From an uncultured bacterium (GTDB lineage Bacteria > Bacteroidota > Bacteroidia > Bacteroidales > Bacteroidaceae), in the NCBI GenBank assembly GCA_905216095.1, contig CAJMSQ010000011.1, positions 1 to 62,970 of the forward strand: a stretch of DNA of 62,970 nt. Reading direction: 5' to 3'. Position 1 is the first letter of the stretch; each line of letters starts with the position of its first letter. Under the pieces are notes generated by a model, which was given only the letters and a program-made list of their open reading frames with translations, did no database searches and was not told the DNA's origin. This document shows, one piece after another, positions 1 to 62,970 of this stretch. The position numbers and the translations under genes are program-made.

Positions 1-530
1 AGCATGGAGCCTTCGGACAGCTGGAAGGCGTCGGCATTATATACAATGGTGTCCCCTTTCATGACCATCATCACCTTCGACGCCTTCACTTCCGCCTCTC
101 CCAGCATGTAGGCACTCTTCCGCATCATTACCGGATCGACGATGAATGGGCGGGGCGTAAATCGCTTGTTGTCGGGTATCCGTACCGTTGTTTCGGCCTG
201 TTCATACCCTTTCTTGCTGAACTGCAGCGTGTAGGTTCGGCCTTTGCGCACGCGGAAGTCGAAACAGATGTTCTTCATACCTTCCATCACGGCAGTGTTT
301 TTAGTTACGGTGGAATCTACAATGTTTCCCATCGCATCCAACAGGAGCACGCGCACTCCGGTGAGGTCTTCGCGTGTGAAAGAATTCTGTGCATTTCCAG
401 TTAGATACATGCTGTCCCGATAGGTCTCGGATTTTTGTGCCATGATGGGAAGGGCGGCTGATAAGGATAGTAATAAGATTAGAGCGGACAAAGCCGTCTT
501 TTTTAGTGCCGGATAATTGTAGGTTTTCAT
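1..530 (-). CDS. Outer-membrane beta-barrel protein, N-terminal part only
   Basis: The reading frame runs off the left edge, so only about 176 N-terminal residues are present. The chosen ATG is at 530 and opens a typical signal peptide (MKTYNYPALKKTALSALILL, then a hydrophobic run ending in PIMAQ). A carboxypeptidase-regulatory-like (immunoglobulin-type) segment follows, then the stretch VMMVMKGDTIVYNADAFQL. That stretch is typical of the plug-like region of Bacteroidota OMP beta-barrel family proteins related to TonB-dependent receptors. It lies 63 bases downstream of the next outer-membrane gene on the same strand, so the two are probably co-transcribed. The substrate is unknown. The barrel itself is outside the window. 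Confidence 0.75.
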   Translation of the reverse strand, partial: MKTYNYPALKKTALSALILLLSLSAALPIMAQKSETYRDSMYLTGNAQNSFTREDLTGVRVLLLDAMGNIVDSTVTKNTAVMEGMKNICFDFRVRKGRTYTLQFSKKGYEQAETTVRIPDNKRFTPRPFIVDPVMMRKSAYMLGEAEVKASKVMMVMKGDTIVYNADAFQLSEGSM

Positions 531-593
531 GGTATGATAATTATGGTTTGTCAAGGTAATTGTGATAGGCAGAGGAGACCGTACGAGATATTT

Positions 594-2729
594 CTACATG
601 AGTCCGCGTCCGGCAGCCTTTTCGTCATCGTATGTGGTCTGGTCGATGACTTCTTTTGTCTTTTTTCCTTTGTGCATCCTCCAGGTGATTCTTAGGAATA
701 GCATATTGTCGTAAGTACTTAGGTGCAGTCCCTGACTTGTTCTGTAGAATGGAGTTATGATTTCCTGTTTCTGACTGTGGCGGATACCGGTATGAATGGG
801 CGGCAGGTAAATGAATGAGACGGTGAGTCTTTTCTTGAATGCCTGCTTCTGTATGGAGAATTGCCACAAGTCCTGTCCGGTGTCGTGGAAGCCTTGCATG
901 TCCGGGATGCGTACCATGCCACGGTCATAGGTAGCAGTGAACATCAAGTTCTGTCCGGGGACATAGTATTGCAGTTCGGACGTCAGTCCCCAGGAAGTGG
1001 CTTTCCCTTTCATTGACGGTGCGTTCACTTTGTAATGGTTCAGCCGGAAGGCATTGTACCACGACCATCGTTCGCCGATGGCCCAGGTGTATTCCAAGGA
1101 ATAAATGTTCTGGAGCAACTTCGCGTTGGTGAAGGTGGAGATAAGTGTTCCGGATTGCTCCATACGGTAATACGGCTGTATGCTTTTGGGGGCGTAGCTG
1201 AAATAGGCCGCCAGTACCAGATTGTCCCAAAAAGAGAAAGTTGCCGTCAGTTCGTGGTTTTGAGAGAGCGGCCGCAGTCCGGGATTGCCTTGGAATACAG
1301 TGACGGAATCTTCCTGATGGGTTTCGGGGGCGAGCTGATATTGTTTGGGATATGAAGACCGTATCGTATAACCGATTTGGGCAGAGAAGATACCCTGCGG
1401 ATGGTAATTCAGCGAAATATCCGGCTGTAGTGCGGTATTTTCTTTCCCTTCCGCCTTTATGTATTCGCCTCCGATACCTATTTTCGTGGAGAAATCTTCC
1501 CGCCAATGCTTTGTAGCGTGGAAAAACAGACGAGACCGGAACGAATTCTGCCTTTCTTCCTTTCCGGTCCTTTCGTTGCGCGTCGTGTATCGGTTGAAAG
1601 TGTTGGCCGTGCCGAAGTCTATGAACCATTGCTGTGCGGACATGTGCTCTGCGGAAAGGTATTGTGAGACGTAATCCTTTCTGTGCCGGTAGTCGGATAA
1701 GGCCGGCGGATTGTTCCCCCACCGGTAAAAACGGTCGGGTGAACTTGCGAGGCGGTTGTAATTCAATCCCGCGTTCAACCGCCACTCCCGCGGCAACCGG
1801 CCATAATAGGAAAGGCTGCTTCTCCAGTCGTTCGACCGGTCGGACGTGCGTGACTCTTCCGTCATGTCTTCCTGTGTGCTGATATCATCCTTGCGGACTG
1901 TCTTCGTCAGCCGATAGAGAATGTCTTTCCGCTCACGCTGATGGGCATACGAGGAGTTGAACGAGAACCTGTGCCTGCTGTTGGGAGTGAAATCGAAACC
2001 GAAGCGGGCTGCGTGTGCCTGTGTGTAGTTATGTTCGTTGGGATTCCCGGACGAACCCGGTACAGTCTCGAGCGTTGTCTTGCCGAACAGTTCTTTCCTA
2101 TAATCCATCGGATAATTCCAGTGAATGTCTCCGAACGTATAACTGGTACTGATACTCCATTTCCGTGTGAGATATTGCAAGGCTGCCCGGGGCTGCTCAT
2201 TTACCAAGTGATTGTTTCCGTTGTTTTTGCCGGGTGAAACAATGGTGAAGTTCCTTATGTTCAGGTCCAGGCCCTTGTAGTCGTCCTTGAGGATAAGGTT
2301 GATGACATACTCTATGTCTTCTGCCTGATACCTTCCCGATGGAGAGTGGATGACTTCTATGCTTTTTATGCTGCCGGGAGGATAGGCGGCTACTTGTTCC
2401 TTGGTCTTGTCCATGCCATTGACCTGATAGGCTATTTTGGAACTGTTATGAACCTTCAGCCCCTCATCAAGTGCCTGATATCTGATGCCGGGCAACATAC
2501 CGATGAGTGACAATACGTCTTCGGCCTGTCTGACATCCTTGCTTCTGACCTGATACACGTCCCTATCTGCCTTCTTCGTCACCCGCGATGCGATGACGGC
2601 CGCTTCTTTCAGTTCGACGTTCTTAGTCGTGTCGGTCATACATGCGGTAATGGTATGTGGAACGGACACGTTACCCCTTGCCGGTAGTGGGGAAAGTACG
2701 ATGAATGTTAGGGCTAAAATGGTTTTCAT
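594..2729 (-). CDS. TonB-dependent receptor-like outer-membrane beta-barrel protein (OMP_b-brl_3 type)
   Basis: A protein of 711 residues with a signal peptide (MKTILALTFIVLSPLPARG). Residues about 40-150 resemble a TonB plug domain: VYQVRSKDVRQAEDVLSLIGMLPGI, then VNGMD, then IKSIEVIHSPSGRY and VINLILK. The rest alternates aromatic and polar residues as expected of a large beta-barrel and ends in a barrel-like ITWRMH segment. No SusD partner is adjacent, so it is not an obvious polysaccharide-utilisation pair. It sits upstream of a second barrel gene and has its own recognisable promoter with a repeated motif next to it. The ligand cannot be read from sequence. Confidence 0.82.
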   Translation of the reverse strand: MKTILALTFIVLSPLPARGNVSVPHTITACMTDTTKNVELKEAAVIASRVTKKADRDVYQVRSKDVRQAEDVLSLIGMLPGIRYQALDEGLKVHNSSKIAYQVNGMDKTKEQVAAYPPGSIKSIEVIHSPSGRYQAEDIEYVINLILKDDYKGLDLNIRNFTIVSPGKNNGNNHLVNEQPRAALQYLTRKWSISTSYTFGDIHWNYPMDYRKELFGKTTLETVPGSSGNPNEHNYTQAHAARFGFDFTPNSRHRFSFNSSYAHQRERKDILYRLTKTVRKDDISTQEDMTEESRTSDRSNDWRSSLSYYGRLPREWRLNAGLNYNRLASSPDRFYRWGNNPPALSDYRHRKDYVSQYLSAEHMSAQQWFIDFGTANTFNRYTTRNERTGKEERQNSFRSRLFFHATKHWREDFSTKIGIGGEYIKAEGKENTALQPDISLNYHPQGIFSAQIGYTIRSSYPKQYQLAPETHQEDSVTVFQGNPGLRPLSQNHELTATFSFWDNLVLAAYFSYAPKSIQPYYRMEQSGTLISTFTNAKLLQNIYSLEYTWAIGERWSWYNAFRLNHYKVNAPSMKGKATSWGLTSELQYYVPGQNLMFTATYDRGMVRIPDMQGFHDTGQDLWQFSIQKQAFKKRLTVSFIYLPPIHTGIRHSQKQEIITPFYRTSQGLHLSTYDNMLFLRITWRMHKGKKTKEVIDQTTYDDEKAAGRGLM

Positions 2730-2785
2730 GGTTATCGGATAGGCATGGATTTTCCTTATTTTCTAAAAAATATCATTTCGCTATA

Positions 2786-2817
2786 CAAAAGTACCGGTAT
2801 CGGGATTTACATCCAAA
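2786..2817 (-). promoter_or_regulatory. Bacteroidota-type promoter for the outer-membrane gene at 2729
   Basis: Read on the minus strand, TTTG (2817-2814) and TACTTTTG (2793-2786) are 20 bases apart, matching the -33/-7 consensus. The expected start point leaves a leader of about 50 bases before the ATG at 2729. Confidence 0.65.
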
Positions 2818-2824
2818 TAATATC

Positions 2825-2861
2825 TGTTGCAATGTGTTGCGCAGGTGTTGCAATGTGTTGC
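2825..2861. repeat. Two 16-bp direct repeats (candidate operator)
   Basis: TGTTGCAATGTGTTGC occurs at 2825-2840 and again at 2846-2861, a period of 21 bases or two helical turns. Each copy contains TGTTGC twice. The block ends 8 bases upstream of the -33 box of the outer-membrane gene, where an activator would bind. An inverted TGCAACAT lies near 2910. Confidence 0.55.
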
Positions 2862-3702
2862 ATGATAATGAACTGAAACTCGATAGTAACTGAGATAAAA
2901 GCCTATATATGTGCAACATGTCTGTCCGTGCTTGCTGTAACAGATTATATCTGAAGTAAATTCAACGAGCGGCGATGGTGTCCCTTTCTTAATATAAGGC
3001 AGGGACATCGCCTGGAAGCTATTCTGTACACTTTCTTATTTTTTTATTTTACAAATATACGAGATAAGCATTACTATACAAAACAAACATACATATATCA
3101 TGCTATGTATTAACAAAGCCACATTTCCTCTTATATTCTTTTTCGATGATAAATAACTGATTACCAACTAATAGTAATTTCATTCCTTTTAGGGCCGAGT
3201 TGAACGGCACCTGACCTGTTCCACCCTTTGCTGATTGAATGCTGAAACGATGAAAGAATCTATTTAGTTACAGAATATCTGCCTGTGCCCCAACATTTTC
3301 GGTCGATTAGTCGTGGCGTTGTGTATCGCACTGGCTATGAAAGCCTTAACTATCATAGGGATAGTTTTTCCTAAGATAGGGATAGTTTTTTCTATCCCTA
3401 TGATAGTTTTTCCTAAAATAGGGGTAGTTATTCCTTAAGAGACCAACAGGTAAAATCACATGCAATTTTATAGGACTTTTATCATTCCATACCTATATAT
3501 AAAAGTCCACAAATGGAACTTGTCTGTAGCAACTTCGACCGAACCGGTACGACACAGGTTTGTAACCATTGTCCATATCTACTTCCTTGTACCTTACAAA
3601 CGCACAAAACTCGAAGCACGAAAAAATAATTACGTTTATTTTTGTCAAGACAGGACGTTTGTCCCCGTATTTTCGTATTTTTGCGCAGACTTATCAAACG
3701 AC
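2862..3702. other. Long intergenic region without a convincing gene
   Basis: Together with the promoter and repeats just described, this forms a gap of about 970 bases between divergent genes. I find no protein with family features in either direction. It contains the inverted/direct repeat block at 3348-3440. A TATTTTTG (-7-like) at 3676-3683 probably serves the lipoprotein gene starting at 3703, although no -33 box is properly spaced. Confidence 0.5.
3348..3440. repeat. AT-rich direct and inverted repeat block
   Basis: AACTATCATAGGGATAG (3348-3364) is exactly complementary to CTATCCCTATGATAGTT (3392-3408), giving a 17-bp perfect stem. The same stretch also holds several direct copies of a GATAGTTTTTCCTA-like unit up to about 3435. 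The TAGTTTTTCCTA module recurs inside the dispersed elements at 28.0 and 47.1 kb. Confidence 0.6.
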
Positions 3703-4389
3703 ATGAAAAAGAACATACACATTCTCCTTTTGCTGGCAACGGCTCTCACTTGCCTTTTCACGGCCTGCGACGATGAAGACACATACGCCGACCGCCGTAA
3801 GAGGGAACGGGAACAAATCAATGCTTTCATCAAGAATGGAGCGCAGATAAAATCCGAAGAACTAAACGATTACATATTGAATGTTCCCGGAAACATCAAA
3901 GTAATTTCGGAGGCAGAGTTCTATGCCAACGACAGCACGACAGATGTGTCGAAGAACGAATACGTGCTCTTCGGCGGCTCGGGCGTATATATGCAGATTG
4001 TGCGGAAAGGCAACGGAAACAAACTCGAACACGGGCAGTCCGCCACCATCGTAACCCGATATACGGAATTCAACATCGCCCGCGACACGATTCAGAGCAC
4101 CAACCGTACTTTGGCCTACGAAACTTTTCCTGACATAATGACCTGTTCAAACAATTACGGGGTCTTCACGGCCAGCTTCCTGTCCGGTGTAATGAAGAGC
4201 CTGTACAACACGGCGTCAGTTCCCTCAGGATGGATTATCCCGCTAAGCTTCATCAACATCGGCCGTCAGGACACCGAAGAGGGAGTGGCGCTGGTCCGGC
4301 TCATCGTACCCAGCACGGAAGGACAAAACGACGCGCTGAACAACGTATATCCCTGTTTCTATGAAATCTCATACCAAAGAGGCAGATAG
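3703..4389 (+). CDS. DUF4827 family lipoprotein
   Basis: A protein of 228 residues. The start is placed at 3703 because it opens a lipoprotein signal peptide (MKKNIHILLLLATALTCLFTAC, with Cys22 as the acylated residue). A longer open frame upstream lacks such a signal and overlaps the promoter. The body contains FGGSGVYMQIVRKGNG and IIPLSFINIG, the pattern of the DUF4827 family, which resembles FKBP-like folds; I infer this from memory of the family. It is probably exported and anchored to a membrane. Its function is unknown. The gene precedes tRNA-Gly on the same strand. Confidence 0.75.
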   Translation: MKKNIHILLLLATALTCLFTACDDEDTYADRRKREREQINAFIKNGAQIKSEELNDYILNVPGNIKVISEAEFYANDSTTDVSKNEYVLFGGSGVYMQIVRKGNGNKLEHGQSATIVTRYTEFNIARDTIQSTNRTLAYETFPDIMTCSNNYGVFTASFLSGVMKSLYNTASVPSGWIIPLSFINIGRQDTEEGVALVRLIVPSTEGQNDALNNVYPCFYEISYQRGR

Positions 4390-4515
4390 GAAGATGCGGG
4401 GCAGTAACCGGTAAAACCGGTCTTCAAAAACATCCTTTTGCGGTTTATTTCAAAAAAAACGCCGGGAACGAACGTTTTTGAAAGAGAATTTACTATATTT
4501 GCATCCCAAACAAAT

Positions 4516-4588
4516 GCGGCAGTAGCTCAGTTGGTAGAGCATTGGCTTCCCAAGCCAAGGGTCGCGGGTTCGAGTCCCGTTTGCCGCT
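4516..4588 (+). tRNA. tRNA-Gly (anticodon CCC)
   Basis: A complete cloverleaf can be drawn: acceptor GCGGCAG/TTGCCGC (the last pair G-U), D-arm AGCTCAGTTGGTAGAGC, anticodon stem TTGGC/GCCAA enclosing TTCCCAA, and T-arm CGGGTTCGAGTCCCG. The discriminator base is T and no CCA is encoded. A TATATTTG -7 box lies at 4494-4501. The nhaD start codon follows 31 bases later, so the transcript may continue into it. Confidence 0.95.
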
Positions 4589-4619
4589 CTTTCTTCATAA
4601 AAAACAGGGGACGACAATC

Positions 4620-6020
4620 ATGGCTATATTCATCATACTTTCGATTCTGGCGATTGGTCTGATATTGATAGCCACCGAAAGTGTCAATAGAATGAACAAA
4701 GCCGCCGTCGCCATGTTTATCGGTGTACTTTGTTGGTTGTTATACATCGGTTACGGCACGTCGTTCGTTGTTTCGGAGCATCAAATAGAGTTTTTGTCTT
4801 TCCTATCGAACCGTCCTCCCAACTCCCACTCTGTCAAGGCTTTCATAGCAGGGTCAATCTTCCTGAAATACATAGTCAGCGCGGCAAACATCGTCCTGTT
4901 CCTATTAGGAACGATGAGCATAGTCGAGGTCCTCAACAACAACGGTTGCTTTGATTTCATGCAAGAATGGCTTCGCACACGAAATCCGCTCCGCTTCTTG
5001 TGGACGCTGACAGGACTTACCTTTATCATATCGGCCAATCTGGACAACCTGACAACCGTCTGTCTGATGCTGCCCGTCATGCACGCCATGGTAGCCGACG
5101 ACAAGTTGCGCATGGTATTCGGTTCGGTCATCGTACTGGCAGCCAACTGCGGAGGAGCATTCACAGTAATCGGAGATGTAACCAGCCTGGCGCTATGGAC
5201 TTCGGGGGTAGTCACGCCTACGAACTATTCCGCCCTTTTAGTCTTGCCGTGTCTGATTTCACTCCTCACCATCGTACTTCTTGTTTCACGAAGCCTTCCA
5301 CGACACCTCAGTCTGGTACAATCCGCCCCGCCCTACCGCGGCGACGATACCATACTGACACGCACGCAACGCTTGCTCCTGCTGTTGGTCGGCATCGGCG
5401 GTCTTTGGTTCATCCCTACATTCCATAGGATTACTCTCCTCCCCCCCTTCGTCGGTGCGCTTTGCGTACTTTCTTTACTTTGGATAGTAAACGAACTGTG
5501 CAACCGTTCTTTGCTCGGAAGCGACCAGATGATAAAGAAACGCCAGCCGATGGCCCTGCAATATGCCAACATACAGAACATTTTGTTCTTCATCGGAATA
5601 ACTCTCGCATTTGGCGCCATCAACGAAACGGGACTGCTGAACCGTTTCTTCGACTGGAGCGTTTCTAAACTGAATGACGTATATATTATCAGTTCGGGTA
5701 TGGGACTCCTGTCCGGCATTTTCAACAACATAACAATGACACTCGCCGGACTGTCCGTATTCTCGCAGGACATGATTCTGACCCACCCCGAACTGAAAGA
5801 GACTTTCGGACCGAACGGTATATTCTGGGCGTTGCTGAGCTACTCCTCCGCATTAGGAGGTTCCCTGTTATCCATCGGCACCATTGCAGGATTCTCACTG
5901 ATGCGTATGGAAGGCGTTACCCTGAGGTGGTACATCCGGCATTTCACAGGAAAAATTTTCCTCGGATGGCTTTCGGGCTTGGCCGTCTTTTATATTGCTG
6001 TAGAGTACTTATATCATTAA
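4620..6020 (+). CDS. nhaD: NhaD-type Na+/H+ antiporter
   Basis: A protein of 466 residues with about 11-12 hydrophobic segments throughout. Motifs typical of the ion-transporter superfamily branch containing NhaD are visible: [16 protein letters not shown] in the first half and the matching [16 protein letters not shown] in the second half, the paired re-entrant regions of this fold. It should exchange sodium for protons at the cytoplasmic membrane and regulate sodium and pH. The start at 4620 gives [17 protein letters not shown]; a longer frame would run through the tRNA and is rejected. The pfkA gene follows 13 bases downstream, suggesting co-transcription. Confidence 0.85.
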
Positions 6021-6033
6021 AAAAGCAGATTGT

Positions 6034-7011
6034 ATGGGAAAGATTAGATGTATAGGTATACTGACTTCCGGCGGCGATGCTCCCGGCATGAACGCTGCCA
6101 TTCGTTCCGTTACACGCAGCGGAATCTGCAACAACTTCAAGGTCAAGGGCATCTACAGAGGTTTTGACGGACTGATAAAGGACGAAATCAAGACTTTCAC
6201 CACTGAAGACGTCAGCAATATCATACAAACGGGCGGCACCATCCTGCGTACAGCCCGCAGCAAAGAGTTCCTCACGCCCGAAGGACGCAAGAAGGCATAC
6301 GAAACCTTACAGAAAGAAGGTATAGACGCCCTTATCGTCATTGGTGGAAACGGCTCTCTGACGGGGGCCATGCGGTTGGCTGAGGAATATGACATACCCT
6401 GTATCGGACTTCCCGGAACAATCGACAACGACCTGTACGGAACGGACAGCACCATAGGTTATGACACGACGCTGAACACCATCACGCAGTGCATAGACAA
6501 GATACGCGACACGGCGACGTCGCACGAACGGATTTTCTTCGTCGAGGTCATGGGACGCGATGCAGGATTTCTCGCACAGAACAGTGCCATAGCCGCCGGC
6601 GCGGAGGCAGCCATCATTCCCGAAGACTCTACCGGAAGCGACCAACTCATCAAGTTCATGGAGCGCGGCATACGCAAAAGCAAGAAAAGCTGCATCGTCA
6701 TTGTCAGCGAAAGTCCCAAATGTGGCGCCATCTATTACGCGGACCGCGTCAATAAGGAATATCCGAACTTCGATGTCCGTGTTTCCATCCTCGGACATCT
6801 GCAGCGCGGCGGCTCACCGTCGGCACGCGACCGCATCCTGGCCAGCAGGGTCGGCGTAGGTGCCGTTCAGGCTCTCCTGCAAGGGCAGCGGAATGTCATG
6901 GTGGGGGTAAGGAACAATGAAATCGTCTATGTTCCTTTCATTGATGCCGTAAGCAAGCATAAGCCAATGGACAAACAGCTCATCAGGGTACTGGACGAAC
7001 TCTCCATCTGA
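6034..7011 (+). CDS. pfkA: 6-phosphofructokinase
   Basis: A protein of 325 residues, the usual length for bacterial PfkA, which phosphorylates fructose 6-phosphate in glycolysis. Visible motifs are the nucleotide loop [13 protein letters not shown] (residues 9-21), [11 protein letters not shown] with the catalytic aspartate, MGRDAGFLA, and [16 protein letters not shown]. The glycine after the GGN motif and the PGTIDND glycine match ATP-dependent enzymes rather than pyrophosphate-dependent ones. Unusually, the segment that reads GGDGS in Escherichia coli PfkA (Asp103) reads GGNGS here (Asn106). A second PfkA may exist elsewhere in the genome. A short hairpin (7016-7031) follows the stop. Confidence 0.9.
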
Positions 7012-7100
7012 CACATCCGGCACAAGCCGGACTTACCTTCAGACCCCCACCCCGGGAGTCTGCCGATTAATGCTCCGGAGAAGATTTTCACAACGGCCTA

Positions 7101-7130
7101 TTGGCAAACCACAAAAAAGAACTATCTTTG
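7101..7130 (+). promoter_or_regulatory. Promoter of the ATP synthase operon
   Basis: TTG (7101-7103), 19 bases, TATCTTTG (7123-7130): an excellent Bacteroidota housekeeping promoter. It is 27 bases upstream of the atpD start codon. Confidence 0.8.
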
Positions 7131-7153
7131 CGAAAAATAAATAAAAGACATAA

Positions 7154-8698
<1,545 letters not shown>

Positions 8699-8709
8699 AG
8701 AAAGCAGCA

Positions 8710-8970
8710 ATGGGCAATACAAAACAGGAAAAATTACACGTTGTAATCGTGTCACCCGAACGCACTCTTTATTCCGACAATGCCGAAAGCGTCATTGTTC
8801 CCGGAACAAAAGGACGCTTTGAGGTTCTCAAGGACCACGCGCCCATCATCTCCTCGCTACAAAAAGGAGACATAGTCGTAAAAGGTGAGCGGCAACAGAC
8901 ATTTTCTGTTAGCGGAGGCTTTATCGAGGTCTGCAACAACGAAGTTTCACTATGCATAGAAACCAACTAA
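8710..8970 (+). CDS. atpC: ATP synthase F1 subunit epsilon (short form)
   Basis: Only 86 residues. It contains the N-terminal beta-sandwich domain (LHVVIVSPERTLYSDNAESVIVPGTKG, then HAPIISSLQKGDI and FSVSGGFIEVCNNEV). The C-terminal helical hairpin that inhibits ATP hydrolysis in longer (about 135-residue) epsilon subunits is missing. Short forms are common in this phylum. The gene lies 11 bases after atpD, and its end overlaps the next gene by 19 bases. Confidence 0.93.
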   Translation: MGNTKQEKLHVVIVSPERTLYSDNAESVIVPGTKGRFEVLKDHAPIISSLQKGDIVVKGERQQTFSVSGGFIEVCNNEVSLCIETN

Positions 8971-9371
8971 GCGGGTCACGCATTCTCGTAACAAGCATTA
9001 AACAACTATTCAGGCTGATTCTGGTTTACATAACCTTAGGAGTCATCACCGGAATAATGGAATCCAATGTCACGCAAGGCGACAGTTCTGTCATACAGTA
9101 TGGCATCATCGGCATTGCACATGGGTTCATGCTCTTTACGTTCGGAGAACTGCTTTTGACAGAATACGTCCGACAAAGACATGCAGACTACCTGCTCTCT
9201 ATAATAATAGGAGCAAAAAGCCTTAGATTTCTCCTCACGTTATTTTCCATAATCGTGTACGGAATAATAAAAGGGCCGGAATTTGTTGTCTTCACGATAA
9301 ACGTCTGTCTGTTTTACATTGCAACATTGATCTATATAACCTCGCTCAATTTACTGAAGAACAAGCATTAA
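8952..9371 (+). CDS. Small membrane protein of the ATP synthase operon (AtpI-like position)
   Basis: A protein of 139 residues with about four hydrophobic segments (LFRLILVYITLGVITGI; YGIIGIAHGFMLFTFGELLL; FLLTLFSIIVYGII; FTINVCLFYIATLIYI). It overlaps atpC by 19 bases and precedes atpB. In other bacteria AtpI or a related protein, which helps c-ring assembly or ion supply, occupies this place. Sequence similarity to AtpI is not obvious to me, so the role is inferred from position only. Confidence 0.75.
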   Translation: MHRNQLSGSRILVTSIKQLFRLILVYITLGVITGIMESNVTQGDSSVIQYGIIGIAHGFMLFTFGELLLTEYVRQRHADYLLSIIIGAKSLRFLLTLFSIIVYGIIKGPEFVVFTINVCLFYIATLIYITSLNLLKNKH

Positions 9372-9383
9372 TTACATACCGAA

Positions 9384-10756
<1,373 letters not shown>

Positions 10757-10787
10757 GCCCGTCAATGGGTCCAAACCATTTCAGAAA

Positions 10788-11294
10788 ATGGAATCAATGA
10801 ACTTGCCAGCCATACTAACGCCCGACATCGGCCTCCTTTTCTGGATGCTGTTGGCCTTTCTTGTGGTCTTCTTTCTCTTGGCAAAGTTCGGTTTTCCCGC
10901 TATAGTCAATATGGTGGAAGAACGAAAGAACTTCATAGACGAAAGTCTTAGGTCGGCAAGGCAGGCCAACGAGCGGTTGGCCGGCATTGAGGCCGAAAGC
11001 AAGAAAATCCTGCAAGAAGCCCACGAGCAACAGGCTTCCATTCTCAAGGAAGCAATGGCTACTCGCGACACAATCATCAAGGAGGCCCAGAAAAAGGCCG
11101 AGGCTGAAGGAAGCAGACTGCTCGAAGAAGCAAGAATCCAAATTCAAGCCGAGAAAGAGAACGCGGTACGCGACATTCGAAACCATGTTGCCGAACTTTC
11201 CATTCAGATTGCTGAAAAGCTCGTACGTAGACAACTCGACAGCGAACTGAAACAGGAAGCTTTCATCAACGATGTCCTTGACGAAATCAAATAA
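10788..11294 (+). CDS. atpF: ATP synthase F0 subunit b
   Basis: A protein of 168 residues. One membrane helix near the N terminus (IGLLFWMLLAFLVVFFLLAKFG) is followed by a long charged helix rich in Ala, Glu, Lys and Gln (ANERLAGIEAESKKILQEA and onwards). This is the peripheral stalk that holds F1 to subunit a. It is separated from atpE by 31 bases and followed by atpH after 21 bases. Confidence 0.95.
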   Translation: MESMNLPAILTPDIGLLFWMLLAFLVVFFLLAKFGFPAIVNMVEERKNFIDESLRSARQANERLAGIEAESKKILQEAHEQQASILKEAMATRDTIIKEAQKKAEAEGSRLLEEARIQIQAEKENAVRDIRNHVAELSIQIAEKLVRRQLDSELKQEAFINDVLDEIK

Positions 11295-11315
11295 AAACTT
11301 CAAGTTCCTTTGCTA

Positions 11316-11858
11316 ATGGATATAGGAATCATATCTTCGCGCTACGCCAAAGCCCTCTACCGTTTTGCAGGACAAAACAAGGAAGACGCACAGGTTTATG
11401 CCGAAATGCAATGTCTCGATACGAACTTCCGCAAGACGAGAGCCCTTTCCGCCGCTTTACTGTCTCCGGTGCTGTCCGACGAGCAAAAAAACAACTTGCT
11501 GCTCGCGGCCGCTTCTTGTGACGAGAAAGAAGTGTCGGAATCAACACGGCGTTTCCTTCATTTGATTGTCAAAAAGAAACGGGCCGACCTGTCATATTTC
11601 ATGGCAATGTCATATACATCCCTCTACGAAAGGGAAAAACATCTGACAACAGGAAGTCTGACTACGGCATGCCCTATATCCGAGCAACTCACTGCACGCA
11701 TAAAAGCATTGATTGAGACTCAAACAGGAAACGACGTACGCGTAGAAACAAAAATCCGGCCGGAGCTCGGCGGAGGCTTCATTCTGCAGTATGGAGATTT
11801 CCGCATGGATGCCAGTCTCTCGGGACAATTGAACCGTATGCGCCGCGAACTGAAATAA
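11316..11858 (+). CDS. atpH: ATP synthase F1 subunit delta
   Basis: A protein of 180 residues from the ATG at 11316 (MDIGIISSRYAKALYRFAGQ). A TTG six bases upstream could also start translation but adds only two residues. The OSCP/delta pattern is visible: an N-terminal helical domain, RFLHLIVKKKR, and the C-terminal VETKIRPELGGGFILQYGD. It links the peripheral stalk to the top of the alpha/beta hexamer. Confidence 0.94.
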   Translation: MDIGIISSRYAKALYRFAGQNKEDAQVYAEMQCLDTNFRKTRALSAALLSPVLSDEQKNNLLLAAASCDEKEVSESTRRFLHLIVKKKRADLSYFMAMSYTSLYEREKHLTTGSLTTACPISEQLTARIKALIETQTGNDVRVETKIRPELGGGFILQYGDFRMDASLSGQLNRMRRELK

Positions 11859-11879
11859 AACATATCTTGAATAAACATT

Positions 11880-13460
11880 ATGCCTAACAATATCAAACCC
11901 AGTGAAGTGTCCGAAGTCCTCTTGCGCCAGCTTGAAGACATCGGTGCCGACTTACAGTTTGAAGAGGTCGGTGTTGTCCTGACCATAGGCGACGGTGTAG
12001 CCCGTATTCACGGACTTACCAACGTCACCGAGAACGAATTGATTGAATTCGAGAACGGGGTGATGGCCGTTGCCATGAACCTGGAAGAAGACAACGTCGG
12101 CGTTGTGCTTCTCGGCCCCTCTGAAGGTATCAAGGAAGGCCAGAGCGTAAAACGTACCGGACGCGTCGCATCCATCGAAGTAAGCGAAAAGATGCTGGGA
12201 CGTGTCATCAATCCGCTTGGCCAGCCACTCGACGGAGGTAGCGAAATCACAGGTGAGAAGTTCCTTATGCCGCTTGACCGCAAAGCACCGGGAGTCATCT
12301 ACCGGCAGCCGGTAAACCAGGCACTTCAGACGGGACTGAAAGCTGTGGACTCGATGATTCCCATCGGACGCGGACAGCGTGAGCTCATCATCGGCGACCG
12401 ACAGACCGGTAAGACCGCCATCGCAATCGACACCATCATCAATCAGAAAGAAAATTACGAGAAAGGCGACCCCGTATATTGCATCTACGTTGCGATAGGT
12501 CAGAAAGCATCGACCGTAGCCAACATCGTGAACACACTGAGAGAGAACGGAGCCATGCCCTATACGGTCGTAGTCTCCGCTACCGCAGCCGAAACCGCCG
12601 CATTACAGTATTTTGCACCTTTTGCAGGTGCTGCCATCGGCGAATTCTTCCGTGACCGCGGCCTCCACGCCCTCGTTGTCTATGACGACCTGTCCAAGCA
12701 GGCCGTCGCCTACCGCGAAGTATCGCTCATCCTGCGCCGTCCGTCCGGACGCGAGGCCTATCCCGGAGACGTTTTCTATCTCCACTCCCGTTTGCTCGAA
12801 CGTGCTGCAAAAATCAACAACCAGCATGAAGTGGCGGAAAAGATGAATGACCTTCCCGCCTGTCTCAAGGGAAAAGTCAAAGGCGGCGGTTCGCTTACGG
12901 CTCTCCCTATCATCGAGACACAAGCCGGCGACGTATCGGCCTACATCCCGACGAACGTGATTTCCATCACAGACGGACAGATTTATCTTGACACCAATCT
13001 CTTCAACCAAGGTTTCCGTCCCGCCATTGACGTGGGTATATCAGTCAGCCGCGTCGGCGGTGCCGCACAAATCAAGAGTATGAAGAAAATTGCCGGAACG
13101 CTCAAGATAGACCAGGCCCAGTACCGTGAACTGGAAGCGTTCTCGAAATTCTCTTCCGACATGGACCCCGTGACAGCCATGACCATCGACCGCGGACGAA
13201 AGAACAACCAATTGCTCATTCAGTCGCAGTATAGTCCGATGCCCGTAGCGGAACAGGTGGCCATCCTCTATTGCGGAACACGTGGACTGCTCAAGGATGT
13301 ACCCCTCGACAAGGTACGCGATTTTCAGGACAATTTCCTGGAGATTATGCGCACGAACCATGCCGAAGACGTGCTTGGCGAACTGAGAAAAGGCAACTTG
13401 ACCGAGACCGTAAGTCAAACCATCGAGAAGGTTGCCGCCGACGTAGCCGGACAATACTAA
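11880..13460 (+). CDS. atpA: ATP synthase F1 subunit alpha
   Basis: A protein of 526 residues. It shows the non-catalytic nucleotide site GDRQTGKTA, the regulatory [18 protein letters not shown] stretch, [33 protein letters not shown] with [10 protein letters not shown], and [12 protein letters not shown]. This is a standard alpha subunit that alternates with beta in F1. It starts 21 bases after atpH and is followed by atpG after 15 bases. Confidence 0.97.
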
Positions 13461-13475
13461 TTATAACGCAGGATT

Positions 13476-14363
13476 ATGGCTTCACTCAAGGAAGTAAAGA
13501 CACGAATAGCCTCCGTCAATAGCACCCGTAAGATTACGAGTGCCATGAAGATGGTGGCCTCCTCAAAACTCCACCGCGCGCAGCAGAACATAGAAAGCAT
13601 GCGTCCGTATGAAAAGCAATTGGACAAGATGATGACGACGTTCGTCGATAGTCTTGAAGGGAACGTAAGTTCCCCCTACGCGCTCAAACGTGATGTCCGC
13701 CGCGCGGCTATCATCGTATACACTTCCAATTCCAGCCTATGCGGAGCATTTAACGGGAACGTTATAAAGATGTTGCGCAAGACTTACGAAGAGTATCGCC
13801 AAGCCGGTATTGAGGTTGTCCGCATCTACGCGATAGGTAAAAAGGGACTCGAGGCTGTACGTAAGATGAATTCCGAAATTGTTCTGGACCATTCTTCGCT
13901 CATAGACCATCCCGGCTACGAACCTGCGGCCAAGATTGCAGCAGAACTGATGAATTTGTATGTCAAAGGCGAAATAGACCACGTCGAGATGCTTTACCAT
14001 CACTTCAAGTCTACGGCTTCGCAGATACTGACACGCGAGACCCTCCTGCCGGTCAGCCTTGAGACAAAGGAAGATACCGGAAATCCGGGCAACAACGGAC
14101 AAGGTTTCACATACGACTATATTGTCGAACCGTCCCGCGAAGAGTTGGTGGAGCTACTCATACCTAAGGCGTTATATCTCAAAGTCTACACGACATTGCT
14201 CGACAGTCTCGCCAGCGAACATGCTGCCCGTGTCATCGCCATGCAGGTGGCCACAGACAATGCCGACGAGTTGTTGCGCGAACTGACGCTCACCTACAAC
14301 AAGACACGCCAGCAGGCCATCACCGCCGAGTTGCTTGACCTCGTAGGAGGCCAGATGCAATAA
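13476..14363 (+). CDS. atpG: ATP synthase F1 subunit gamma
   Basis: A protein of 295 residues, the rotating central shaft. The N-terminal SLKEVKTRIASVNSTRKIT and the C-terminal ALYLKVYTTLLDSLASEHAARVIAM and ELLDLVGG are the conserved coiled-coil ends of gamma; the middle is the Rossmann-like part (NSSLCGAFNGNV). It is the last gene of the operon, and a strong hairpin follows 55 bases downstream. Confidence 0.96.
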   Translation: MASLKEVKTRIASVNSTRKITSAMKMVASSKLHRAQQNIESMRPYEKQLDKMMTTFVDSLEGNVSSPYALKRDVRRAAIIVYTSNSSLCGAFNGNVIKMLRKTYEEYRQAGIEVVRIYAIGKKGLEAVRKMNSEIVLDHSSLIDHPGYEPAAKIAAELMNLYVKGEIDHVEMLYHHFKSTASQILTRETLLPVSLETKEDTGNPGNNGQGFTYDYIVEPSREELVELLIPKALYLKVYTTLLDSLASEHAARVIAMQVATDNADELLRELTLTYNKTRQQAITAELLDLVGGQMQ

Positions 14364-14417
14364 GGCAAAACCGGCGCGGACAACAACGGTTCTAATCTAT
14401 TACGAGAGCATACAGAA

Positions 14418-14452
14418 AGAGTGGCAGACATCACAAAGGTGTCTGCCACTCT
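14418..14452 (+). terminator. Hairpin ending the ATP synthase operon
   Basis: AGAGTGGCAGACA pairs perfectly with TGTCTGCCACTCT (13 bp) around a 9-base loop, followed by TCATATATA. The T run is weak, so termination efficiency is uncertain. Confidence 0.7.
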
Positions 14453-14497
14453 CATATATATAGACTATCATTTATCGTACACTCAGGCATCTACTTT

Positions 14498-14525
14498 GGA
14501 ACAGAGGCGCGTTATCCTCTGTTCC
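14498..14525 (-). terminator. Hairpin after lemA
   Basis: GGAACAGAGG and CCTCTGTTCC form a perfect 10-bp stem with an 8-base loop, just beyond the lemA stop on the minus strand. It faces the ATP synthase terminator. Confidence 0.65.
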
Positions 14526-14533
14526 GAACCTCA

Positions 14534-15133
14534 TCAGAACTCCACTTTGGGGGCTTTGTCGGCACCTGCTTCCGCTTCAAACTTGGCTTTTTTCTCGAAG
14601 CCGAACATGCCGGACAACAGATTGTTGGGGAAGCGGCGCACAGACACGTTATAGTTCTGCACCGCCTCATTATACAGCCGACGGGACTCGTTGATGCGGT
14701 TTTCCGTTCCCTCAAGCTGCGCCTGGAGTTCCGAAAAGTTCTCATTGGCCTTCAGCTGAGGGTAATTTTCCGAAATAGCCAGCAGTTTACCCAACGCGGC
14801 CGAGAGTTCCCCCTGTGCGGCCTGAATCTGTTGCAACTTCTCCGGCGTCAGATTATCCGCATCCACCGTTACCTGGGTGGCGCGTGCACGCGCCGAAACA
14901 ACACCTTCGAGCGTTTCACTCTCAAGTTTGGCATACCCCTTAACCGTACTGACCAGATTGGGAATAAGGTCGCTGCGGCGCTGATACTGAGACTGCAAAT
15001 CCGCCCATGCCGTAGAAACGCCCTCGTCCTTTGTCACCAGGCCGTTATACATGGAAAAAGCACTCATGGCCACGACTACAACGACAAGCGCCACAACTAT
15101 CAACGTCGTCGATGCTTTTGACATTTTCTTCAT
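14534..15133 (-). CDS. lemA: LemA family protein
   Basis: A protein of 199 residues. The N-terminal membrane helix (STTLIVVALVVVVVAMSAF) is followed by the LemA signature YNGLVTKDEGVSTAWADLQSQYQRR, with VQS-like and NLVSTVKGYA segments, and long helices. LemA proteins are membrane-anchored four-helix bundles of unknown biochemical role and often sit next to TPM-domain proteins, as here. The gene is second in the pair, 68 bases after the TPM gene. Length and start are normal for the family. Confidence 0.9.
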   Translation of the reverse strand: MKKMSKASTTLIVVALVVVVVAMSAFSMYNGLVTKDEGVSTAWADLQSQYQRRSDLIPNLVSTVKGYAKLESETLEGVVSARARATQVTVDADNLTPEKLQQIQAAQGELSAALGKLLAISENYPQLKANENFSELQAQLEGTENRINESRRLYNEAVQNYNVSVRRFPNNLLSGMFGFEKKAKFEAEAGADKAPKVEF

Positions 15134-15201
15134 GATTCTTTGTTTTTATTTTTTACGTTATAAATAATTGCTGCCTTACAGACAGCGCTTTCATTCACCT
15201 G

Positions 15202-16119
15202 TCAGAAACGGCCTCCACTGCCGCCACCGCCAAAACTGCCGCCGCCGAAGCTACCGCCTCCGAAGCCGCCGCCAAAACCACGGCCTGCCCCGGAACCGAA
15301 GATGATGGGCGGAACGGAAGATCCCCCGTGCAGGCCGCCGGAATTGGGCAATTCGTGGTCATCGGTTTCCTCATAGCCGCACTTCTTACAACGCCAATGC
15401 CTGCGAACCATGGCCCTATTTTTAATGCGATAACGCTTTTCCTCAACGACCTTCAGCGAATATTTCCCGCAACGCGGACACCTGCGCCGCGACCCAGCCA
15501 CAACCACAAAGGAAAAGACCACAAACACCAGCACCGCGATACCTCCGCCAATCCACATGGCCGCCTCGTCGTCGCCGGCATCCTCATCTCCGTCCGACAA
15601 CAAGGTATCGTCTCCGTCCACATGCGCCTTGATGGCCCTTACTGTCCCTATGATGGCGGCATCCCAGTCACCCTGTTTCAGTGCCGGGACCATCACACGG
15701 TTTTCCACGCGCCGGCAAATGGCATCCGGCAGAGAACCTTCAAGCCCACGCCCAGTCAGAATCTGGTAACTCCGGTCCTCTACCGCGATAATGATAATCA
15801 ACCCCGTATTTTTCCGCTTGTCGCCGATGCCATACTTGCGGGCGAGTGCCATGCCAAAGTCATACGGGTCGTCGCCCTTCAGCCTCTTCACCACAACGGC
15901 GACACTCTCAATGCCCTTCTCCCTTTCCAAACGCGCCAGAACCACATCGGCGGAATCGACCGCAGCCGGCGAAAGCACGCCATCGGGATTGCAGACATAA
16001 CGACGCGCATCCTGCAAGTGTACCATGGGCAAACTCTCGGGCGTCCATGCCTCAGCCAGCCCCCGCATCGCGGGCAGCAAAGCTATCAGCAGGAAGAATA
16101 GGCGAAGACATACAGACAT
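15202..16119 (-). CDS. TPM-domain membrane protein with zinc ribbon and glycine-rich tail
   Basis: A protein of 305 residues. A signal peptide (LRLFFLLIALLPAMRGLA) is followed by a TPM_phosphatase (YgcG-like) domain at residues about 40-165 (VVVKRLKGDDPYDFGMALARKYGIG, then NTGLIIIIAVEDRSYQILTGRGLEGSLPD). After an acidic linker there is one membrane helix (about 190-212), then two CxxC pairs (CPRCG and CKKCG) that look like a zinc ribbon, and a tail almost entirely Gly, Ser and Phe. The TPM domain would face the periplasm and the zinc ribbon the cytoplasm. The function is unknown; LemA is the constant partner. Confidence 0.85.
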   Translation of the reverse strand: MSVCLRLFFLLIALLPAMRGLAEAWTPESLPMVHLQDARRYVCNPDGVLSPAAVDSADVVLARLEREKGIESVAVVVKRLKGDDPYDFGMALARKYGIGDKRKNTGLIIIIAVEDRSYQILTGRGLEGSLPDAICRRVENRVMVPALKQGDWDAAIIGTVRAIKAHVDGDDTLLSDGDEDAGDDEAAMWIGGGIAVLVFVVFSFVVVAGSRRRCPRCGKYSLKVVEEKRYRIKNRAMVRRHWRCKKCGYEETDDHELPNSGGLHGGSSVPPIIFGSGAGRGFGGGFGGGSFGGGSFGGGGSGGRF

Positions 16120-16154
16120 AGGACAATTTGTTTTTGTAAGACGGACTATCGCGA

Positions 16155-16185
16155 CAAAGATACAAAAACCCTATACACCACCAAA
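16155..16185 (-). promoter_or_regulatory. Promoter of the TPM-lemA pair
   Basis: On the minus strand TTTG (16185-16182), 19 bases, TATCTTTG (16162-16155). The TPM start codon is 36 bases downstream. Confidence 0.7.
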
Positions 16186-16320
16186 AACTTTTTATATTCT
16201 TTACGGTTTACCGCTGACATGGAACCGGAAGATACGGAGATAGCAAATACTTCTCTTTGCCGCCGGCACGTGATGGCACATGGCGAAGTCAAGCGGTCTT
16301 TTCTGCCGTTGGCTGCCGAG

Positions 16321-17064
16321 CTATGCCTCCTGCCAGATTTCCCATGCCGCCAATGCCTGGAGATGGAGCATTTCCAGTCCGTTTTTCACGACAGCTCCCC
16401 TCTCCTTTCCCCGGCGCAGGAATTCCGTTTCCAACGGATTGTAGACCAAGTCATAGAGCAGATGGTCCGGCGTAAGGAGATGATACGGAATATCGGGTGC
16501 CTCGTCCACATGAGGATACATCCCCACGGGCGAACAATTCACAACGACGGTATGCGCCGCCAGGACAGACGGCGTCAGGTCTGCATACGTCAGCGTGTCC
16601 GTCCCGGGCTGGCGACTGACGGCCACGGGCTCGATGCCCAGCCCGCGCAGGCCGTGGTGTACGGCACGGGCGGCGCCTCCCGTTCCCAGCACCAACGCCC
16701 GGCGATGGCCGGGCTGCAGCAGAGGGGATATGGACCGGCTGAACCCTATGACATCGGAATTGTGCCCCTCAAGGCGTATCTGCCGCCCGTCGCGCAGCAC
16801 ACGGATGACATTCACGGCCCCTATGGCCCGCGCCCCGTCGCTCAACGAATCGAGCAAGGGTATGACGGCCTGCTTATACGGTATCGTGACGTTCAGCCCC
16901 CGCAGTCCGGGATGTTCGGCCACGACATCAAGCAGGCACTTCACGTCGGGAATCTCAAAGTTCATGTACCGGGCATCAATGCCCTCACGGGAAAATTTTT
17001 CGGCAAAAAAGGAAGCAGAGAAACTATGTCCCAAGGGATTGCCTATCAGTCCGTATATATCCAT
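16321..17064 (-). CDS. aroE: Shikimate dehydrogenase
   Basis: A protein of 247 residues, slightly shorter than the usual 270. It has the substrate-binding N terminus YGLIGNPLGHSFSASFF and NVTIPYKQAV (with the catalytic lysine), the GHNSD motif, and the dinucleotide fold VLGTGGAARAVHHGL. NCSPVGMYP and NGLEMLHLQA complete the family pattern. It reduces 3-dehydroshikimate to shikimate with NADPH. Shikimate leads to chorismate, the precursor of menaquinone, which may explain its place two genes downstream of menG. Spacing to the CAT-like gene is 67 bases. Confidence 0.92.
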   Translation of the reverse strand: MDIYGLIGNPLGHSFSASFFAEKFSREGIDARYMNFEIPDVKCLLDVVAEHPGLRGLNVTIPYKQAVIPLLDSLSDGARAIGAVNVIRVLRDGRQIRLEGHNSDVIGFSRSISPLLQPGHRRALVLGTGGAARAVHHGLRGLGIEPVAVSRQPGTDTLTYADLTPSVLAAHTVVVNCSPVGMYPHVDEAPDIPYHLLTPDHLLYDLVYNPLETEFLRRGKERGAVVKNGLEMLHLQALAAWEIWQEA

Positions 17065-17131
17065 GGATTTGTCTGTTTTTGTTTTTCACCGGCCGGGCTT
17101 AACCGGTGGAAGTTTATTCTTAATGATGTTC

Positions 17132-17758
17132 TTATCCTTTTGTGGCTTCCAGTTTCCCGACCAATTCCGCGACATCGCGCCCGTCCACAAGAGCATGATG
17201 GACTGTAATGGAAACCGGAAGCAAGTACTTATCGTTCTCCTTCACCAATTTTCCGGTAGAAATGCGCGGAACGGAATCACCTCTGCCAAAAGATACGGCA
17301 TGTTTCATCTCTGAAAAAGCAAACCAGGGCAAAGCGGAATAACGAATCAGATCCTCACGTTCCGTATGGTCGGAAAAAGAGAGGCCGCTACCGTTTCTCA
17401 CCCGCTCTATCTCCCTTTCGGCCTTTTGTATAAACAGGTCAAGGTCCGCATCATACTCAAAGAAACCAAAACCAAAGGTCCCGTCTTCACGTCCTATGGT
17501 AGGCGATACATGGATTGTATCATATTTCACGACCTGCCCGCCTTCTATGCGCAACTTGAAAGCCTCCGTCTCATTGACACACTGCAACAGGAAATGCACA
17601 GAATACAGAAAGAACGATTTCCGTTCTTCCTTGCACCGGCGATAAATGTTTGTAAAATCGACTAAAGTAGTGATGCCGAAAAATGGGTCATCAAAAGCAG
17701 AAAAAAACTTGAAATGTTCTTTTCTGTTCCAATGTTCCAAATCAATGAACTGTTTCAT
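17132..17758 (-). CDS. Chloramphenicol acetyltransferase-like acyltransferase
   Basis: A protein of 208 residues of the CAT superfamily. The active-site histidine motif HHALVDGRDVAEL (His about 186) fits the HHxxxDG pattern, and YSALPWFAFSEMKHA matches the structural segment before it. The N terminus FIDLEHWNRKEHFKFF is also typical. CAT enzymes transfer acetyl groups from acetyl-CoA to chloramphenicol, but chromosomal relatives in Bacteroidales may use other substrates. It lies between menG and aroE on one strand with no mobility gene nearby, so a core metabolic role is as likely as resistance. Confidence 0.82.
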   Translation of the reverse strand: MKQFIDLEHWNRKEHFKFFSAFDDPFFGITTLVDFTNIYRRCKEERKSFFLYSVHFLLQCVNETEAFKLRIEGGQVVKYDTIHVSPTIGREDGTFGFGFFEYDADLDLFIQKAEREIERVRNGSGLSFSDHTEREDLIRYSALPWFAFSEMKHAVSFGRGDSVPRISTGKLVKENDKYLLPVSITVHHALVDGRDVAELVGKLEATKG

Positions 17759-17874
17759 TCAATACACTATTAATCTTGTTTTCTGACGCATAGGCCCGAT
17801 AAAAAATTCCGGGTACTATCGTTTATCTATCCGTATCCGTCTGTGGTCACCTCCCGGTCGGGAGACGTCACGAC

Positions 17875-18612
17875 CTACTTCGCGGCCGTATAGAGCGTGC
17901 TCAGCCCGAAAGTGAAACGGCGGAAATGTACGTCCCTGAAACCTGCGCGGGAGAGAATCTCCGTCATCTGTTCTCCCTGCGGGAAGACTTCCATTGTAGC
18001 CGGCAGGTAGGTGTAAGCATTCCGGTCGCGCGAGACCAGCCGCCCCAGCGCGGGCATCATCACATGCGAGTAGAACCGGAACAGCTGACGCATGGGGAAA
18101 CGGCGCGGGGCAGTAAGCTCGATGATGACCAGCCGCCCGCCGGGACGCAGCACACGGCGCATCTCGCGCAACCCGCGGTCCAGGTCCTCGAAATTGCGGA
18201 TGCCATAGGCCACCGTAAGCGCATCGAACGAGTCGTCCTCCATGCTCAAACTCATGCAGTCCTCCTTGCAAAAACGGATGATGCCGGACATTCCGGCTTT
18301 TTCCACCTTGTCCCGCCCCACGGCAAGCATACCCTCGGACAAGTCGATGCCCAGCAAAGAGTCGGGCGAAAGCCGGCGGGCCGCCAGCAAGGCGAAGTCT
18401 CCCGTTCCTGTGGCCACATCCAACATCTTTTTTGGCGCATACGGGCGCAACGAGTCGATGGCCGCGCGCCGCCAACGCCTGTCTATGCCCAACGAGAGCG
18501 CATGATTGAGCAAATCATAACTATGGGCTATCGAGTCGAACATACGTTCCACCTGTTTGCCCTTCGCCTCGCCTTCACCATAAGGCGTTATGGTTTCTTG
18601 TCTGTAAGTCAT
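17875..18612 (-). CDS. menG: Demethylmenaquinone methyltransferase
   Basis: A protein of 245 residues, a SAM-dependent methyltransferase of the UbiE/MenG family catalysing the last step of menaquinone synthesis. Motifs: [26 protein letters not shown], the SAM loop [42 protein letters not shown], and [14 protein letters not shown]. The start at 18612 ([12 protein letters not shown]) gives the family length; an upstream extension of 61 residues is basic and non-conserved. A TACCTTTG -7 box lies at 18680-18673. It heads a probable menG-CAT-aroE transcript. Confidence 0.93.
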
Positions 18613-18857
18613 AATCAAAAAAGTCACGGGCTTACGCCGGCCATTCCCGGCCCGCGGTGCACCGCAGCCCTGCAAAGGTACATGTTTTCGGACAAAGCAC
18701 GACACCGGCCGAGGGAAAAATGAATGTCGGAAGCATCGTAAAAAGACAAAACGCACGGGAAAGACGGACGGAAACGGCGGCACGACAATCATCACGCGGC
18801 AGTCGTAAACGACCGGATGCCCGGAACGGACACCGAAATCTTAAAATTCAACTGTGT

Positions 18858-19108
18858 AACATTAACATTTTTAACTTTCCCGCGCGGTCGGCAACGTCGA
18901 TAAGTAATGTTCTGTCAAATAGGATAAGGGCATTTTCATCCGGAAGTATCTTAAAAAATCCTACAAGCAGCCTAAAAAAATTTTCCCTAAGGGTAGTTTT
19001 GCGCAAAAGCAGGGCATTTTGATACAAAACAGGGCGGGTTTTTCCCGCCCCTATCCTTTGGTAATACAAATATACTACTTTTTTTGCCGAAAAGCAAGAA
19101 GTGTTAAA
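18858..19108 (-). repeat. Dispersed intergenic element, copy A
   Basis: The most divergent of five related elements. Read on the minus strand it starts with TTTAACA (19108-19102), then TTG (19097-19095), a 20-base spacer, and TATATTTG (19074-19067). A GGGCGGG/CCCGCCC hairpin (19050-19032) precedes a TGTTTTG run. A variable middle contains CTTGTAGGATTT, shared with copy B, and the end is GTTAAAAATGTTAAT (near 18860). It lies between divergent menG and fmt. The remainder of that gap (18613-18857) shows nothing recognisable beyond the menG -7 box. Confidence 0.75.
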
Positions 19109-19116
19109 GCAGCCGT

Positions 19117-19138
19117 GGGAGATGTTAAAACATCTCCC
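19117..19138. repeat. Perfect palindrome between element A and fmt
   Basis: GGGAGATGTT and AACATCTCCC are perfectly complementary with only two bases between them. This lies 8 bases outside the left end of element A. It could be an operator or a bidirectional terminator; no T run follows. Confidence 0.5.
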
Positions 19139-19269
19139 CGCGAATATCAAGTCCCCCGCGAATTGCCCTGTGCAAGTGCTGTCCCCGTAAACTTTTATTG
19201 CTAAATTTGCCTACGATTACGCGGCGGGCTCGTGCGCACCGCCCTGACACGAAAACTCCCGATAGAAGA

Positions 19270-20238
19270 ATGAAAAAGGAAGAACTCAGAATTGTTTACA
19301 TGGGCACTCCCGACTTTGCCGTGGAAAGCCTGCGCCGCCTCGTCGAAGGCGGATACCATGTTGTAGGTGTCGTAACCATGCCGGACAAGCCCGTAGGGCG
19401 TCACCAGAATGAGCTGTCATCCTCGCCCGTAAAGCGGTATGCGGTGGAACAGGGCCTGCCCGTGCTGCAACCGGAACGGCTGAAAGACGAGACTTTCCTG
19501 GAAGAACTGCGGGCACTGCGGGCAGACTTGCAGGTGGTGGTGGCTTTCCGCATGTTGCCCGAAGTGGTATGGAACATGCCGCCCCGAGGCACTTTCAACC
19601 TACATGCCGCCCTGCTGCCCCAATACCGTGGTGCGGCGCCCATCAACTGGGCGGTCATCAACGGCGACACGCAGACCGGCGTCACCACGTTCTTTCTGGA
19701 CCATGAGATTGATACGGGGAATGTCATCAAGCGCGTGCCTGTCCCCATTCTCGACACGGACAACGCCGGCGACGTACACGACAAACTGATGGACCTCGGG
19801 GCACAACTGGTGCTGGAAACGGTAGACGACATCCTGGCCGGAGACATACGCCCCATTCCGCAGGAGGAACTGACGAGTAGCGAACCGCTACGCCCCGCTC
19901 CCAAGATATTCAAGGAGACGTGCCGCATAGACTGGAACGGCGGGGTGAAACAGACTTACGACTTCATACGCGGACTGTCACCCTACCCCGCCGCCTGGAC
20001 GGAACTGGTATGCGGCGGAAAACGTTCCGTGCTCAAAGTTTATGCTTCCGAAAAGGAATTCTGCCGGCCGGACGAGGCACCCGGCACATTGGTAACGGAC
20101 GGACACAAAACGCTGAAGGCGGCCCTGCACGACGGATACCTGCACTTGCGCGAACTGCAATTGGCCGGAAAGAAGCGGATGAGTGCGGAACAATTTCTGA
20201 ACGGCTTCCGCGCCGAACCGGACATGAGGGTGGAATAA
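19270..20238 (+). CDS. fmt: Methionyl-tRNA formyltransferase
   Basis: A protein of 322 residues from MKKEELRIVYMGTPDFAV. It shows the formyltransferase fold with the folate-binding HAALLPQYRGAAPINWAVINGD region (His and Asn of the active site), the TGVTTFFLDHEIDTGNV motif with the catalytic Asp, and a C-terminal tRNA-binding domain. It formylates initiator Met-tRNA. The start at 19270 is preferred because a 24-residue extension upstream is rich in Arg and not family-like. TAAATTTG at 19202-19209 may be the -7 box. A strong terminator follows directly. Confidence 0.94.
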   Translation: MKKEELRIVYMGTPDFAVESLRRLVEGGYHVVGVVTMPDKPVGRHQNELSSSPVKRYAVEQGLPVLQPERLKDETFLEELRALRADLQVVVAFRMLPEVVWNMPPRGTFNLHAALLPQYRGAAPINWAVINGDTQTGVTTFFLDHEIDTGNVIKRVPVPILDTDNAGDVHDKLMDLGAQLVLETVDDILAGDIRPIPQEELTSSEPLRPAPKIFKETCRIDWNGGVKQTYDFIRGLSPYPAAWTELVCGGKRSVLKVYASEKEFCRPDEAPGTLVTDGHKTLKAALHDGYLHLRELQLAGKKRMSAEQFLNGFRAEPDMRVE

Positions 20239-20242
20239 ACAA

Positions 20243-20288
20243 ATCCGCGCCGACAGGGAACTTTCACTACAGCCCTGTCGGCGCGGAT
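20243..20288 (+). terminator. Hairpin after fmt
   Basis: A 16-bp perfect stem (arms 20243-20258 and 20273-20288, sequence ATCCGCGCCGACAGGG) with a 14-base loop, starting 4 bases after the fmt stop codon. A T run is absent. Confidence 0.7.
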
Positions 20289-20438
20289 GCTTCGGAATGA
20301 AACTTTGGATGCTTTTCTGACCGTAACAGGCCGCCCCTTCATTACCATATCCATAAACGAAGGATACCACACATACATCAAGCCCGAATCTATCATAAGT
20401 CAAAGGCCTGCCAGAGATACGGGAAAACGCCACAAGAA

Positions 20439-20470
20439 TTTGGCGGACTGAATTAAATACACTACATTTG
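20439..20470 (+). promoter_or_regulatory. Promoter of the vWA-type secreted protein
   Basis: TTTG (20439-20442), 20 bases, TACATTTG (20463-20470). It implies a leader of about 320 bases before the start codon at 20798. Confidence 0.6.
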
Positions 20471-20477
20471 CCATTGG

Positions 20478-20797
20478 TTTCGCCTTGCGGTTTCGACTGC
20501 AAGGAAGAATCACTTACATACATAAGGAAGCGTTTTGCTTTATCCTATCATCGGAAATCGCCAAAAACTCTCGGTACAGGATAAGCAGTCAAAAACGCTT
20601 CACGTTTGCGCTATATCCCACCCCGTCAGCGCGGGGCTGATATATCGGCGTGGCGTGGGGTGGACTGTTTATTGTACCTAAGGCGTTTGGCGATGCCTCG
20701 ATGATGATAACCAGTGAACATTGCCCACGCTTTTTCCGTATCATCAATCCCCCTAAAAAGCCGACGCGGGGCAACAGCCGGCGCACTTGTTAAAACT
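20478..20797 (+). other. Long, hairpin-rich 5' leader
   Basis: The untranslated leader contains a large stem (20527-20601): GAAGCGTTTT pairs with AAAACGCTTC and, inside it, GCTT(T)ATCC pairs with GGATAAGC. A second stem (20618-20663) pairs CCACCCC with GGGGTGG. No known riboswitch family is recognised. An alternative in-frame ATG at 20714 would lengthen the protein by 28 residues but would place the signal peptide internally. Confidence 0.4.
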
Positions 20798-22948
20798 ATG
20801 TTACAAACAACTACACCCAAAGGGTCTTTCCGAAGAAAAGCCCTGTTGTTCCTGTTAGCCTTCCTCGGTATTATCGCCGCCCGGGCCGAGTTGTGGACAC
20901 CTGTAGGAGAGGTGGAATGGACCGAAGGCGCACTTACCGGTCAATATTCCAACTGGAATCAAACGTGGAAGGTGGCGGTCGAACGTTCCGACACGCGCCC
21001 CGGCGTGTTCAGGTTGCAGCCTTATGCAAATTGCCCGTCAGCCATCGACTACCAACAGAGGGACAATGTCTATGTTTATCTTCATGCAGAAAATCCGAAT
21101 AAAGTCTACATGGAGTATTATATTTATCATTCTTATTACCGCTCTTATTTTGGTGATCAATACTACCATGTGTTCCAACGTTGTCCCGAAAACGGATTTG
21201 ACGTTCAATATTATGGAAAAATCGTAGATAAGAACAGTATCGAGTTTCCCGCCAATAGTTTTGCGGTCGATTTTAGGACTTCTTCGACCAAGCAAGATGC
21301 TCCAAGCAGTAGTGCCAAGTATTCGACAACCGTTCACCGCATAGTTTTCCCCGACGGCGTTCTCGGCTACGTCCCGCCGCAGGAAACGTGGGTTTCTGTC
21401 GGCACGGGGCACTTTGTAGACCCGTACTTCCGGTTCTCGGAAGGCATAGTGGCCGAAACAGACATCACGGTCTATAAAAGCACAACGCGCAAAGATGTCT
21501 ACAAATTCTCTCCGAACTATATGAACTCGGACGTGTATCTGCACACCGAAGACCCGGACAGGGCCTACCTGGAAACTTATTCCGTAAAAAACGGGAACTC
21601 CACTTTCGAATTTACCCAGCAATGTCCGGAAAACGGCTCTACCCTGTCGCAATATGGCAAGTTGCAAGACGGCGTTGTGGAGATACCATCGGAATATTTC
21701 GTGGCAAGAGTTCTAGAAACCTCTGAATCGGCCACATTATCAGCAGGACGAAAATGCGTCATCACACTGCCCGAAGGCTACAACAGGCCCATAGAGGAAG
21801 ACCACGGAATATACATGGGCCTTGTTTCGTTTAACGACGAGTTGCATAACAAGCCCATCGCATTACTGAACGAAACAAGCAAGGAAGAGTTCACCAACTT
21901 CGTGGACAATATAGAAATGGGAAACGCCACGCTACTTTATTATGCCGTAGACCAGGCTATCACAACAATGGCGGCCGGCACCTATCCGGAGAACCTGAGC
22001 AATGCCATTCTTATCACCTTTACCGACGGGCTCGACCAGGGTTCGCTGGCCATGGCACCGGAACACCGAACCTCGCGCAACTATGCTGCTTATCTGTCCG
22101 AGCGCATCGGAAGCACAAGTATACAGGACAGGCCGTTGCAAGCCTATGCCATCGGCCTGAAGAGCAGCGATGTAGCTGATGACGAACTGTTCATGCTTAA
22201 TCTTGAAGCACTGGCCTCGTCGGCCGACAAGGCGCACTCTGTCAGCGACATCTCCGAAGTACAGGAAGAACTGGGCCGGCTGTACGAAGAACTCAGCCGA
22301 CAGACGTCCAAACGAACCATCTCCATCAGCGTACCGATGATGTCACACGATGACACCTACCGTTTCACGTTCGACCACGTATCCGACAACGTTGAAAACT
22401 CCAATCTATACCTCGAGGGCGTATTCAACATTGATGACTTCTCGCTCGAAAACGTCACATACCATGGCTTCTCCTCGACTTCCGGCACAAAAATCGTGGC
22501 CGAACGCGACGGTGTATATCTCAAATTCACATTCGACGACTGCCGTGCCCTTGACGGCGATATCCTCAAAGTGGAAAAGGAAGACATAGACCAATGGACC
22601 TACATCGCCTCACGCGAGACATGGCAACACAACATAGAGAACGACAAAGACGGAAAGATTAACATTGAAGACATCAAGAGTTCATCCGTCATCATGTTCG
22701 CGCTCGACTGTTCCAGCTCATTGGACGGATTGTTCCCGACACTCAAGGAAACGGCCAAATCCTTCATAGACCGTTTGGCCGGCGGCAACGGTATGAATAC
22801 AGGTCTCGAAGGAAACATTACCGATAATGTACGGAATAACATCCCAACAAGATACTACAATCTGCAAGGCATGGAAGTGACGAATCCCCGCGGTGGACTT
22901 TTCATAGAGATAAAAGATGGAAAGAGCCGAAAGGTCTACATCCGATAA
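20798..22948 (+). CDS. Secreted protein with separated von Willebrand A segments and a type IX-like C-terminal tail
   Basis: A protein of 716 residues with a signal peptide (RRKALLFLLAFLGIIAARA). Two similar segments (WTPVGEVEW… and WVSVGTGHF…, each followed by QRCPENG or QQCPENG) form a tandem repeat over residues about 30-320. Residues about 335-470 look like the later strands of a vWA fold, including GLVSFNDE, ATLLYYAVD and ILITFTDGLDQGS. The metal-site start VIMFALDCSSSL, normally first in the fold, occurs only near residue 630. The C terminus YYNLQGMEVTNPRGGLFIEI resembles type IX sorting tails. It is probably surface-exposed or secreted; its partner is unknown. Confidence 0.75.
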   Translation: MLQTTTPKGSFRRKALLFLLAFLGIIAARAELWTPVGEVEWTEGALTGQYSNWNQTWKVAVERSDTRPGVFRLQPYANCPSAIDYQQRDNVYVYLHAENPNKVYMEYYIYHSYYRSYFGDQYYHVFQRCPENGFDVQYYGKIVDKNSIEFPANSFAVDFRTSSTKQDAPSSSAKYSTTVHRIVFPDGVLGYVPPQETWVSVGTGHFVDPYFRFSEGIVAETDITVYKSTTRKDVYKFSPNYMNSDVYLHTEDPDRAYLETYSVKNGNSTFEFTQQCPENGSTLSQYGKLQDGVVEIPSEYFVARVLETSESATLSAGRKCVITLPEGYNRPIEEDHGIYMGLVSFNDELHNKPIALLNETSKEEFTNFVDNIEMGNATLLYYAVDQAITTMAAGTYPENLSNAILITFTDGLDQGSLAMAPEHRTSRNYAAYLSERIGSTSIQDRPLQAYAIGLKSSDVADDELFMLNLEALASSADKAHSVSDISEVQEELGRLYEELSRQTSKRTISISVPMMSHDDTYRFTFDHVSDNVENSNLYLEGVFNIDDFSLENVTYHGFSSTSGTKIVAERDGVYLKFTFDDCRALDGDILKVEKEDIDQWTYIASRETWQHNIENDKDGKINIEDIKSSSVIMFALDCSSSLDGLFPTLKETAKSFIDRLAGGNGMNTGLEGNITDNVRNNIPTRYYNLQGMEVTNPRGGLFIEIKDGKSRKVYIR

Positions 22949-23005
22949 ACTGCGTAAACTCGGATAAAATCTCTTAGTGGAAGAATTATAGATGTGCCTA
23001 TATTA

Positions 23006-23046
23006 TGCGCTCCCGACTTAAGGATTTCCGTTAAGTCGGGAGCGCA
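23006..23046 (+). terminator. Hairpin after the vWA-type gene (may serve both strands)
   Basis: TGCGCTCCCGACTTAA and TTAAGTCGGGAGCGCA form a perfect 16-bp stem with a 9-base loop between two convergent genes. Confidence 0.75.
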
Positions 23047-23106
23047 TTGTTGCATTTAGCGGATTGTATCATATTTTCCGACACAAAAGGCTTGCTATGC
23101 CCGGGC

Positions 23107-23520
23107 TTATCTTAACTTCCACTGCCCGTCCCGGTACACAAAGAGCAATTGTATTTCTTCCGTATTGTTGTCGGCATAAGTGACATTCATGTATGCCTGC
23201 GCCGCCTGCGCTTCCGGGTTGGTTTGCACCCGTGTGACAGAAATATTCCGCACGGCGCCGTTCGCTTCCCGGTTCTCTACGGCGTGCTGCTTGAGAAGGG
23301 TTTCCATCTGCCGCAGATAGTCGGCCGTTTTCCCCTCGCCCGATGCCATGTGGGCCACATACTCCGCATAATTGCCCTGCAAATACAGTTCATATACCTT
23401 TATGACCTCCTCTTCGGTCAATGGCGGGATGCTCTCTGCCGGCGCATCGTCTTTCGCGCCTCCACATGCGAAGAGCAAGGCCAGACACAGACAGAAAGCC
23501 GCCGGCAACAAATGTCGCAT
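23107..23520 (-). CDS. Small DUF4878/NTF2-like lipoprotein
   Basis: A protein of 137 residues. The start at 23520 opens a lipoprotein signal (MRHLLPAAFCLCLALLFAC, acylated Cys19). The body (VIKVYELYLQGNYAEYVAHM…, then VTYADNNTEEIQLLFVYRDGQWKLR) has the helix-then-sheet pattern of the NTF2-like DUF4878 family. The function is unknown. It starts 5 bases after der ends and so is the last gene of the yceD-rpmF-fabH-era-der transcript. Confidence 0.75.
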   Translation of the reverse strand: MRHLLPAAFCLCLALLFACGGAKDDAPAESIPPLTEEEVIKVYELYLQGNYAEYVAHMASGEGKTADYLRQMETLLKQHAVENREANGAVRNISVTRVQTNPEAQAAQAYMNVTYADNNTEEIQLLFVYRDGQWKLR

Positions 23521-23525
23521 ATCCA

Positions 23526-24842
23526 CTATTTTTGTCTGACAAATATATTGATTGGCGTTCCGCAGAAGTCCCACCGTTCACGGATTTTGTTCTCCAGGAA
23601 ACGCTTATACGGCTCCTTGACATACTGGGGCAGGTTGGCATAAAAGACAAATGAGGGAATCTGCGTGTCCGGGAGCTGGGCGCAATACTTTATCTTGATG
23701 TATTTACCCTTAATCGAAGGTGGCGGATAGGCTTCAATCAGCGGAAGCATCTCTTCGTTGAGTTTGGAAGTGCTGATGCGTCTCTTCCGGTTCAGAAAGA
23801 CTTCCTTGGCCGTTTCCAGCACCTTGAATATGCGCTGCTTGGTCAGTGCCGAAGCAAAGACTATGGGGAAATCGGAGAACGGGGCCATGCGCTTGCGGAT
23901 GGCAGCCTCGAAGAAAGAGATGACTTGCTGGCTCTTGTCTTCCACGGTGTCCCACTTGTTCACGACAACCACAAGGCTCTTGTTGTTCCGCTGGATAATC
24001 TGGACGATGTTCATGTCTTGTCCCTCGATGCCCCGCGTGGCGTCGATAAGCAATATGCAGACATCCGAGTTTTCTATGGCACGTATGGAACGCATGACGG
24101 AATAGAATTCCAGGTCCTCGGTGACCTTGTTCTTCCTGCGTATGCCGGCAGTGTCCACGATGTAGAAGTCAAAACCGAACTTATCGTATCTGGTCAGGAT
24201 GCTGTCCCGCGTCGTACCGGCGATGTCCGTGACAATGTGCCGGTCCTCACCGATAAAGGCATTGATAAGGCTGCTCTTTCCCACATTGGGGCGGCCCACC
24301 ACGGAGAAGCGCGGTATCATCTCGTCCATGCTGTCCGTTGCCTTTTCTTCTCCCAGGCGCTGTATGATTTCGTCCAGCAGGTCGCCCGTCCCGCTACCCG
24401 AGATGGCCGACACGCAATGCGGGCCTCCAAGTCCCAAGGAGTAGAATTCGGCCGCCGTATAACGGTCTTCATTGTTGTCAGTCTTGTTGGCACAAAGAAT
24501 TACGGGAATCTTGGCGCGGCGCAATATGGCGGCCACTTCGGAATCCAGGTCGGTAACACCGTTCTTCACGTCCACCAGGAAAAGTATGACGTCCGCTTCT
24601 TCGGTGGCCAGCATGACCTGCTTTCGGATTTCCTCCTCAAAGATGTCATCAGAATTAACTATCCAGCCGCCGGTGTCCACAATGGAAAACTCACGCTTGC
24701 CCCACTCGCACTTTCCGTACTGACGGTCGCGGGTGGTTCCGGCTTCCTCGCTGACGATAGCCTGGCGCGTGCCGGTAAGTCTGTTGAAAAGAGTGGATTT
24801 ACCCACGTTGGGGCGTCCTACTATCGCTACTAATTTTGACAT
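23526..24842 (-). CDS. der: Ribosome-assembly GTPase Der (EngA)
   Basis: A protein of 438 residues with two consecutive GTPase domains. The first has [16 protein letters not shown] and NKTD; the second has [16 protein letters not shown] and NKWD. A C-terminal KH-like domain follows ([16 protein letters not shown]… [10 protein letters not shown]). Der acts in assembly of the 50S subunit. It lies 79 bases after era on the same strand; two ribosome GTPases together is common in Bacteroidales. Length and motifs are complete. Confidence 0.97.
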
Positions 24843-24921
24843 AACTGTTGTATTCCTTATTAATGTAAGAGTTTATAACGCTGCCGCGGTTCCCGAGGGA
24901 ATAATCCCGCCCTTGCCGTCC

Positions 24922-25803
24922 TCAGTCTTGTTTATATCCGTATACTTCCAGCCGCTTGGCGGAATTTCTCCAGTCTTTGTCCACCTTTACGAAGATTTCC
25001 AGATAGATACTTTTGTCAAAAAACTTTTCAAGTGTCTTCCGCGCTTCCGTGGAAATCTTCTTCAGCGCGACTCCCTTATGGCCTATGATGATGCCCTTTT
25101 GGCTTTCGCGCTCTACATAGATGATGGAGCGGATGTGGATGCTGCTTTCCTTCTCCTTGAACTCTTCTACCGCGACCTCCACGGCATAGGGTATTTCCTT
25201 GGAGTAGTACAGCAGAATCTTCTCGCGGATGATTTCCGTCACAAAGAAGCGTGCGGGCTTGTCAGTCCACTGGTCCTTATCGAAATAAGGGGGGGAGTCC
25301 GGCAGCAGCTCCTCTATGCGCTTCAGCACCGTATCGACATTGAAGCGTGCAATGGCGGAAACAGGAAATATCTCGGCCCGGGGCATGAGTCTGTGCCATT
25401 CTTCCACCAGTTTCTCGAGTTCCTTTTGATTGGACAAGTCGATTTTATTGATGAGAATCAGCACAGGCACATCCATCTTGCCGACTTTCTCAAGAAAATC
25501 GCCGTTCTTGTCCGGTTTTTCCACCACGTCCGTCACATAAAGCAACACGTCGGCATCCTGAAGTGCCGACTCCGAAAACGCCAACATGCTTTCCTGCAAC
25601 TTGTAGTTGGGTTTCAGCACTCCGGGGGTATCGGAAAAGACAATCTGTGCCTGCTCCGAATTGATGATTCCCATGATGCGATGGCGCGTGGTCTGCGCCT
25701 TGAATGTAGCAATGGATATTCGCTCGCCCACAAACAGGTTCATGAGCGTGGACTTCCCGACATTCGGGTTTCCGACAATGTTTACGAAACCGGCTTTATG
25801 CAT
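24922..25803 (-). CDS. era: Ribosome-assembly GTPase Era
   Basis: A protein of 293 residues from MHKAGFVNIVGNPNVGKST. The G motifs are GNPNVGKS, DTPG and NKID; the KH domain has IIIGHKGVALKKI near residue 240. Era binds the 3' end of 16S rRNA during 30S maturation. A start 10 codons upstream is possible but would place non-conserved residues before the GTPase domain. The 144-base gap to fabH holds a long inverted repeat. Confidence 0.96.
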   Translation of the reverse strand: MHKAGFVNIVGNPNVGKSTLMNLFVGERISIATFKAQTTRHRIMGIINSEQAQIVFSDTPGVLKPNYKLQESMLAFSESALQDADVLLYVTDVVEKPDKNGDFLEKVGKMDVPVLILINKIDLSNQKELEKLVEEWHRLMPRAEIFPVSAIARFNVDTVLKRIEELLPDSPPYFDKDQWTDKPARFFVTEIIREKILLYYSKEIPYAVEVAVEEFKEKESSIHIRSIIYVERESQKGIIIGHKGVALKKISTEARKTLEKFFDKSIYLEIFVKVDKDWRNSAKRLEVYGYKQD

Positions 25804-25832
25804 ATCCGAGCTTTTAAGAGGTGAATTGAACA

Positions 25833-25924
25833 AAGAGCCGGGAAGAAGCCGAAAGCGAAGCTGCCCGTAAAAGAATTCATCTACCCGGACATCTTTTCCT
25901 TCTTGCGACTTCTTCCCGGCTCTT
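25833..25924 (-). repeat. Long-range inverted repeat between fabH and era
   Basis: AAGAGCCGGGAAGAAG (25833-25848) is exactly complementary to CTTCTTCCCGGCTCTT (25909-25924), a 16-bp stem enclosing 60 bases. In the transcript it sits between fabH and era and could act as an attenuator, processing site or weak terminator. A smaller hairpin (26995-27026) lies between rpmF and fabH. Confidence 0.6.
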
Positions 25925-25947
25925 GTTGTTCTGATTACCGATAATCC

Positions 25948-26949
25948 TTATTTTGTTCCGTCGTATCCCCACTTCAGATAGGCGGCGCCCCAGGTGAAGC
26001 CCGCGCCGAATGCCGTAAGGATAAGGTTGTCTCCCTTCTTCAGTTGCTTTTCATAGTCCCAAAGGGCGAGAGGAAGCGTACCTGCCGACGTGTTGCCGTA
26101 GCGTTGGATGTTGAGCATCACCTTTTCCATGGGCAATTCCAGGCGATGTGCGACCGCTTCTATGATGCGGACATTCGCCTGATGGGGGATGACCCATGCG
26201 ATGTTGTTCTTGTCCAGTCCGTTCCGCTCGGCTATGAGTGCGCTGGCGTCGCTCATGTTTGTCACAGCAAACTTGAAGACGGTCTTTCCCTCCTGATGGA
26301 GGTAGTGCATCCTGTGGTCAATGGTAAAATAAGACGGGCCGCAAACCGAACCTCCGGCTTTCATGCAAAGGAAAGGCAGGCCCATTCCGTCCGTACGGAG
26401 GAAAGAGTCCTTCCATCCGTAGTCCTCGGTACTGGGCTCGACCATGACAGCGGCTGCACCGTCGCCGAAGATGGGACAAGTGGCCCGGTCGCTATAGTCC
26501 ACGATGCTTGACATCTTGTCTGCACCGCACACGATGATTTTCTTATAGCGTCCGCTCTGAATCATGCCGGCTGCGGCATCCATAGCGAACAGAAAACCAC
26601 AACAAGCCGCCTGCATGTCTATGGCAAAGGCATTCTTCATGCCCAAACGTCCGATGACAATGGAAGAAGTGGAAGGGAAATGATAGTCGGGTGTGGTGGT
26701 AGCCACAATGAGACAGTCCACTTCCTGGGCATCCGTGCCGGTTTTTTCCAGAAGCTGCTTGACAGCCTTGCGGGCCAGGTAGCTCGTGCCGAGTCCCTCT
26801 TCATTCAGAATTCTGCGCTCCTTGATTCCGATGCGCGTCATTATCCATTCGTCGTTCGTATCCACCATACGCGACAATTCCTCATTGTTCAGAACGTATT
26901 CGGGAACATATCCGCCGACGCCGGTTATTACAGCATTTATGTGTTCCAT
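25948..26949 (-). CDS. fabH: 3-oxoacyl-ACP synthase III
   Basis: A protein of 333 residues that starts fatty-acid synthesis by condensing acetyl-CoA with malonyl-ACP. The active-site triad is visible: Cys about 114 in AACCGFLFA, His in IPHQANVRI, and Asn in YGNTSAG. The N terminus [19 protein letters not shown] is typical. It lies between rpmF and era, the usual grouping of rpmF with fatty-acid genes. Length is normal. Confidence 0.96.
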
Positions 26950-27039
26950 TATGTTTGTGTTGTTTAGAAGGCATCCCGCCTTGAAAAGCGAAGAGGAGAA
27001 CGGCTAATCAGTGGTAGCGGTTCTCCCCGTCAATGAGTT

Positions 27040-27228
27040 TCACTCTGCAACTTCTTCTTTCACGATTGCCAATTTGCCACGATAGTATCCGCAAGTGGGG
27101 CATACCGTATGGTAGATGTGCCATGCGCCGCAGTTCGGGCAGATTGCCAATGTAGGAGCTACGGCCTTATCGTGAGTTCTACGCTTGAGAGTTCTCGTTT
27201 TCGATTGTCTTCTTTTAGGATGTGCCAT
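27040..27228 (-). CDS. rpmF: 50S ribosomal protein L32
   Basis: A protein of 62 residues: MAHPKRRQSKTRTLKRRTHD followed by a zinc-binding pattern CPNCG…CPTCGYYRG. The four cysteines are intact, so this is the zinc-bound form. It lies between yceD and fabH. Confidence 0.97.
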   Translation of the reverse strand: MAHPKRRQSKTRTLKRRTHDKAVAPTLAICPNCGAWHIYHTVCPTCGYYRGKLAIVKEEVAE

Positions 27229-27272
27229 TTTCTGTTATAACTTTAAGTGGTTAATTATTTTAATTTTCGGTT

Positions 27273-27740
27273 TCAAAACGCCGACGCAGGACGCAGCCCT
27301 TCCAGGCGGTGCAACATTTCGGCATTGCATTGTCCTTCCTCGTGCGTGCGCTGGATGGGTAATGACAGGACCACCTGTTCATAAATGTCCCAGGCCACGT
27401 CATAGACGTAAGTACCGGGTTGCAACAGGCGTATGTCGTCATCGGAAGCCGCCTCGTCTGCCTCGGGGCGAATAGTCAGGGTGTCTTCGGTATCGACATC
27501 CACTTCCATTTCGTCCAGACAACGGTCACATTGCACGCGGACCTTGCCTTCGGCATGTACATGAAGCTTGAATATTTCGCCGGCCACTTCCGAGGCTTTC
27601 AATGTCACATCTAATGCTCCACCCAAGATTTCATCTTGTTCCAATCCCTCGAAGAAGTCATCCGACAAAGTAATTTTCAGCGGTTTATCCTCACGGACAG
27701 CCGCTTTCATATCTATATGCAGCGCTTCCATACTTGTCAT
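27273..27740 (-). CDS. yceD: DUF177 (YceD) family protein
   Basis: A protein of 155 residues. DUF177 proteins nearly always precede rpmF and are thought to act in 23S rRNA accumulation. Visible family features are VRCDRC-like VQCDRCLDEMEV (CxxC) in the middle and YDVAWDIYEQVVLSLP in the second half. The start may be at 27740 or three codons later (MEALHIDM); both keep the domain. It is the first gene of the operon. Confidence 0.88.
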   Translation of the reverse strand: MTSMEALHIDMKAAVREDKPLKITLSDDFFEGLEQDEILGGALDVTLKASEVAGEIFKLHVHAEGKVRVQCDRCLDEMEVDVDTEDTLTIRPEADEAASDDDIRLLQPGTYVYDVAWDIYEQVVLSLPIQRTHEEGQCNAEMLHRLEGLRPASAF

Positions 27741-27870
27741 AGCGGCTGCAAAGATAGTATTTTTTTACGAATCATGCTTATAAACAGCTTTTTTTTATAC
27801 AGGTTCTCCATTAAATCCGCATCGGCGCAGCGTCCGGCCCACTTGTATCTCAACATTTGCCTTGCGGCGA

Positions 27871-28121
27871 TTTAACATTTCTTGCTTTCGGGCGAAAAAT
27901 GTATTATCTTTGCAACAGGAAAGTGCGGAGGACGGCGTAAACCGTCCTTTTTTCGTTCCATATGGCCGCCTTTTCGGAAAAAACATGCCCGAAACAGGAA
28001 AAACTGGATGCCTTGTAGTTTTTCCTACATGGCTTGTAGGATTTCCGGTCCCTGCATGTACGGAAAACTACAAGCCATGTACATCGCTCAAATTGTGCAT
28101 AAAGGTTAAAAATGTTAATAT
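27871..28121 (+). repeat. Dispersed intergenic element, copy B
   Basis: TTTAACA (27871-27877), TTG (27882-27884), 20 bases, TATCTTTG (27905-27912). Eighteen bases later the hairpin GGACGG/CCGTCC (27930-27947) is followed by six T residues. The middle holds a perfect 14-bp inverted repeat, TACATGGCTTGTAG (28026-28039) with CTACAAGCCATGTA (28068-28081). The end is GTTAAAAATGTTAAT (about 28104-28118). The element lies between yceD and the RNase P RNA gene. The rest of the gap (27741-27870, 28122-28222) shows nothing clear. Confidence 0.8.
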
Positions 28122-28222
28122 CTGGATTGACCAACAGGCACTTCCGGACGACACATATCGTCCAAACATGCCGGACCACGCCGGGAGGGCGTGCGGCAAC
28201 GGAACTGCAAAGGAAAAAGCAA

Positions 28223-28592
28223 GGAAACAGCCGGCCTGTAAGCCGGGTTCTGTACATTGCGGGGCAATGCGTCTGCCATTTATCCAGACTTGCCGTCACC
28301 GACAAGCTCTATCGTCCTACCCTCCGATGCGCTGCGCTCGGGCGGGCCGCCCTCAGGCACCGGTTTACATGGACTTTCAACTCCCGACGTGCACGGCCTG
28401 ACGTGTCACCACGCAGCCGGTGGTCTCTTACACCGCCTTCTCACCCTTACCGTCACGAAGACGGCGGTTATTTTCTTCTGCATCTGTTCGCCCTCGCGGA
28501 CGACTTCTCATTAGGAAGCGGGATGCCCTGTGTTGCCCGGACTTTCCTCTTGCGGCATTCTGCACACAAGCGGCAGACCGTCCGGCTGTTTC
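28223..28592 (-). ncRNA. rnpB: RNase P RNA (bacterial class A)
   Basis: Read on the minus strand, the 5' part contains the universal GAGGAAAGTCCGGGCA and CACAGGGCA stretches, and the 3' part contains ACAGAACCCGGCTTAC. The ends pair (GAAACAGCCGG with CCGGCTGTTTC) to form helix P1, which sets the boundaries at about 28592 and 28223. About 370 nt is normal. The RNA is the catalytic part of RNase P, which matures tRNA 5' ends. A TACCTTTG -7 box lies at 28609-28602, immediately upstream. Confidence 0.95.
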
Positions 28593-28601
28593 TTTGCGCC
28601 G

Positions 28602-28609
28602 CAAAGGTA
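28602..28609 (-). promoter_or_regulatory. -7 box of rnpB
   Basis: TACCTTTG on the minus strand, 10 bases before the P1 helix of RNase P RNA, the expected distance for transcription start. On the other strand TATCTTTG at 28651-28658 can serve the DUF5103 gene; the two promoters diverge. Confidence 0.6.
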
Positions 28610-28724
28610 CAAGTTTTTCATCATTCCCGACAGAACTATTCCATAAAAACGTATCTTTGCGGAGAAAATGAGGTTTTACGTTTTGCCCTTCGGGGTAGAA
28701 CTTCACAGATGCCGGCATTGAAAT

Positions 28725-30011
28725 ATGAAAATACGCATACCTGTTCACAAACGATTATACCGGGCAACCGCGATATGGACTTTGTTGTTATGTTCCACCC
28801 TGCCTACCGGGGCGCAATATACGGAAATCCATGACAGCCGCATTGCGACGGTGCGCATGTCCGCCGCGGAAAAGACGGGCGGGCTTCCGGTGCTCCGGTA
28901 CGGGCAGAGAGACCTGCTTGAAGTCTCTTTTGACGACTTGAGCCACGAATACAGGCGTTTCACCTATAAGGTGGAACACGTCGATGCCGACTTCAAGCCG
29001 GAAGAGGAACTGTTTGAGAGTGACTACGTGCAGGCCGTGGGCGAAGACGAGGTCATCACGGACTACGCACAGAGCATGAACACCTCTGTCCTCTACACAC
29101 ACTACTCCTTTACGTTGCCCAACGCGCAGGTCCGCCCGCTGTTGTCGGGCAATTACAGACTGACCGTGTTCGGCGAGGACGAGGAAGGAGACCCCACCCC
29201 GGTGTGGCACGGTTTCTTTTACGTGGCGGAAAATGCGGTCGGCATTCTGGCGGAGGGTACGACCAACACTGAAGTGGACCGGAACGACAGTCATCAGCAG
29301 TTGTCGCTGGAGGTGAATTTCAATGCGCTCGCTCCGCGGGCGGCGGCCGAGGAACTGAAAGTGATTGTCCTGCAGAACAACAGATGGGACAACGCCATCC
29401 GTGCGCCGAAGCCTACGGGACAGACCGGAACGTCCCTGTTGTGGAAACATTCGCGCGAACTTATTTTCAAGGCAGGCAATGAATATCGGAAGTTCGAGAT
29501 GCCTTCGACACGGTATCCCGGTATGCACATCGACCGGATGCAATACTACGAGCCTTTTTATCACGCGAGACTGGTGACCGACACTCCACGTAAGAATTAT
29601 TTGTTCGACGAGGACCAGAACGGACGCTTCGTCCCCATTGCCGATTTCGGGGGCGACGCCGACACGGAAGCGGACTACGTCTACGTGCATTTTGCATTAG
29701 AGACGGAGGAAATGCCGGGAACCGACCTGTATGTCAATGGGGACTGGACTTACGACCGCCTGACACCGGACTACCGCATGGCCTATAACGGTCAGTCGGG
29801 GGCATACGAAATCTCGTTGCTCCTGAAACAGGGTTATTACTCCTATCAATACTTGGCCGGACCGCATGGCAGACGGACGGGAATGACTTCCGCCGAAGGC
29901 AACTTCTGGCAAACCGAGAACGAATACACCATATTGGTTTATTATCGGCCGGCCGGCTCACGGTACGACCGCCTTGTGGGATGGCGGACCGCATCGTACC
30001 GCCCCAGATAA
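28725..30011 (+). CDS. DUF5103 protein (type IX secretion system plug)
   Basis: A protein of 428 residues with a signal peptide (RATAIWTLLLCSTLPTGAQ). The body (LLEVSFDDLSHEYRRFTYKVEHVDADF…, then YTHYSFTLPNAQVRPLLSGNYRLTVF, and VYVHFALETEEMPGTDLYVNGDW) matches DUF5103, whose structurally known member plugs the SprA translocon of the type IX secretion system. It probably acts on the periplasmic side of the outer membrane. Its presence implies a type IX system, consistent with two proteins in this window that carry sorting-like C termini. Confidence 0.85.
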   Translation: MKIRIPVHKRLYRATAIWTLLLCSTLPTGAQYTEIHDSRIATVRMSAAEKTGGLPVLRYGQRDLLEVSFDDLSHEYRRFTYKVEHVDADFKPEEELFESDYVQAVGEDEVITDYAQSMNTSVLYTHYSFTLPNAQVRPLLSGNYRLTVFGEDEEGDPTPVWHGFFYVAENAVGILAEGTTNTEVDRNDSHQQLSLEVNFNALAPRAAAEELKVIVLQNNRWDNAIRAPKPTGQTGTSLLWKHSRELIFKAGNEYRKFEMPSTRYPGMHIDRMQYYEPFYHARLVTDTPRKNYLFDEDQNGRFVPIADFGGDADTEADYVYVHFALETEEMPGTDLYVNGDWTYDRLTPDYRMAYNGQSGAYEISLLLKQGYYSYQYLAGPHGRRTGMTSAEGNFWQTENEYTILVYYRPAGSRYDRLVGWRTASYRPR

Positions 30012-30035
30012 CGATTTTCTAAAATATCAGAACAC

Positions 30036-30992
30036 ATGAACATAGTCTTTCTGGACAGCCTTACACTGAATCCCGGCGACCTGGACTGGAACATATTCCG
30101 GTCTCTGGGCCATTTCACGGCCTACGACAGGACAGAGCCCGGTCACGTCATCGACCGGGCCAAGGATGCCGACATCGTCATTACCAACAAGACGCCCTTG
30201 CGGCAGGAACACTTCGACGCACTCCCGCGGTTACGGCTGATATGCGTGGCCGCCACAGGCTTTGATGTCGTGGACACGAAAGCGGCCCGCGCGCACGGCA
30301 TCCCTGTATGCAATTGTGCCGGGTACGGGACCAAGGCCGTGGCGCAGATGGTCGTAGCCCTGCTGCTCGAAGTGACCAACAGGGTCGGCCATTACGCGGC
30401 GGCCAACCGCGAAGGCTTCTGGAGTAACGCACAGGACTTCTGCTGCTGGAACGACCCTTTGACGGAACTCGACGGAAAAAGACTTGCGGTCATCGGGTTC
30501 GGCAACATCGGAAAAGCGGTGACCGACATGCTGCGGCCTTTCGGCATGGAACTCTTTGCTGTCACTTCGAAACGTAAAGAAGAATTGCCGGAGGACGTTC
30601 GCAAAATGGACGCGGAAGAAGCGTTCACCCGGTGTGACGTCGTCAGCCTGAACTGTCCGCTTACGCAAGAGAACAAACGCTTTGTCAATGAAGCCTTGTT
30701 GGCAAAAGCAAATCCCGGACTGATACTCATAAACACCGCCCGCGGAAAACTGATTGACGACCTGGCCGTCGCCAAAGCATTGCACGAGGGAAGACTGAAG
30801 GCCTACTGCTGCGATGTCCTGTCGCAAGAGCCACCGGCCAAGGACCATCCCCTGCTTTCCGCCCCGCGCGCATTTGTCACCCCACACATAGCATGGGCTA
30901 CCCGCGAGGCCAGGTTGCGCATCCTGACCATCATCGTCCGCAACATAGAGGCGTTCCTGCAGGAACAGCCGCAAAATGTAGTCAATCCCTAA
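30036..30992 (+). CDS. D-2-hydroxyacid dehydrogenase (glycerate dehydrogenase-like)
   Basis: A protein of 318 residues. The NAD-binding loop GFGNIGKAV is at about 154-162, the substrate arginine in NTARGKLID (about 235), the glutamate in SQEPPAKDHPLL (about 264) and the catalytic histidine in TPHIAWATREAR (about 284). Annotated relatives in Bacteroidales are often called glycerate or hydroxypyruvate dehydrogenases, but the substrate cannot be fixed from sequence. It lies 24 bases after the DUF5103 gene and 19 bases before the TRIC gene. Confidence 0.88.
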   Translation: MNIVFLDSLTLNPGDLDWNIFRSLGHFTAYDRTEPGHVIDRAKDADIVITNKTPLRQEHFDALPRLRLICVAATGFDVVDTKAARAHGIPVCNCAGYGTKAVAQMVVALLLEVTNRVGHYAAANREGFWSNAQDFCCWNDPLTELDGKRLAVIGFGNIGKAVTDMLRPFGMELFAVTSKRKEELPEDVRKMDAEEAFTRCDVVSLNCPLTQENKRFVNEALLAKANPGLILINTARGKLIDDLAVAKALHEGRLKAYCCDVLSQEPPAKDHPLLSAPRAFVTPHIAWATREARLRILTIIVRNIEAFLQEQPQNVVNP

Positions 30993-31011
30993 ACTTCACT
31001 TCACAACAGAC

Positions 31012-31653
31012 ATGACCATTCCTGACATAACCTTGGTTCAAGTATTCGATTTCGTCGGAACATTGGCTTTTGCCATATCCGGCATCCGATTGGCCTCCGC
31101 AAAGAAATTCGACCTGTTCGGTGCGTACGTCGTAGGTGTGACGACAGCCATCGGCGGCGGTACGATGCGCGACATCATGCTGGGGCAATCTCCCTTTTGG
31201 ATGACCAATTCTTTCTATCTGATCTGTTCTGCCATCGCTTTGCTCTGGGTCATCGCCTTCCGGAAGCTACTTGTGCGGCAGAACAACACCTGGTTCCTGT
31301 TCGACACCATAGGCTTGGCCTTGTTTACGGTGACCGGCATCGAAAAAACCTTGGCGGCAACGACACAAACCGGCGAACACTTCCCCTTTTGGGTGGCCAT
31401 CATCATGGGAACCATAACAGGCGCCGGCGGAGGTGTGCTGAGAGATGTGTTCATCAACGAGGAACCGCTGATTTTCCGCAAGGAGATTTACGCTTTGGCG
31501 TGTGTCATCGGCGGCATAGCCTATTATATAGGCCGCATCACCGACCTCCCGTCAGTTTTGTGCAGCATTATTTGCGGAGTTGTTGTCGTCCTCATGCGGC
31601 TTCTGGCCGTCAAGTACCGTCTGCACCTGCCGGCCATCAAGGGAGACGAGTGA
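31012..31653 (+). CDS. TRIC-type cation channel family membrane protein (UPF0126)
   Basis: A protein of 213 residues with about seven membrane segments. The two internal repeats each carry the family signature: GGGTMRDIMLG at about residues 46-56 and GAGGGVLRDVFINEEP in the second half. Prokaryotic members form trimeric potassium-permeable channels related to the TRIC channels of animal muscle. The physiological role here is unknown. It may share a transcript with the preceding dehydrogenase gene. Confidence 0.88.
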   Translation: MTIPDITLVQVFDFVGTLAFAISGIRLASAKKFDLFGAYVVGVTTAIGGGTMRDIMLGQSPFWMTNSFYLICSAIALLWVIAFRKLLVRQNNTWFLFDTIGLALFTVTGIEKTLAATTQTGEHFPFWVAIIMGTITGAGGGVLRDVFINEEPLIFRKEIYALACVIGGIAYYIGRITDLPSVLCSIICGVVVVLMRLLAVKYRLHLPAIKGDE

Positions 31654-31680
31654 GTCGGATTCCTGTCGGACTTTTGGCCT

Positions 31681-31717
31681 ATCCGGGTTGCGCGTCAGAC
31701 CGACGCACGACCCGGAT
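31681..31717 (+). terminator. Hairpin after the TRIC gene
   Basis: ATCCGGGT…GCGTC pairs with GACGC…ACCCGGAT with two mismatches near the middle, followed by TCGTATTATTT. Confidence 0.55.
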
Positions 31718-31816
31718 TCGTATTATTTAACAACTCTAATTCATTTATTTAGCACTTACAAGGCCACCCGTTCTCGAAAAAAAACGTACATTTGCCGCAA
31801 ATTGTACTTACATCTC

Positions 31817-32632
31817 ATGAAAGCACGCATCCTTTATTCCTGCATACTTACTCTTATCGTGGTCTTATTGATACCGGCACCTGCATTAGCGCGCAAAAAG
31901 AACAAGCGCGGAAAGTTTGCCGACGAGACATCCTACGTGATTGAGCCGGACCGGATGGCCTCCAAGGCCGTTCAGGAGAAGCACATGGCACGCGCGGCGG
32001 CCATGCATACGACCTCACACAGCAACATCAATTCACGATACAAGGAAGGTATAGACGTGTCCCACTATCAGGGACGCATCGACTGGGATCAGGTGGCCGG
32101 AAGCTCCAGAATATCCTATGCTTATCTGAAGGCTACGGAAGGGGCAAACTTCATTGATGACACTTATGAACGAAACCTTCGGGAGGCGCGCCGCGTAGGA
32201 TTGAGTGTAGGCAGTTACCACTTCTACCGGCCCAATGTCAGCCCGGAGGAACAACTGAGCAACATGACCTACTACGTGAAAGCTGAAGAGCAGGACCTTG
32301 TACCGCTCATCGACATCGAAAGCCGCGGCCGCGTGTCCGAACAACAGTTCGTCGAAGACCTGAGAAAGTTCGTGCGGTTGGTAGAAAAGCACTACGGAAA
32401 AAAACCGCTGTTATACTCGTACCAGAACTTCTACAACAAACACCTGAGCGGCGAGTTCCCGGGCTATCACTGGATGATAGCCAAATATCAAAGCGAGCGG
32501 CCGATACTTAATGACGACAAAGAGTATCTCATGTGGCAATACACGTCCACCGGAAGCATTCCCGGCATCAAGGGGAACGTGGACCGCAGCCGGATCATGA
32601 ACAACCATTCGTTGCACCTGCTTCAACTTTGA
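31817..32632 (+). CDS. Glycoside hydrolase family 25 lysozyme
   Basis: A protein of 271 residues from MKARILYSCILTLIVVLLIP, a signal peptide ending near ALARKK. The GH25 muramidase domain starts with GIDVSHYQGRIDW (about residue 77) and continues with YAYLKATEGANFID, GLSVGSYHFY, and the catalytic DIES motif (PLIDIES, about 162). It should cut the glycan strands of peptidoglycan in the periplasm or outside. TACATTTG at 31787-31794 is a likely -7 box. It faces the menC/E gene with 29 bases between stops. Confidence 0.92.
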   Translation: MKARILYSCILTLIVVLLIPAPALARKKNKRGKFADETSYVIEPDRMASKAVQEKHMARAAAMHTTSHSNINSRYKEGIDVSHYQGRIDWDQVAGSSRISYAYLKATEGANFIDDTYERNLREARRVGLSVGSYHFYRPNVSPEEQLSNMTYYVKAEEQDLVPLIDIESRGRVSEQQFVEDLRKFVRLVEKHYGKKPLLYSYQNFYNKHLSGEFPGYHWMIAKYQSERPILNDDKEYLMWQYTSTGSIPGIKGNVDRSRIMNNHSLHLLQL

Positions 32633-32661
32633 GAAATCCCCGGCCTTACGGACGCTATATA

Positions 32662-34773
32662 TTATTTAAGGAGTAACTCCTCCGCCATTTTACGCGCCTC
32701 ACGCCTGGCAGGCTTTCCCGTTTCCGTAAGCGGCAAAGACTGCACCTTAAGGAAATGTTTGGGCAACTCATATCTTGAGAGCACGGACCTGCAGCGTTCC
32801 GCGACATAGGCGGCGGATACTTCTCCTTCGTACAAAAGAACCATAGCCTGACCGTATTTCTCATCCGCGACAGCAGTCAGTTGGAAAGCGAAACCCATAT
32901 CCGACAATTTACTTTCTATACTTTCCAGTTGGAATTTCAGCCCGCCGGAACACACTACATTATCGGCACGCCCCAAAATACGGAATGACCCGTCAGGCAG
33001 AATGTCCGCATAGTCATTCGTAAGCAGCACCTCGTCGCATGTATCCGGCACATTGATAATCAAACGTCCGTCATCCGACAACGAGACAGCCACACCGGGC
33101 AACGGAGTATAGCAGTCTTTCGCATCAGCCCCGTTCAAACGGCACATGGCAATATGCGACAACGTTTCTGTCATACCGTACGTACTCCACACATGGTTGG
33201 GAAAATCCCGTAACGCCCGTTTCAGTTTGTCCGAAACGGCCCCGCCACCAATTATCAGATGCTTCACCTTACGCAACAAGCATCTCTCGCGGGACACTTG
33301 CAATGTCTCAAACACCTGCATGGGCGTCATCGCCACAAAATCAGGCGCAAAGTTCAAACGGGCAAAAGGATGCGACGATGGCGGAACGGCATACAGGCGG
33401 AAACCACAGACCAGCGAACGCACAGCCATCATCTTGCCGGCAATATATTCCAGCGGCATACACAGCAATGCCGTATGCCCGGCCTCCAGCCCCAGGAAAC
33501 GGCAGGTTCTTTCAGCACTCGCTTTCATCTTCCGCTTGCTTACTTCCATTTGTTTGGGCTTCCCCGTCGAACCGGATGTCTTTACCGTCATCGTCGGTGA
33601 CGGTGAACGCCACTCTTCCTCAAAGCGATGCAACACAGCCCGGAACTCTCTTTCATCTTTCTTGCCCATCCACATCTTTTCCCCTTCCAACGACAAGCGG
33701 CAGCCCTGGAAATTATCCACAAAAAGCTGTCCTGTGCCCAGGCCTTGGGGCATACCGGCATCCATGTGCGGTCCATTGCCGCGCAGGTCCGGGGTATCGG
33801 CGGCAAGGTGCGTCTCCGTACCGTCCTGCATAAATGTAGAAGCCCATTGGGCCAAGGCATTCAGCCCCACATTGCTTTCCAGCGCACTCGTGACCCAATA
33901 ACGGATGCCCAACCTGTCGGCCTCGCGCATCCACTCCTCCGCTCCCGAGAGCCCGCCATGCAGGCTCGGCTTCAGTATGATGTATTGCGGCCGGACCGTC
34001 TCCAGCATCCGCCGCTTCTCCTGCGGTTCGTTTATTCCTATCAGTTCCTCGTCAAGCGCTATCGGCAGCGGAGTGACGCGACAAAGGCGCGACATCTCCT
34101 CCCACTGCCCGGCACGGATGGGTTGCTCTATGCTGTGAATGTCAAATTCGGAGAGTCTTTGCAACCTGTCACGGGCCTCTTCAGCCGAAAACGCGCCATT
34201 GGCGTCCACACGCAGGATTACGTCTTCCGCAGTGAAGCGTTGGCGGAGTTTTCTTATCAGGTCCAGCTCATGGTCGAAATCTATCGCTCCGATTTTCAGT
34301 TTTACGCAACCGAAACCGCCTTCCAGTTTTTCCTCCATGCGGCGCAACATCTCGTCATGGCTGCCCATCCATACCAGTCCGTTGATGGTGATGCTCTGCT
34401 CCCCGCGTGTGAACGGCGTATCATACAGACAGGTATAGTCTCCGCGCAATGAGGCTTTGGCGGAAAGCACTGCCGTTTCCATTCCAAACAGCATGGAAGG
34501 ATATGGCCGCAGAGACTCGGCATCAAAAGTGCCTTCCCGCTCCAGACGGGCGCAGAACTCCTTGAGCACTTCCTCATATTCCGGAACGTAATCGCAACTC
34601 AGGTCCGGCAAAGGGGCGCACTCCCCTATCCCCAACAAGGGACGTGAAGCATCGGTCGAGGTAATGACCACATACCATACGCGCCGTTGCGTGTACACTC
34701 CGCGCGAAGTCCCCGCCGGCTGTTTGAAATGGAACAGGCGCGGGACCACGCGCACCCGGATGTCTTTCAGCAT
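32662..34773 (-). CDS. menCE: MenC-MenE fusion: o-succinylbenzoate synthase and o-succinylbenzoate-CoA ligase
   Basis: One frame of 703 residues covers two menaquinone enzymes. Residues 1 to about 365 are an enolase-superfamily synthase: VKLKIGA (Lys-x-Lys, about 158), VDANGAF, SIEQPI, DEELIG and LKPSLHGG. From about residue 393 an acyl-adenylating domain begins, with the P-loop-like TSGSTGKPKQ, then STYGMTETLSH, LGRADNVVCSGG and the C-terminal catalytic lysine in ETGKPARRE. The usual arrangement is two adjacent genes. It is the last gene of the men cluster, 33 bases after menB. Confidence 0.93.
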   Translation of the reverse strand: MLKDIRVRVVPRLFHFKQPAGTSRGVYTQRRVWYVVITSTDASRPLLGIGECAPLPDLSCDYVPEYEEVLKEFCARLEREGTFDAESLRPYPSMLFGMETAVLSAKASLRGDYTCLYDTPFTRGEQSITINGLVWMGSHDEMLRRMEEKLEGGFGCVKLKIGAIDFDHELDLIRKLRQRFTAEDVILRVDANGAFSAEEARDRLQRLSEFDIHSIEQPIRAGQWEEMSRLCRVTPLPIALDEELIGINEPQEKRRMLETVRPQYIILKPSLHGGLSGAEEWMREADRLGIRYWVTSALESNVGLNALAQWASTFMQDGTETHLAADTPDLRGNGPHMDAGMPQGLGTGQLFVDNFQGCRLSLEGEKMWMGKKDEREFRAVLHRFEEEWRSPSPTMTVKTSGSTGKPKQMEVSKRKMKASAERTCRFLGLEAGHTALLCMPLEYIAGKMMAVRSLVCGFRLYAVPPSSHPFARLNFAPDFVAMTPMQVFETLQVSRERCLLRKVKHLIIGGGAVSDKLKRALRDFPNHVWSTYGMTETLSHIAMCRLNGADAKDCYTPLPGVAVSLSDDGRLIINVPDTCDEVLLTNDYADILPDGSFRILGRADNVVCSGGLKFQLESIESKLSDMGFAFQLTAVADEKYGQAMVLLYEGEVSAAYVAERCRSVLSRYELPKHFLKVQSLPLTETGKPARREARKMAEELLLK

Positions 34774-34806
34774 GGTTCTTGATGGTTCTAAGTAAACGTA
34801 TGTCTG

Positions 34807-35625
34807 TTATGGCAGTTTCGGGAACTTCTTGAAGTCCGGCTTCCGCTTTTCCAGGAAAGCCTTTCCGCCTTCCTGTGCCTCGTCCAGCATATAATACAAC
34901 ATGGTGGCGTCGCCTGCCAGTTCCTGAATGCCGGCCTGTCCGTCCAGTTCAGCATTCAGCCCGGCCTTTATCATGCGCAAGGCCAAAGGGGAATGCTCCA
35001 TCATCTTTTCGGCCCATGCCACCACTTCGTCTTCCAGCCGCTCAAACGGAACTACCTTATTGACCATTCCCATTTCCTCGGCTTCCCGGGCGGAATACTG
35101 CCGGCACAGGAACCATATTTCGCGGGCCTTCTTCTGACCGACTATCCGGGCCAGATAGGACGCGCCGAAGCCTGCGTCGAACGAGCCTACCTTCGGTCCG
35201 GTCTGCCCGAATATCGCGTTTTCCGAAGCTATGGTCAGGTCGCACATCAGGTGCAGCACGTGCCCGCCACCTATGGCATAGCCGTTCACCATCGCTATGA
35301 CCGGTTTCGGCAACGACCGTATCTGCTTCTGCACGTCAAGCACATTCAGGCGGGGCACACCGTCTCCGCCGACATAACCGCCGCGGCCTTTCACATTCAT
35401 GTCCCCTCCGGAACAGAATGCCTTGTCTCCCGCCCCCGTAAGCACGACAACGCAGATGTCATTGGCCTCGCGGCAATAGCGGAAAGCGTCACTGATTTCG
35501 GAAACGGTCAGCGGCGTGAACGCATTACGGTAGCGCGGCCGGTTAATCGTTATTCTGGCTATACCTTCATACTCGTCAAAAAGTATCTCTTCGTAATCCT
35601 TGATTTTGTGCCAGGCTCTTTGCAT
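34807..35625 (-). CDS. menB: 1,4-dihydroxy-2-naphthoyl-CoA synthase
   Basis: A protein of 272 residues of the crotonase family, cyclising succinylbenzoyl-CoA. Visible: [53 protein letters not shown], and [21 protein letters not shown], where the aspartate and glycine-rich stretch distinguish MenB from other crotonases. It starts 14 bases after menD ends, within the men operon. Confidence 0.96.
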
Positions 35626-35639
35626 AATCTATATCTGTT

Positions 35640-37325
35640 TTATTGGTAAAAAGTATTCAACAATATGCGGTCCTCCTCGTTGTCGTCCTGACGGGTAAAC
35701 ACTTCCATCAGCACAGGCCGCTCATGGCTGCGGTCCAGCCAGTCCTCGACGGCCGTATCCCAGTCCTCATAATTGCGGACAGGCAGGTAATGCAGGCCGA
35801 AAGCGGCTGCGATGCCCTCCGCCGTGTCCGAATGCTCCGCAGCTATATAGGTGTCGCGGGCCACGGTTGCGGAAAGACCGGGCAAGCGCCTGAAAATCTG
35901 CCCTCCCCCGTTATTGAACAACAATATCCGCAGGTTGCCCCGCAGTTTCCTGTTCCAAAGCGCGTTTTGGTCGTAGAAAAAACTCAGGTCGCCTATCATC
36001 ACCAGCGAGAGGCCGTCATCTGCTAGAGAATAGCCTGCGGCCGCCGACAGCGTCCCCTCGATGCCGTTCACGCCACGGTTGCAAAAAATCGGGCACACGC
36101 CTCCGTCGAAGAAGTAAGTGGCATTCCGGATGACGGAACTGTTGCCAAAATGCAACGCTCCCACTTCACGCAGGCACAGCCGCCGCGACAAGCGCTGCAT
36201 GACGCCCACATCGGAAAAGTGTCCCGGCACGAAACCGTCCGCACAGGCGCGGCGGCTCTCCATTCCCGCGCGGGCAGCCACGACGGCCGGGTGCGCAGGC
36301 AGCCGTTCCTCCAGTTCCGGCAATACTCTCCCGGGGTCGGCCCGCACGACACTGTGCAAATGGCCGAAGGTGTCGGGGAAATCATTGTCGGATGCTATGC
36401 GGATGACGCGGCAGTCCCTGTTTTTCCGCAACAACTGCCGGATTCGCTTGTTCACCATATTGCCTCCGATCTGCACCACGACGTCGGGGACAAATTCCCC
36501 TGTGCCGTTTTCAATCAGACAGGTTCTCCAGCTGCCCGGACTGTTGGCAAGAATTTCGGGAAGTACCAGCAGACACCCTTTTTCCTCAATGCGTGACAAG
36601 CCGGCCGGGGCCATGGGTTCGTACTGGCCGGCCAGCAGGACGGGAAACCGGGCCGTGCGGAGCATCTCCGTCAGTTCTTCGGGGAAAGCCGCATTTTCCG
36701 GACGGCAGAACTCCCTGACGACACGCACTGCCGGCAAGGCGGGAGTGGTAAAAGAGAACAACGGTTCGGAAACCGGCACGTTGATATGCACAGGCCGGCC
36801 TCCGTCGTGCGCCAATGAGAGCAACGCCTCGTTTATCGTCCGGTTACAAAACCAGCCGTCGTCGCCGGCCGCCGGTTCGTCCGCAGAAAAGGTTCTCGCA
36901 TAGGGCTCCAGCGCCCCGACCTGCGGAAGCGTCTGCCCGTCAAGCTGGCCGACCCACTTGGCCGGTCGGTCGGCCGAAATGACCAGAAGGGGAATGTGAC
37001 GGTAAAAGGCCTCGGCCACGGCCGGCAGCGTATTCAGCAGGGCCGAACCGGAAGTAACGCACACGGCCACCGGCCTGTGAACGGCCAGACTGATGCCAAG
37101 CGCGACAAATCCCGCGCTCCGCTCGTCCGTGACGGGACATACATTGAAAAAGCCTTTGCCCGCACGCCCGGACACCTCGCCGGACACGGGTCGCTCCGTT
37201 CCGGCCACGACAAAGTTATGCACCAGCACGCCGTTGCGCGAGCCGGGACAGACCACCACGTCCTCAATGCCGTGTGAGAGCATCAGGGCGGTCAGTTCGT
37301 TTACGTTGGTTTTATCACAATACAT
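35640..37325 (-). CDS. menD: SEPHCHC synthase (thiamine diphosphate enzyme)
   Basis: A protein of 561 residues from the ATG at 37325 (MYCDKTNVNELTALML), one base after the menF stop (TAGGATG), which indicates translational coupling. A 40-residue extension upstream lies inside menF in another frame and is rejected. MenD signs: VVCPGSRN, VTDERSAGFVALG (catalytic glutamate), the thiamine diphosphate region MIGDLSFFYDQNAL and LLFNNGGGQIF. It condenses isochorismate with 2-oxoglutarate. Confidence 0.95.
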   Translation of the reverse strand: MYCDKTNVNELTALMLSHGIEDVVVCPGSRNGVLVHNFVVAGTERPVSGEVSGRAGKGFFNVCPVTDERSAGFVALGISLAVHRPVAVCVTSGSALLNTLPAVAEAFYRHIPLLVISADRPAKWVGQLDGQTLPQVGALEPYARTFSADEPAAGDDGWFCNRTINEALLSLAHDGGRPVHINVPVSEPLFSFTTPALPAVRVVREFCRPENAAFPEELTEMLRTARFPVLLAGQYEPMAPAGLSRIEEKGCLLVLPEILANSPGSWRTCLIENGTGEFVPDVVVQIGGNMVNKRIRQLLRKNRDCRVIRIASDNDFPDTFGHLHSVVRADPGRVLPELEERLPAHPAVVAARAGMESRRACADGFVPGHFSDVGVMQRLSRRLCLREVGALHFGNSSVIRNATYFFDGGVCPIFCNRGVNGIEGTLSAAAGYSLADDGLSLVMIGDLSFFYDQNALWNRKLRGNLRILLFNNGGGQIFRRLPGLSATVARDTYIAAEHSDTAEGIAAAFGLHYLPVRNYEDWDTAVEDWLDRSHERPVLMEVFTRQDDNEEDRILLNTFYQ

Positions 37326-37326
37326 C

Positions 37327-38412
37327 CTACGCACGCTTTTTTCCGAACAATTCCAACATGGGCTGCAACTTGCGGCACGTTTCCACCCATTCCTCCTCCT
37401 CGTCGCTCGACTCCAGCAATCCGCCGCCGGCATACAGCAGCGCACCGCCGGGCTGCAGCTCCATGCAACGCAGGGAGACGTACAGGTGTGTGCCCCCGTC
37501 CATGCCTATCATACCGCTGAATCCGGCATAATAGCGTCGTCCGTCCGGCTCCGCCTCGTCTATGAGCCGGCGGGCGGCATCCAGCGGAACGCCACATACG
37601 GCCGGTGTCGGATGCAGGCGGTCCAGTATGTCGGCACAATGCACCCCGTCTTTCGGCACGAACCTGAAATCGGTCCGCAGATGCACCAAATCGCCTGCAC
37701 GGCAGGGATAGGCCTCCGAAATGTCTGTCTCTTTCACGACATCACGCAGCCGGTTTTGTATGAAAGCGGAGACGTATCTTTGTTCTTCCTTGTTCTTCGT
37801 GTTCCATGCCGCCGGGTCACTGCCTTCGGCGGCGGTCATCGTCCCGGCCAGGGCCATCGTCGTCCACGAACCGCCGTCGGACGACAGAAGGGTCTCGGGC
37901 GTGGCCACCAGCCAGCATCCCGTCCGGCGGGTCCACCACAGGGATACATAACAATGAGGGTTCAGGCGGCAGGCTTCCCGGAACAATAATATGGGATTGA
38001 CCGAAACGTTTTCCGGGAAACCGACTTTCAGCCGCCGTGAGCAGACGACCTTGCGCACAAGTCCGTGACGAAGGGCTTCATGGCAGACGGAAAAACCGGC
38101 ATGATAGTCGCGACGCCGCACAGGCCCGTCGTGGCTGTAAGGAACGGCCTGACAGGCGGCCGGCAGGACGGGACGCGAGGAAATATAATCGGGACGAATC
38201 AGCAATATCGGTGTCTCGTCGGAAATACTGAAGGGGGCTATCACCACACCCCTCGCGTCTTTCAGTCCGGCGCAGTCCGAAAAGGTCTCGGGCGCATCCC
38301 GCTGCGCCACATAAGTATAGGTGTCTGCATCAGGAAGGCGGAAAAAGACAAATCCTTCCCCGCCAAACCTGCTTTCCAGCGCATCGTCCTCCGTCAAGCC
38401 TTCAATAGCCAT
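37327..38412 (-). CDS. menF: Isochorismate synthase
   Basis: A protein of 361 residues, chorismate-binding family. The C-terminal half shows VVCSRRLKV, LVATPETLLS, ALAGTM, KNKEEQRYV, HPTPAVCGVP and YYAGFSGM, with YVSLRCMEL at the end; the HPTPAVCG and final segments are hallmarks. It opens the menaquinone branch from chorismate. The ATG at 38412 lies inside the end of the upstream lipoprotein gene (11-base overlap), so the two are probably translated from one mRNA. Longer in-frame starts overlap that gene and are rejected. Confidence 0.94.
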   Translation of the reverse strand: MAIEGLTEDDALESRFGGEGFVFFRLPDADTYTYVAQRDAPETFSDCAGLKDARGVVIAPFSISDETPILLIRPDYISSRPVLPAACQAVPYSHDGPVRRRDYHAGFSVCHEALRHGLVRKVVCSRRLKVGFPENVSVNPILLFREACRLNPHCYVSLWWTRRTGCWLVATPETLLSSDGGSWTTMALAGTMTAAEGSDPAAWNTKNKEEQRYVSAFIQNRLRDVVKETDISEAYPCRAGDLVHLRTDFRFVPKDGVHCADILDRLHPTPAVCGVPLDAARRLIDEAEPDGRRYYAGFSGMIGMDGGTHLYVSLRCMELQPGGALLYAGGGLLESSDEEEEWVETCRKLQPMLELFGKKRA

Positions 38413-39268
38413 AATTGACTGCGGCCGGCTTCCCGTCGGGCGTATGATAGTTGCACAACACGGTATTGCCGCCTTGCACGTTATACTCGAACTCAATCGT
38501 ATAGTCCTGCGCGGTCCCCTCGGGATAGTCCACCGAAATCTCCTGCACCAGGTTGGAGGTGGGACGTCCCAGCAAGCCGGCATAATAGAGGTGCTCGAAA
38601 CTGAGGCAGCCCATTTCCTTGGAAACCGTCTCGGGCAACAGGCCGTTCGTATTCACGATGCCGGAGGGCGTAAACGTCAGCACGACAGGTTCGTTGCCGG
38701 CCTCCGTATAGACGATGCGCGACAAATTGCCGTTCACATACTCTATATTGGCCGAGGAACGGTATTGTGCGGCAGGACCGAGACTGTTCTCGAACACCGT
38801 CTTGTTCCATCCGATAAGCCGGCCGTCCATGTAGCGGAACTCATAAATGTTTCCGTTCACCGTCATCCGCTCCACGTAGCCCGAAGAGTTCAGCTTGATG
38901 TCGGTAACCGTACCGTTGGAATTTTTTACCGCCACACTGGCCGGCCCGTAAACCAGGCTGCTGGTATAGGAAAAGGAGCGGTCGATGTCGGGCAACGGGT
39001 CACGCACCGTTCCGGCGGCCGATACCAGGCGGTTGTCCGCATAGGAGAAATCCCAGTCATAGGCCGAAAGCACACTGCCGAGGTGCTTGATGCTGACTAC
39101 CGGAGCGCCTCCGTCGGCCGGAAGCTGCGGACGCATGGCGGGAACGGGATGGTCATCGCCCGAACAGGCTGCCGGCAAAAGCAACGAGACACCCAGGAAC
39201 AGACGGAACGCGGTCCGAACCATCCGGGAATATTTTCTGTGTAAAGTCAAATTCATTTTCATATCCAT
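38402..39268 (-). CDS. Lipoprotein of unknown function (DUF4595-like) upstream of menF
   Basis: About 288 residues. Three ATG codons (39268, 39262, 39256) precede a lipoprotein signal ending in LLLPAACSGDD; TATATTTG at 39297-39290 gives a short leader, favouring one of these over the far upstream start. The body has repeated beta-strand pairs (DFSYADNRLVSAAG, FRYMDGRLIGW, IEYVNGNLSRIVYTE) as in the DUF4595 group of periplasmic or surface lipoproteins; this family name is from resemblance only. Its overlap with menF suggests a shared transcript, not a known shared function. Confidence 0.75.
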   Translation of the reverse strand: MDMKMNLTLHRKYSRMVRTAFRLFLGVSLLLPAACSGDDHPVPAMRPQLPADGGAPVVSIKHLGSVLSAYDWDFSYADNRLVSAAGTVRDPLPDIDRSFSYTSSLVYGPASVAVKNSNGTVTDIKLNSSGYVERMTVNGNIYEFRYMDGRLIGWNKTVFENSLGPAAQYRSSANIEYVNGNLSRIVYTEAGNEPVVLTFTPSGIVNTNGLLPETVSKEMGCLSFEHLYYAGLLGRPTSNLVQEISVDYPEGTAQDYTIEFEYNVQGGNTVLCNYHTPDGKPAAVNYGY

Positions 39269-39452
39269 TGTGTCTAATGAGTGATGCGACAAATATACAG
39301 AAAAAAATCCGAACGCCCCTTGTTTTCGGCTTCTATTTAGGGATAAGACGGAGACAGAACCCGGGGATAGGAAACCGTGAAGCGGCCGTCCGGCCGGGAA
39401 TGCGGTCCGGGAAAAGCCGTCATACGGACAGGTTTCAAGGCCCGCCTTGGAT

Positions 39453-39726
39453 TTTAACACAATTTGCTTTCGGGCAAAAAATGTTGTATCTTTGCATCAG
39501 CGATAAAGGGAGAGGCGGTTTCGGACCGCCTTTTTTCGTGTAAATAAGCCGCTTATGGGCCGATTTACATGTGCATGTAGAAAAATTTAGAAGCAGCCCG
39601 CGCAAAAATACATGCCTTCTATTTGAAAATGGAAGCAGCCCGCGCGCAAAAAGATGCCTTCCACGCAGTCGCAGCCCTATTCCTTTACATATTTTTACGT
39701 AACCAAGGTTAAAAATGTTAATGTCC
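39453..39726 (+). repeat. Dispersed intergenic element, copy C
   Basis: TTTAACA (39453-39459), TTTG (39463-39466), 20 bases, TATCTTTG (39487-39494). The hairpin AGGCGGT/ACCGCCT (39513-39531) is followed by T residues. Two related hairpin units of about 34 bases follow: 39588-39621 (TAGAAG with CTTCTA) and 39630-39663 (TGGAAG with CTTCCA). A TACATG…CATGTA palindrome lies at 39566-39579. The end is GTTAAAAATGTTAATG. It is very similar to copy E and lies between the lipoprotein and nuclease genes. Confidence 0.85.
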
Positions 39727-39763
39727 GGAACCGGTGGAACGGCATCCCGGACAGGCTGAAAGA

Positions 39764-39813
39764 AAGCATCCCTTGTCGTTCCGCCCGGACGGACGGCACG
39801 ACAAGGGATGCTT
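39764..39813 (-). terminator. Hairpin after the nuclease gene
   Basis: AAGCATCCCTTGTCGT (39764-39779) and ACGACAAGGGATGCTT (39798-39813) pair over 16 bp with an 18-base GC-rich loop, 24 bases beyond the stop codon of the nuclease gene on the minus strand. Confidence 0.7.
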
Positions 39814-39837
39814 ATTGACATTGCCGGTCAGCAGGAA

Positions 39838-41565
39838 TTATCTGACAAGGACTTTCTTTCCGCTTACGACATAGATGCCACGGGGAAGCCCGTCAAAAGC
39901 GTTCGCCACAGGCACGTCAGAACGGACCACACGTCCGTCAATAGTCAGAACATTCACGTTGCCGGAAACGAACGGGGCTACTGCGATGCCGACATCCGTG
40001 ACATGTTGCCGGAAGAGGCTGACTTTCTGTTGCGAACCGGTATAGCAGGCGAAGCGCGGGGCTGCTGCATTATACTGGATGAGGCGCGTGGGATACTGGA
40101 CGTTGGAGATTTCTGCAATTCCCTGGTTATTGACAGCAATATGCCACTGCGCATTTTCCGCATCGCAGTCTTTCGCGCTGTGAAGTTTGTTGGCGCTGCT
40201 CGTCAATGCCAGATAGATGTCATCAACCCCGTCATAGAAGGTCCACCCCGAAGCATTGCCGCCCAAAGTCAGCATGTAAGGATAACCATCCGTACCGGTC
40301 TCGGTCTCAATCGTAGCGTCGGTCACCGTAACCTCGCAAGTGGTTCGGATATCATTGCCCTGGGCCGACATGGACTGATTCTTCGATGTGCAGACAATGA
40401 GGTAGTTGGCACCGGCCTCGAGTTCGTCGGCCGAAGTCACCTGATAGAAGACATTTTCGCCCTCGGGCTTGCTGATGTCCTTGATGGTATAAGTAGCCCG
40501 GACGGTCTCGCTCTTCTCTTCGCCCAACATGGCATAAGCCGTAATGACGGTAGGTCCGTCAATCGTGACGGTTGCGGACGAGAAGGCCGACTGTTCTTCC
40601 TCGTCATTGACGGTATAGTAGACATAAGCGCCGGATGTGGAGCACGATATGGTCACAACAGTTCCCTCACGCACAGCCCCTTCCTCGGGAGAGAAGGTCG
40701 GTGCGACGAGAATGTCCGGCTGCGTTCCGCCACCATCGTAATTGTCGGGGTCGAAAGCCACATCCTGCTTGCTGCCCCAGATGTATTCTTCCAGACCGGG
40801 GAAGTCGATGAACGGATTGCGGTTGTGCTGGAACTCATAAATGGCATCGTTGCGGTTTACTTCCTTCTCGCTGACGGGATCATTGGTGGCCCACTGCATG
40901 AACATGGTCCGGGCCCACGAAGAAAAGGCGGGATAGACATTTCCCGCAAACGACGCGCCGTTAAAGCCGGCCACACTGCCTTCGTAGGCCGTGGCCACGT
41001 AGAAATAAGAGCGGGCTATGTCGCCTTTGTACAGGTCGTTCGGCTCGAAGACCGTGCCCGAGTAACCGCTGACGCTGCACGGGCCAAGTTTGGAGAAACC
41101 ATTGGCCGACTGGTACGTGGGGTTCTTCACCTCACCGAAAGGATAATTCGAACGGCGATTGTTCACGTAACCGTCTACGGGAATGACATGATAGGCATCC
41201 GCCTTGAGCGGGCCGGCATCCGAAGTTCCCTTGAACCAACTTTGGGGAAGGGAATGCTCGCGATTGTACACGTCGCCCTCACCATGGTAGTTTCCGTTAT
41301 GGTCTCCGACACTGAAACTGGTGGCATTGGAATACATGTCCCAAATCTTGCCGTCGGGCCGCAAATCCGACTTTTCGTAAACGGCAAAAAGGCCGTCGTA
41401 TCCCACATTCGTATGATTGTGGATGATACCATACAGGGCTGTTTTCAAAGCCGCGCCTTTCTTCCCTTTGGCCGCTGTGTAATATCCGCGGGGGACGCCG
41501 GCCAAAAGTGTTGCTGCCATGAGCAACGCACTCCATAACAAAAGAAATCTCTTCTTTTCCATCAT
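39838..41565 (-). CDS. Secreted endonuclease I family nuclease with type IX sorting-like tail
   Basis: A protein of 575 residues. After a signal peptide (FLLLWSALLMAATLLAGVP), residues about 25-270 form an endonuclease I domain with the active-site stretch YNREHSLPQSWF (about 102), HVIPVDGYVNNRRSNYPFGEV and NRNPFIDFPGLEEYIWG. A beta-sandwich CHB_HEX_C-like segment follows (APTFSPEEGAV… YYTVNDEE), then a beta-rich region (about 380-535), and a C-terminal LPRGIYVVSGKKVLVR typical of type A sorting domains. It probably degrades extracellular DNA or RNA for nutrition or defence. Confidence 0.88.
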   Translation of the reverse strand: MMEKKRFLLLWSALLMAATLLAGVPRGYYTAAKGKKGAALKTALYGIIHNHTNVGYDGLFAVYEKSDLRPDGKIWDMYSNATSFSVGDHNGNYHGEGDVYNREHSLPQSWFKGTSDAGPLKADAYHVIPVDGYVNNRRSNYPFGEVKNPTYQSANGFSKLGPCSVSGYSGTVFEPNDLYKGDIARSYFYVATAYEGSVAGFNGASFAGNVYPAFSSWARTMFMQWATNDPVSEKEVNRNDAIYEFQHNRNPFIDFPGLEEYIWGSKQDVAFDPDNYDGGGTQPDILVAPTFSPEEGAVREGTVVTISCSTSGAYVYYTVNDEEEQSAFSSATVTIDGPTVITAYAMLGEEKSETVRATYTIKDISKPEGENVFYQVTSADELEAGANYLIVCTSKNQSMSAQGNDIRTTCEVTVTDATIETETGTDGYPYMLTLGGNASGWTFYDGVDDIYLALTSSANKLHSAKDCDAENAQWHIAVNNQGIAEISNVQYPTRLIQYNAAAPRFACYTGSQQKVSLFRQHVTDVGIAVAPFVSGNVNVLTIDGRVVRSDVPVANAFDGLPRGIYVVSGKKVLVR

Positions 41566-41731
41566 GTAATATTAAATAAGTGTGTTTATCGTATGCTTTT
41601 CACGCAACCGGCCGTCGCGGAAAGGACCGGAACGGCACAAAAGTCCTGCAAAGGAACAAAAATATTTCCAATGCGGATAATTTTCTACACAAAGAAACAG
41701 GAATGAACCGCCCGTAAGCGGCATTTTGGGC

Positions 41732-42934
41732 TCAGACAAACAATTTATGACCCAGCAAATCCTGCCAGTGCCCTTGCGTAAAATCGGGAATCTGCACCGG
41801 ACGGCCGCCCTCACGTGCGGACAATTCGCTCAGTTCGGCCAGACAGGACCATTCGGCGGCGTCGTACACATCAATATCCAGGGGCAGGCCTTTCCGAAGA
41901 CAATAAATCAACCGGGCATCCATGGCATAATTCATCTCATTGGGCACATTCAGGTCGTGTCCCCGCTTCCACAACAGGGCGGCGTGCGAGGTAAGGTGTT
42001 CTTCCACCAGTCCCAGTGCCGCCTCGCCCGTAAGAACCGGCGAGTTTTTGGTCTTCAACACAGGCTCGGGATACTTCTGGGAAAAGCCTTCCGTGCCGCA
42101 AACCGTCTGCAGGCGGCTATAAGGACGCGGTGTCGTGACATCAAGTTGCAGCAGAATGGTCCGCCCTTTCACGGTCTTGATTAGAGTGGAATTTACCTTC
42201 CCTGCCGCGCTGTCCGTTTGCGGGGAAGACGTCATGGACACAAGATAGTCCATCCTGTCCCCCCGATGCAGATTCAACAACCAGCTGATCGGACCGATGC
42301 CATGTGTGGGATAAGGATTGCCACCATGGCGAGCGTATTTCCTTTCCATCCAGTTCTGGACATTATCCGCATCACACGCTTGCCCTTCCTCATACAGGGC
42401 TTCATGCAGGTTGTGGATATATGCCCCTTCGCAGTGCGTCACTTCTCCCAGAAGCCCGGCGCGCTCCATTTCCAGCGTGGAAAGGGCAAAAAAGTCGTAA
42501 CAACAGTTTTCCGTCATAAAGCAATGACGCCTTGTCTGCTCGGCTGTCCCGACCAACAAACGGCATTCTTCGACGGTAGTGGCGGCCGGGACCTCGACAG
42601 CCACATGCTTTCCGCACGACATGGCTTCCACCGCCATCTCACAATGCGTACTCCAGTCGGTACATATATATATAAGGTCCACGTCCGGCCGCCTGCACAT
42701 TTCCCGCCAGGCATTTTCTCCCTCGAATACCACGGCCGGCTGACGACCGGATGCCGCCAGCGTCGCATTGGCTGCGGACAAACGTTCGCCGCAGACGTCG
42801 GCAATGCAGGAGATTCCCGCACCTTCGATAAAGGCATACCGTTCCAACGTCTTCATTCCCCGACGTCCCAGCCCCACAAGTCCTATTCGGACGAAGGGCA
42901 ATGCTTCTGCGCGAAATTCCAACAGCGTGTCCAT
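41732..42934 (-). CDS. Gfo/Idh/MocA family protein, GH109-like
   Basis: A protein of 400 residues. The N-terminal NAD-binding fold has IGLVGLGRRGMKTLERY, DVDLIYICTDWSTH and GKHVAVEVPAA. The C-terminal part includes NCCYDFF, KYARHGGNPYPTHGIGPISWLLN and EMNYAMDARLIYCLRKGLPLD. The YPTHG motif is shared with GH109 alpha-N-acetylgalactosaminidases, which use NAD as a bound cofactor. No signal peptide is visible, unlike many GH109 enzymes. The substrate is not certain. Confidence 0.82.
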   Translation of the reverse strand: MDTLLEFRAEALPFVRIGLVGLGRRGMKTLERYAFIEGAGISCIADVCGERLSAANATLAASGRQPAVVFEGENAWREMCRRPDVDLIYICTDWSTHCEMAVEAMSCGKHVAVEVPAATTVEECRLLVGTAEQTRRHCFMTENCCYDFFALSTLEMERAGLLGEVTHCEGAYIHNLHEALYEEGQACDADNVQNWMERKYARHGGNPYPTHGIGPISWLLNLHRGDRMDYLVSMTSSPQTDSAAGKVNSTLIKTVKGRTILLQLDVTTPRPYSRLQTVCGTEGFSQKYPEPVLKTKNSPVLTGEAALGLVEEHLTSHAALLWKRGHDLNVPNEMNYAMDARLIYCLRKGLPLDIDVYDAAEWSCLAELSELSAREGGRPVQIPDFTQGHWQDLLGHKLFV

Positions 42935-43045
42935 GTATTAAAAGAAGGAAAAATCAAAGCGGATGGGAGAAAAAGGAAAAGGGGTATCGTCACGACACCC
43001 CGTCCCCTCAATATTAACCCTTAAAATACGATTTTATGTTTTTGT

Positions 43046-43300
43046 TTATTTCTTACGGGACTGACCGTAACGGCTCATAAACTTATCCACACGGCCTGCA
43101 GTATCGACGAGCTTGGACTTGCCGGTATAGAACGGGTGGGATGAGCTTGAGATTTCGAGTTTCACTACGGGATAAGTCTCGCCCTCGAACTCAACTGTGT
43201 CGTTCGTCTTGCAAGTTGAACGGGAGAGAAACATGTCGCCATTGCTCATATCCTTGAACACTACGGGGCGATAAGACTCAGGATGAAGACCTTCTTTCAT
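43046..43300 (-). CDS. rpmE2: 50S ribosomal protein L31 type B
   Basis: A protein of 84 residues: [19 protein letters not shown], then [26 protein letters not shown]. It lacks the CxxC zinc motif, which makes it the type B (zinc-independent) L31. It is expressed from its own promoter. Confidence 0.96.
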
Positions 43301-43375
43301 TTTATTGATGCTTATTTTGATTTATCTTTTACTAAATTGCTGGTAACAATTTGTGTAATGGTTTGTTTACGCGTG

Positions 43376-43406
43376 CAAAATTACATTATTCCGACAATCC
43401 GGCAAA
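43376..43406 (-). promoter_or_regulatory. Promoter of rpmE2
   Basis: On the minus strand TTTG (43406-43403), 19 bases, TAATTTTG (43383-43376). The leader to the start codon at 43300 is about 70 bases. Confidence 0.65.
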
Positions 43407-43501
43407 ATATTCCGTTACTTTTTCTCATCTATCCTATGGAAAAAGGCGGGAAAGAGGCCGTCTACGTTTCGGCAAGCCGCAGTTGCAGGTATCGTATCCC
43501 C

Positions 43502-44035
43502 TTATTGGCGATAGACTTTCTTATATAGTTCCGCACGGACGTCATCTATATGTTCGTCCAGGAAGGTTTCGTCGGTCGTCATCAGGCATAGGGGCAACCA
43601 TGCGTCGCCTTCGCGATAAGGGGGCTGGATGTATTCCTGCGCGGACAGCCGGAAGCCGTTCTTACCGTAGAAGGTGATTCTCCTGCGTGCCATCCCGGTA
43701 TCCGGACATTCCACCTCCAACACGACAGGAGTATCTCCGGCACGTTCGCACAGGAGTTGCAGCACCCGTGCGCCGACGCCCTGTCCACGCAAAGCATCAT
43801 CGACGGCAAAATGTTCCACATAGAGGAAATTCCGGAAGGTCCAGACGGAAATAAAGCCCAGGAACATTCCGTCACCGCTTATCTCCCACAACCGGAAATC
43901 GCGTTCCGCATCCAACAGGGCCAGCCAATCGTCCACATCCCTGCGTTCGGCAGCGGGGAATGCGGATATATAAAGACGGACGGCCGCGGGAATGGCCGCA
44001 GAGTCCGCCGTCAGTTCTTCCAGTGCTATATCCAT
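43502..44035 (-). CDS. GNAT family N-acetyltransferase
   Basis: A protein of 177 residues with the GNAT acetyl-CoA site ALRGQGVGARVLQLL (R/QxxGxG/A) at about 83-97, preceded by LYVEHFAVDD. The N terminus (AAVRLYISAFPAAERRDVDDW) resembles acetyltransferases of unknown substrate. It begins 3 bases after the yigZ stop and so is the third gene of ettA-yigZ-GNAT. Confidence 0.85.
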   Translation of the reverse strand: MDIALEELTADSAAIPAAVRLYISAFPAAERRDVDDWLALLDAERDFRLWEISGDGMFLGFISVWTFRNFLYVEHFAVDDALRGQGVGARVLQLLCERAGDTPVVLEVECPDTGMARRRITFYGKNGFRLSAQEYIQPPYREGDAWLPLCLMTTDETFLDEHIDDVRAELYKKVYRQ

Positions 44036-44038
44036 GAC

Positions 44039-44668
44039 TTATTTTGTTTCACTTTCATCGTCGTCAATAAAGGCCAAAGAAAGAATCTTGCCCAACCGCT
44101 CACGCAAAGAAGGTTCATCGCATAGCCGGACGGATATGGCGAGAAGCGTACAAGTATCGGTGTAATTCCGCTCCACGATGTCGGCCATGCCTTCACGCAC
44201 AAAGCGCATGGCCACATCGGCATCGGCGTAAGGGACCCGCACCCGGAAAACCGTTTTCACTATTTTCTCCTCTATCACCGCCGCATCCAAAGCGGCAGCC
44301 GCGGCAGTTTTGTATGCGACAGCCAGTCCGCCCGTCCCGAGCTTGACTCCGCCGAAATAGCGCACGACGACGATCAACGTAAAAGTAACGTCGAGCGCGC
44401 GCAAACGGCCGAGAATCGGTTTACCAGCCGAGCCGGAAGGTTCTCCGTCGTCATTGGCGCGGGATTTCCCGCCGTCAAAGCCAAGCACATAGGCGTAGCA
44501 GACATGACGGGCATCGTAATACTTCTTACGAAGCTCCGCCGTTATCCGTCTGACATCGTCTTCGGTGTCCACATGATACGCAAAAGCGAGGAAACGGCTG
44601 CGCTTCTCCGTATAGACAGCCTCGCCGGGATGCGTCAATGTGCGGTAAACGTCCTTAACATCGGGCAT
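44039..44668 (-). CDS. yigZ: YigZ/IMPACT family protein
   Basis: A protein of 209 residues. UPF0029 features: KRSRFLAFAYHVDTEDDV, YDARHVCYAYVLG, RANDDGEPSGSAGKPIL and VVRYFGGVKLGTGGLAVAY. The eukaryotic relative IMPACT binds GCN1 and affects translation control; the bacterial role is unknown. The start codon overlaps the ettA stop by one base, which suggests translational coupling with a ribosome-binding ATPase. Confidence 0.92.
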   Translation of the reverse strand: MPDVKDVYRTLTHPGEAVYTEKRSRFLAFAYHVDTEDDVRRITAELRKKYYDARHVCYAYVLGFDGGKSRANDDGEPSGSAGKPILGRLRALDVTFTLIVVVRYFGGVKLGTGGLAVAYKTAAAAALDAAVIEEKIVKTVFRVRVPYADADVAMRFVREGMADIVERNYTDTCTLLAISVRLCDEPSLRERLGKILSLAFIDDDESETK

Positions 44669-46362
44669 CAGTCTTCCAACTTGCGGTAACGGATTCTCTT
44701 AGGTTCTTCCAAGCCGAGCCGTTTGGCCTTGTTGGCCTCATAATCACTGTAAGAGCCTTCAAAGAAAAAGACTTTCCCGTCTCCCTCAAAGGCCAGGATA
44801 TGCGTACATATACGGTCGAGGAACCAACGGTCGTGGCTAATCACGACGGCACAGCCGGCAAACCCCTCCAAGCCCTCTTCGAGCGCGCGCAAGGTGTTCA
44901 CGTCGATGTCATTGGTCGGCTCGTCGAGCAACAGGACATTGCCTTCCTGTTTCAGTGCAAGGGCCAAATGCAGGCGATTGCGCTCGCCTCCCGAAAGCAC
45001 ACCGCACTTCTTTTCCTGGTCAGCCCCCGAAAAGTTAAAGCGGCTAAGGTATGCACGCGCGTTGATGTCGCGTCCGCCCATACGGATTAGTTCATTGCCT
45101 TGGCTGACCACCTCATAGACGCTCTTGTCGGCCTGTATGTCACGATGTTGCTGGTCCACGTACGAAAGTTTCACGGTCTCCCCTACCTCGAAGCTGCCGC
45201 CATCGGCTTGTTCAAGCCCCATAATCAGACGGAACAGTGTGGTTTTTCCCGCTCCGTTCGGGCCGATGACACCGATGATGCCGTTAGGCGGCAACATGAA
45301 GTTCAAGTCCGAAAAGAGCGTCTTTGCCCCGAAAGCCTTGGCTACATGCTGCGCCTCGATAACCTTGTTGCCGAGACGCGGACCATTCGGGATGAATATT
45401 TCAAGATGCTGTTCCTTTTCCTTCTGGTCCTCATTCAGCAGACGGTCATAAGAATTAAGACGCGCCTTGCCCTTGGCCTGCCGGGCCTTAGGTGCCATAC
45501 GCACCCACTCCAGCTCGCGCTCCAGCGTCTTACGCCGCTTGCTGGCCACTTTCTCTTCCATCTCCATGCGTTTGGTCTTCTGCTCCAGCCACGAAGAATA
45601 GTTTCCCTTCCAGGGAATGCCCTCGCCACGGTCAAGTTCAAGTATCCAGCCGGCCACATCATCAAGGAAGTAGCGGTCGTGCGTCACGGCTATCACAGTG
45701 CCCTCGTACTGGTTGAGGTGCTGTTCCAGCCAGTCGATGCTCTCGGCGTCCAGGTGGTTGGTCGGCTCGTCGAGCAAAAGCACGTCGGGCTTCTGCAAGA
45801 GCAAACGGCAAAGCGCCACACGGCGACGCTCTCCGCCGGAAAGATGTTCGGCCTTCTGGTCGGCCGGCGGACAACGGAGTGCCGACATGGCACGCTCCAA
45901 ACGGGAGTCCAGGTTCCAGGCATCGGTGGCATCGAGCACATCCTGCAACTCACCCTGACGGGCAAACAACGCATTCATCTTGTCCTCGTCCTCATAATAT
46001 TCGGGCAAGCCGAATTTCTGATTGATTTCTTCATACTCTGCCAGGGCATCCACTACATGCTGGACGCCCTCCTGTACGATTTCACGTACCGTCTTGGCAT
46101 CGTCGAGATGCGGTTCCTGAGGCAGGTATCCGACGGTATATCCCGGAGAAAACACCACCTCGCCCTGATAATCGTTGTCCAATCCGGCAATAATCTTCAT
46201 CAACGTGGACTTTCCCGCACCGTTCAGACCGATAATGCCTATCTTCGCTCCATAGAAAAAGGAAAGATAGATATTTTTCAGTATCTGCTTGTTCGTCTGC
46301 TTAATGGTTTTGGAGAGTCCCACCATCGAAAAAATGATTTTCTTGTCGTCTGCTGCGGCCAT
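44668..46362 (-). CDS. ettA: Energy-dependent translational throttle protein EttA
   Basis: A protein of 564 residues, ABC-F class. Two complete nucleotide-binding domains are visible: GLNGAGKST with LSGGERRRVALCRLLL and [15 protein letters not shown]; and GPNGAGKTT with LSGGERNRLHLALAL and [15 protein letters not shown]. The linker (WVRMAPKARQAKGKARLNSYDRL) has the EttA-type arginine-rich motif. EttA binds the ribosomal E site and slows initiation when ATP is low. It diverges from marR with only 57 bases between them. Confidence 0.95.
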   Translation of the reverse strand: MAAADDKKIIFSMVGLSKTIKQTNKQILKNIYLSFFYGAKIGIIGLNGAGKSTLMKIIAGLDNDYQGEVVFSPGYTVGYLPQEPHLDDAKTVREIVQEGVQHVVDALAEYEEINQKFGLPEYYEDEDKMNALFARQGELQDVLDATDAWNLDSRLERAMSALRCPPADQKAEHLSGGERRRVALCRLLLQKPDVLLLDEPTNHLDAESIDWLEQHLNQYEGTVIAVTHDRYFLDDVAGWILELDRGEGIPWKGNYSSWLEQKTKRMEMEEKVASKRRKTLERELEWVRMAPKARQAKGKARLNSYDRLLNEDQKEKEQHLEIFIPNGPRLGNKVIEAQHVAKAFGAKTLFSDLNFMLPPNGIIGVIGPNGAGKTTLFRLIMGLEQADGGSFEVGETVKLSYVDQQHRDIQADKSVYEVVSQGNELIRMGGRDINARAYLSRFNFSGADQEKKCGVLSGGERNRLHLALALKQEGNVLLLDEPTNDIDVNTLRALEEGLEGFAGCAVVISHDRWFLDRICTHILAFEGDGKVFFFEGSYSDYEANKAKRLGLEEPKRIRYRKLED

Positions 46363-46419
46363 TCTACTGAATCTTTGAAGTTAATTACTATATTTGTAAC
46401 CGCGAAGGTAATAAAAATT

Positions 46420-46890
46420 ATGGAACTGAGTATTGACAACCGCTTGATTTTCGCTATTCTCAACGGCAAGGTGTCCACTGCCATCAACCACCGTCTCGTT
46501 TCCGACTTCCGGACCGACGGAATCGACCTGACGCCGGAACAATGGACCGTACTGCTCTATTTGTCAGAACGGGACGGGGTCTCGCAGCAACAACTGTGCG
46601 AGGCGACCTACACGGGAAAACCGTCCATGACCCGACTGATAGACGCCATGGAGCGCAACGGCATAGTCAGACGTGAAAAGACGACGGCCGACCGGCGCAA
46701 AAACCTCATACGGCTCACCCCGAAAGGACATCAGTTGAGGACAAAGGCGGGAAAGACAGCCGGGCATACGCTCAAGGAAGCGCTGCGGGGACTGGGACAG
46801 GAATCGCTCATCATCAGTCAGGAAGTGCTGCGCAGAATTTTCGAGAACACAAGTTCCGGTACAAAAGACACCCGTCCGACGAACCTCTGA
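46420..46890 (+). CDS. MarR family transcriptional regulator
   Basis: A protein of 156 residues from MELSIDNRLIFAILNG. The winged helix-turn-helix is at about 45-100 (QQQLCEATYTGKPSMTRLIDAMERNGIVRREKTTADRRKNLIRLT), with the DRR wing motif. MarR proteins bind palindromic operators as dimers and often respond to small aromatic ligands. A TATATTTG -7 box lies at 46389-46396. It is divergent from ettA and could regulate it or itself. A much longer frame reading through antisense to ettA is spurious. Confidence 0.9.
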   Translation: MELSIDNRLIFAILNGKVSTAINHRLVSDFRTDGIDLTPEQWTVLLYLSERDGVSQQQLCEATYTGKPSMTRLIDAMERNGIVRREKTTADRRKNLIRLTPKGHQLRTKAGKTAGHTLKEALRGLGQESLIISQEVLRRIFENTSSGTKDTRPTNL

Positions 46891-46987
46891 AAGCCCACGA
46901 CATCCCTCACGACATCGGGACAGGAACGGCCCGGCGGCAGATAATTGCCAATTTGTCAATTATCCCGCCAAAAATCCGCCGGCCGGA

Positions 46988-47240
46988 TTTAACACAACTT
47001 GCTTTTGGCCGAAAAATGTATTAACTTTGTGAAACGGAAATGCAGGGGACGGTGAAAGCCGCCCTTTTTTCGTACAAGACAGCCGCCTTCTACCCTGTTT
47101 TTGCCCAAAGAAACGGTTTCGCAGATGCCTTATGGTTTTTCCTACATGCCATGTAGTTTTTCCTATCCCTGTTTCAGGTGCCGGACAGATGCCGCCCGCG
47201 TTCCACCTTCACGGGCATAAAAGTTAAAAACCTTAATTTT
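46988..47240 (+). repeat. Dispersed intergenic element, copy D
   Basis: TTTAACA (46988-46994), TTG (46999-47001), 20 bases, TAACTTTG (47022-47029). The hairpin GGACGG/CCGCCC (47047-47064, one A-C mismatch) is followed by six T residues. The middle has CTACATG/CATGTAG (47142-47156) flanked by two GTTTTTCCTA units. The end GTTAAAAACCTTAAT is slightly diverged. It lies between marR and the NifU-like gene. The rest of the gap up to 47440 shows no clear feature. Confidence 0.78.
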
Positions 47241-47491
47241 TGAAAAGCGGCCCCACGGGAGACTTTCAAAAAAAAGCGAAACTGTTCCACGCAAAAGCAA
47301 CCACCGCACAAGTGCCCCGAAGAAGGCCGTACCCGGCCCACATCCCGTCCTTCACAGAACCATCGGCCACGGAATTTATTGGCAGACGGCCTGCCTTTTC
47401 AGAAAAAAACAGAAGAAGAACATGACATATTTATATTTTTACTAACTTTGCAGAAGAGATACATATATTTCAAACATTTATTACTAAAGAC

Positions 47492-48193
47492 ATGGAATAT
47501 TCACACGAAGTTCAAAACATGTGTTGCGTGGCCAAAGGCCCCAACCACGGACCTGCTCCGATTCCCGAAGAGGGCAAGTGGGTGCAAGCAAAAGAAATTA
47601 AGGACATCTCCGGTCTGACACACGGAGTTGGTTGGTGCGCGCCGCAGCAGGGAGCCTGCAAGCTCACGCTCAATGTCAAGGAGGGCGTCATCGAAGAATG
47701 TCTGGTAGAGACCATCGGTTGCTCGGGTATGACCCACTCCGCCGCCATGGCCAGCGAAATACTCCCGGGCAAGACCATCCTCGAAGCCTTGAATACCGAC
47801 CTCGTTTGCGATGCCATCAACACTGCCATGCGCGAACTCTTCCTCCAGATCGTTTACGGTCGTACGCAGTCCGCATTCTCTGAGGGCGGTCTCGTCATCG
47901 GCGCCGGACTGGAAGACCTTGGCAAGGGACTCATCAGCCAGACAGGTACGCTCTACGGCACCAAAGTGAAAGGCAGCCGTTATCTCCAGCTCACCGAAGG
48001 CTATATCACGAAGATGTACCTCGACAAGGACGACCAGGTTTGCGGATATGAATTTGTCCACATGGGCAAGTTCATGGATGCCATCAAGAAGGGTATGCCC
48101 GCCGACGAGGCACTCAAGAGCGTCACCGGTACTTACGGCCGCACGAAAACCGAAGACGGTGCAGTTAAATCAATCGATCCGCGTCACGAATAA
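47492..48193 (+). CDS. NifU-like iron-sulfur scaffold protein paired with GGGtGRT protein
   Basis: A protein of 233 residues. Residues about 45-110 resemble the NifU/IscU N-terminal scaffold: GWCAPQQGACKLTLNVKEGVIEEC, VETIGCSGMTHSAAMASEILPG. Two cysteines of the scaffold pattern (in GWC and IGC) are conserved, along with an N-terminal MCCVAKG. Unlike IscU, it ends in an unrelated tail (YGRTKTEDGAVKSIDP). TAACTTTG at 47443-47450 is a possible -7 box. It is 17 bases from the GGGtGRT gene. A role in Fe-S assembly or in a metal-binding complex is inferred, not shown. Confidence 0.82.
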   Translation: MEYSHEVQNMCCVAKGPNHGPAPIPEEGKWVQAKEIKDISGLTHGVGWCAPQQGACKLTLNVKEGVIEECLVETIGCSGMTHSAAMASEILPGKTILEALNTDLVCDAINTAMRELFLQIVYGRTQSAFSEGGLVIGAGLEDLGKGLISQTGTLYGTKVKGSRYLQLTEGYITKMYLDKDDQVCGYEFVHMGKFMDAIKKGMPADEALKSVTGTYGRTKTEDGAVKSIDPRHE

Positions 48194-48210
48194 ATAAGGA
48201 GGAACAAACC

Positions 48211-49230
48211 ATGATACGTGAAGTAAAATTTGAATCACAAGACCGTCGTATCAAACAGATTCTCGCTTGTTTGAACGCACACGGAATTTCATCCATCGAA
48301 GAAGCTAACCAGATTTGCGAAGCCGCAGGCCTCGACCCTTACCAGACTTGCGAAGAAACACAAATGATTTGCTTCGAAAATGCTAAGTGGGCATACGTGG
48401 TAGGTACTGCCATCGCTCTGAAAGAAAAGGCAAAGGACGCAGTAGAAGCCGCCGAGTACATCGGTGAAGGCCTGCAGTCGTTCTGCGTACCCGGCTCCGT
48501 AGCCGACGACCGTAAGGTTGGTATCGGCCACGGCAAGCTTGCCGCACGCCTTCTCTCTCCCGAAACAAAGTGCTTCGCCTTCCTCGCCGGCCACGAAAGC
48601 TTTGCCGCAGCCGAAGGCGCCATCAAGATTGCACAGATGGCCAACAAGTCGCGTCCTGCCGACAAGCCCCTGCGCTGTATCCTTAACGGACTCGGCAAGG
48701 ATGCCGCCATGATTATCAGCCGCATCAACGGTTTCACCTACGTACAGACCAAGTTCGACTACTTCACCGGCGAACTCAAGGAAGTGGCCCGCACGCCGTA
48801 TAGCGAAGGTCCCCGTGCAGCCGTAAACTGCTACGGTGCGGACGACGTTCGCGAAGGCGTAGCCATCATGTGGAAGGAAGAAGTGGATGTCTCCATCACG
48901 GGTAACTCCACCAACCCCACCCGTTTCCAGCACCCCGTGGCCGGTACGTACAAGAAAGAGCGCGTGCTCGCCGGCAAGCCCTATTTCAGCGTAGCCTCCG
49001 GCGGTGGTACGGGCCGTACCCTCCATCCTGACAACATGGCTGCCGGTCCTGCTTCTTACGGCATGACCGATACGCTCGGCCGTATGCACTCCGACGCACA
49101 GTTCGCCGGCTCGTCCAGCGTTCCCGCCCACGTCGAAATGATGGGCTTCCTCGGCATCGGAAACAACCCCATGGTAGGTTGCTCCGTGGCATGCGCCGTG
49201 AACGTAGACCTTGCACTCAACAAGAAATAA
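48211..49230 (+). CDS. GGGtGRT protein (conserved, function unknown)
   Basis: A protein of 339 residues carrying the name-giving motif SGGGTGRTLHPDNM at about residue 265. Ten or more cysteines are spread along it (ACLN, QICEAA, QTCEET, MICFE, FCVPG, KCFAF, RCILN, NCYGAD, GCSVACAV), suggesting metal or cluster binding. The family is found in anaerobes, typically next to a NifU-like protein, as here. No biochemical function is known to me. A rho-independent terminator follows, so the two genes form one short operon. Confidence 0.85.
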   Translation: MIREVKFESQDRRIKQILACLNAHGISSIEEANQICEAAGLDPYQTCEETQMICFENAKWAYVVGTAIALKEKAKDAVEAAEYIGEGLQSFCVPGSVADDRKVGIGHGKLAARLLSPETKCFAFLAGHESFAAAEGAIKIAQMANKSRPADKPLRCILNGLGKDAAMIISRINGFTYVQTKFDYFTGELKEVARTPYSEGPRAAVNCYGADDVREGVAIMWKEEVDVSITGNSTNPTRFQHPVAGTYKKERVLAGKPYFSVASGGGTGRTLHPDNMAAGPASYGMTDTLGRMHSDAQFAGSSSVPAHVEMMGFLGIGNNPMVGCSVACAVNVDLALNKK

Positions 49231-49252
49231 GAAACACTCTTGTCATTCCGAC

Positions 49253-49297
49253 AAACTCTCCTGCAGGACATTGAGACTGCAGGAGAGTTTCTTTTTT
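49253..49297 (+). terminator. Rho-independent terminator after the GGGtGRT gene
   Basis: AAACTCTCCTGCAG pairs with CTGCAGGAGAGTTT (14 bp) around a 10-base loop, followed by CTTTTTT. Confidence 0.85.
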
Positions 49298-49359
49298 GCC
49301 CGAACCCGGCGACACGACACCGTTTTCCCCAATGCGCATCACGCCCCTTTCCGACAAAA

Positions 49360-49446
49360 TGTCAGAACTTCACTGACAATCCCGTCACGTATGACAGCCT
49401 GTCTCAGTTTTTCACAGCCCGAGGCGGCATTGGCACGGCATTGGCA
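49360..49446 (+). promoter_or_regulatory. Sigma-54-like promoter with upstream palindromes before groES
   Basis: TGGCACGGCATTGGCA (49431-49446) matches the -24/-12 class: a complete TGGCAC, five bases, TGGC for TTGC, with GG and GC at the required 12-base distance. Upstream are a palindrome TGTCAGAACTTCACTGACA (49360-49378) and a related GACAGCCTGTC (49393-49403), plausible activator sites. No TAnnTTTG box is convincing in this gap. The start codon is 83 bases downstream. Confidence 0.5.
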
Positions 49447-49528
49447 ACGGATAAGGCGTGCTTGTCTCCCTGCAGACGGCACACGACACCATATTAATAA
49501 GAACAACTTAACTTAAAATATTGCAATC

Positions 49529-49801
49529 ATGAACATCAAACCATTGGCAGACCGCGTGCTCGTAAAGCCCGCTCCCGCAGAAGAAAAAACCGTTGGCGGC
49601 ATCATTATCCCCGACACGGCTAAGGAAAAACCACTGCAAGGCACTGTTTTGGCCGTAGGTAACGGCACAAAGGACGAAGAGATGGTACTCAAAGAGAACG
49701 ACACCGTGCTCTATGGAAAATATTCGGGCACTGAGGTGGAACTCGACGGCGAGAAATATCTCATCATGCGCCAAAGCGACGTGCTGGCCGTACTCGCCTG
49801 A
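49529..49801 (+). CDS. groES: Co-chaperonin GroES
   Basis: A protein of 90 residues: [20 protein letters not shown], the mobile loop [20 protein letters not shown], and [19 protein letters not shown]. It forms the heptameric lid of GroEL. It is first in the groESL operon, 54 bases before groEL. Confidence 0.98.
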
Positions 49802-49831
49802 AAAAGCGACACTATTATCCGGAAACATTAA

Positions 49832-51493
<1,662 letters not shown>

Positions 51494-51520
51494 TCCGACA
51501 ACATACCGTTCAACATCAAT

Positions 51521-51558
51521 AAGACCGGCAGTCCGATAAGTTTCGGACTGCCGGTCTT
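51521..51558 (+). terminator. Terminator of groESL
   Basis: AAGACCGGCAGTCCGA and TCGGACTGCCGGTCTT pair perfectly (16 bp) with a 6-base loop, followed by TCATTTCT. Confidence 0.8.
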
Positions 51559-51598
51559 TCATTTCTCCATATATAGACAGCGAAAGTACCGGAAACTT

Positions 51599-52282
51599 TT
51601 ACCAGTCATTACCCTCATTACCGGAAAATCCGTTTACAACACACTCTTCTATCTTGTCCATGACGACATTTGAGTAGGCATGTGCCATTACAAGTGCTTT
51701 AGATGAAGTTTTCTTATGGGAATCTTTTTCGACGAAAGGGAAACATTTGTCCAAGGTCCAATTCTCGCCTACGCGAGTCCCACTTGAACCACCCAATGCG
51801 CCCATCCAGCCACCGCCGGCCGCCTTCACGACGGTATAGAACGGCACTGTATAGGTCACACGCACCTTGTTGTCTTTAATATCGCACTTGATAATCGGTT
51901 TAAGACTCACAGAATAAGCATTTGTCCCGCCGACATGTCCTGCTATCCCCTCAACAAAACCTTGTGCGATGATACATCCGAGTTCCTTGTCGTTCAACTT
52001 TATGACAGAATTAGCATCATTGAACGTCGCAGTAAACCAATAATTAAGCAACACATATAGTTGTTCTTTGGTCTTACCCTCAGCCGGAATCACCTGAACA
52101 TAGGTAATTGCATTGTTCTTGTCGAGTGTGAGTTGCGAACCAAGGCTTGCGGCGGCATCAACCCATTTATCACCATATTTTTCCTTTGCATATTTCTCCA
52201 GTTCATCCGCCCGAAGAATCTGAGCGTTCATTGAAGAAAATACAGATACTACAGAGAACAATACTAAAATAATCTTTTTCAT
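51599..52282 (-). CDS. DUF4468 domain protein, exported
   Basis: A protein of 227 residues from MKKIILVLFSVVSVFSSMNA, a signal peptide that ends before QILRADELE. The DUF4468 part (NNAITYVQVIPAEGKTKEQLYVLLNYWFTATFNDANSVIKL…, then VRVTYTVPFY) has the TBP-like alternation of strands and a helix known from Bacteroidota proteins of unknown role. The C-terminal end (KALVMAHAYSNVVMDKIEECV) is helical. It has an unusually long, structured leader. The function is unknown; the location is probably periplasm or outer membrane. Confidence 0.75.
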   Translation of the reverse strand: MKKIILVLFSVVSVFSSMNAQILRADELEKYAKEKYGDKWVDAAASLGSQLTLDKNNAITYVQVIPAEGKTKEQLYVLLNYWFTATFNDANSVIKLNDKELGCIIAQGFVEGIAGHVGGTNAYSVSLKPIIKCDIKDNKVRVTYTVPFYTVVKAAGGGWMGALGGSSGTRVGENWTLDKCFPFVEKDSHKKTSSKALVMAHAYSNVVMDKIEECVVNGFSGNEGNDW

Positions 52283-52695
52283 TCTTTTGTTTGATTTTTG
52301 AATACGAAAAAGGCGTAAAACCATTCTTTTGCTTGTCTCTTACAATGGTTACCGCCAAGTGACCTGCTACACGACAAGCACAGAATAGTCCACGCCCCAT
52401 GAGCGTGAACCTTCAGTCCGCTTGTTCCCGTGTAGCGAATATTTGGCGGTATTCTTGTAAGAGGGAACAAGAGCTAAAAGCTCAGTATAATTTTATATGT
52501 TCATTCAAGTTGAAAACGAATGGAGACACCTTTCCGCGTAGTTAATACCTTGCCGTTCATAACGACCGGTTTGATTTCTCTACTTGCGGAATGCCCCTCT
52601 CAGAGCGGGCAGTTTCCAATGGTACTCCTTTTCTAATCTTTCTTTCCCGTGACCTCCTTTCTTTTATTGGATTACTATGCAAATATAAGTCTTTT
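52283..52695 (-). other. Structured mRNA leader of the DUF4468 gene
   Basis: A -7 box TATATTTG (52687-52680) implies a leader of about 390 bases. The 3' part forms a 127-nt hairpin (52463-52337) from four stacked helices: CTCTTACAA/TTGTAAGAG, ACCGCCAA/TTGGCGGT, TACACG plus CAAGC with GCTTG plus CGTGTA, and GTTCACGC/GCGTGGAC (one G-U). The 5' part has GCCC-CTCT/AGAG-GGGC (52610-52593), TTCCGC-GTAG/CTAC-GCGGAA (52591-52532) and a GTCGTT/AACGGC stem inside it. A GAGCT/AGCTC hairpin (52483-52471) separates the halves. A 19-codon frame (52560-52501) lies in the 5' part. Confidence 0.55.
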
Positions 52696-52702
52696 ATTTG
52701 GA

Positions 52703-52742
52703 AAGCCCACCTAACGCATTAAGAAATTGCGCCGGTGGGCTT
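52703..52742 (-). terminator. Hairpin after folC
   Basis: AAGCCCACC and GGTGGGCTT pair around a long loop, about 100 bases beyond the folC stop and just upstream of the DUF4468 promoter. Confidence 0.6.
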
Positions 52743-52845
52743 CAATATGAATATCAAGGAAGGATTTGTCCGGGCATCCGATTGGCAGCCGTGACCGGGC
52801 CATATCGTATCGTTCAGATGAAACTTAGGGAGTATTCCACCCGGG

Positions 52846-54153
52846 TCAGGCATCCGGACACAACGCTTCCCATCCGCCGGAAGCCAGGAAGTCAGCCACG
52901 ATAAAGCTGCTGCCGCCGACGTAAATAAGGTCGTCCGGCGCGGCCTCGGCAGCTGCGGCACGGAAGGCCGAGGGCACGTCCGGACAGGCGACGCCATGCA
53001 ATCCATGAAGGCGGGCTTTCTCAAGCAGTTCCGCCTCGTTCATGGCACGACGTACAGATGCTTTGGTGAAATAATAGCAGGCCGTCGGCGGCAGGAGGGA
53101 CAAAACGGTATCGATGTCCTTATCCCCGGCCATGCCGAAGACGACATGAATCTTCCGATAAGCCGCATTTTCAAGTTGTTTCCCGAGGTACTGCCAGCCA
53201 CCGGGATTGTGACCGGTGTCACATATCACCATCGGCTCACGATGCACCACTTCCCAACGACCACGCAGATGGGTGAGAGCCTTTACTTTGGAGAAAGCCT
53301 CCGTTATGACGGAATTGTCCAGCGGAAGAAACTCTTTGAGAACCTTCAGTGCACAAAGCAGTGTCTCGACATTCTTTCTTTGACACGCTCCAGGCAGGTC
53401 ATAAACCAGTCGGCCGAACGTACGCGTCTCGCACACCATCCTGGACTCATCCACACTATGCCAGCTTACCAGTTCGGGGGCATCCTCGGCAAAGTACAAG
53501 GGCGCCCCTACCCTGTCGGCCGCCTCCCGGAACACACGGCGCGTAGAGTCCTGCGCCTCTCCCACGACAGCCGGAACGCCAGACTTGATGATGCCGGCCT
53601 TCTCGGCGGCTATCCGCTCCGGCGTATCGCCCAGGAACTGCGTATGATCAAGACTTATGTTCGTGATAAGCGACAAGACCGGCGTGATGATGTTGGTGCA
53701 ATCCAACCTTCCCCCCAGTCCCGTCTCGATGACAGCGATATCTACGCCGGCGTCCTCGAAATATTTGAAAGCCAAGGCCGTGGTCAGTTCGAAGAAGGAC
53801 GGGTGCAAAGGTTCAAAGAATGCCCGTTCCCGTGCGACAAAGTCCACGACATACTGTTCGGGAATCATCTCGCCGTCCACGCGGATGCGTTCCCTGAAGT
53901 CCACCAGGTGGGGCGACGTGTACAAGCCCACGCGGTAGCCGGCCACCCGAAGGACGGCCGCCAGCGTGTGGGCGCAAGAGCCTTTGCCGTTGGTCCCGGC
54001 CACGTGTATGGTGCGGTAACGGCGGTGCGGATGCCCGAAGTGCCGGTCCAGGTCCAGGGAATTCTGAAGTCCCGGCTTATAAGCAGCCCCGCCTATCTGT
54101 TGAAAAAGCGGGGCACTGTCGTATAAATATTGTATGGTTTCCTGATAATTCAT
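52846..54153 (-). CDS. folC: Folylpolyglutamate synthase / dihydrofolate synthase
   Basis: A protein of 435 residues of the Mur ligase superfamily. The P-loop HVAGTNGKGSCAHTLAAVL is at about 48-66, YTSPHLVDFRERI follows, and AVIETGLGGRLDCTNI and TNISLDHTQFLG are the family omega-loop and catalytic segments; DTGHNPGGW lies in the C-terminal domain. It adds glutamate to folates. It is downstream of dnaJ, separated by 39 bases, and probably on the same transcript. Confidence 0.94.
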   Translation of the reverse strand: MNYQETIQYLYDSAPLFQQIGGAAYKPGLQNSLDLDRHFGHPHRRYRTIHVAGTNGKGSCAHTLAAVLRVAGYRVGLYTSPHLVDFRERIRVDGEMIPEQYVVDFVARERAFFEPLHPSFFELTTALAFKYFEDAGVDIAVIETGLGGRLDCTNIITPVLSLITNISLDHTQFLGDTPERIAAEKAGIIKSGVPAVVGEAQDSTRRVFREAADRVGAPLYFAEDAPELVSWHSVDESRMVCETRTFGRLVYDLPGACQRKNVETLLCALKVLKEFLPLDNSVITEAFSKVKALTHLRGRWEVVHREPMVICDTGHNPGGWQYLGKQLENAAYRKIHVVFGMAGDKDIDTVLSLLPPTACYYFTKASVRRAMNEAELLEKARLHGLHGVACPDVPSAFRAAAAEAAPDDLIYVGGSSFIVADFLASGGWEALCPDA

Positions 54154-54192
54154 CGTTTTCTGTTTTCAAGAAAAGCCGGAAGCAGGTTACAC

Positions 54193-55359
54193 TCAACTGA
54201 AGTAGGAGCGGAATTTCTTGAATATCTTTTCCTTGACCGAACCCGTCGGCTTCATGTTCTCACTGTCCTTCATTTTCTCCATGGCCTTGCGTTCCTCGCG
54301 CGACAAGGTTTCGGGAATGTAAATGCTGATGTTCACGACGATGTCGCCCGTGCCATATCCGTATCCGCGGACGGCGGGAAGGCCCTTGCCACGCAAGCGG
54401 AGCGCGGTTCCCGGCTGCGTACCCGGTTCTATCTTGATGCGGGCGCGGCCGTCGATGGTCGGCACCTCGACCGTATCGCCCAGCGTGGCCTGCGGAACGG
54501 TCAGCAGCAAGTTATAAATCAGGTCGTTCTCGTCGCGGATGAGTTCGGCATGGGGTTCCTCTTCGATGAGCACCTGGATGTCGCCGGGTATGCCTTTGTG
54601 CTTGCCGGCATGGCCTTTGCCCGGAACGTTGAGCACCATGCCTTCGGATACACCGGCCGGAACATTGATTTCCACGATTTCCTCACCGCTCACGACGCCT
54701 TCGCCGTTACACTTCTTGCACTTGTGGGTTATAATGGTTCCCTCACCGCCACAGGTGGGACAGGGCTCCTGCGTCTGCACCATGCCGAGCATACTGCGCT
54801 GGCTGCGGACAACGTAGCCCGAGCCGTGGCAGGTGGAACAGGTCTCGGGCGAATGGCCGCTTTCGCAGCCGCTGCCGCCGCAGGCATCGCAGGTCACGTT
54901 CTTCCGCACCTTGAATTTCTTGGTGACTCCGCCGGCCACTTCCTGCAAAGAGAGTTTCACCTTCAGACGGAGGTCACCTCCCTTGAACTGCGGACGGCCT
55001 CTGTGGCCGCCTCCGCGGGAGAAACCGCCGAAACCGCCGAAGCCCATATCGCCAAATATATCTCCGAAATGAGAGAATATATCGTTGATGTCCATTCCCT
55101 GCCCGCCGAAACCGCCGAAGCCACCGGCACCATTCACGCCTGCCGCACCGAACTGGTCGTAGCGGGCACGTTTGTCCGGGTCGCGAAGCACGTCATAGGC
55201 TTCGGCCGCCTCCTTGAACTTTTCCTCGGCGGCCTTGTCGCCCGGGTTCCGGTCGGGATGGTACTTGATGGCCACCTTCTTGTAGGCACGCTTTATCTCG
55301 TCGGCCGTGGCCGTCTTCTCCACGCCCAATATCTTGTAATAATCTTTTTCGTCTGCCAT
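54193..55359 (-). CDS. dnaJ: Chaperone protein DnaJ
   Basis: A protein of 388 residues with all DnaJ parts: J domain with HPD in [14 protein letters not shown] (about 33-46), Gly/Phe-rich region ([19 protein letters not shown]), four CxxCxGxG zinc motifs ([32 protein letters not shown]), and the C-terminal substrate-binding domain. It stimulates DnaK. It follows grpE by 67 bases, forming a grpE-dnaJ unit without dnaK. Confidence 0.97.
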
Positions 55360-55426
55360 AACTGTTTGTCTTTTTAACGGTCTGCGTTTACCTCTCTGCT
55401 ATCGTCCGCCATAAGGACGGGACGCA

Positions 55427-55999
55427 TCATTGTCCGACCACCACCTTGGCGTGACGGATTACCTTCTCGTTCAGCAGATAGCCCGCCTGCACACAGTCGA
55501 TGACATGGTTTTTCTGCGCTTCGTCCTGTGCGGGAATCTGCGCGATGGCTTCATGGAAATCCGTATCGAACACCGCGCCGTCGGTCTCCATCTTCTTCAG
55601 GCCTTGCGCGGAGAGAGTTTTCATGAACTTGGAGAGAATCAGGTCCACGCCTTCCTTCAGCGTGGCCACGTCCGTGGATTTCCCAATATTCTCCTGTGCC
55701 CTTTCCAGGTCGTCAAGGACGGGTAGCAGGCTTTCGAGCACCTTGCGGCCGCCGTTCAGTATCAGGTCCGTCTTTTCCTTCAGGGTGCGTTTGCGGAAAT
55801 TATCGAACTCGGCCATCTGACGCAGCAACTGGTCCTTGAGCTGTGCAATCTGTTCCTCGGCTTCCTGCAACTTTTCGGCATCGGTCTTTTCCGTGGCCTC
55901 GGCTTCGGGCTCGTTTTGGTTTTCCTGCGCCTCGCAGGTCTCGTCACCCGCTTCCTTCAGTTCGTTCTCTTCTTGTTTGATTTTATCTTCTTCTGACAT
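55427..55999 (-). CDS. grpE: Nucleotide exchange factor GrpE
   Basis: A protein of 190 residues. A very acidic N terminus leads into a long coiled coil (LQEAEEQIAQLKDQLLRQMAEFDNFRKRTLKEK), then LLPVLDDLERA, and a beta domain ending in YLLNEKVIRHAKVVVGQ. GrpE releases ADP from DnaK. It is directly preceded by a sigma-54-like promoter, with dnaJ downstream. Confidence 0.96.
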   Translation of the reverse strand: MSEEDKIKQEENELKEAGDETCEAQENQNEPEAEATEKTDAEKLQEAEEQIAQLKDQLLRQMAEFDNFRKRTLKEKTDLILNGGRKVLESLLPVLDDLERAQENIGKSTDVATLKEGVDLILSKFMKTLSAQGLKKMETDGAVFDTDFHEAIAQIPAQDEAQKNHVIDCVQAGYLLNEKVIRHAKVVVGQ

Positions 56000-56030
56000 G
56001 ACTTTTTTATATTATTTTTCTATTCTTGTT

Positions 56031-56050
56031 TATGCAAAAAATATGCCAAA
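56031..56050 (-). promoter_or_regulatory. Sigma-54-like promoter before grpE
   Basis: On the minus strand TTTGGCAT (56050-56043), five T or A bases and TTGCATA: TGGCA with a T at the sixth place, and a perfect TTGC, in the correct spacing (GG to GC 12 bases). The expected start lies about 20 bases before the grpE ATG at 55999. No TAnnTTTG box competes closely. Confidence 0.55.
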
Positions 56051-56112
56051 TGCAGGCTCTCCGCCCATTATCGCCCATTCCGAAGTACCCGGCCCGCTTT
56101 TCTGCCACAGCC

Positions 56113-56386
56113 GACATTAACATTTTTAACTTTGGTTACGTAAACAAATGCAAAAACAACAGGCGTACGACCGCTTGGAAGGCATCTATGTGCGCGCGGA
56201 CTGCTTCCATTTCAAAATAGAAGGCATGTATTTTTACGCAGGCTACTTCTAATTTTTTCTACATGTGCATGTAAAACGTTCCATAAGGGGCTTATTTACA
56301 CGAAAAAAGGCGGTCCGAAACCGCCTTTCCCTTTTTCTGTACCACAAAGATACAATTTTTTTCCGCCAAAAGCAAGCAATGTTAAA
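56113..56386 (-). repeat. Dispersed intergenic element, copy E
   Basis: On the minus strand: TTTAACA (56386-56380), TTG (56375-56373), 20 bases, TATCTTTG (56352-56345), hairpin AGGCGGT/ACCGCCT (56326-56308), T or A-rich run, two hairpin units (56251-56218, TAGAAG/CTTCTA; 56209-56176, TGGAAG/CTTCCA) and GTTAAAAATGTTAATG at the far end (about 56113). It is nearly identical in plan and largely in sequence to copy C, and lies in the 491-base gap between grpE and the ABC-F gene. The remainder of that gap (56387-56490) is GC-rich with nothing recognisable. Confidence 0.85.
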
Positions 56387-56490
56387 AAACGCGCCGTGGC
56401 CGGACATCGTCCGCCGGATGCGCCGTGGCCGGCATGGCGGCGGGGCGCGGCTTCGCGTCGTCCGCTTGCCCGTCCCCGCCCGCGGCAGAA

Positions 56491-58110
<1,620 letters not shown>

Positions 58111-58322
58111 TTATATTGGTACTTTTTTGATTTTCAGTCGGCAAAATTACAAAAAACTCCACGTTCCCGCAAATTATACCGCCTGCAACACGTGCCTGCA
58201 TGGGCTTTTCGTCCGTTTCCGCCACGCTTGTCCCATGCCGGAACAGAGATAAAAAAACGCGAGAGGATATACTGCATCTCCTGCCGCACATCCTCTCGCC
58301 AATAGCGTCTGTGAATTTCAAA

Positions 58323-58526
58323 TTACTTGAGAGAAACCAGAATGTCCTTCTCTGCTTCGGCTGTCTGAACCTTGTCTTCGCGGAGCAACCAGCCCAGACC
58401 AAGGAACAGTTCCTTCTCACTTTTCACCTTTGTTGCTTTCTTCAAATCCTTTCCGGAGAGCTGACCGTTTTCGTTCAGGGCTTCCCAGATTTTTCCAGCG
58501 ATTTCGCCGGCTTTTTCTTGTAACAT
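58323..58526 (-). CDS. Small winged-helix protein (DUF2582-like)
   Basis: A protein of 67 residues: MLQEKAGEIAGKIWEALNEN, then GKDLKKATKVKSEKELFLGLGWLLREDKV. This is the short winged helix-turn-helix of the DUF2582 group, without other domains. The start at 58526 is supported by a TATCTTTG -7 box (58596-58589); a longer frame extends into the promoter. It may bind DNA or act in protein contacts; targets are unknown. Confidence 0.8.
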   Translation of the reverse strand: MLQEKAGEIAGKIWEALNENGQLSGKDLKKATKVKSEKELFLGLGWLLREDKVQTAEAEKDILVSLK

Positions 58527-58761
58527 AATTAATTGTTTGGTTAATAGTAATCTTTCTTCCTCTTCACTTTCAAGGAATTTAGACGGTGCAAAGATACGGA
58601 AAATTTCTGTAAAAAGACATTTTCCCGCATACAAATACCTAAAAACGAACACTTTTTTCGTTCCGGAAGGTATTTTTTCTGCCGAAACGGGAGAAAACGG
58701 GGCATAAGAAGCAACTCCGGAGCGCATTTACCCGGAAGAGCCGTTGAAAACGACGGGTTTA

Positions 58762-58793
58762 TTTGTCCGATACGAATCCAAACACTAACTTTG
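58762..58793 (+). promoter_or_regulatory. Promoter of the glycosyltransferase gene
   Basis: TTTG (58762-58765), 20 bases, TAACTTTG (58786-58793), 20 bases before the ATG at 58813. Confidence 0.75.
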
Positions 58794-58812
58794 CGGGCAA
58801 ATCACAACAACG

Positions 58813-59739
58813 ATGCTGTCCGTTCTCATCCCTACATATAATTATGACTGCTCGGCCCTGCTACTTGCCCTGTCACGACAGGCCGAAGAGCTGAGGGAAG
58901 ACCCGGCCATACGGGATTTCGGCTGTGAAATCATTGTGGGGGACGACGCCTCGACCGACAAGGCCGCGGAAAGCGCCAACCGACTTGCCGCACAAGACAC
59001 CGGTGCCCGCTATGTCCGTTCTGCGGAGAACCGGGGACGCTCGGCCACACGTAACGCCCTGGCCGCGCAGGCCGCAGGTGACTATCTGCTGTTCATGGAC
59101 TGCGATGCGCGGATATGTACGGACACGTTTCTCCGCGACTACTGGAACGACCGGGACAAGGCGGATGTTGTCTGCGGCGCGCTACGCAATCCGGCCGGAC
59201 CGCCGCCCGTCGGCCACGAATTGCGCTACCGGTACGAGAAGGCGGCCGAGTGGCACAGGACTGCCGCCTACCGCAACGCCCACCCCTATGAAATGTTCAC
59301 CACCTTCAACGTCATGTTCCGCCGGGAAGCCTTTTTTCGCATCCGTTTCGACGAACGGTGTCACGAATACGGATACGAAGACGCGCTCATGGGGCTGATG
59401 CTCGAGCGGAACGGCTTCTCCGTACTCCATACCGGCAACCCGCTCATACACGACGGCATAGACAGCAACATCTCTTTCCTAGACAAAATTGAAGCGTCCC
59501 TGCGTACACTCCGACGGCTCGAGGGCTGCATGCAAGAATCCGCGGGAGCGTCGCGCGCCGTGGCCCTGTTGCAACGACTGCACCTGTGCAGCGTCACGGC
59601 AAGACTGTTCCGCACATTCCGAAAAGCCTTGCACCGCCAACTGTCGGGCCGGAAGCCCTCCCTGTTCCTGCTCAAATTATACAAGACAGGCTATTACGCC
59701 GACCTATGTTGCGGAATATCAGCGGCCCGACGCCCGTAA
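58813..59739 (+). CDS. Glycosyltransferase family 2 protein
   Basis: A protein of 308 residues with the GT-A fold: LSVLIPTYNY at the start, GDDASTD, AENRGRSATRNALAAQAAGDYLLFMDCDAR (DxD-like metal site), NVMFRREAFFRIRFDE and YGYEDALMG (the ED acceptor motif). It lacks membrane helices, so it is a cytoplasmic or peripheral transferase, perhaps in lipopolysaccharide or capsule synthesis. No sugar-cluster neighbours exist. The sugar is unknown. Confidence 0.87.
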   Translation: MLSVLIPTYNYDCSALLLALSRQAEELREDPAIRDFGCEIIVGDDASTDKAAESANRLAAQDTGARYVRSAENRGRSATRNALAAQAAGDYLLFMDCDARICTDTFLRDYWNDRDKADVVCGALRNPAGPPPVGHELRYRYEKAAEWHRTAAYRNAHPYEMFTTFNVMFRREAFFRIRFDERCHEYGYEDALMGLMLERNGFSVLHTGNPLIHDGIDSNISFLDKIEASLRTLRRLEGCMQESAGASRAVALLQRLHLCSVTARLFRTFRKALHRQLSGRKPSLFLLKLYKTGYYADLCCGISAARRP

Positions 59740-59861
59740 ACAGAGAGCAGATGCCTTACGGGTACTGCTGTCTTTATTCTGTCCTGCAAAAAAACAAGGC
59801 ATAAAATCTTTTCGTCCGTTAAAATTGTGTAACTTTGCAGGGCCAAAAGAATGGGAACAGC

Positions 59862-60470
59862 ATGAAATTGATTCTAATGACAACGCCCTATTTCTTTGTC
59901 GAGGAGCATCAAATCCTGACTGCCCTGTTCGATGAAGGATTGGAACTCTTGCATTTGCGCAAGCCTGATACCGAGCCTGTGTATTCGGAGCGCCTGCTTT
60001 CGCTGTTGCCAGAAGTTTATCGCAAGCGCATAGTCGTGCACGACCACTTCTATCTGAAGAACGAGTACAACCTGCATGGCATCCACTTGAACAAGCGTAA
60101 TCCCGAGCTTCCCAAGAACTACAAAGGACATGTCAGCGCCTCGTGCCACACGGTCGAGGACCTTGAGATGTACAAGAAGCCGCTGGATTATGTGTTCCTC
60201 TCTCCCATTTTCGACAGCATATCCAAAGACGGTTACAAATCGCAGTTCTCCCCGGCGGCACTCCGCGAGATGGGCAAAAGCAAGCTCATTGACCGCAAGG
60301 TCATGGCCATGGGAGGCATCGACATTGACAACATCCCGCAAATCCGAAGCTACGGTTTCGGCGGAGCAGTTGTACTGGGAGCCATCTGGAACCGCTTCGA
60401 CATACACCGGACATCGGACTTCAAGGAACTTATCAACCACTTCCGAAAGCTTAAGAAGGCATTAGGATAA
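59862..60470 (+). CDS. Thiamine phosphate synthase-like protein
   Basis: A protein of 202 residues, ThiE/TenI superfamily TIM barrel. Visible: LLHLRKPD (phosphate and substrate lid), VVHDHFYL, GIHLNKRN, SASCHTVEDLEMY, DYVFLSPIFDSISKDGY and AMGGIDIDNIPQI near the end. ThiE joins the pyrimidine and thiazole parts of thiamine. No other thi genes are near and several residues differ from classical ThiE, so it may be a TenI-like or otherwise divergent member. A TAACTTTG box lies at 59830-59837. Confidence 0.78.
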   Translation: MKLILMTTPYFFVEEHQILTALFDEGLELLHLRKPDTEPVYSERLLSLLPEVYRKRIVVHDHFYLKNEYNLHGIHLNKRNPELPKNYKGHVSASCHTVEDLEMYKKPLDYVFLSPIFDSISKDGYKSQFSPAALREMGKSKLIDRKVMAMGGIDIDNIPQIRSYGFGGAVVLGAIWNRFDIHRTSDFKELINHFRKLKKALG

Positions 60471-60500
60471 TCAACGTCTATCTCCATAATTTCTCACACA

Positions 60501-61436
60501 ATGAACAATAATTCTTTCATGGTATTCTCGGGCACCAATTCACGCTATCTGGCTGAAAAAATCTGCGCTGAGTTGAATTGTCCGTTGGGTAATCTGGTCG
60601 TTACCAAATTTGCGGACGGAGAGTTCGAAGTTAGTTACGAGGAATCCATTCGCGGACGCGACGTCTTTCTGGTTCAGTCCACGTTCCCCAATTCCGACAA
60701 TCTCATGGAGCTGCTTCTGATGATCGATGCCGCCAAACGCGCATCGGCACGCAGCATCTGCGCCGTCGTACCTTACTTCGGATGGGCACGGCAAGACCGC
60801 AAGAGCAAACCGAGAGTATCCATCGGTGCAAAACTCGTGGCTGACCTGCTCAGTGTAGCCGGAATCAACCGACTCATCACCATGGATTTGCACGCAGACC
60901 AGGAACAGGGCTTCTTTGATGTCCCCGTAGACCACCTTTATGCCTCTACGGTCATGCTTCCCTACGTGAAATCACTCAATCTGGAGAACCTTTGCATTGC
61001 TACCCCCGATGTCGGCGGTTCCAAGCGTGCGGCCTCATACGCCAAATACCTCGATTGTCCGATGGTGCTCTGCAACAAGAGCCGCAAGAAAGCCAACGAG
61101 GTGGCCAGTATGCAGATTATCGGCGACGTAAAAGACATGAACGTCATCCTCGTTGATGACATCGTGGACACTGCCGGTACAATCACGAAAGCGGCCGACC
61201 TCATCATGCAGGGCGGAGCGCGCAGTGTGCGTGCCATTGCCAGCCATTGCATCATGTCAGGCCCCGCCGACGAGCGCGTAGATGCCTCGGCGCTGGAAAG
61301 CATCGTATTCACCGACAGCATTCCCTACCACGGAAAGAGCGGAAAAGTCAAGCAGATTTCCGTTTCGGGCATGTTGGCAGAGACCATCCGCCGCGTGATG
61401 GACAACGAAAGCATCTCTTCGCAATATCTCATCTGA
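60501..61436 (+). CDS. prs: Ribose-phosphate pyrophosphokinase
   Basis: A protein of 311 residues. It makes PRPP from ribose 5-phosphate and ATP. Motifs: FSGTNSRYLAEKICAEL, DLHADQEQGFFDVPVDHLYAS, GGSKRAASYAKYL, VLVDDIVDTAGTI (the PRPP loop with acidic residues), and SDSIPYHGK-like TDSIPYHGKSGK near the C terminus. It lies 30 bases after the ThiE-like gene. A hairpin between it and the converging DUF1460 gene ends the transcript. Confidence 0.96.
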   Translation: MNNNSFMVFSGTNSRYLAEKICAELNCPLGNLVVTKFADGEFEVSYEESIRGRDVFLVQSTFPNSDNLMELLLMIDAAKRASARSICAVVPYFGWARQDRKSKPRVSIGAKLVADLLSVAGINRLITMDLHADQEQGFFDVPVDHLYASTVMLPYVKSLNLENLCIATPDVGGSKRAASYAKYLDCPMVLCNKSRKKANEVASMQIIGDVKDMNVILVDDIVDTAGTITKAADLIMQGGARSVRAIASHCIMSGPADERVDASALESIVFTDSIPYHGKSGKVKQISVSGMLAETIRRVMDNESISSQYLI

Positions 61437-61491
61437 TAAAGGAAAGCCGGAAGCCGCTTCGGCATCCGCATATCCCTTTCGGGAATCCATA

Positions 61492-61534
61492 AAAGCGCCG
61501 ATAAATCGTCTGAAACGGTTTATCGGCGCTTTTT
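61492..61534. terminator. Bidirectional terminator between prs and the DUF1460 gene
   Basis: AAAGCGCCGATAAA and TTTATCGGCGCTTT pair over 14 bp; both flanks have A/T runs, so it can serve both convergent genes. Confidence 0.8.
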
Positions 61535-61567
61535 CCGGTATTGTGTTCTGTATAAGCCCGTCCCCGC

Positions 61568-62497
61568 TCAGCGCAGACGGAGCAGGCGGATGCCGACCGA
61601 AGTCTTGCGGCGGGCCAGATAGTCATGAAGCGTAACCGTATCCTCCACCACTTTCTTATACACCATGGATGCGTTGAGCAGATGCAGTTTTCCGTCCTTG
61701 CCCCACACGGCAAAGCCGAGATGCGAGTAGTCCAGCCCCGCCTTGGTCGTGACAATGGCCACGATATCGCCATCCTTCACACACGACAACTGTTTCCGGC
61801 CCAGATTGGTATAGCGTTCGGGCAGATAAGTGCCGTCCGCGCCGTTGTACTTCCGTTCCAGCGCCGCGATGTCCTTCACCCAACCGGGATGGGCCGCCAG
61901 TATTTTGTATTTGTCCGCATGTGCGCTCATATACCCGTTGCGCACGGTTATCGGAGCGGTGAAATAAGTATCGTCCGAGACCTCTTCCACAATCTTCTTG
62001 TCGAGGTTGTCATGCATCCACCAGGTGAAATAATGCAGGCGCGAGAGATAACCGTCCCTACGTCCGTCCCGGTAACGGATACGTTCCAGGTTTCTGCAAT
62101 AATCTGCAAATTTGTCACTTCCCTGCCGCTTTGTCAGTGCGAGCGCGCATACGGTTTCCACCAACGTCGTGCAGTCCAGTTCCCTGAGATTGACCACCAA
62201 TTTTTCCGGGTCCGCCACTTCAAGCGTATGGGCCACGTACGGGCGGCCGATGAAATGGCGGGCATAAAACAGCACATCATTGCCGCCGGTGTCCGCGCGC
62301 AAGAGACGGACCACTTCGAGCGAGTCACGCGAATCATAAACGGTCTCCTCCTTCAGCGACGGGGGGACATCCGTTCTTTCGACAGATGAAGGAACTTCGA
62401 CGGCGGCATCCGCGGCCGGTCTTTCATGGGACGGCAAGGAGCAAGCCCCACTCCCGAAGAACGGGAAAAGAAGAAACAGCAAGGAACAATATTTCAT
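61568..62497 (-). CDS. DUF1460 lipoprotein (NlpC/P60-like amidase fold)
   Basis: A protein of 309 residues with a lipoprotein signal (MKYCSLLFLLFPFFGSGAC, Cys19). The DUF1460 domain has ELDCTTLVETV (catalytic cysteine near residue 109), HYFTWWMHDNLDKKIVEEVS, and YSHLGFAVW with the histidine of a cysteine-peptidase dyad. A solved member of this Bacteroides family resembles N-acetylmuramoyl-L-alanine amidase or NlpC/P60 enzymes; a role in peptidoglycan fragment processing is likely. The gene lies alone between two terminators. Confidence 0.85.
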   Translation of the reverse strand: MKYCSLLFLLFPFFGSGACSLPSHERPAADAAVEVPSSVERTDVPPSLKEETVYDSRDSLEVVRLLRADTGGNDVLFYARHFIGRPYVAHTLEVADPEKLVVNLRELDCTTLVETVCALALTKRQGSDKFADYCRNLERIRYRDGRRDGYLSRLHYFTWWMHDNLDKKIVEEVSDDTYFTAPITVRNGYMSAHADKYKILAAHPGWVKDIAALERKYNGADGTYLPERYTNLGRKQLSCVKDGDIVAIVTTKAGLDYSHLGFAVWGKDGKLHLLNASMVYKKVVEDTVTLHDYLARRKTSVGIRLLRLR

Positions 62498-62536
62498 GGA
62501 CTGCTATATATAATATGGTGTATGGTTAAGAACGGA

Positions 62537-62600
62537 AAAAGGATTCGCACATGCCGCCCCGGACGGTCCGGCCGCCGGTCACGCACCTACGAATCCTTTT
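62537..62600 (-). terminator. Hairpin after htpG
   Basis: AAAAGGATTCG and CGAATCCTTTT (11 bp) enclose a GC-rich loop, beyond the htpG stop at 62619 on the minus strand. Confidence 0.6.
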
Positions 62601-62618
62601 CTCTTACGTGCAAGATTG

Positions 62619-62970
62619 TTATTTTATCAAGTCAATGCTGCGTTTCAGGAACTTGTCCAGCGCCTCACCCTTCAGCAAGCCGTTCTGCAACAAGGCCAAG
62701 TCGATGAGTTGAGAGACAACGTCATTTCCTTTGGCATAACCGGCGAGGATTTCCTTCTTCCGCCCTTCCTGTGCGGCAATGTCGGCATTGCATTTGTTCA
62801 GTTCCTCGCGTTCCTCCTGCGAGATTTCTTCCGGTTTCTTCGCACGCTGGCTCTCTTCGATGGCAGACAGGCGTGCGTGGAGTCCCTTGAGTTCCGCTTC
62901 GACGGGAGAGAGCGATGCGGCCAACTTGGCCGTCATATCTTCCAGGACACCCTTTACCAGTCGGTGGTCG
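62619..62970 (-). CDS. htpG: HtpG (Hsp90) C-terminal part
   Basis: The frame enters from the right edge; about 116 C-terminal residues are present (DHRLVKGVLEDMTAKLAASL and onwards, ending GNDVVSQLIDLALLQNGLLKGEALDKFLKRSIDLIK). The C-terminal dimerisation-region pattern, with QLIDLALLQNGLLKG, is characteristic of Bacteroidales HtpG. The ATPase and middle domains lie outside the window. HtpG is an ATP-driven chaperone of the Hsp90 family. Confidence 0.8.
   Translation of the reverse strand, partial: DHRLVKGVLEDMTAKLAASLSPVEAELKGLHARLSAIEESQRAKKPEEISQEEREELNKCNADIAAQEGRKKEILAGYAKGNDVVSQLIDLALLQNGLLKGEALDKFLKRSIDLIK

Follow-up and report, generated by a model that had tools for sequence, protein, structure and literature searches.

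BOX of Streptococcus pneumoniae follows a modular boxA-boxB-boxC plan. The repeat family analyzed here, present in five copies in the window (the whole 62,970-nucleotide stretch of Bacteroidaceae DNA under analysis), resembles BOX in its fixed end modules and variable number of middle units, and differs from it in unit size, sequence and phylum. With REP/BIME elements it shares an intergenic location, palindromic parts and the lack of a convincing target duplication; however, the present element is much longer and has a predicted promoter, and the genome with most copies, that of Prevotella sp. MGM2 (G001), is without a Y1_Tnp match. We know of no 21-bp array in the Correia elements of Neisseria. 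Correia elements are, like this family, MITE-like, present in many copies and equipped with internal promoters, which are reported to enhance neighboring genes, whereas here a terminator lies directly after the promoter (PMC10969869). According to PMC10969869, BOX, RUP and SPRITE bunch together, the opposite of the mutual exclusion proposed here.

BrickBuilt is a MITE of Porphyromonas gingivalis (PMC4596501). Both families belong to Bacteroidales, are species-restricted and intergenic, and place a leader and a tail with short inverted ends around an array with a period of about two helical turns (23 nt there); promoter activity has been reported for BrickBuilt and a promoter is predicted here (PMC4596501). 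BrickBuilt differs in its terminal inverted repeat, GAGACCTTTGCA (IS5-like) versus TTTAACA...CTTTC here, in its copy number, 19 versus about 150 in MGM2, and in its array, which has between 1 and 22.8 direct repeats of 23 nt where the present one has a few units spaced 21 bp apart, both direct and inverted (PMC4596501). The sections of PMC4596501 consulted describe neither a promoter-terminator cassette nor a spacing rule. With ends TTTAACA/TGTTAA and a period of 21 in place of GAGACCTTTGCA and a 23-nt repeat (Table 2, PMC4596501), the family does not match BrickBuilt in these two features. By analogy, the element may work like BrickBuilt, Correia and BOX, with membership established in none of them, and our literature search found no description of the family. 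It is probably a MITE-like non-autonomous mobile element, with a promoter-terminator cassette, a putative protein-binding array and mutual exclusion between copies, and is confined, among the genomes searched, to a handful of species in a single Prevotella-related genus.

The five copies in the window

An earlier note had proposed a family of five intergenic copies, and all five were recovered, in place and strand. The pattern TTAACA, TTGCTTT, A run and TAnnTTTG has exactly five matches in the window at 0 mismatch, compared with 0.00 in dinucleotide-preserving shuffles of the window. Searches with nhmmer models built from window or MGM2 copies found no sixth copy in the window; the only extra matches are weak ones on the opposite strand inside the copy at 27871. 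Each element is ~250-280 bp long and without coding capacity, as expected of a MITE, and the only gene call mostly inside a copy (18848-19069, score 15) is weak and was taken as spurious.

Copy 1 (18858..19108, -) lies between a ubiE-like gene (17875-18705, -) and an fmt-like gene (19270-20238, +). By pattern and direct reading, its left end consists of TTTAACA, TTG, a 20-bp spacer and TATATTTG (19067..19108, -), with the -7 box at 19067-19074; folding places an intrinsic-terminator-like hairpin and T run at approximately 19024..19051 (-), and the right end GTTAAAAATGTTAAT is at 18861..18875 (-). Copy 2 (27871..28121, +), between a yceD-like gene (27273-27731, -) and the RNase P RNA (28223-28589, -), has its left end and promoter, located by pattern, at 27871..27912 (+), with the -7 box TATCTTTG at 27905-27912. 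Its predicted terminator hairpin and T run follow at approximately 27927..27953 (+; fold), then an array with 21-bp periodicity at 27990..28092 (+; limits approximate), which contains GCCTTGTAG / GGCTTGTAG and the inverted CTACAAGCC, and the right end GTTAAAAATGTTAAT at 28105..28119 (+).

Copy 3 (39453..39726, +) lies between a DUF4595 gene (38402-39460, -) and an endonuclease I gene (39838-41565, -), with left end and promoter at 39453..39494 (+; pattern), a predicted terminator hairpin and T run at approximately 39509..39536 (+; fold) and the right end GTTAAAAATGTTAAT at 39708..39722 (+). The true start of the DUF4595 gene probably lies lower than called. Copy 4 (46988..47240, +) separates an ABC-F-like gene (44668-46362, -) from a divergently oriented gene at 47492-48193 (+). 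Its left end and promoter (TAACTTTG) are at 46988..47029 (+; pattern), its predicted terminator hairpin and T run at approximately 47044..47071 (+; fold) and its right end at 47223..47237 (+). Copy 5 (56113..56386, -), between an ABC-F-like gene (56491-58107, -) and grpE (55427-55999, -), has the left end and promoter at 56345..56386 (-; pattern), the predicted terminator hairpin and T run at approximately 56302..56329 (-; fold) and the right end GTTAAAAATGTTAAT at 56116..56130 (-).

Several features that had been proposed for the family stand. TTG and TAnnTTTG stand exactly 20 bases apart in 5/5 window copies. Four copies carry the end motif GTTAAAAATGTTAAT unchanged, and the one at 46988 differs from it at 2 positions; the motif also occurs at 27250, with 3 mismatches and away from every copy, as chance would allow (1.35 expected). 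The evidence likewise supports a repeat family whose ends are inverted and whose promoter is strongly kept: the ends form an imperfect inversion (TTTAACA...GCTTTC / GAAAGTT...TGTTAA), and in an alignment of 55 copies (A2) TTAAC/GTTAA and GCTTTC/GAAAGT are inverted, as are the terminal inverted repeats of MITEs. Others need revision. The middle, called hairpin-rich, is mainly an array with 21-bp periodicity. This period, two helical turns, is found in all three carrier genomes, with a unit sequence that differs between species. The elements do hold palindromic parts, and inspection of A2 by eye revealed no matching changes between array units of the kind expected from RNA pairing. That no copy lies within a transcription unit is not established: the copies at 27871, 39453 and 56113 are flanked by same-strand genes (RNase P RNA/yceD, endonuclease I/DUF4595 and ABC-F-like/grpE, respectively).

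Carrier genomes and copy positions

The carriers so far are three related bacteria only: the species of the window, MGM2 with ~150 copies and one other species of the genus (G129) with 28. Among the other 397 family genomes searched, 395 had no match and 2 had a single one. A loose exact pattern gave 150 and 28 matches in two of the 399 genomes and 1 each in two others, compared with 3 in all for the reversed control; at ≤3 mismatches, the 2.9-Mb MGM2 genome gave 142 and the reversed pattern 0. Shuffles, exact-pattern matches and reversed controls thus lead us to reject chance or artefact. Further copies exist outside the window, in MGM2 and G129, and the likeness of middle and ends is above chance level; the anticipated hundreds per genome roughly fit MGM2 (~150 by pattern) but not G129, with 28. 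Viral contigs, plasmids and phages gave no match (the latter two with one copy as query), and phage or plasmid cargo is rejected on this basis.

The distribution is patchy. Within the genus, matches are absent from 55/58 genomes and number just one in another. None was found in five genus members that, judged by one protein (92-93%), stand as close to the window as MGM2 does, while the more distant G129 (88%) has its 28. In MGM2, 139 raw nhmmer matches were merged to 118 and, minus one short match, left 117, of which 93 span >200 model positions; the others are incomplete and may include a few terminators that belong to other genes. After removal of weak gene calls overlapping an element, 2/117 lie inside a called gene, and the family is therefore intergenic.

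Copy positions mostly differ between species. In a tree of 40 of the G001 copies and 13 of those of G129, sampled copies group largely by genome (support 99/97 for G001 and 93/93 for G129), and those from the window do not all cluster together; copies without a recognized right end were left out of this tree and of the identity counts. The gap that holds copy 5, matched on both sides, is without a copy in G001 and G129, a presence/absence difference of the kind expected of a MITE, seen here between species rather than strains. Where the neighbors of copies 2 and 3 were found in G001 or G129, no copy lies beside them. Copy 4, by contrast, has an MGM2 counterpart before the matching right-hand gene (47492-48193) in the same orientation, and copy 1 has one upstream of the same gene in the opposite orientation. 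Two of five shared neighbors is not clearly more than chance, with 24/68 divergent MGM2 gaps occupied. By sequence these counterparts are not the nearest relatives, ranking 54th and 80th among 85, and the data thus demonstrate neither common descent nor separate insertions. Of the two identities offered earlier, small RNA or MITE, amplification within lineages, differing positions and the patchy distribution favor the MITE.

Spacing between copies

Mapped MGM2 copies are never <3 kb apart, whereas 13-29 such pairs, according to the null used, would be expected if copies were placed at random in intergenic DNA. Among 75 gaps in this one draft genome, 0 are <3 kb, compared with simulated means of 29, 27 and 22 under three nulls, never <9 in 1000 runs each. 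Restricting the set to matches of >200 positions leaves 53 gaps, again with 0 <3 kb (simulated means 13-18, minimum 5). Because 15/20 further MGM2 contigs, all <3 kb, were read as N and could hide close pairs between two broken copies, we also considered only the 54 gaps between contig-internal copies: 0 are <3 kb, compared with a simulated mean of 13.3, and 0/2000 simulations were free of such gaps. Among gaps of <6 kb, 14/22 join same-oriented copies, and near neighbors are not depleted for one orientation; deletion by recombination between direct repeats therefore fails to account for the spacing and is disfavored as its cause. The spacing rule and the 21-bp periodicity are the two most unusual properties of the family, and both are absent from the earlier note.

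The spacing could also arise if the copies were host nucleoprotein sites, at which a chromosomal DNA-binding protein would occupy the 21-bp array, sites every ~8 kb would fence domains of the chromosome or of supercoiling and the barrier would include the short transcription unit. Besides the absence of gaps <3 kb, the gaps on one 75-kb MGM2 contig measure 8.3, 8.6, 7.9, 9.1, 8.7, 8.9 and 7.6 kb, a regularity with P ~1e-5 when judged against a gamma distribution fitted to the gap lengths, for a contig chosen after looking. The two-turn phasing is kept while the unit sequence changes, and every copy appears to be maintained on its own although divergence is high: even between the most similar MGM2 copies the median difference is 23%, yet their ends are intact and their promoter/TIR core is almost unchanged, in part because these copies and those of A2 were found via the promoter pattern. 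Divergence with an intact core is unlike passively decaying insertions and would also fit a host function. However, G129 has only 28 copies in 2.8 Mb, nearly all genomes of the genus do without, ~87 kb of one MGM2 contig is copy-free and positions mostly differ between species; we consider host sites of this kind unlikely. It is quite unlikely, too, that dispersed self-spacing nucleoprotein sites, each a promoter-terminator unit with a phased array for a species-specific protein, divide stretches of the chromosome into ~8-kb segments, in the manner of a mobile element that has been, or is being, domesticated for chromosome architecture.

Predicted transcript and proposed mobility

The left end appears to contain a Bacteroidota-type promoter with 20 bp between the boxes, and a strong match is present in every window copy. 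Among copies located by the right end alone, 17/20 carry the exact promoter (the first 30 exact right-end matches, with 10 dropped as too near a contig end). This is less biased than a further count of 72/75, which comes mostly from contigs chosen by promoter matches. The stem of the intrinsic terminator is kept by compensatory changes (48 cells vs 18.6 in shuffles). The promoter-to-terminator transcript would be only ~40-45 nt long; between species its leader and loop vary, whereas the promoter-terminator structure is conserved.

The conserved promoter and stem would be expected of a small-RNA gene family in which every copy yields a 40-45 nt hairpin RNA acting in trans. Nevertheless, the shortness of the predicted transcript and a leader that changes while the promoter-terminator structure stays disfavor such an RNA, as do ~150 near-redundant copies, and we regard it as very unlikely. 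At gathering score, Rfam matches in the window are limited to RNase P and a tRNA, with no family over any copy; in the region of copy 1, the only one scanned at a relaxed threshold, sub-threshold matches to PrrB_RsmZ (21.9 bits vs a cut-off of 44) and L20_leader were taken as chance, and a known RNA family was rejected.

The promoters might instead be mobile ones driving neighboring genes, as proposed for Correia and BrickBuilt. Copies occur in 24/68 divergent MGM2 gaps, compared with 52/368 tandem and 12/58 convergent ones, which together with the promoter match in every window copy speaks for this role; the terminator within ~40 nt downstream and the absence of any clear preference for one orientation relative to genes (29 tandem-sense, 23 tandem-antisense) make it highly improbable. 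Mobilization as REP/BIME-like elements by a RAYT (Y1 tyrosine transposase) would agree with palindromic parts, intergenic placement and no convincing target-site duplication, but is barely credible and, for the assembled parts of G001, largely refuted, with 0 PF01797 (Y1_Tnp) matches in G001, 1 in G129, and G129 the only carrier of the family among the 28/58 genus genomes with PF01797.

For the MITE-like mobile element that we favor, a transposase or partner protein, provided in trans, would bind the phased array and the ends and move the element between intergenic sites, and the protein-bound array may exclude new insertions nearby (target immunity). The promoter could serve to mark the left end or to open it, and the terminator could shield the array and neighboring genes from transcription. 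No transposase with the ends of the element, and no longer autonomous version of it, came to light in the carrier genomes, which are incomplete, and Mu-transpos_C (PF09299; Tn7/Mu-like) matched 0/16 genomes, with 14 control genomes likewise silent. The suggested check for target-site duplications gave none that convinced among 81 G001, 24 G129 and 5 window copies, in a test blind to TTAA shared with the ends; a few offsets slightly exceeded 30 shuffles, but with few copies, off the end on at least one side and at an offset that varied with word length. No precise empty site was found between species, because their intergenic DNA does not align; for an empty site inside repeats of the same genome, the one G129 candidate was weak and not usable. 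Right ends with no left end in element range number 14, most of them at contig edges of these incomplete genomes.

If confirmed, the family would be a new MITE-like type that combines its own promoter-terminator unit with a minimum distance between copies and with a two-turn phased, putatively protein-binding array, in which the period is the same across species but the sequence is not. The spacing would make target immunity of a tiny non-autonomous element, or a chromosome-domain role of a repeat, directly testable in Bacteroidota. The element may also partly explain assembly breaks in such genomes: 26/117 mapped MGM2 matches lie ≤300 bp from a contig end.

Copies in the window and in related genomes

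An earlier note had proposed five copies of an intergenic element with a common promoter, and all five were confirmed: 18858-19108 (-), 27871-28121 (+), 39453-39726 (+), 46988-47240 (+) and 56113-56386 (-), numbered here 1 to 5. A single promoter-plus-end pattern fits 5/5 copies and has no match in shuffled sequence, and a profile search of the window recovered the same five without a sixth. Beside copy 2, ~100 bp from its right end (a kept 15-nt motif), lies the gene for a bacterial class A RNase P RNA (28223-28589, -), from which a gene with a type 9 secretion system plug protein domain (28725-30011) diverges.

When one genome from each of 84,980 species was scanned, the exact pattern returned 31 stretches, 30 of them in the draft genome of Prevotella sp. 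MGM2 (G001); the 31st, in a MAG labelled Bacillota, had no right end downstream of the match. At ≤3 mismatches MGM2 gave 142 matches, and the reversed pattern gave 0. Among 58 genomes of the genus, MGM2 had 147 matches, a second carrier species (G129) 28 and one further genome 1. A looser exact pattern across 399 family genomes found 150 in MGM2, 28 in G129, 1 in each of two others and none in 395; the reversed-pattern control gave 3 matches in total across the 399. Searches of viral contigs, plasmids and phages gave no match. The element family is real and rare, and the window organism is taken as a third carrier. Its ABC-F-like protein (538 aa) is 93% identical to that of MGM2 and 88% to that of G129, and also 92-93% identical in five genomes of the genus without an element match (G242, G243, G065, G241 and G238). 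Because near relatives give no match and the more distant G129 carries the element, the distribution is patchy. Within MGM2, a stretch of ~87 kb (G001:C291:20001-106800, loci L203-L207) is without a copy while adjoining regions have one per ~8 kb, and density along the chromosome seems uneven.

A predicted promoter and terminator, and an array with a 21-bp period

Alignment of 55 MGM2 copies shows ends that form inverted repeats, TTAAC pairing with GTTAA and GCTTTC with GAAAGT. The -33 side of the promoter sits inside the left end, with 20 bp between TTG and the -7 box, TAnnTTTG. The sigma-ABfr consensus reported for Bacteroides, as excerpted from PMC7366714, is TAnnTTTG with TTTG near -33. 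Among 20 MGM2 copies located by the right end alone, with sufficient upstream sequence required, the left end plus promoter was exact in 17 and within two substitutions in 18. An intrinsic-terminator-like hairpin lies 3' of the -7 box. Its stem cells are paired in 92.1% of cases, versus 84.6% in shuffles and ≤67.4% in slid controls, the latter being important since, by a caveat of the tool, kin sequences can beat shuffles without structure; both-side changes occur in 48 cells versus 18.6 in shuffles. The predicted transcript would be ~40-45 nt long.

Between the terminator and the right end, 6-mers in each of the three genomes repeat at offsets of 21 and 42, with 3.09 and 0.91 recurrences per copy in MGM2 (85 copies), 12.42 and 1.12 in G129 (24 copies) and 2.6 and 3.2 in the window (5 copies); the shuffle maximum at any offset was 0.069, 0.05 and 0.18, respectively. 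The array unit is CCCCGTATT or CCAAGTATT in MGM2, TTTGCCTTC in G129 and GCCTTGTAG or GCCTTCTA in the window. Measured as far as the right end, 68/85 MGM2 copies have a length of 259-262, 7/85 of 279-282 and the remaining 10 of 235-268; window copies measure 247-249 (three) or 269-270 (two), a step of ~21. Because array units occur in both directions, the reverse strand of the middle matches the middle itself at 14 of the 41 loci compared (two loci being the same copy). That a period of two helical turns is kept while the sequence varies suggests a protein binding one face of the DNA.

Spacing and divergence of copies

Mapped copies in MGM2 do not lie close together. Over 1.08 Mb, from contigs picked mostly for carrying copies and some for synteny with the window, the smallest of 75 gaps between neighbouring matches was 3,057 bp. 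Three null models of random placement (by length, per gap and exclusive gaps; 1000 runs each) predicted on average 29, 27 and 22 gaps <3 kb and never <9 in any run. With only matches >200 positions, 0 of 53 gaps were <3 kb, against null means of 18, 17 and 13 and a minimum of 5. In 15 of 20 further MGM2 contigs, all 15 of them <3 kb, the sequence was N, and spacing was therefore retested on contig-internal copies: of 54 gaps with both copies >300 bp from a contig end, 0 were <3 kb versus 13.3 expected, and 0/2000 simulations lacked such a gap. A hard 3-kb limit by itself predicts slightly less even spacing than was observed (P 0.027). The smallest gap in the parts of G129 examined, where copies are sparse, was 9.0 kb, and the window gaps are 9.0, 11.6, 7.5 and 9.2 kb.

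Divergence between nearest MGM2 copies has a median of 23% overall and 40% in a block under weak constraint, and is 0.7% at 16 promoter/TIR (terminal inverted repeat) positions, all of which equal the consensus in 80/85 copies; these copies were picked by promoter pattern, and the figures are to be read beside the 17/20 from right-end-only copies. High divergence around an intact core therefore implies that copies are each preserved individually, or that diverse masters supply replacements faster than decay proceeds. Either a host function or the movement of old lineages by a conservative (cut-and-paste) route would explain this. A role as gene promoter is unlikely, given no clear orientation bias to genes and a terminator after the promoter.

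Positions, lineages and classification

Few positions are shared between species. The gap that contains copy 5 has counterparts in MGM2 and G129, matched on both sides, and neither of these contains a copy; the neighbours of copy 2 are separated in both, neither gene having an adjoining copy, and the one neighbour of copy 3 found per genome has none. MGM2 has a copy before the same gene as copy 4, in the same orientation, and another, oppositely oriented, upstream of the same gene as copy 1; G129 lacks a copy at both places. Since these counterparts of copies 4 and 1 are not nearest by sequence (ranks 54 and 80 of 85), and 24/68 divergent MGM2 gaps hold copies, the two shared places are weak evidence of common descent.

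In the tree, 40/40 sampled MGM2 copies fall on one side (support 99/97) and 13 sampled G129 copies group together (93/93). Window copies split into two groups, one nearer G129 (90/82), despite the organism itself being nearer MGM2 by the single protein compared. This pattern fits amplification within lineages, and possibly also transfer. One G129 copy (contig C203, L185, at 6581) has the same core with outer flanks unlike those of other copies, which suggests that the core is bounded by TTTAACA and by TGTTAA with a few further bases; from this core, it seems, a larger derivative was amplified in G129. No convincing target-site duplication was found at the ends.

The other 26 G129 copies compared have ~28 bp in common before the core and ~41 bp after it where the right end is present. 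G129 flanks (e.g. L176, L177, L189 and L190) match other places in that genome for 23/27 copies on each side, partly through the common outer flank and also through unrelated repeated intergenic blocks adjoining elements.

Searches of the open-licence literature did not turn up the family, whatever the name, and it is best filed as a new variant of MITE-like repeats. Closest in plan, as far as its excerpted description goes, is BrickBuilt of P. gingivalis, whose ends and repeat unit as described there differ from those of the element.
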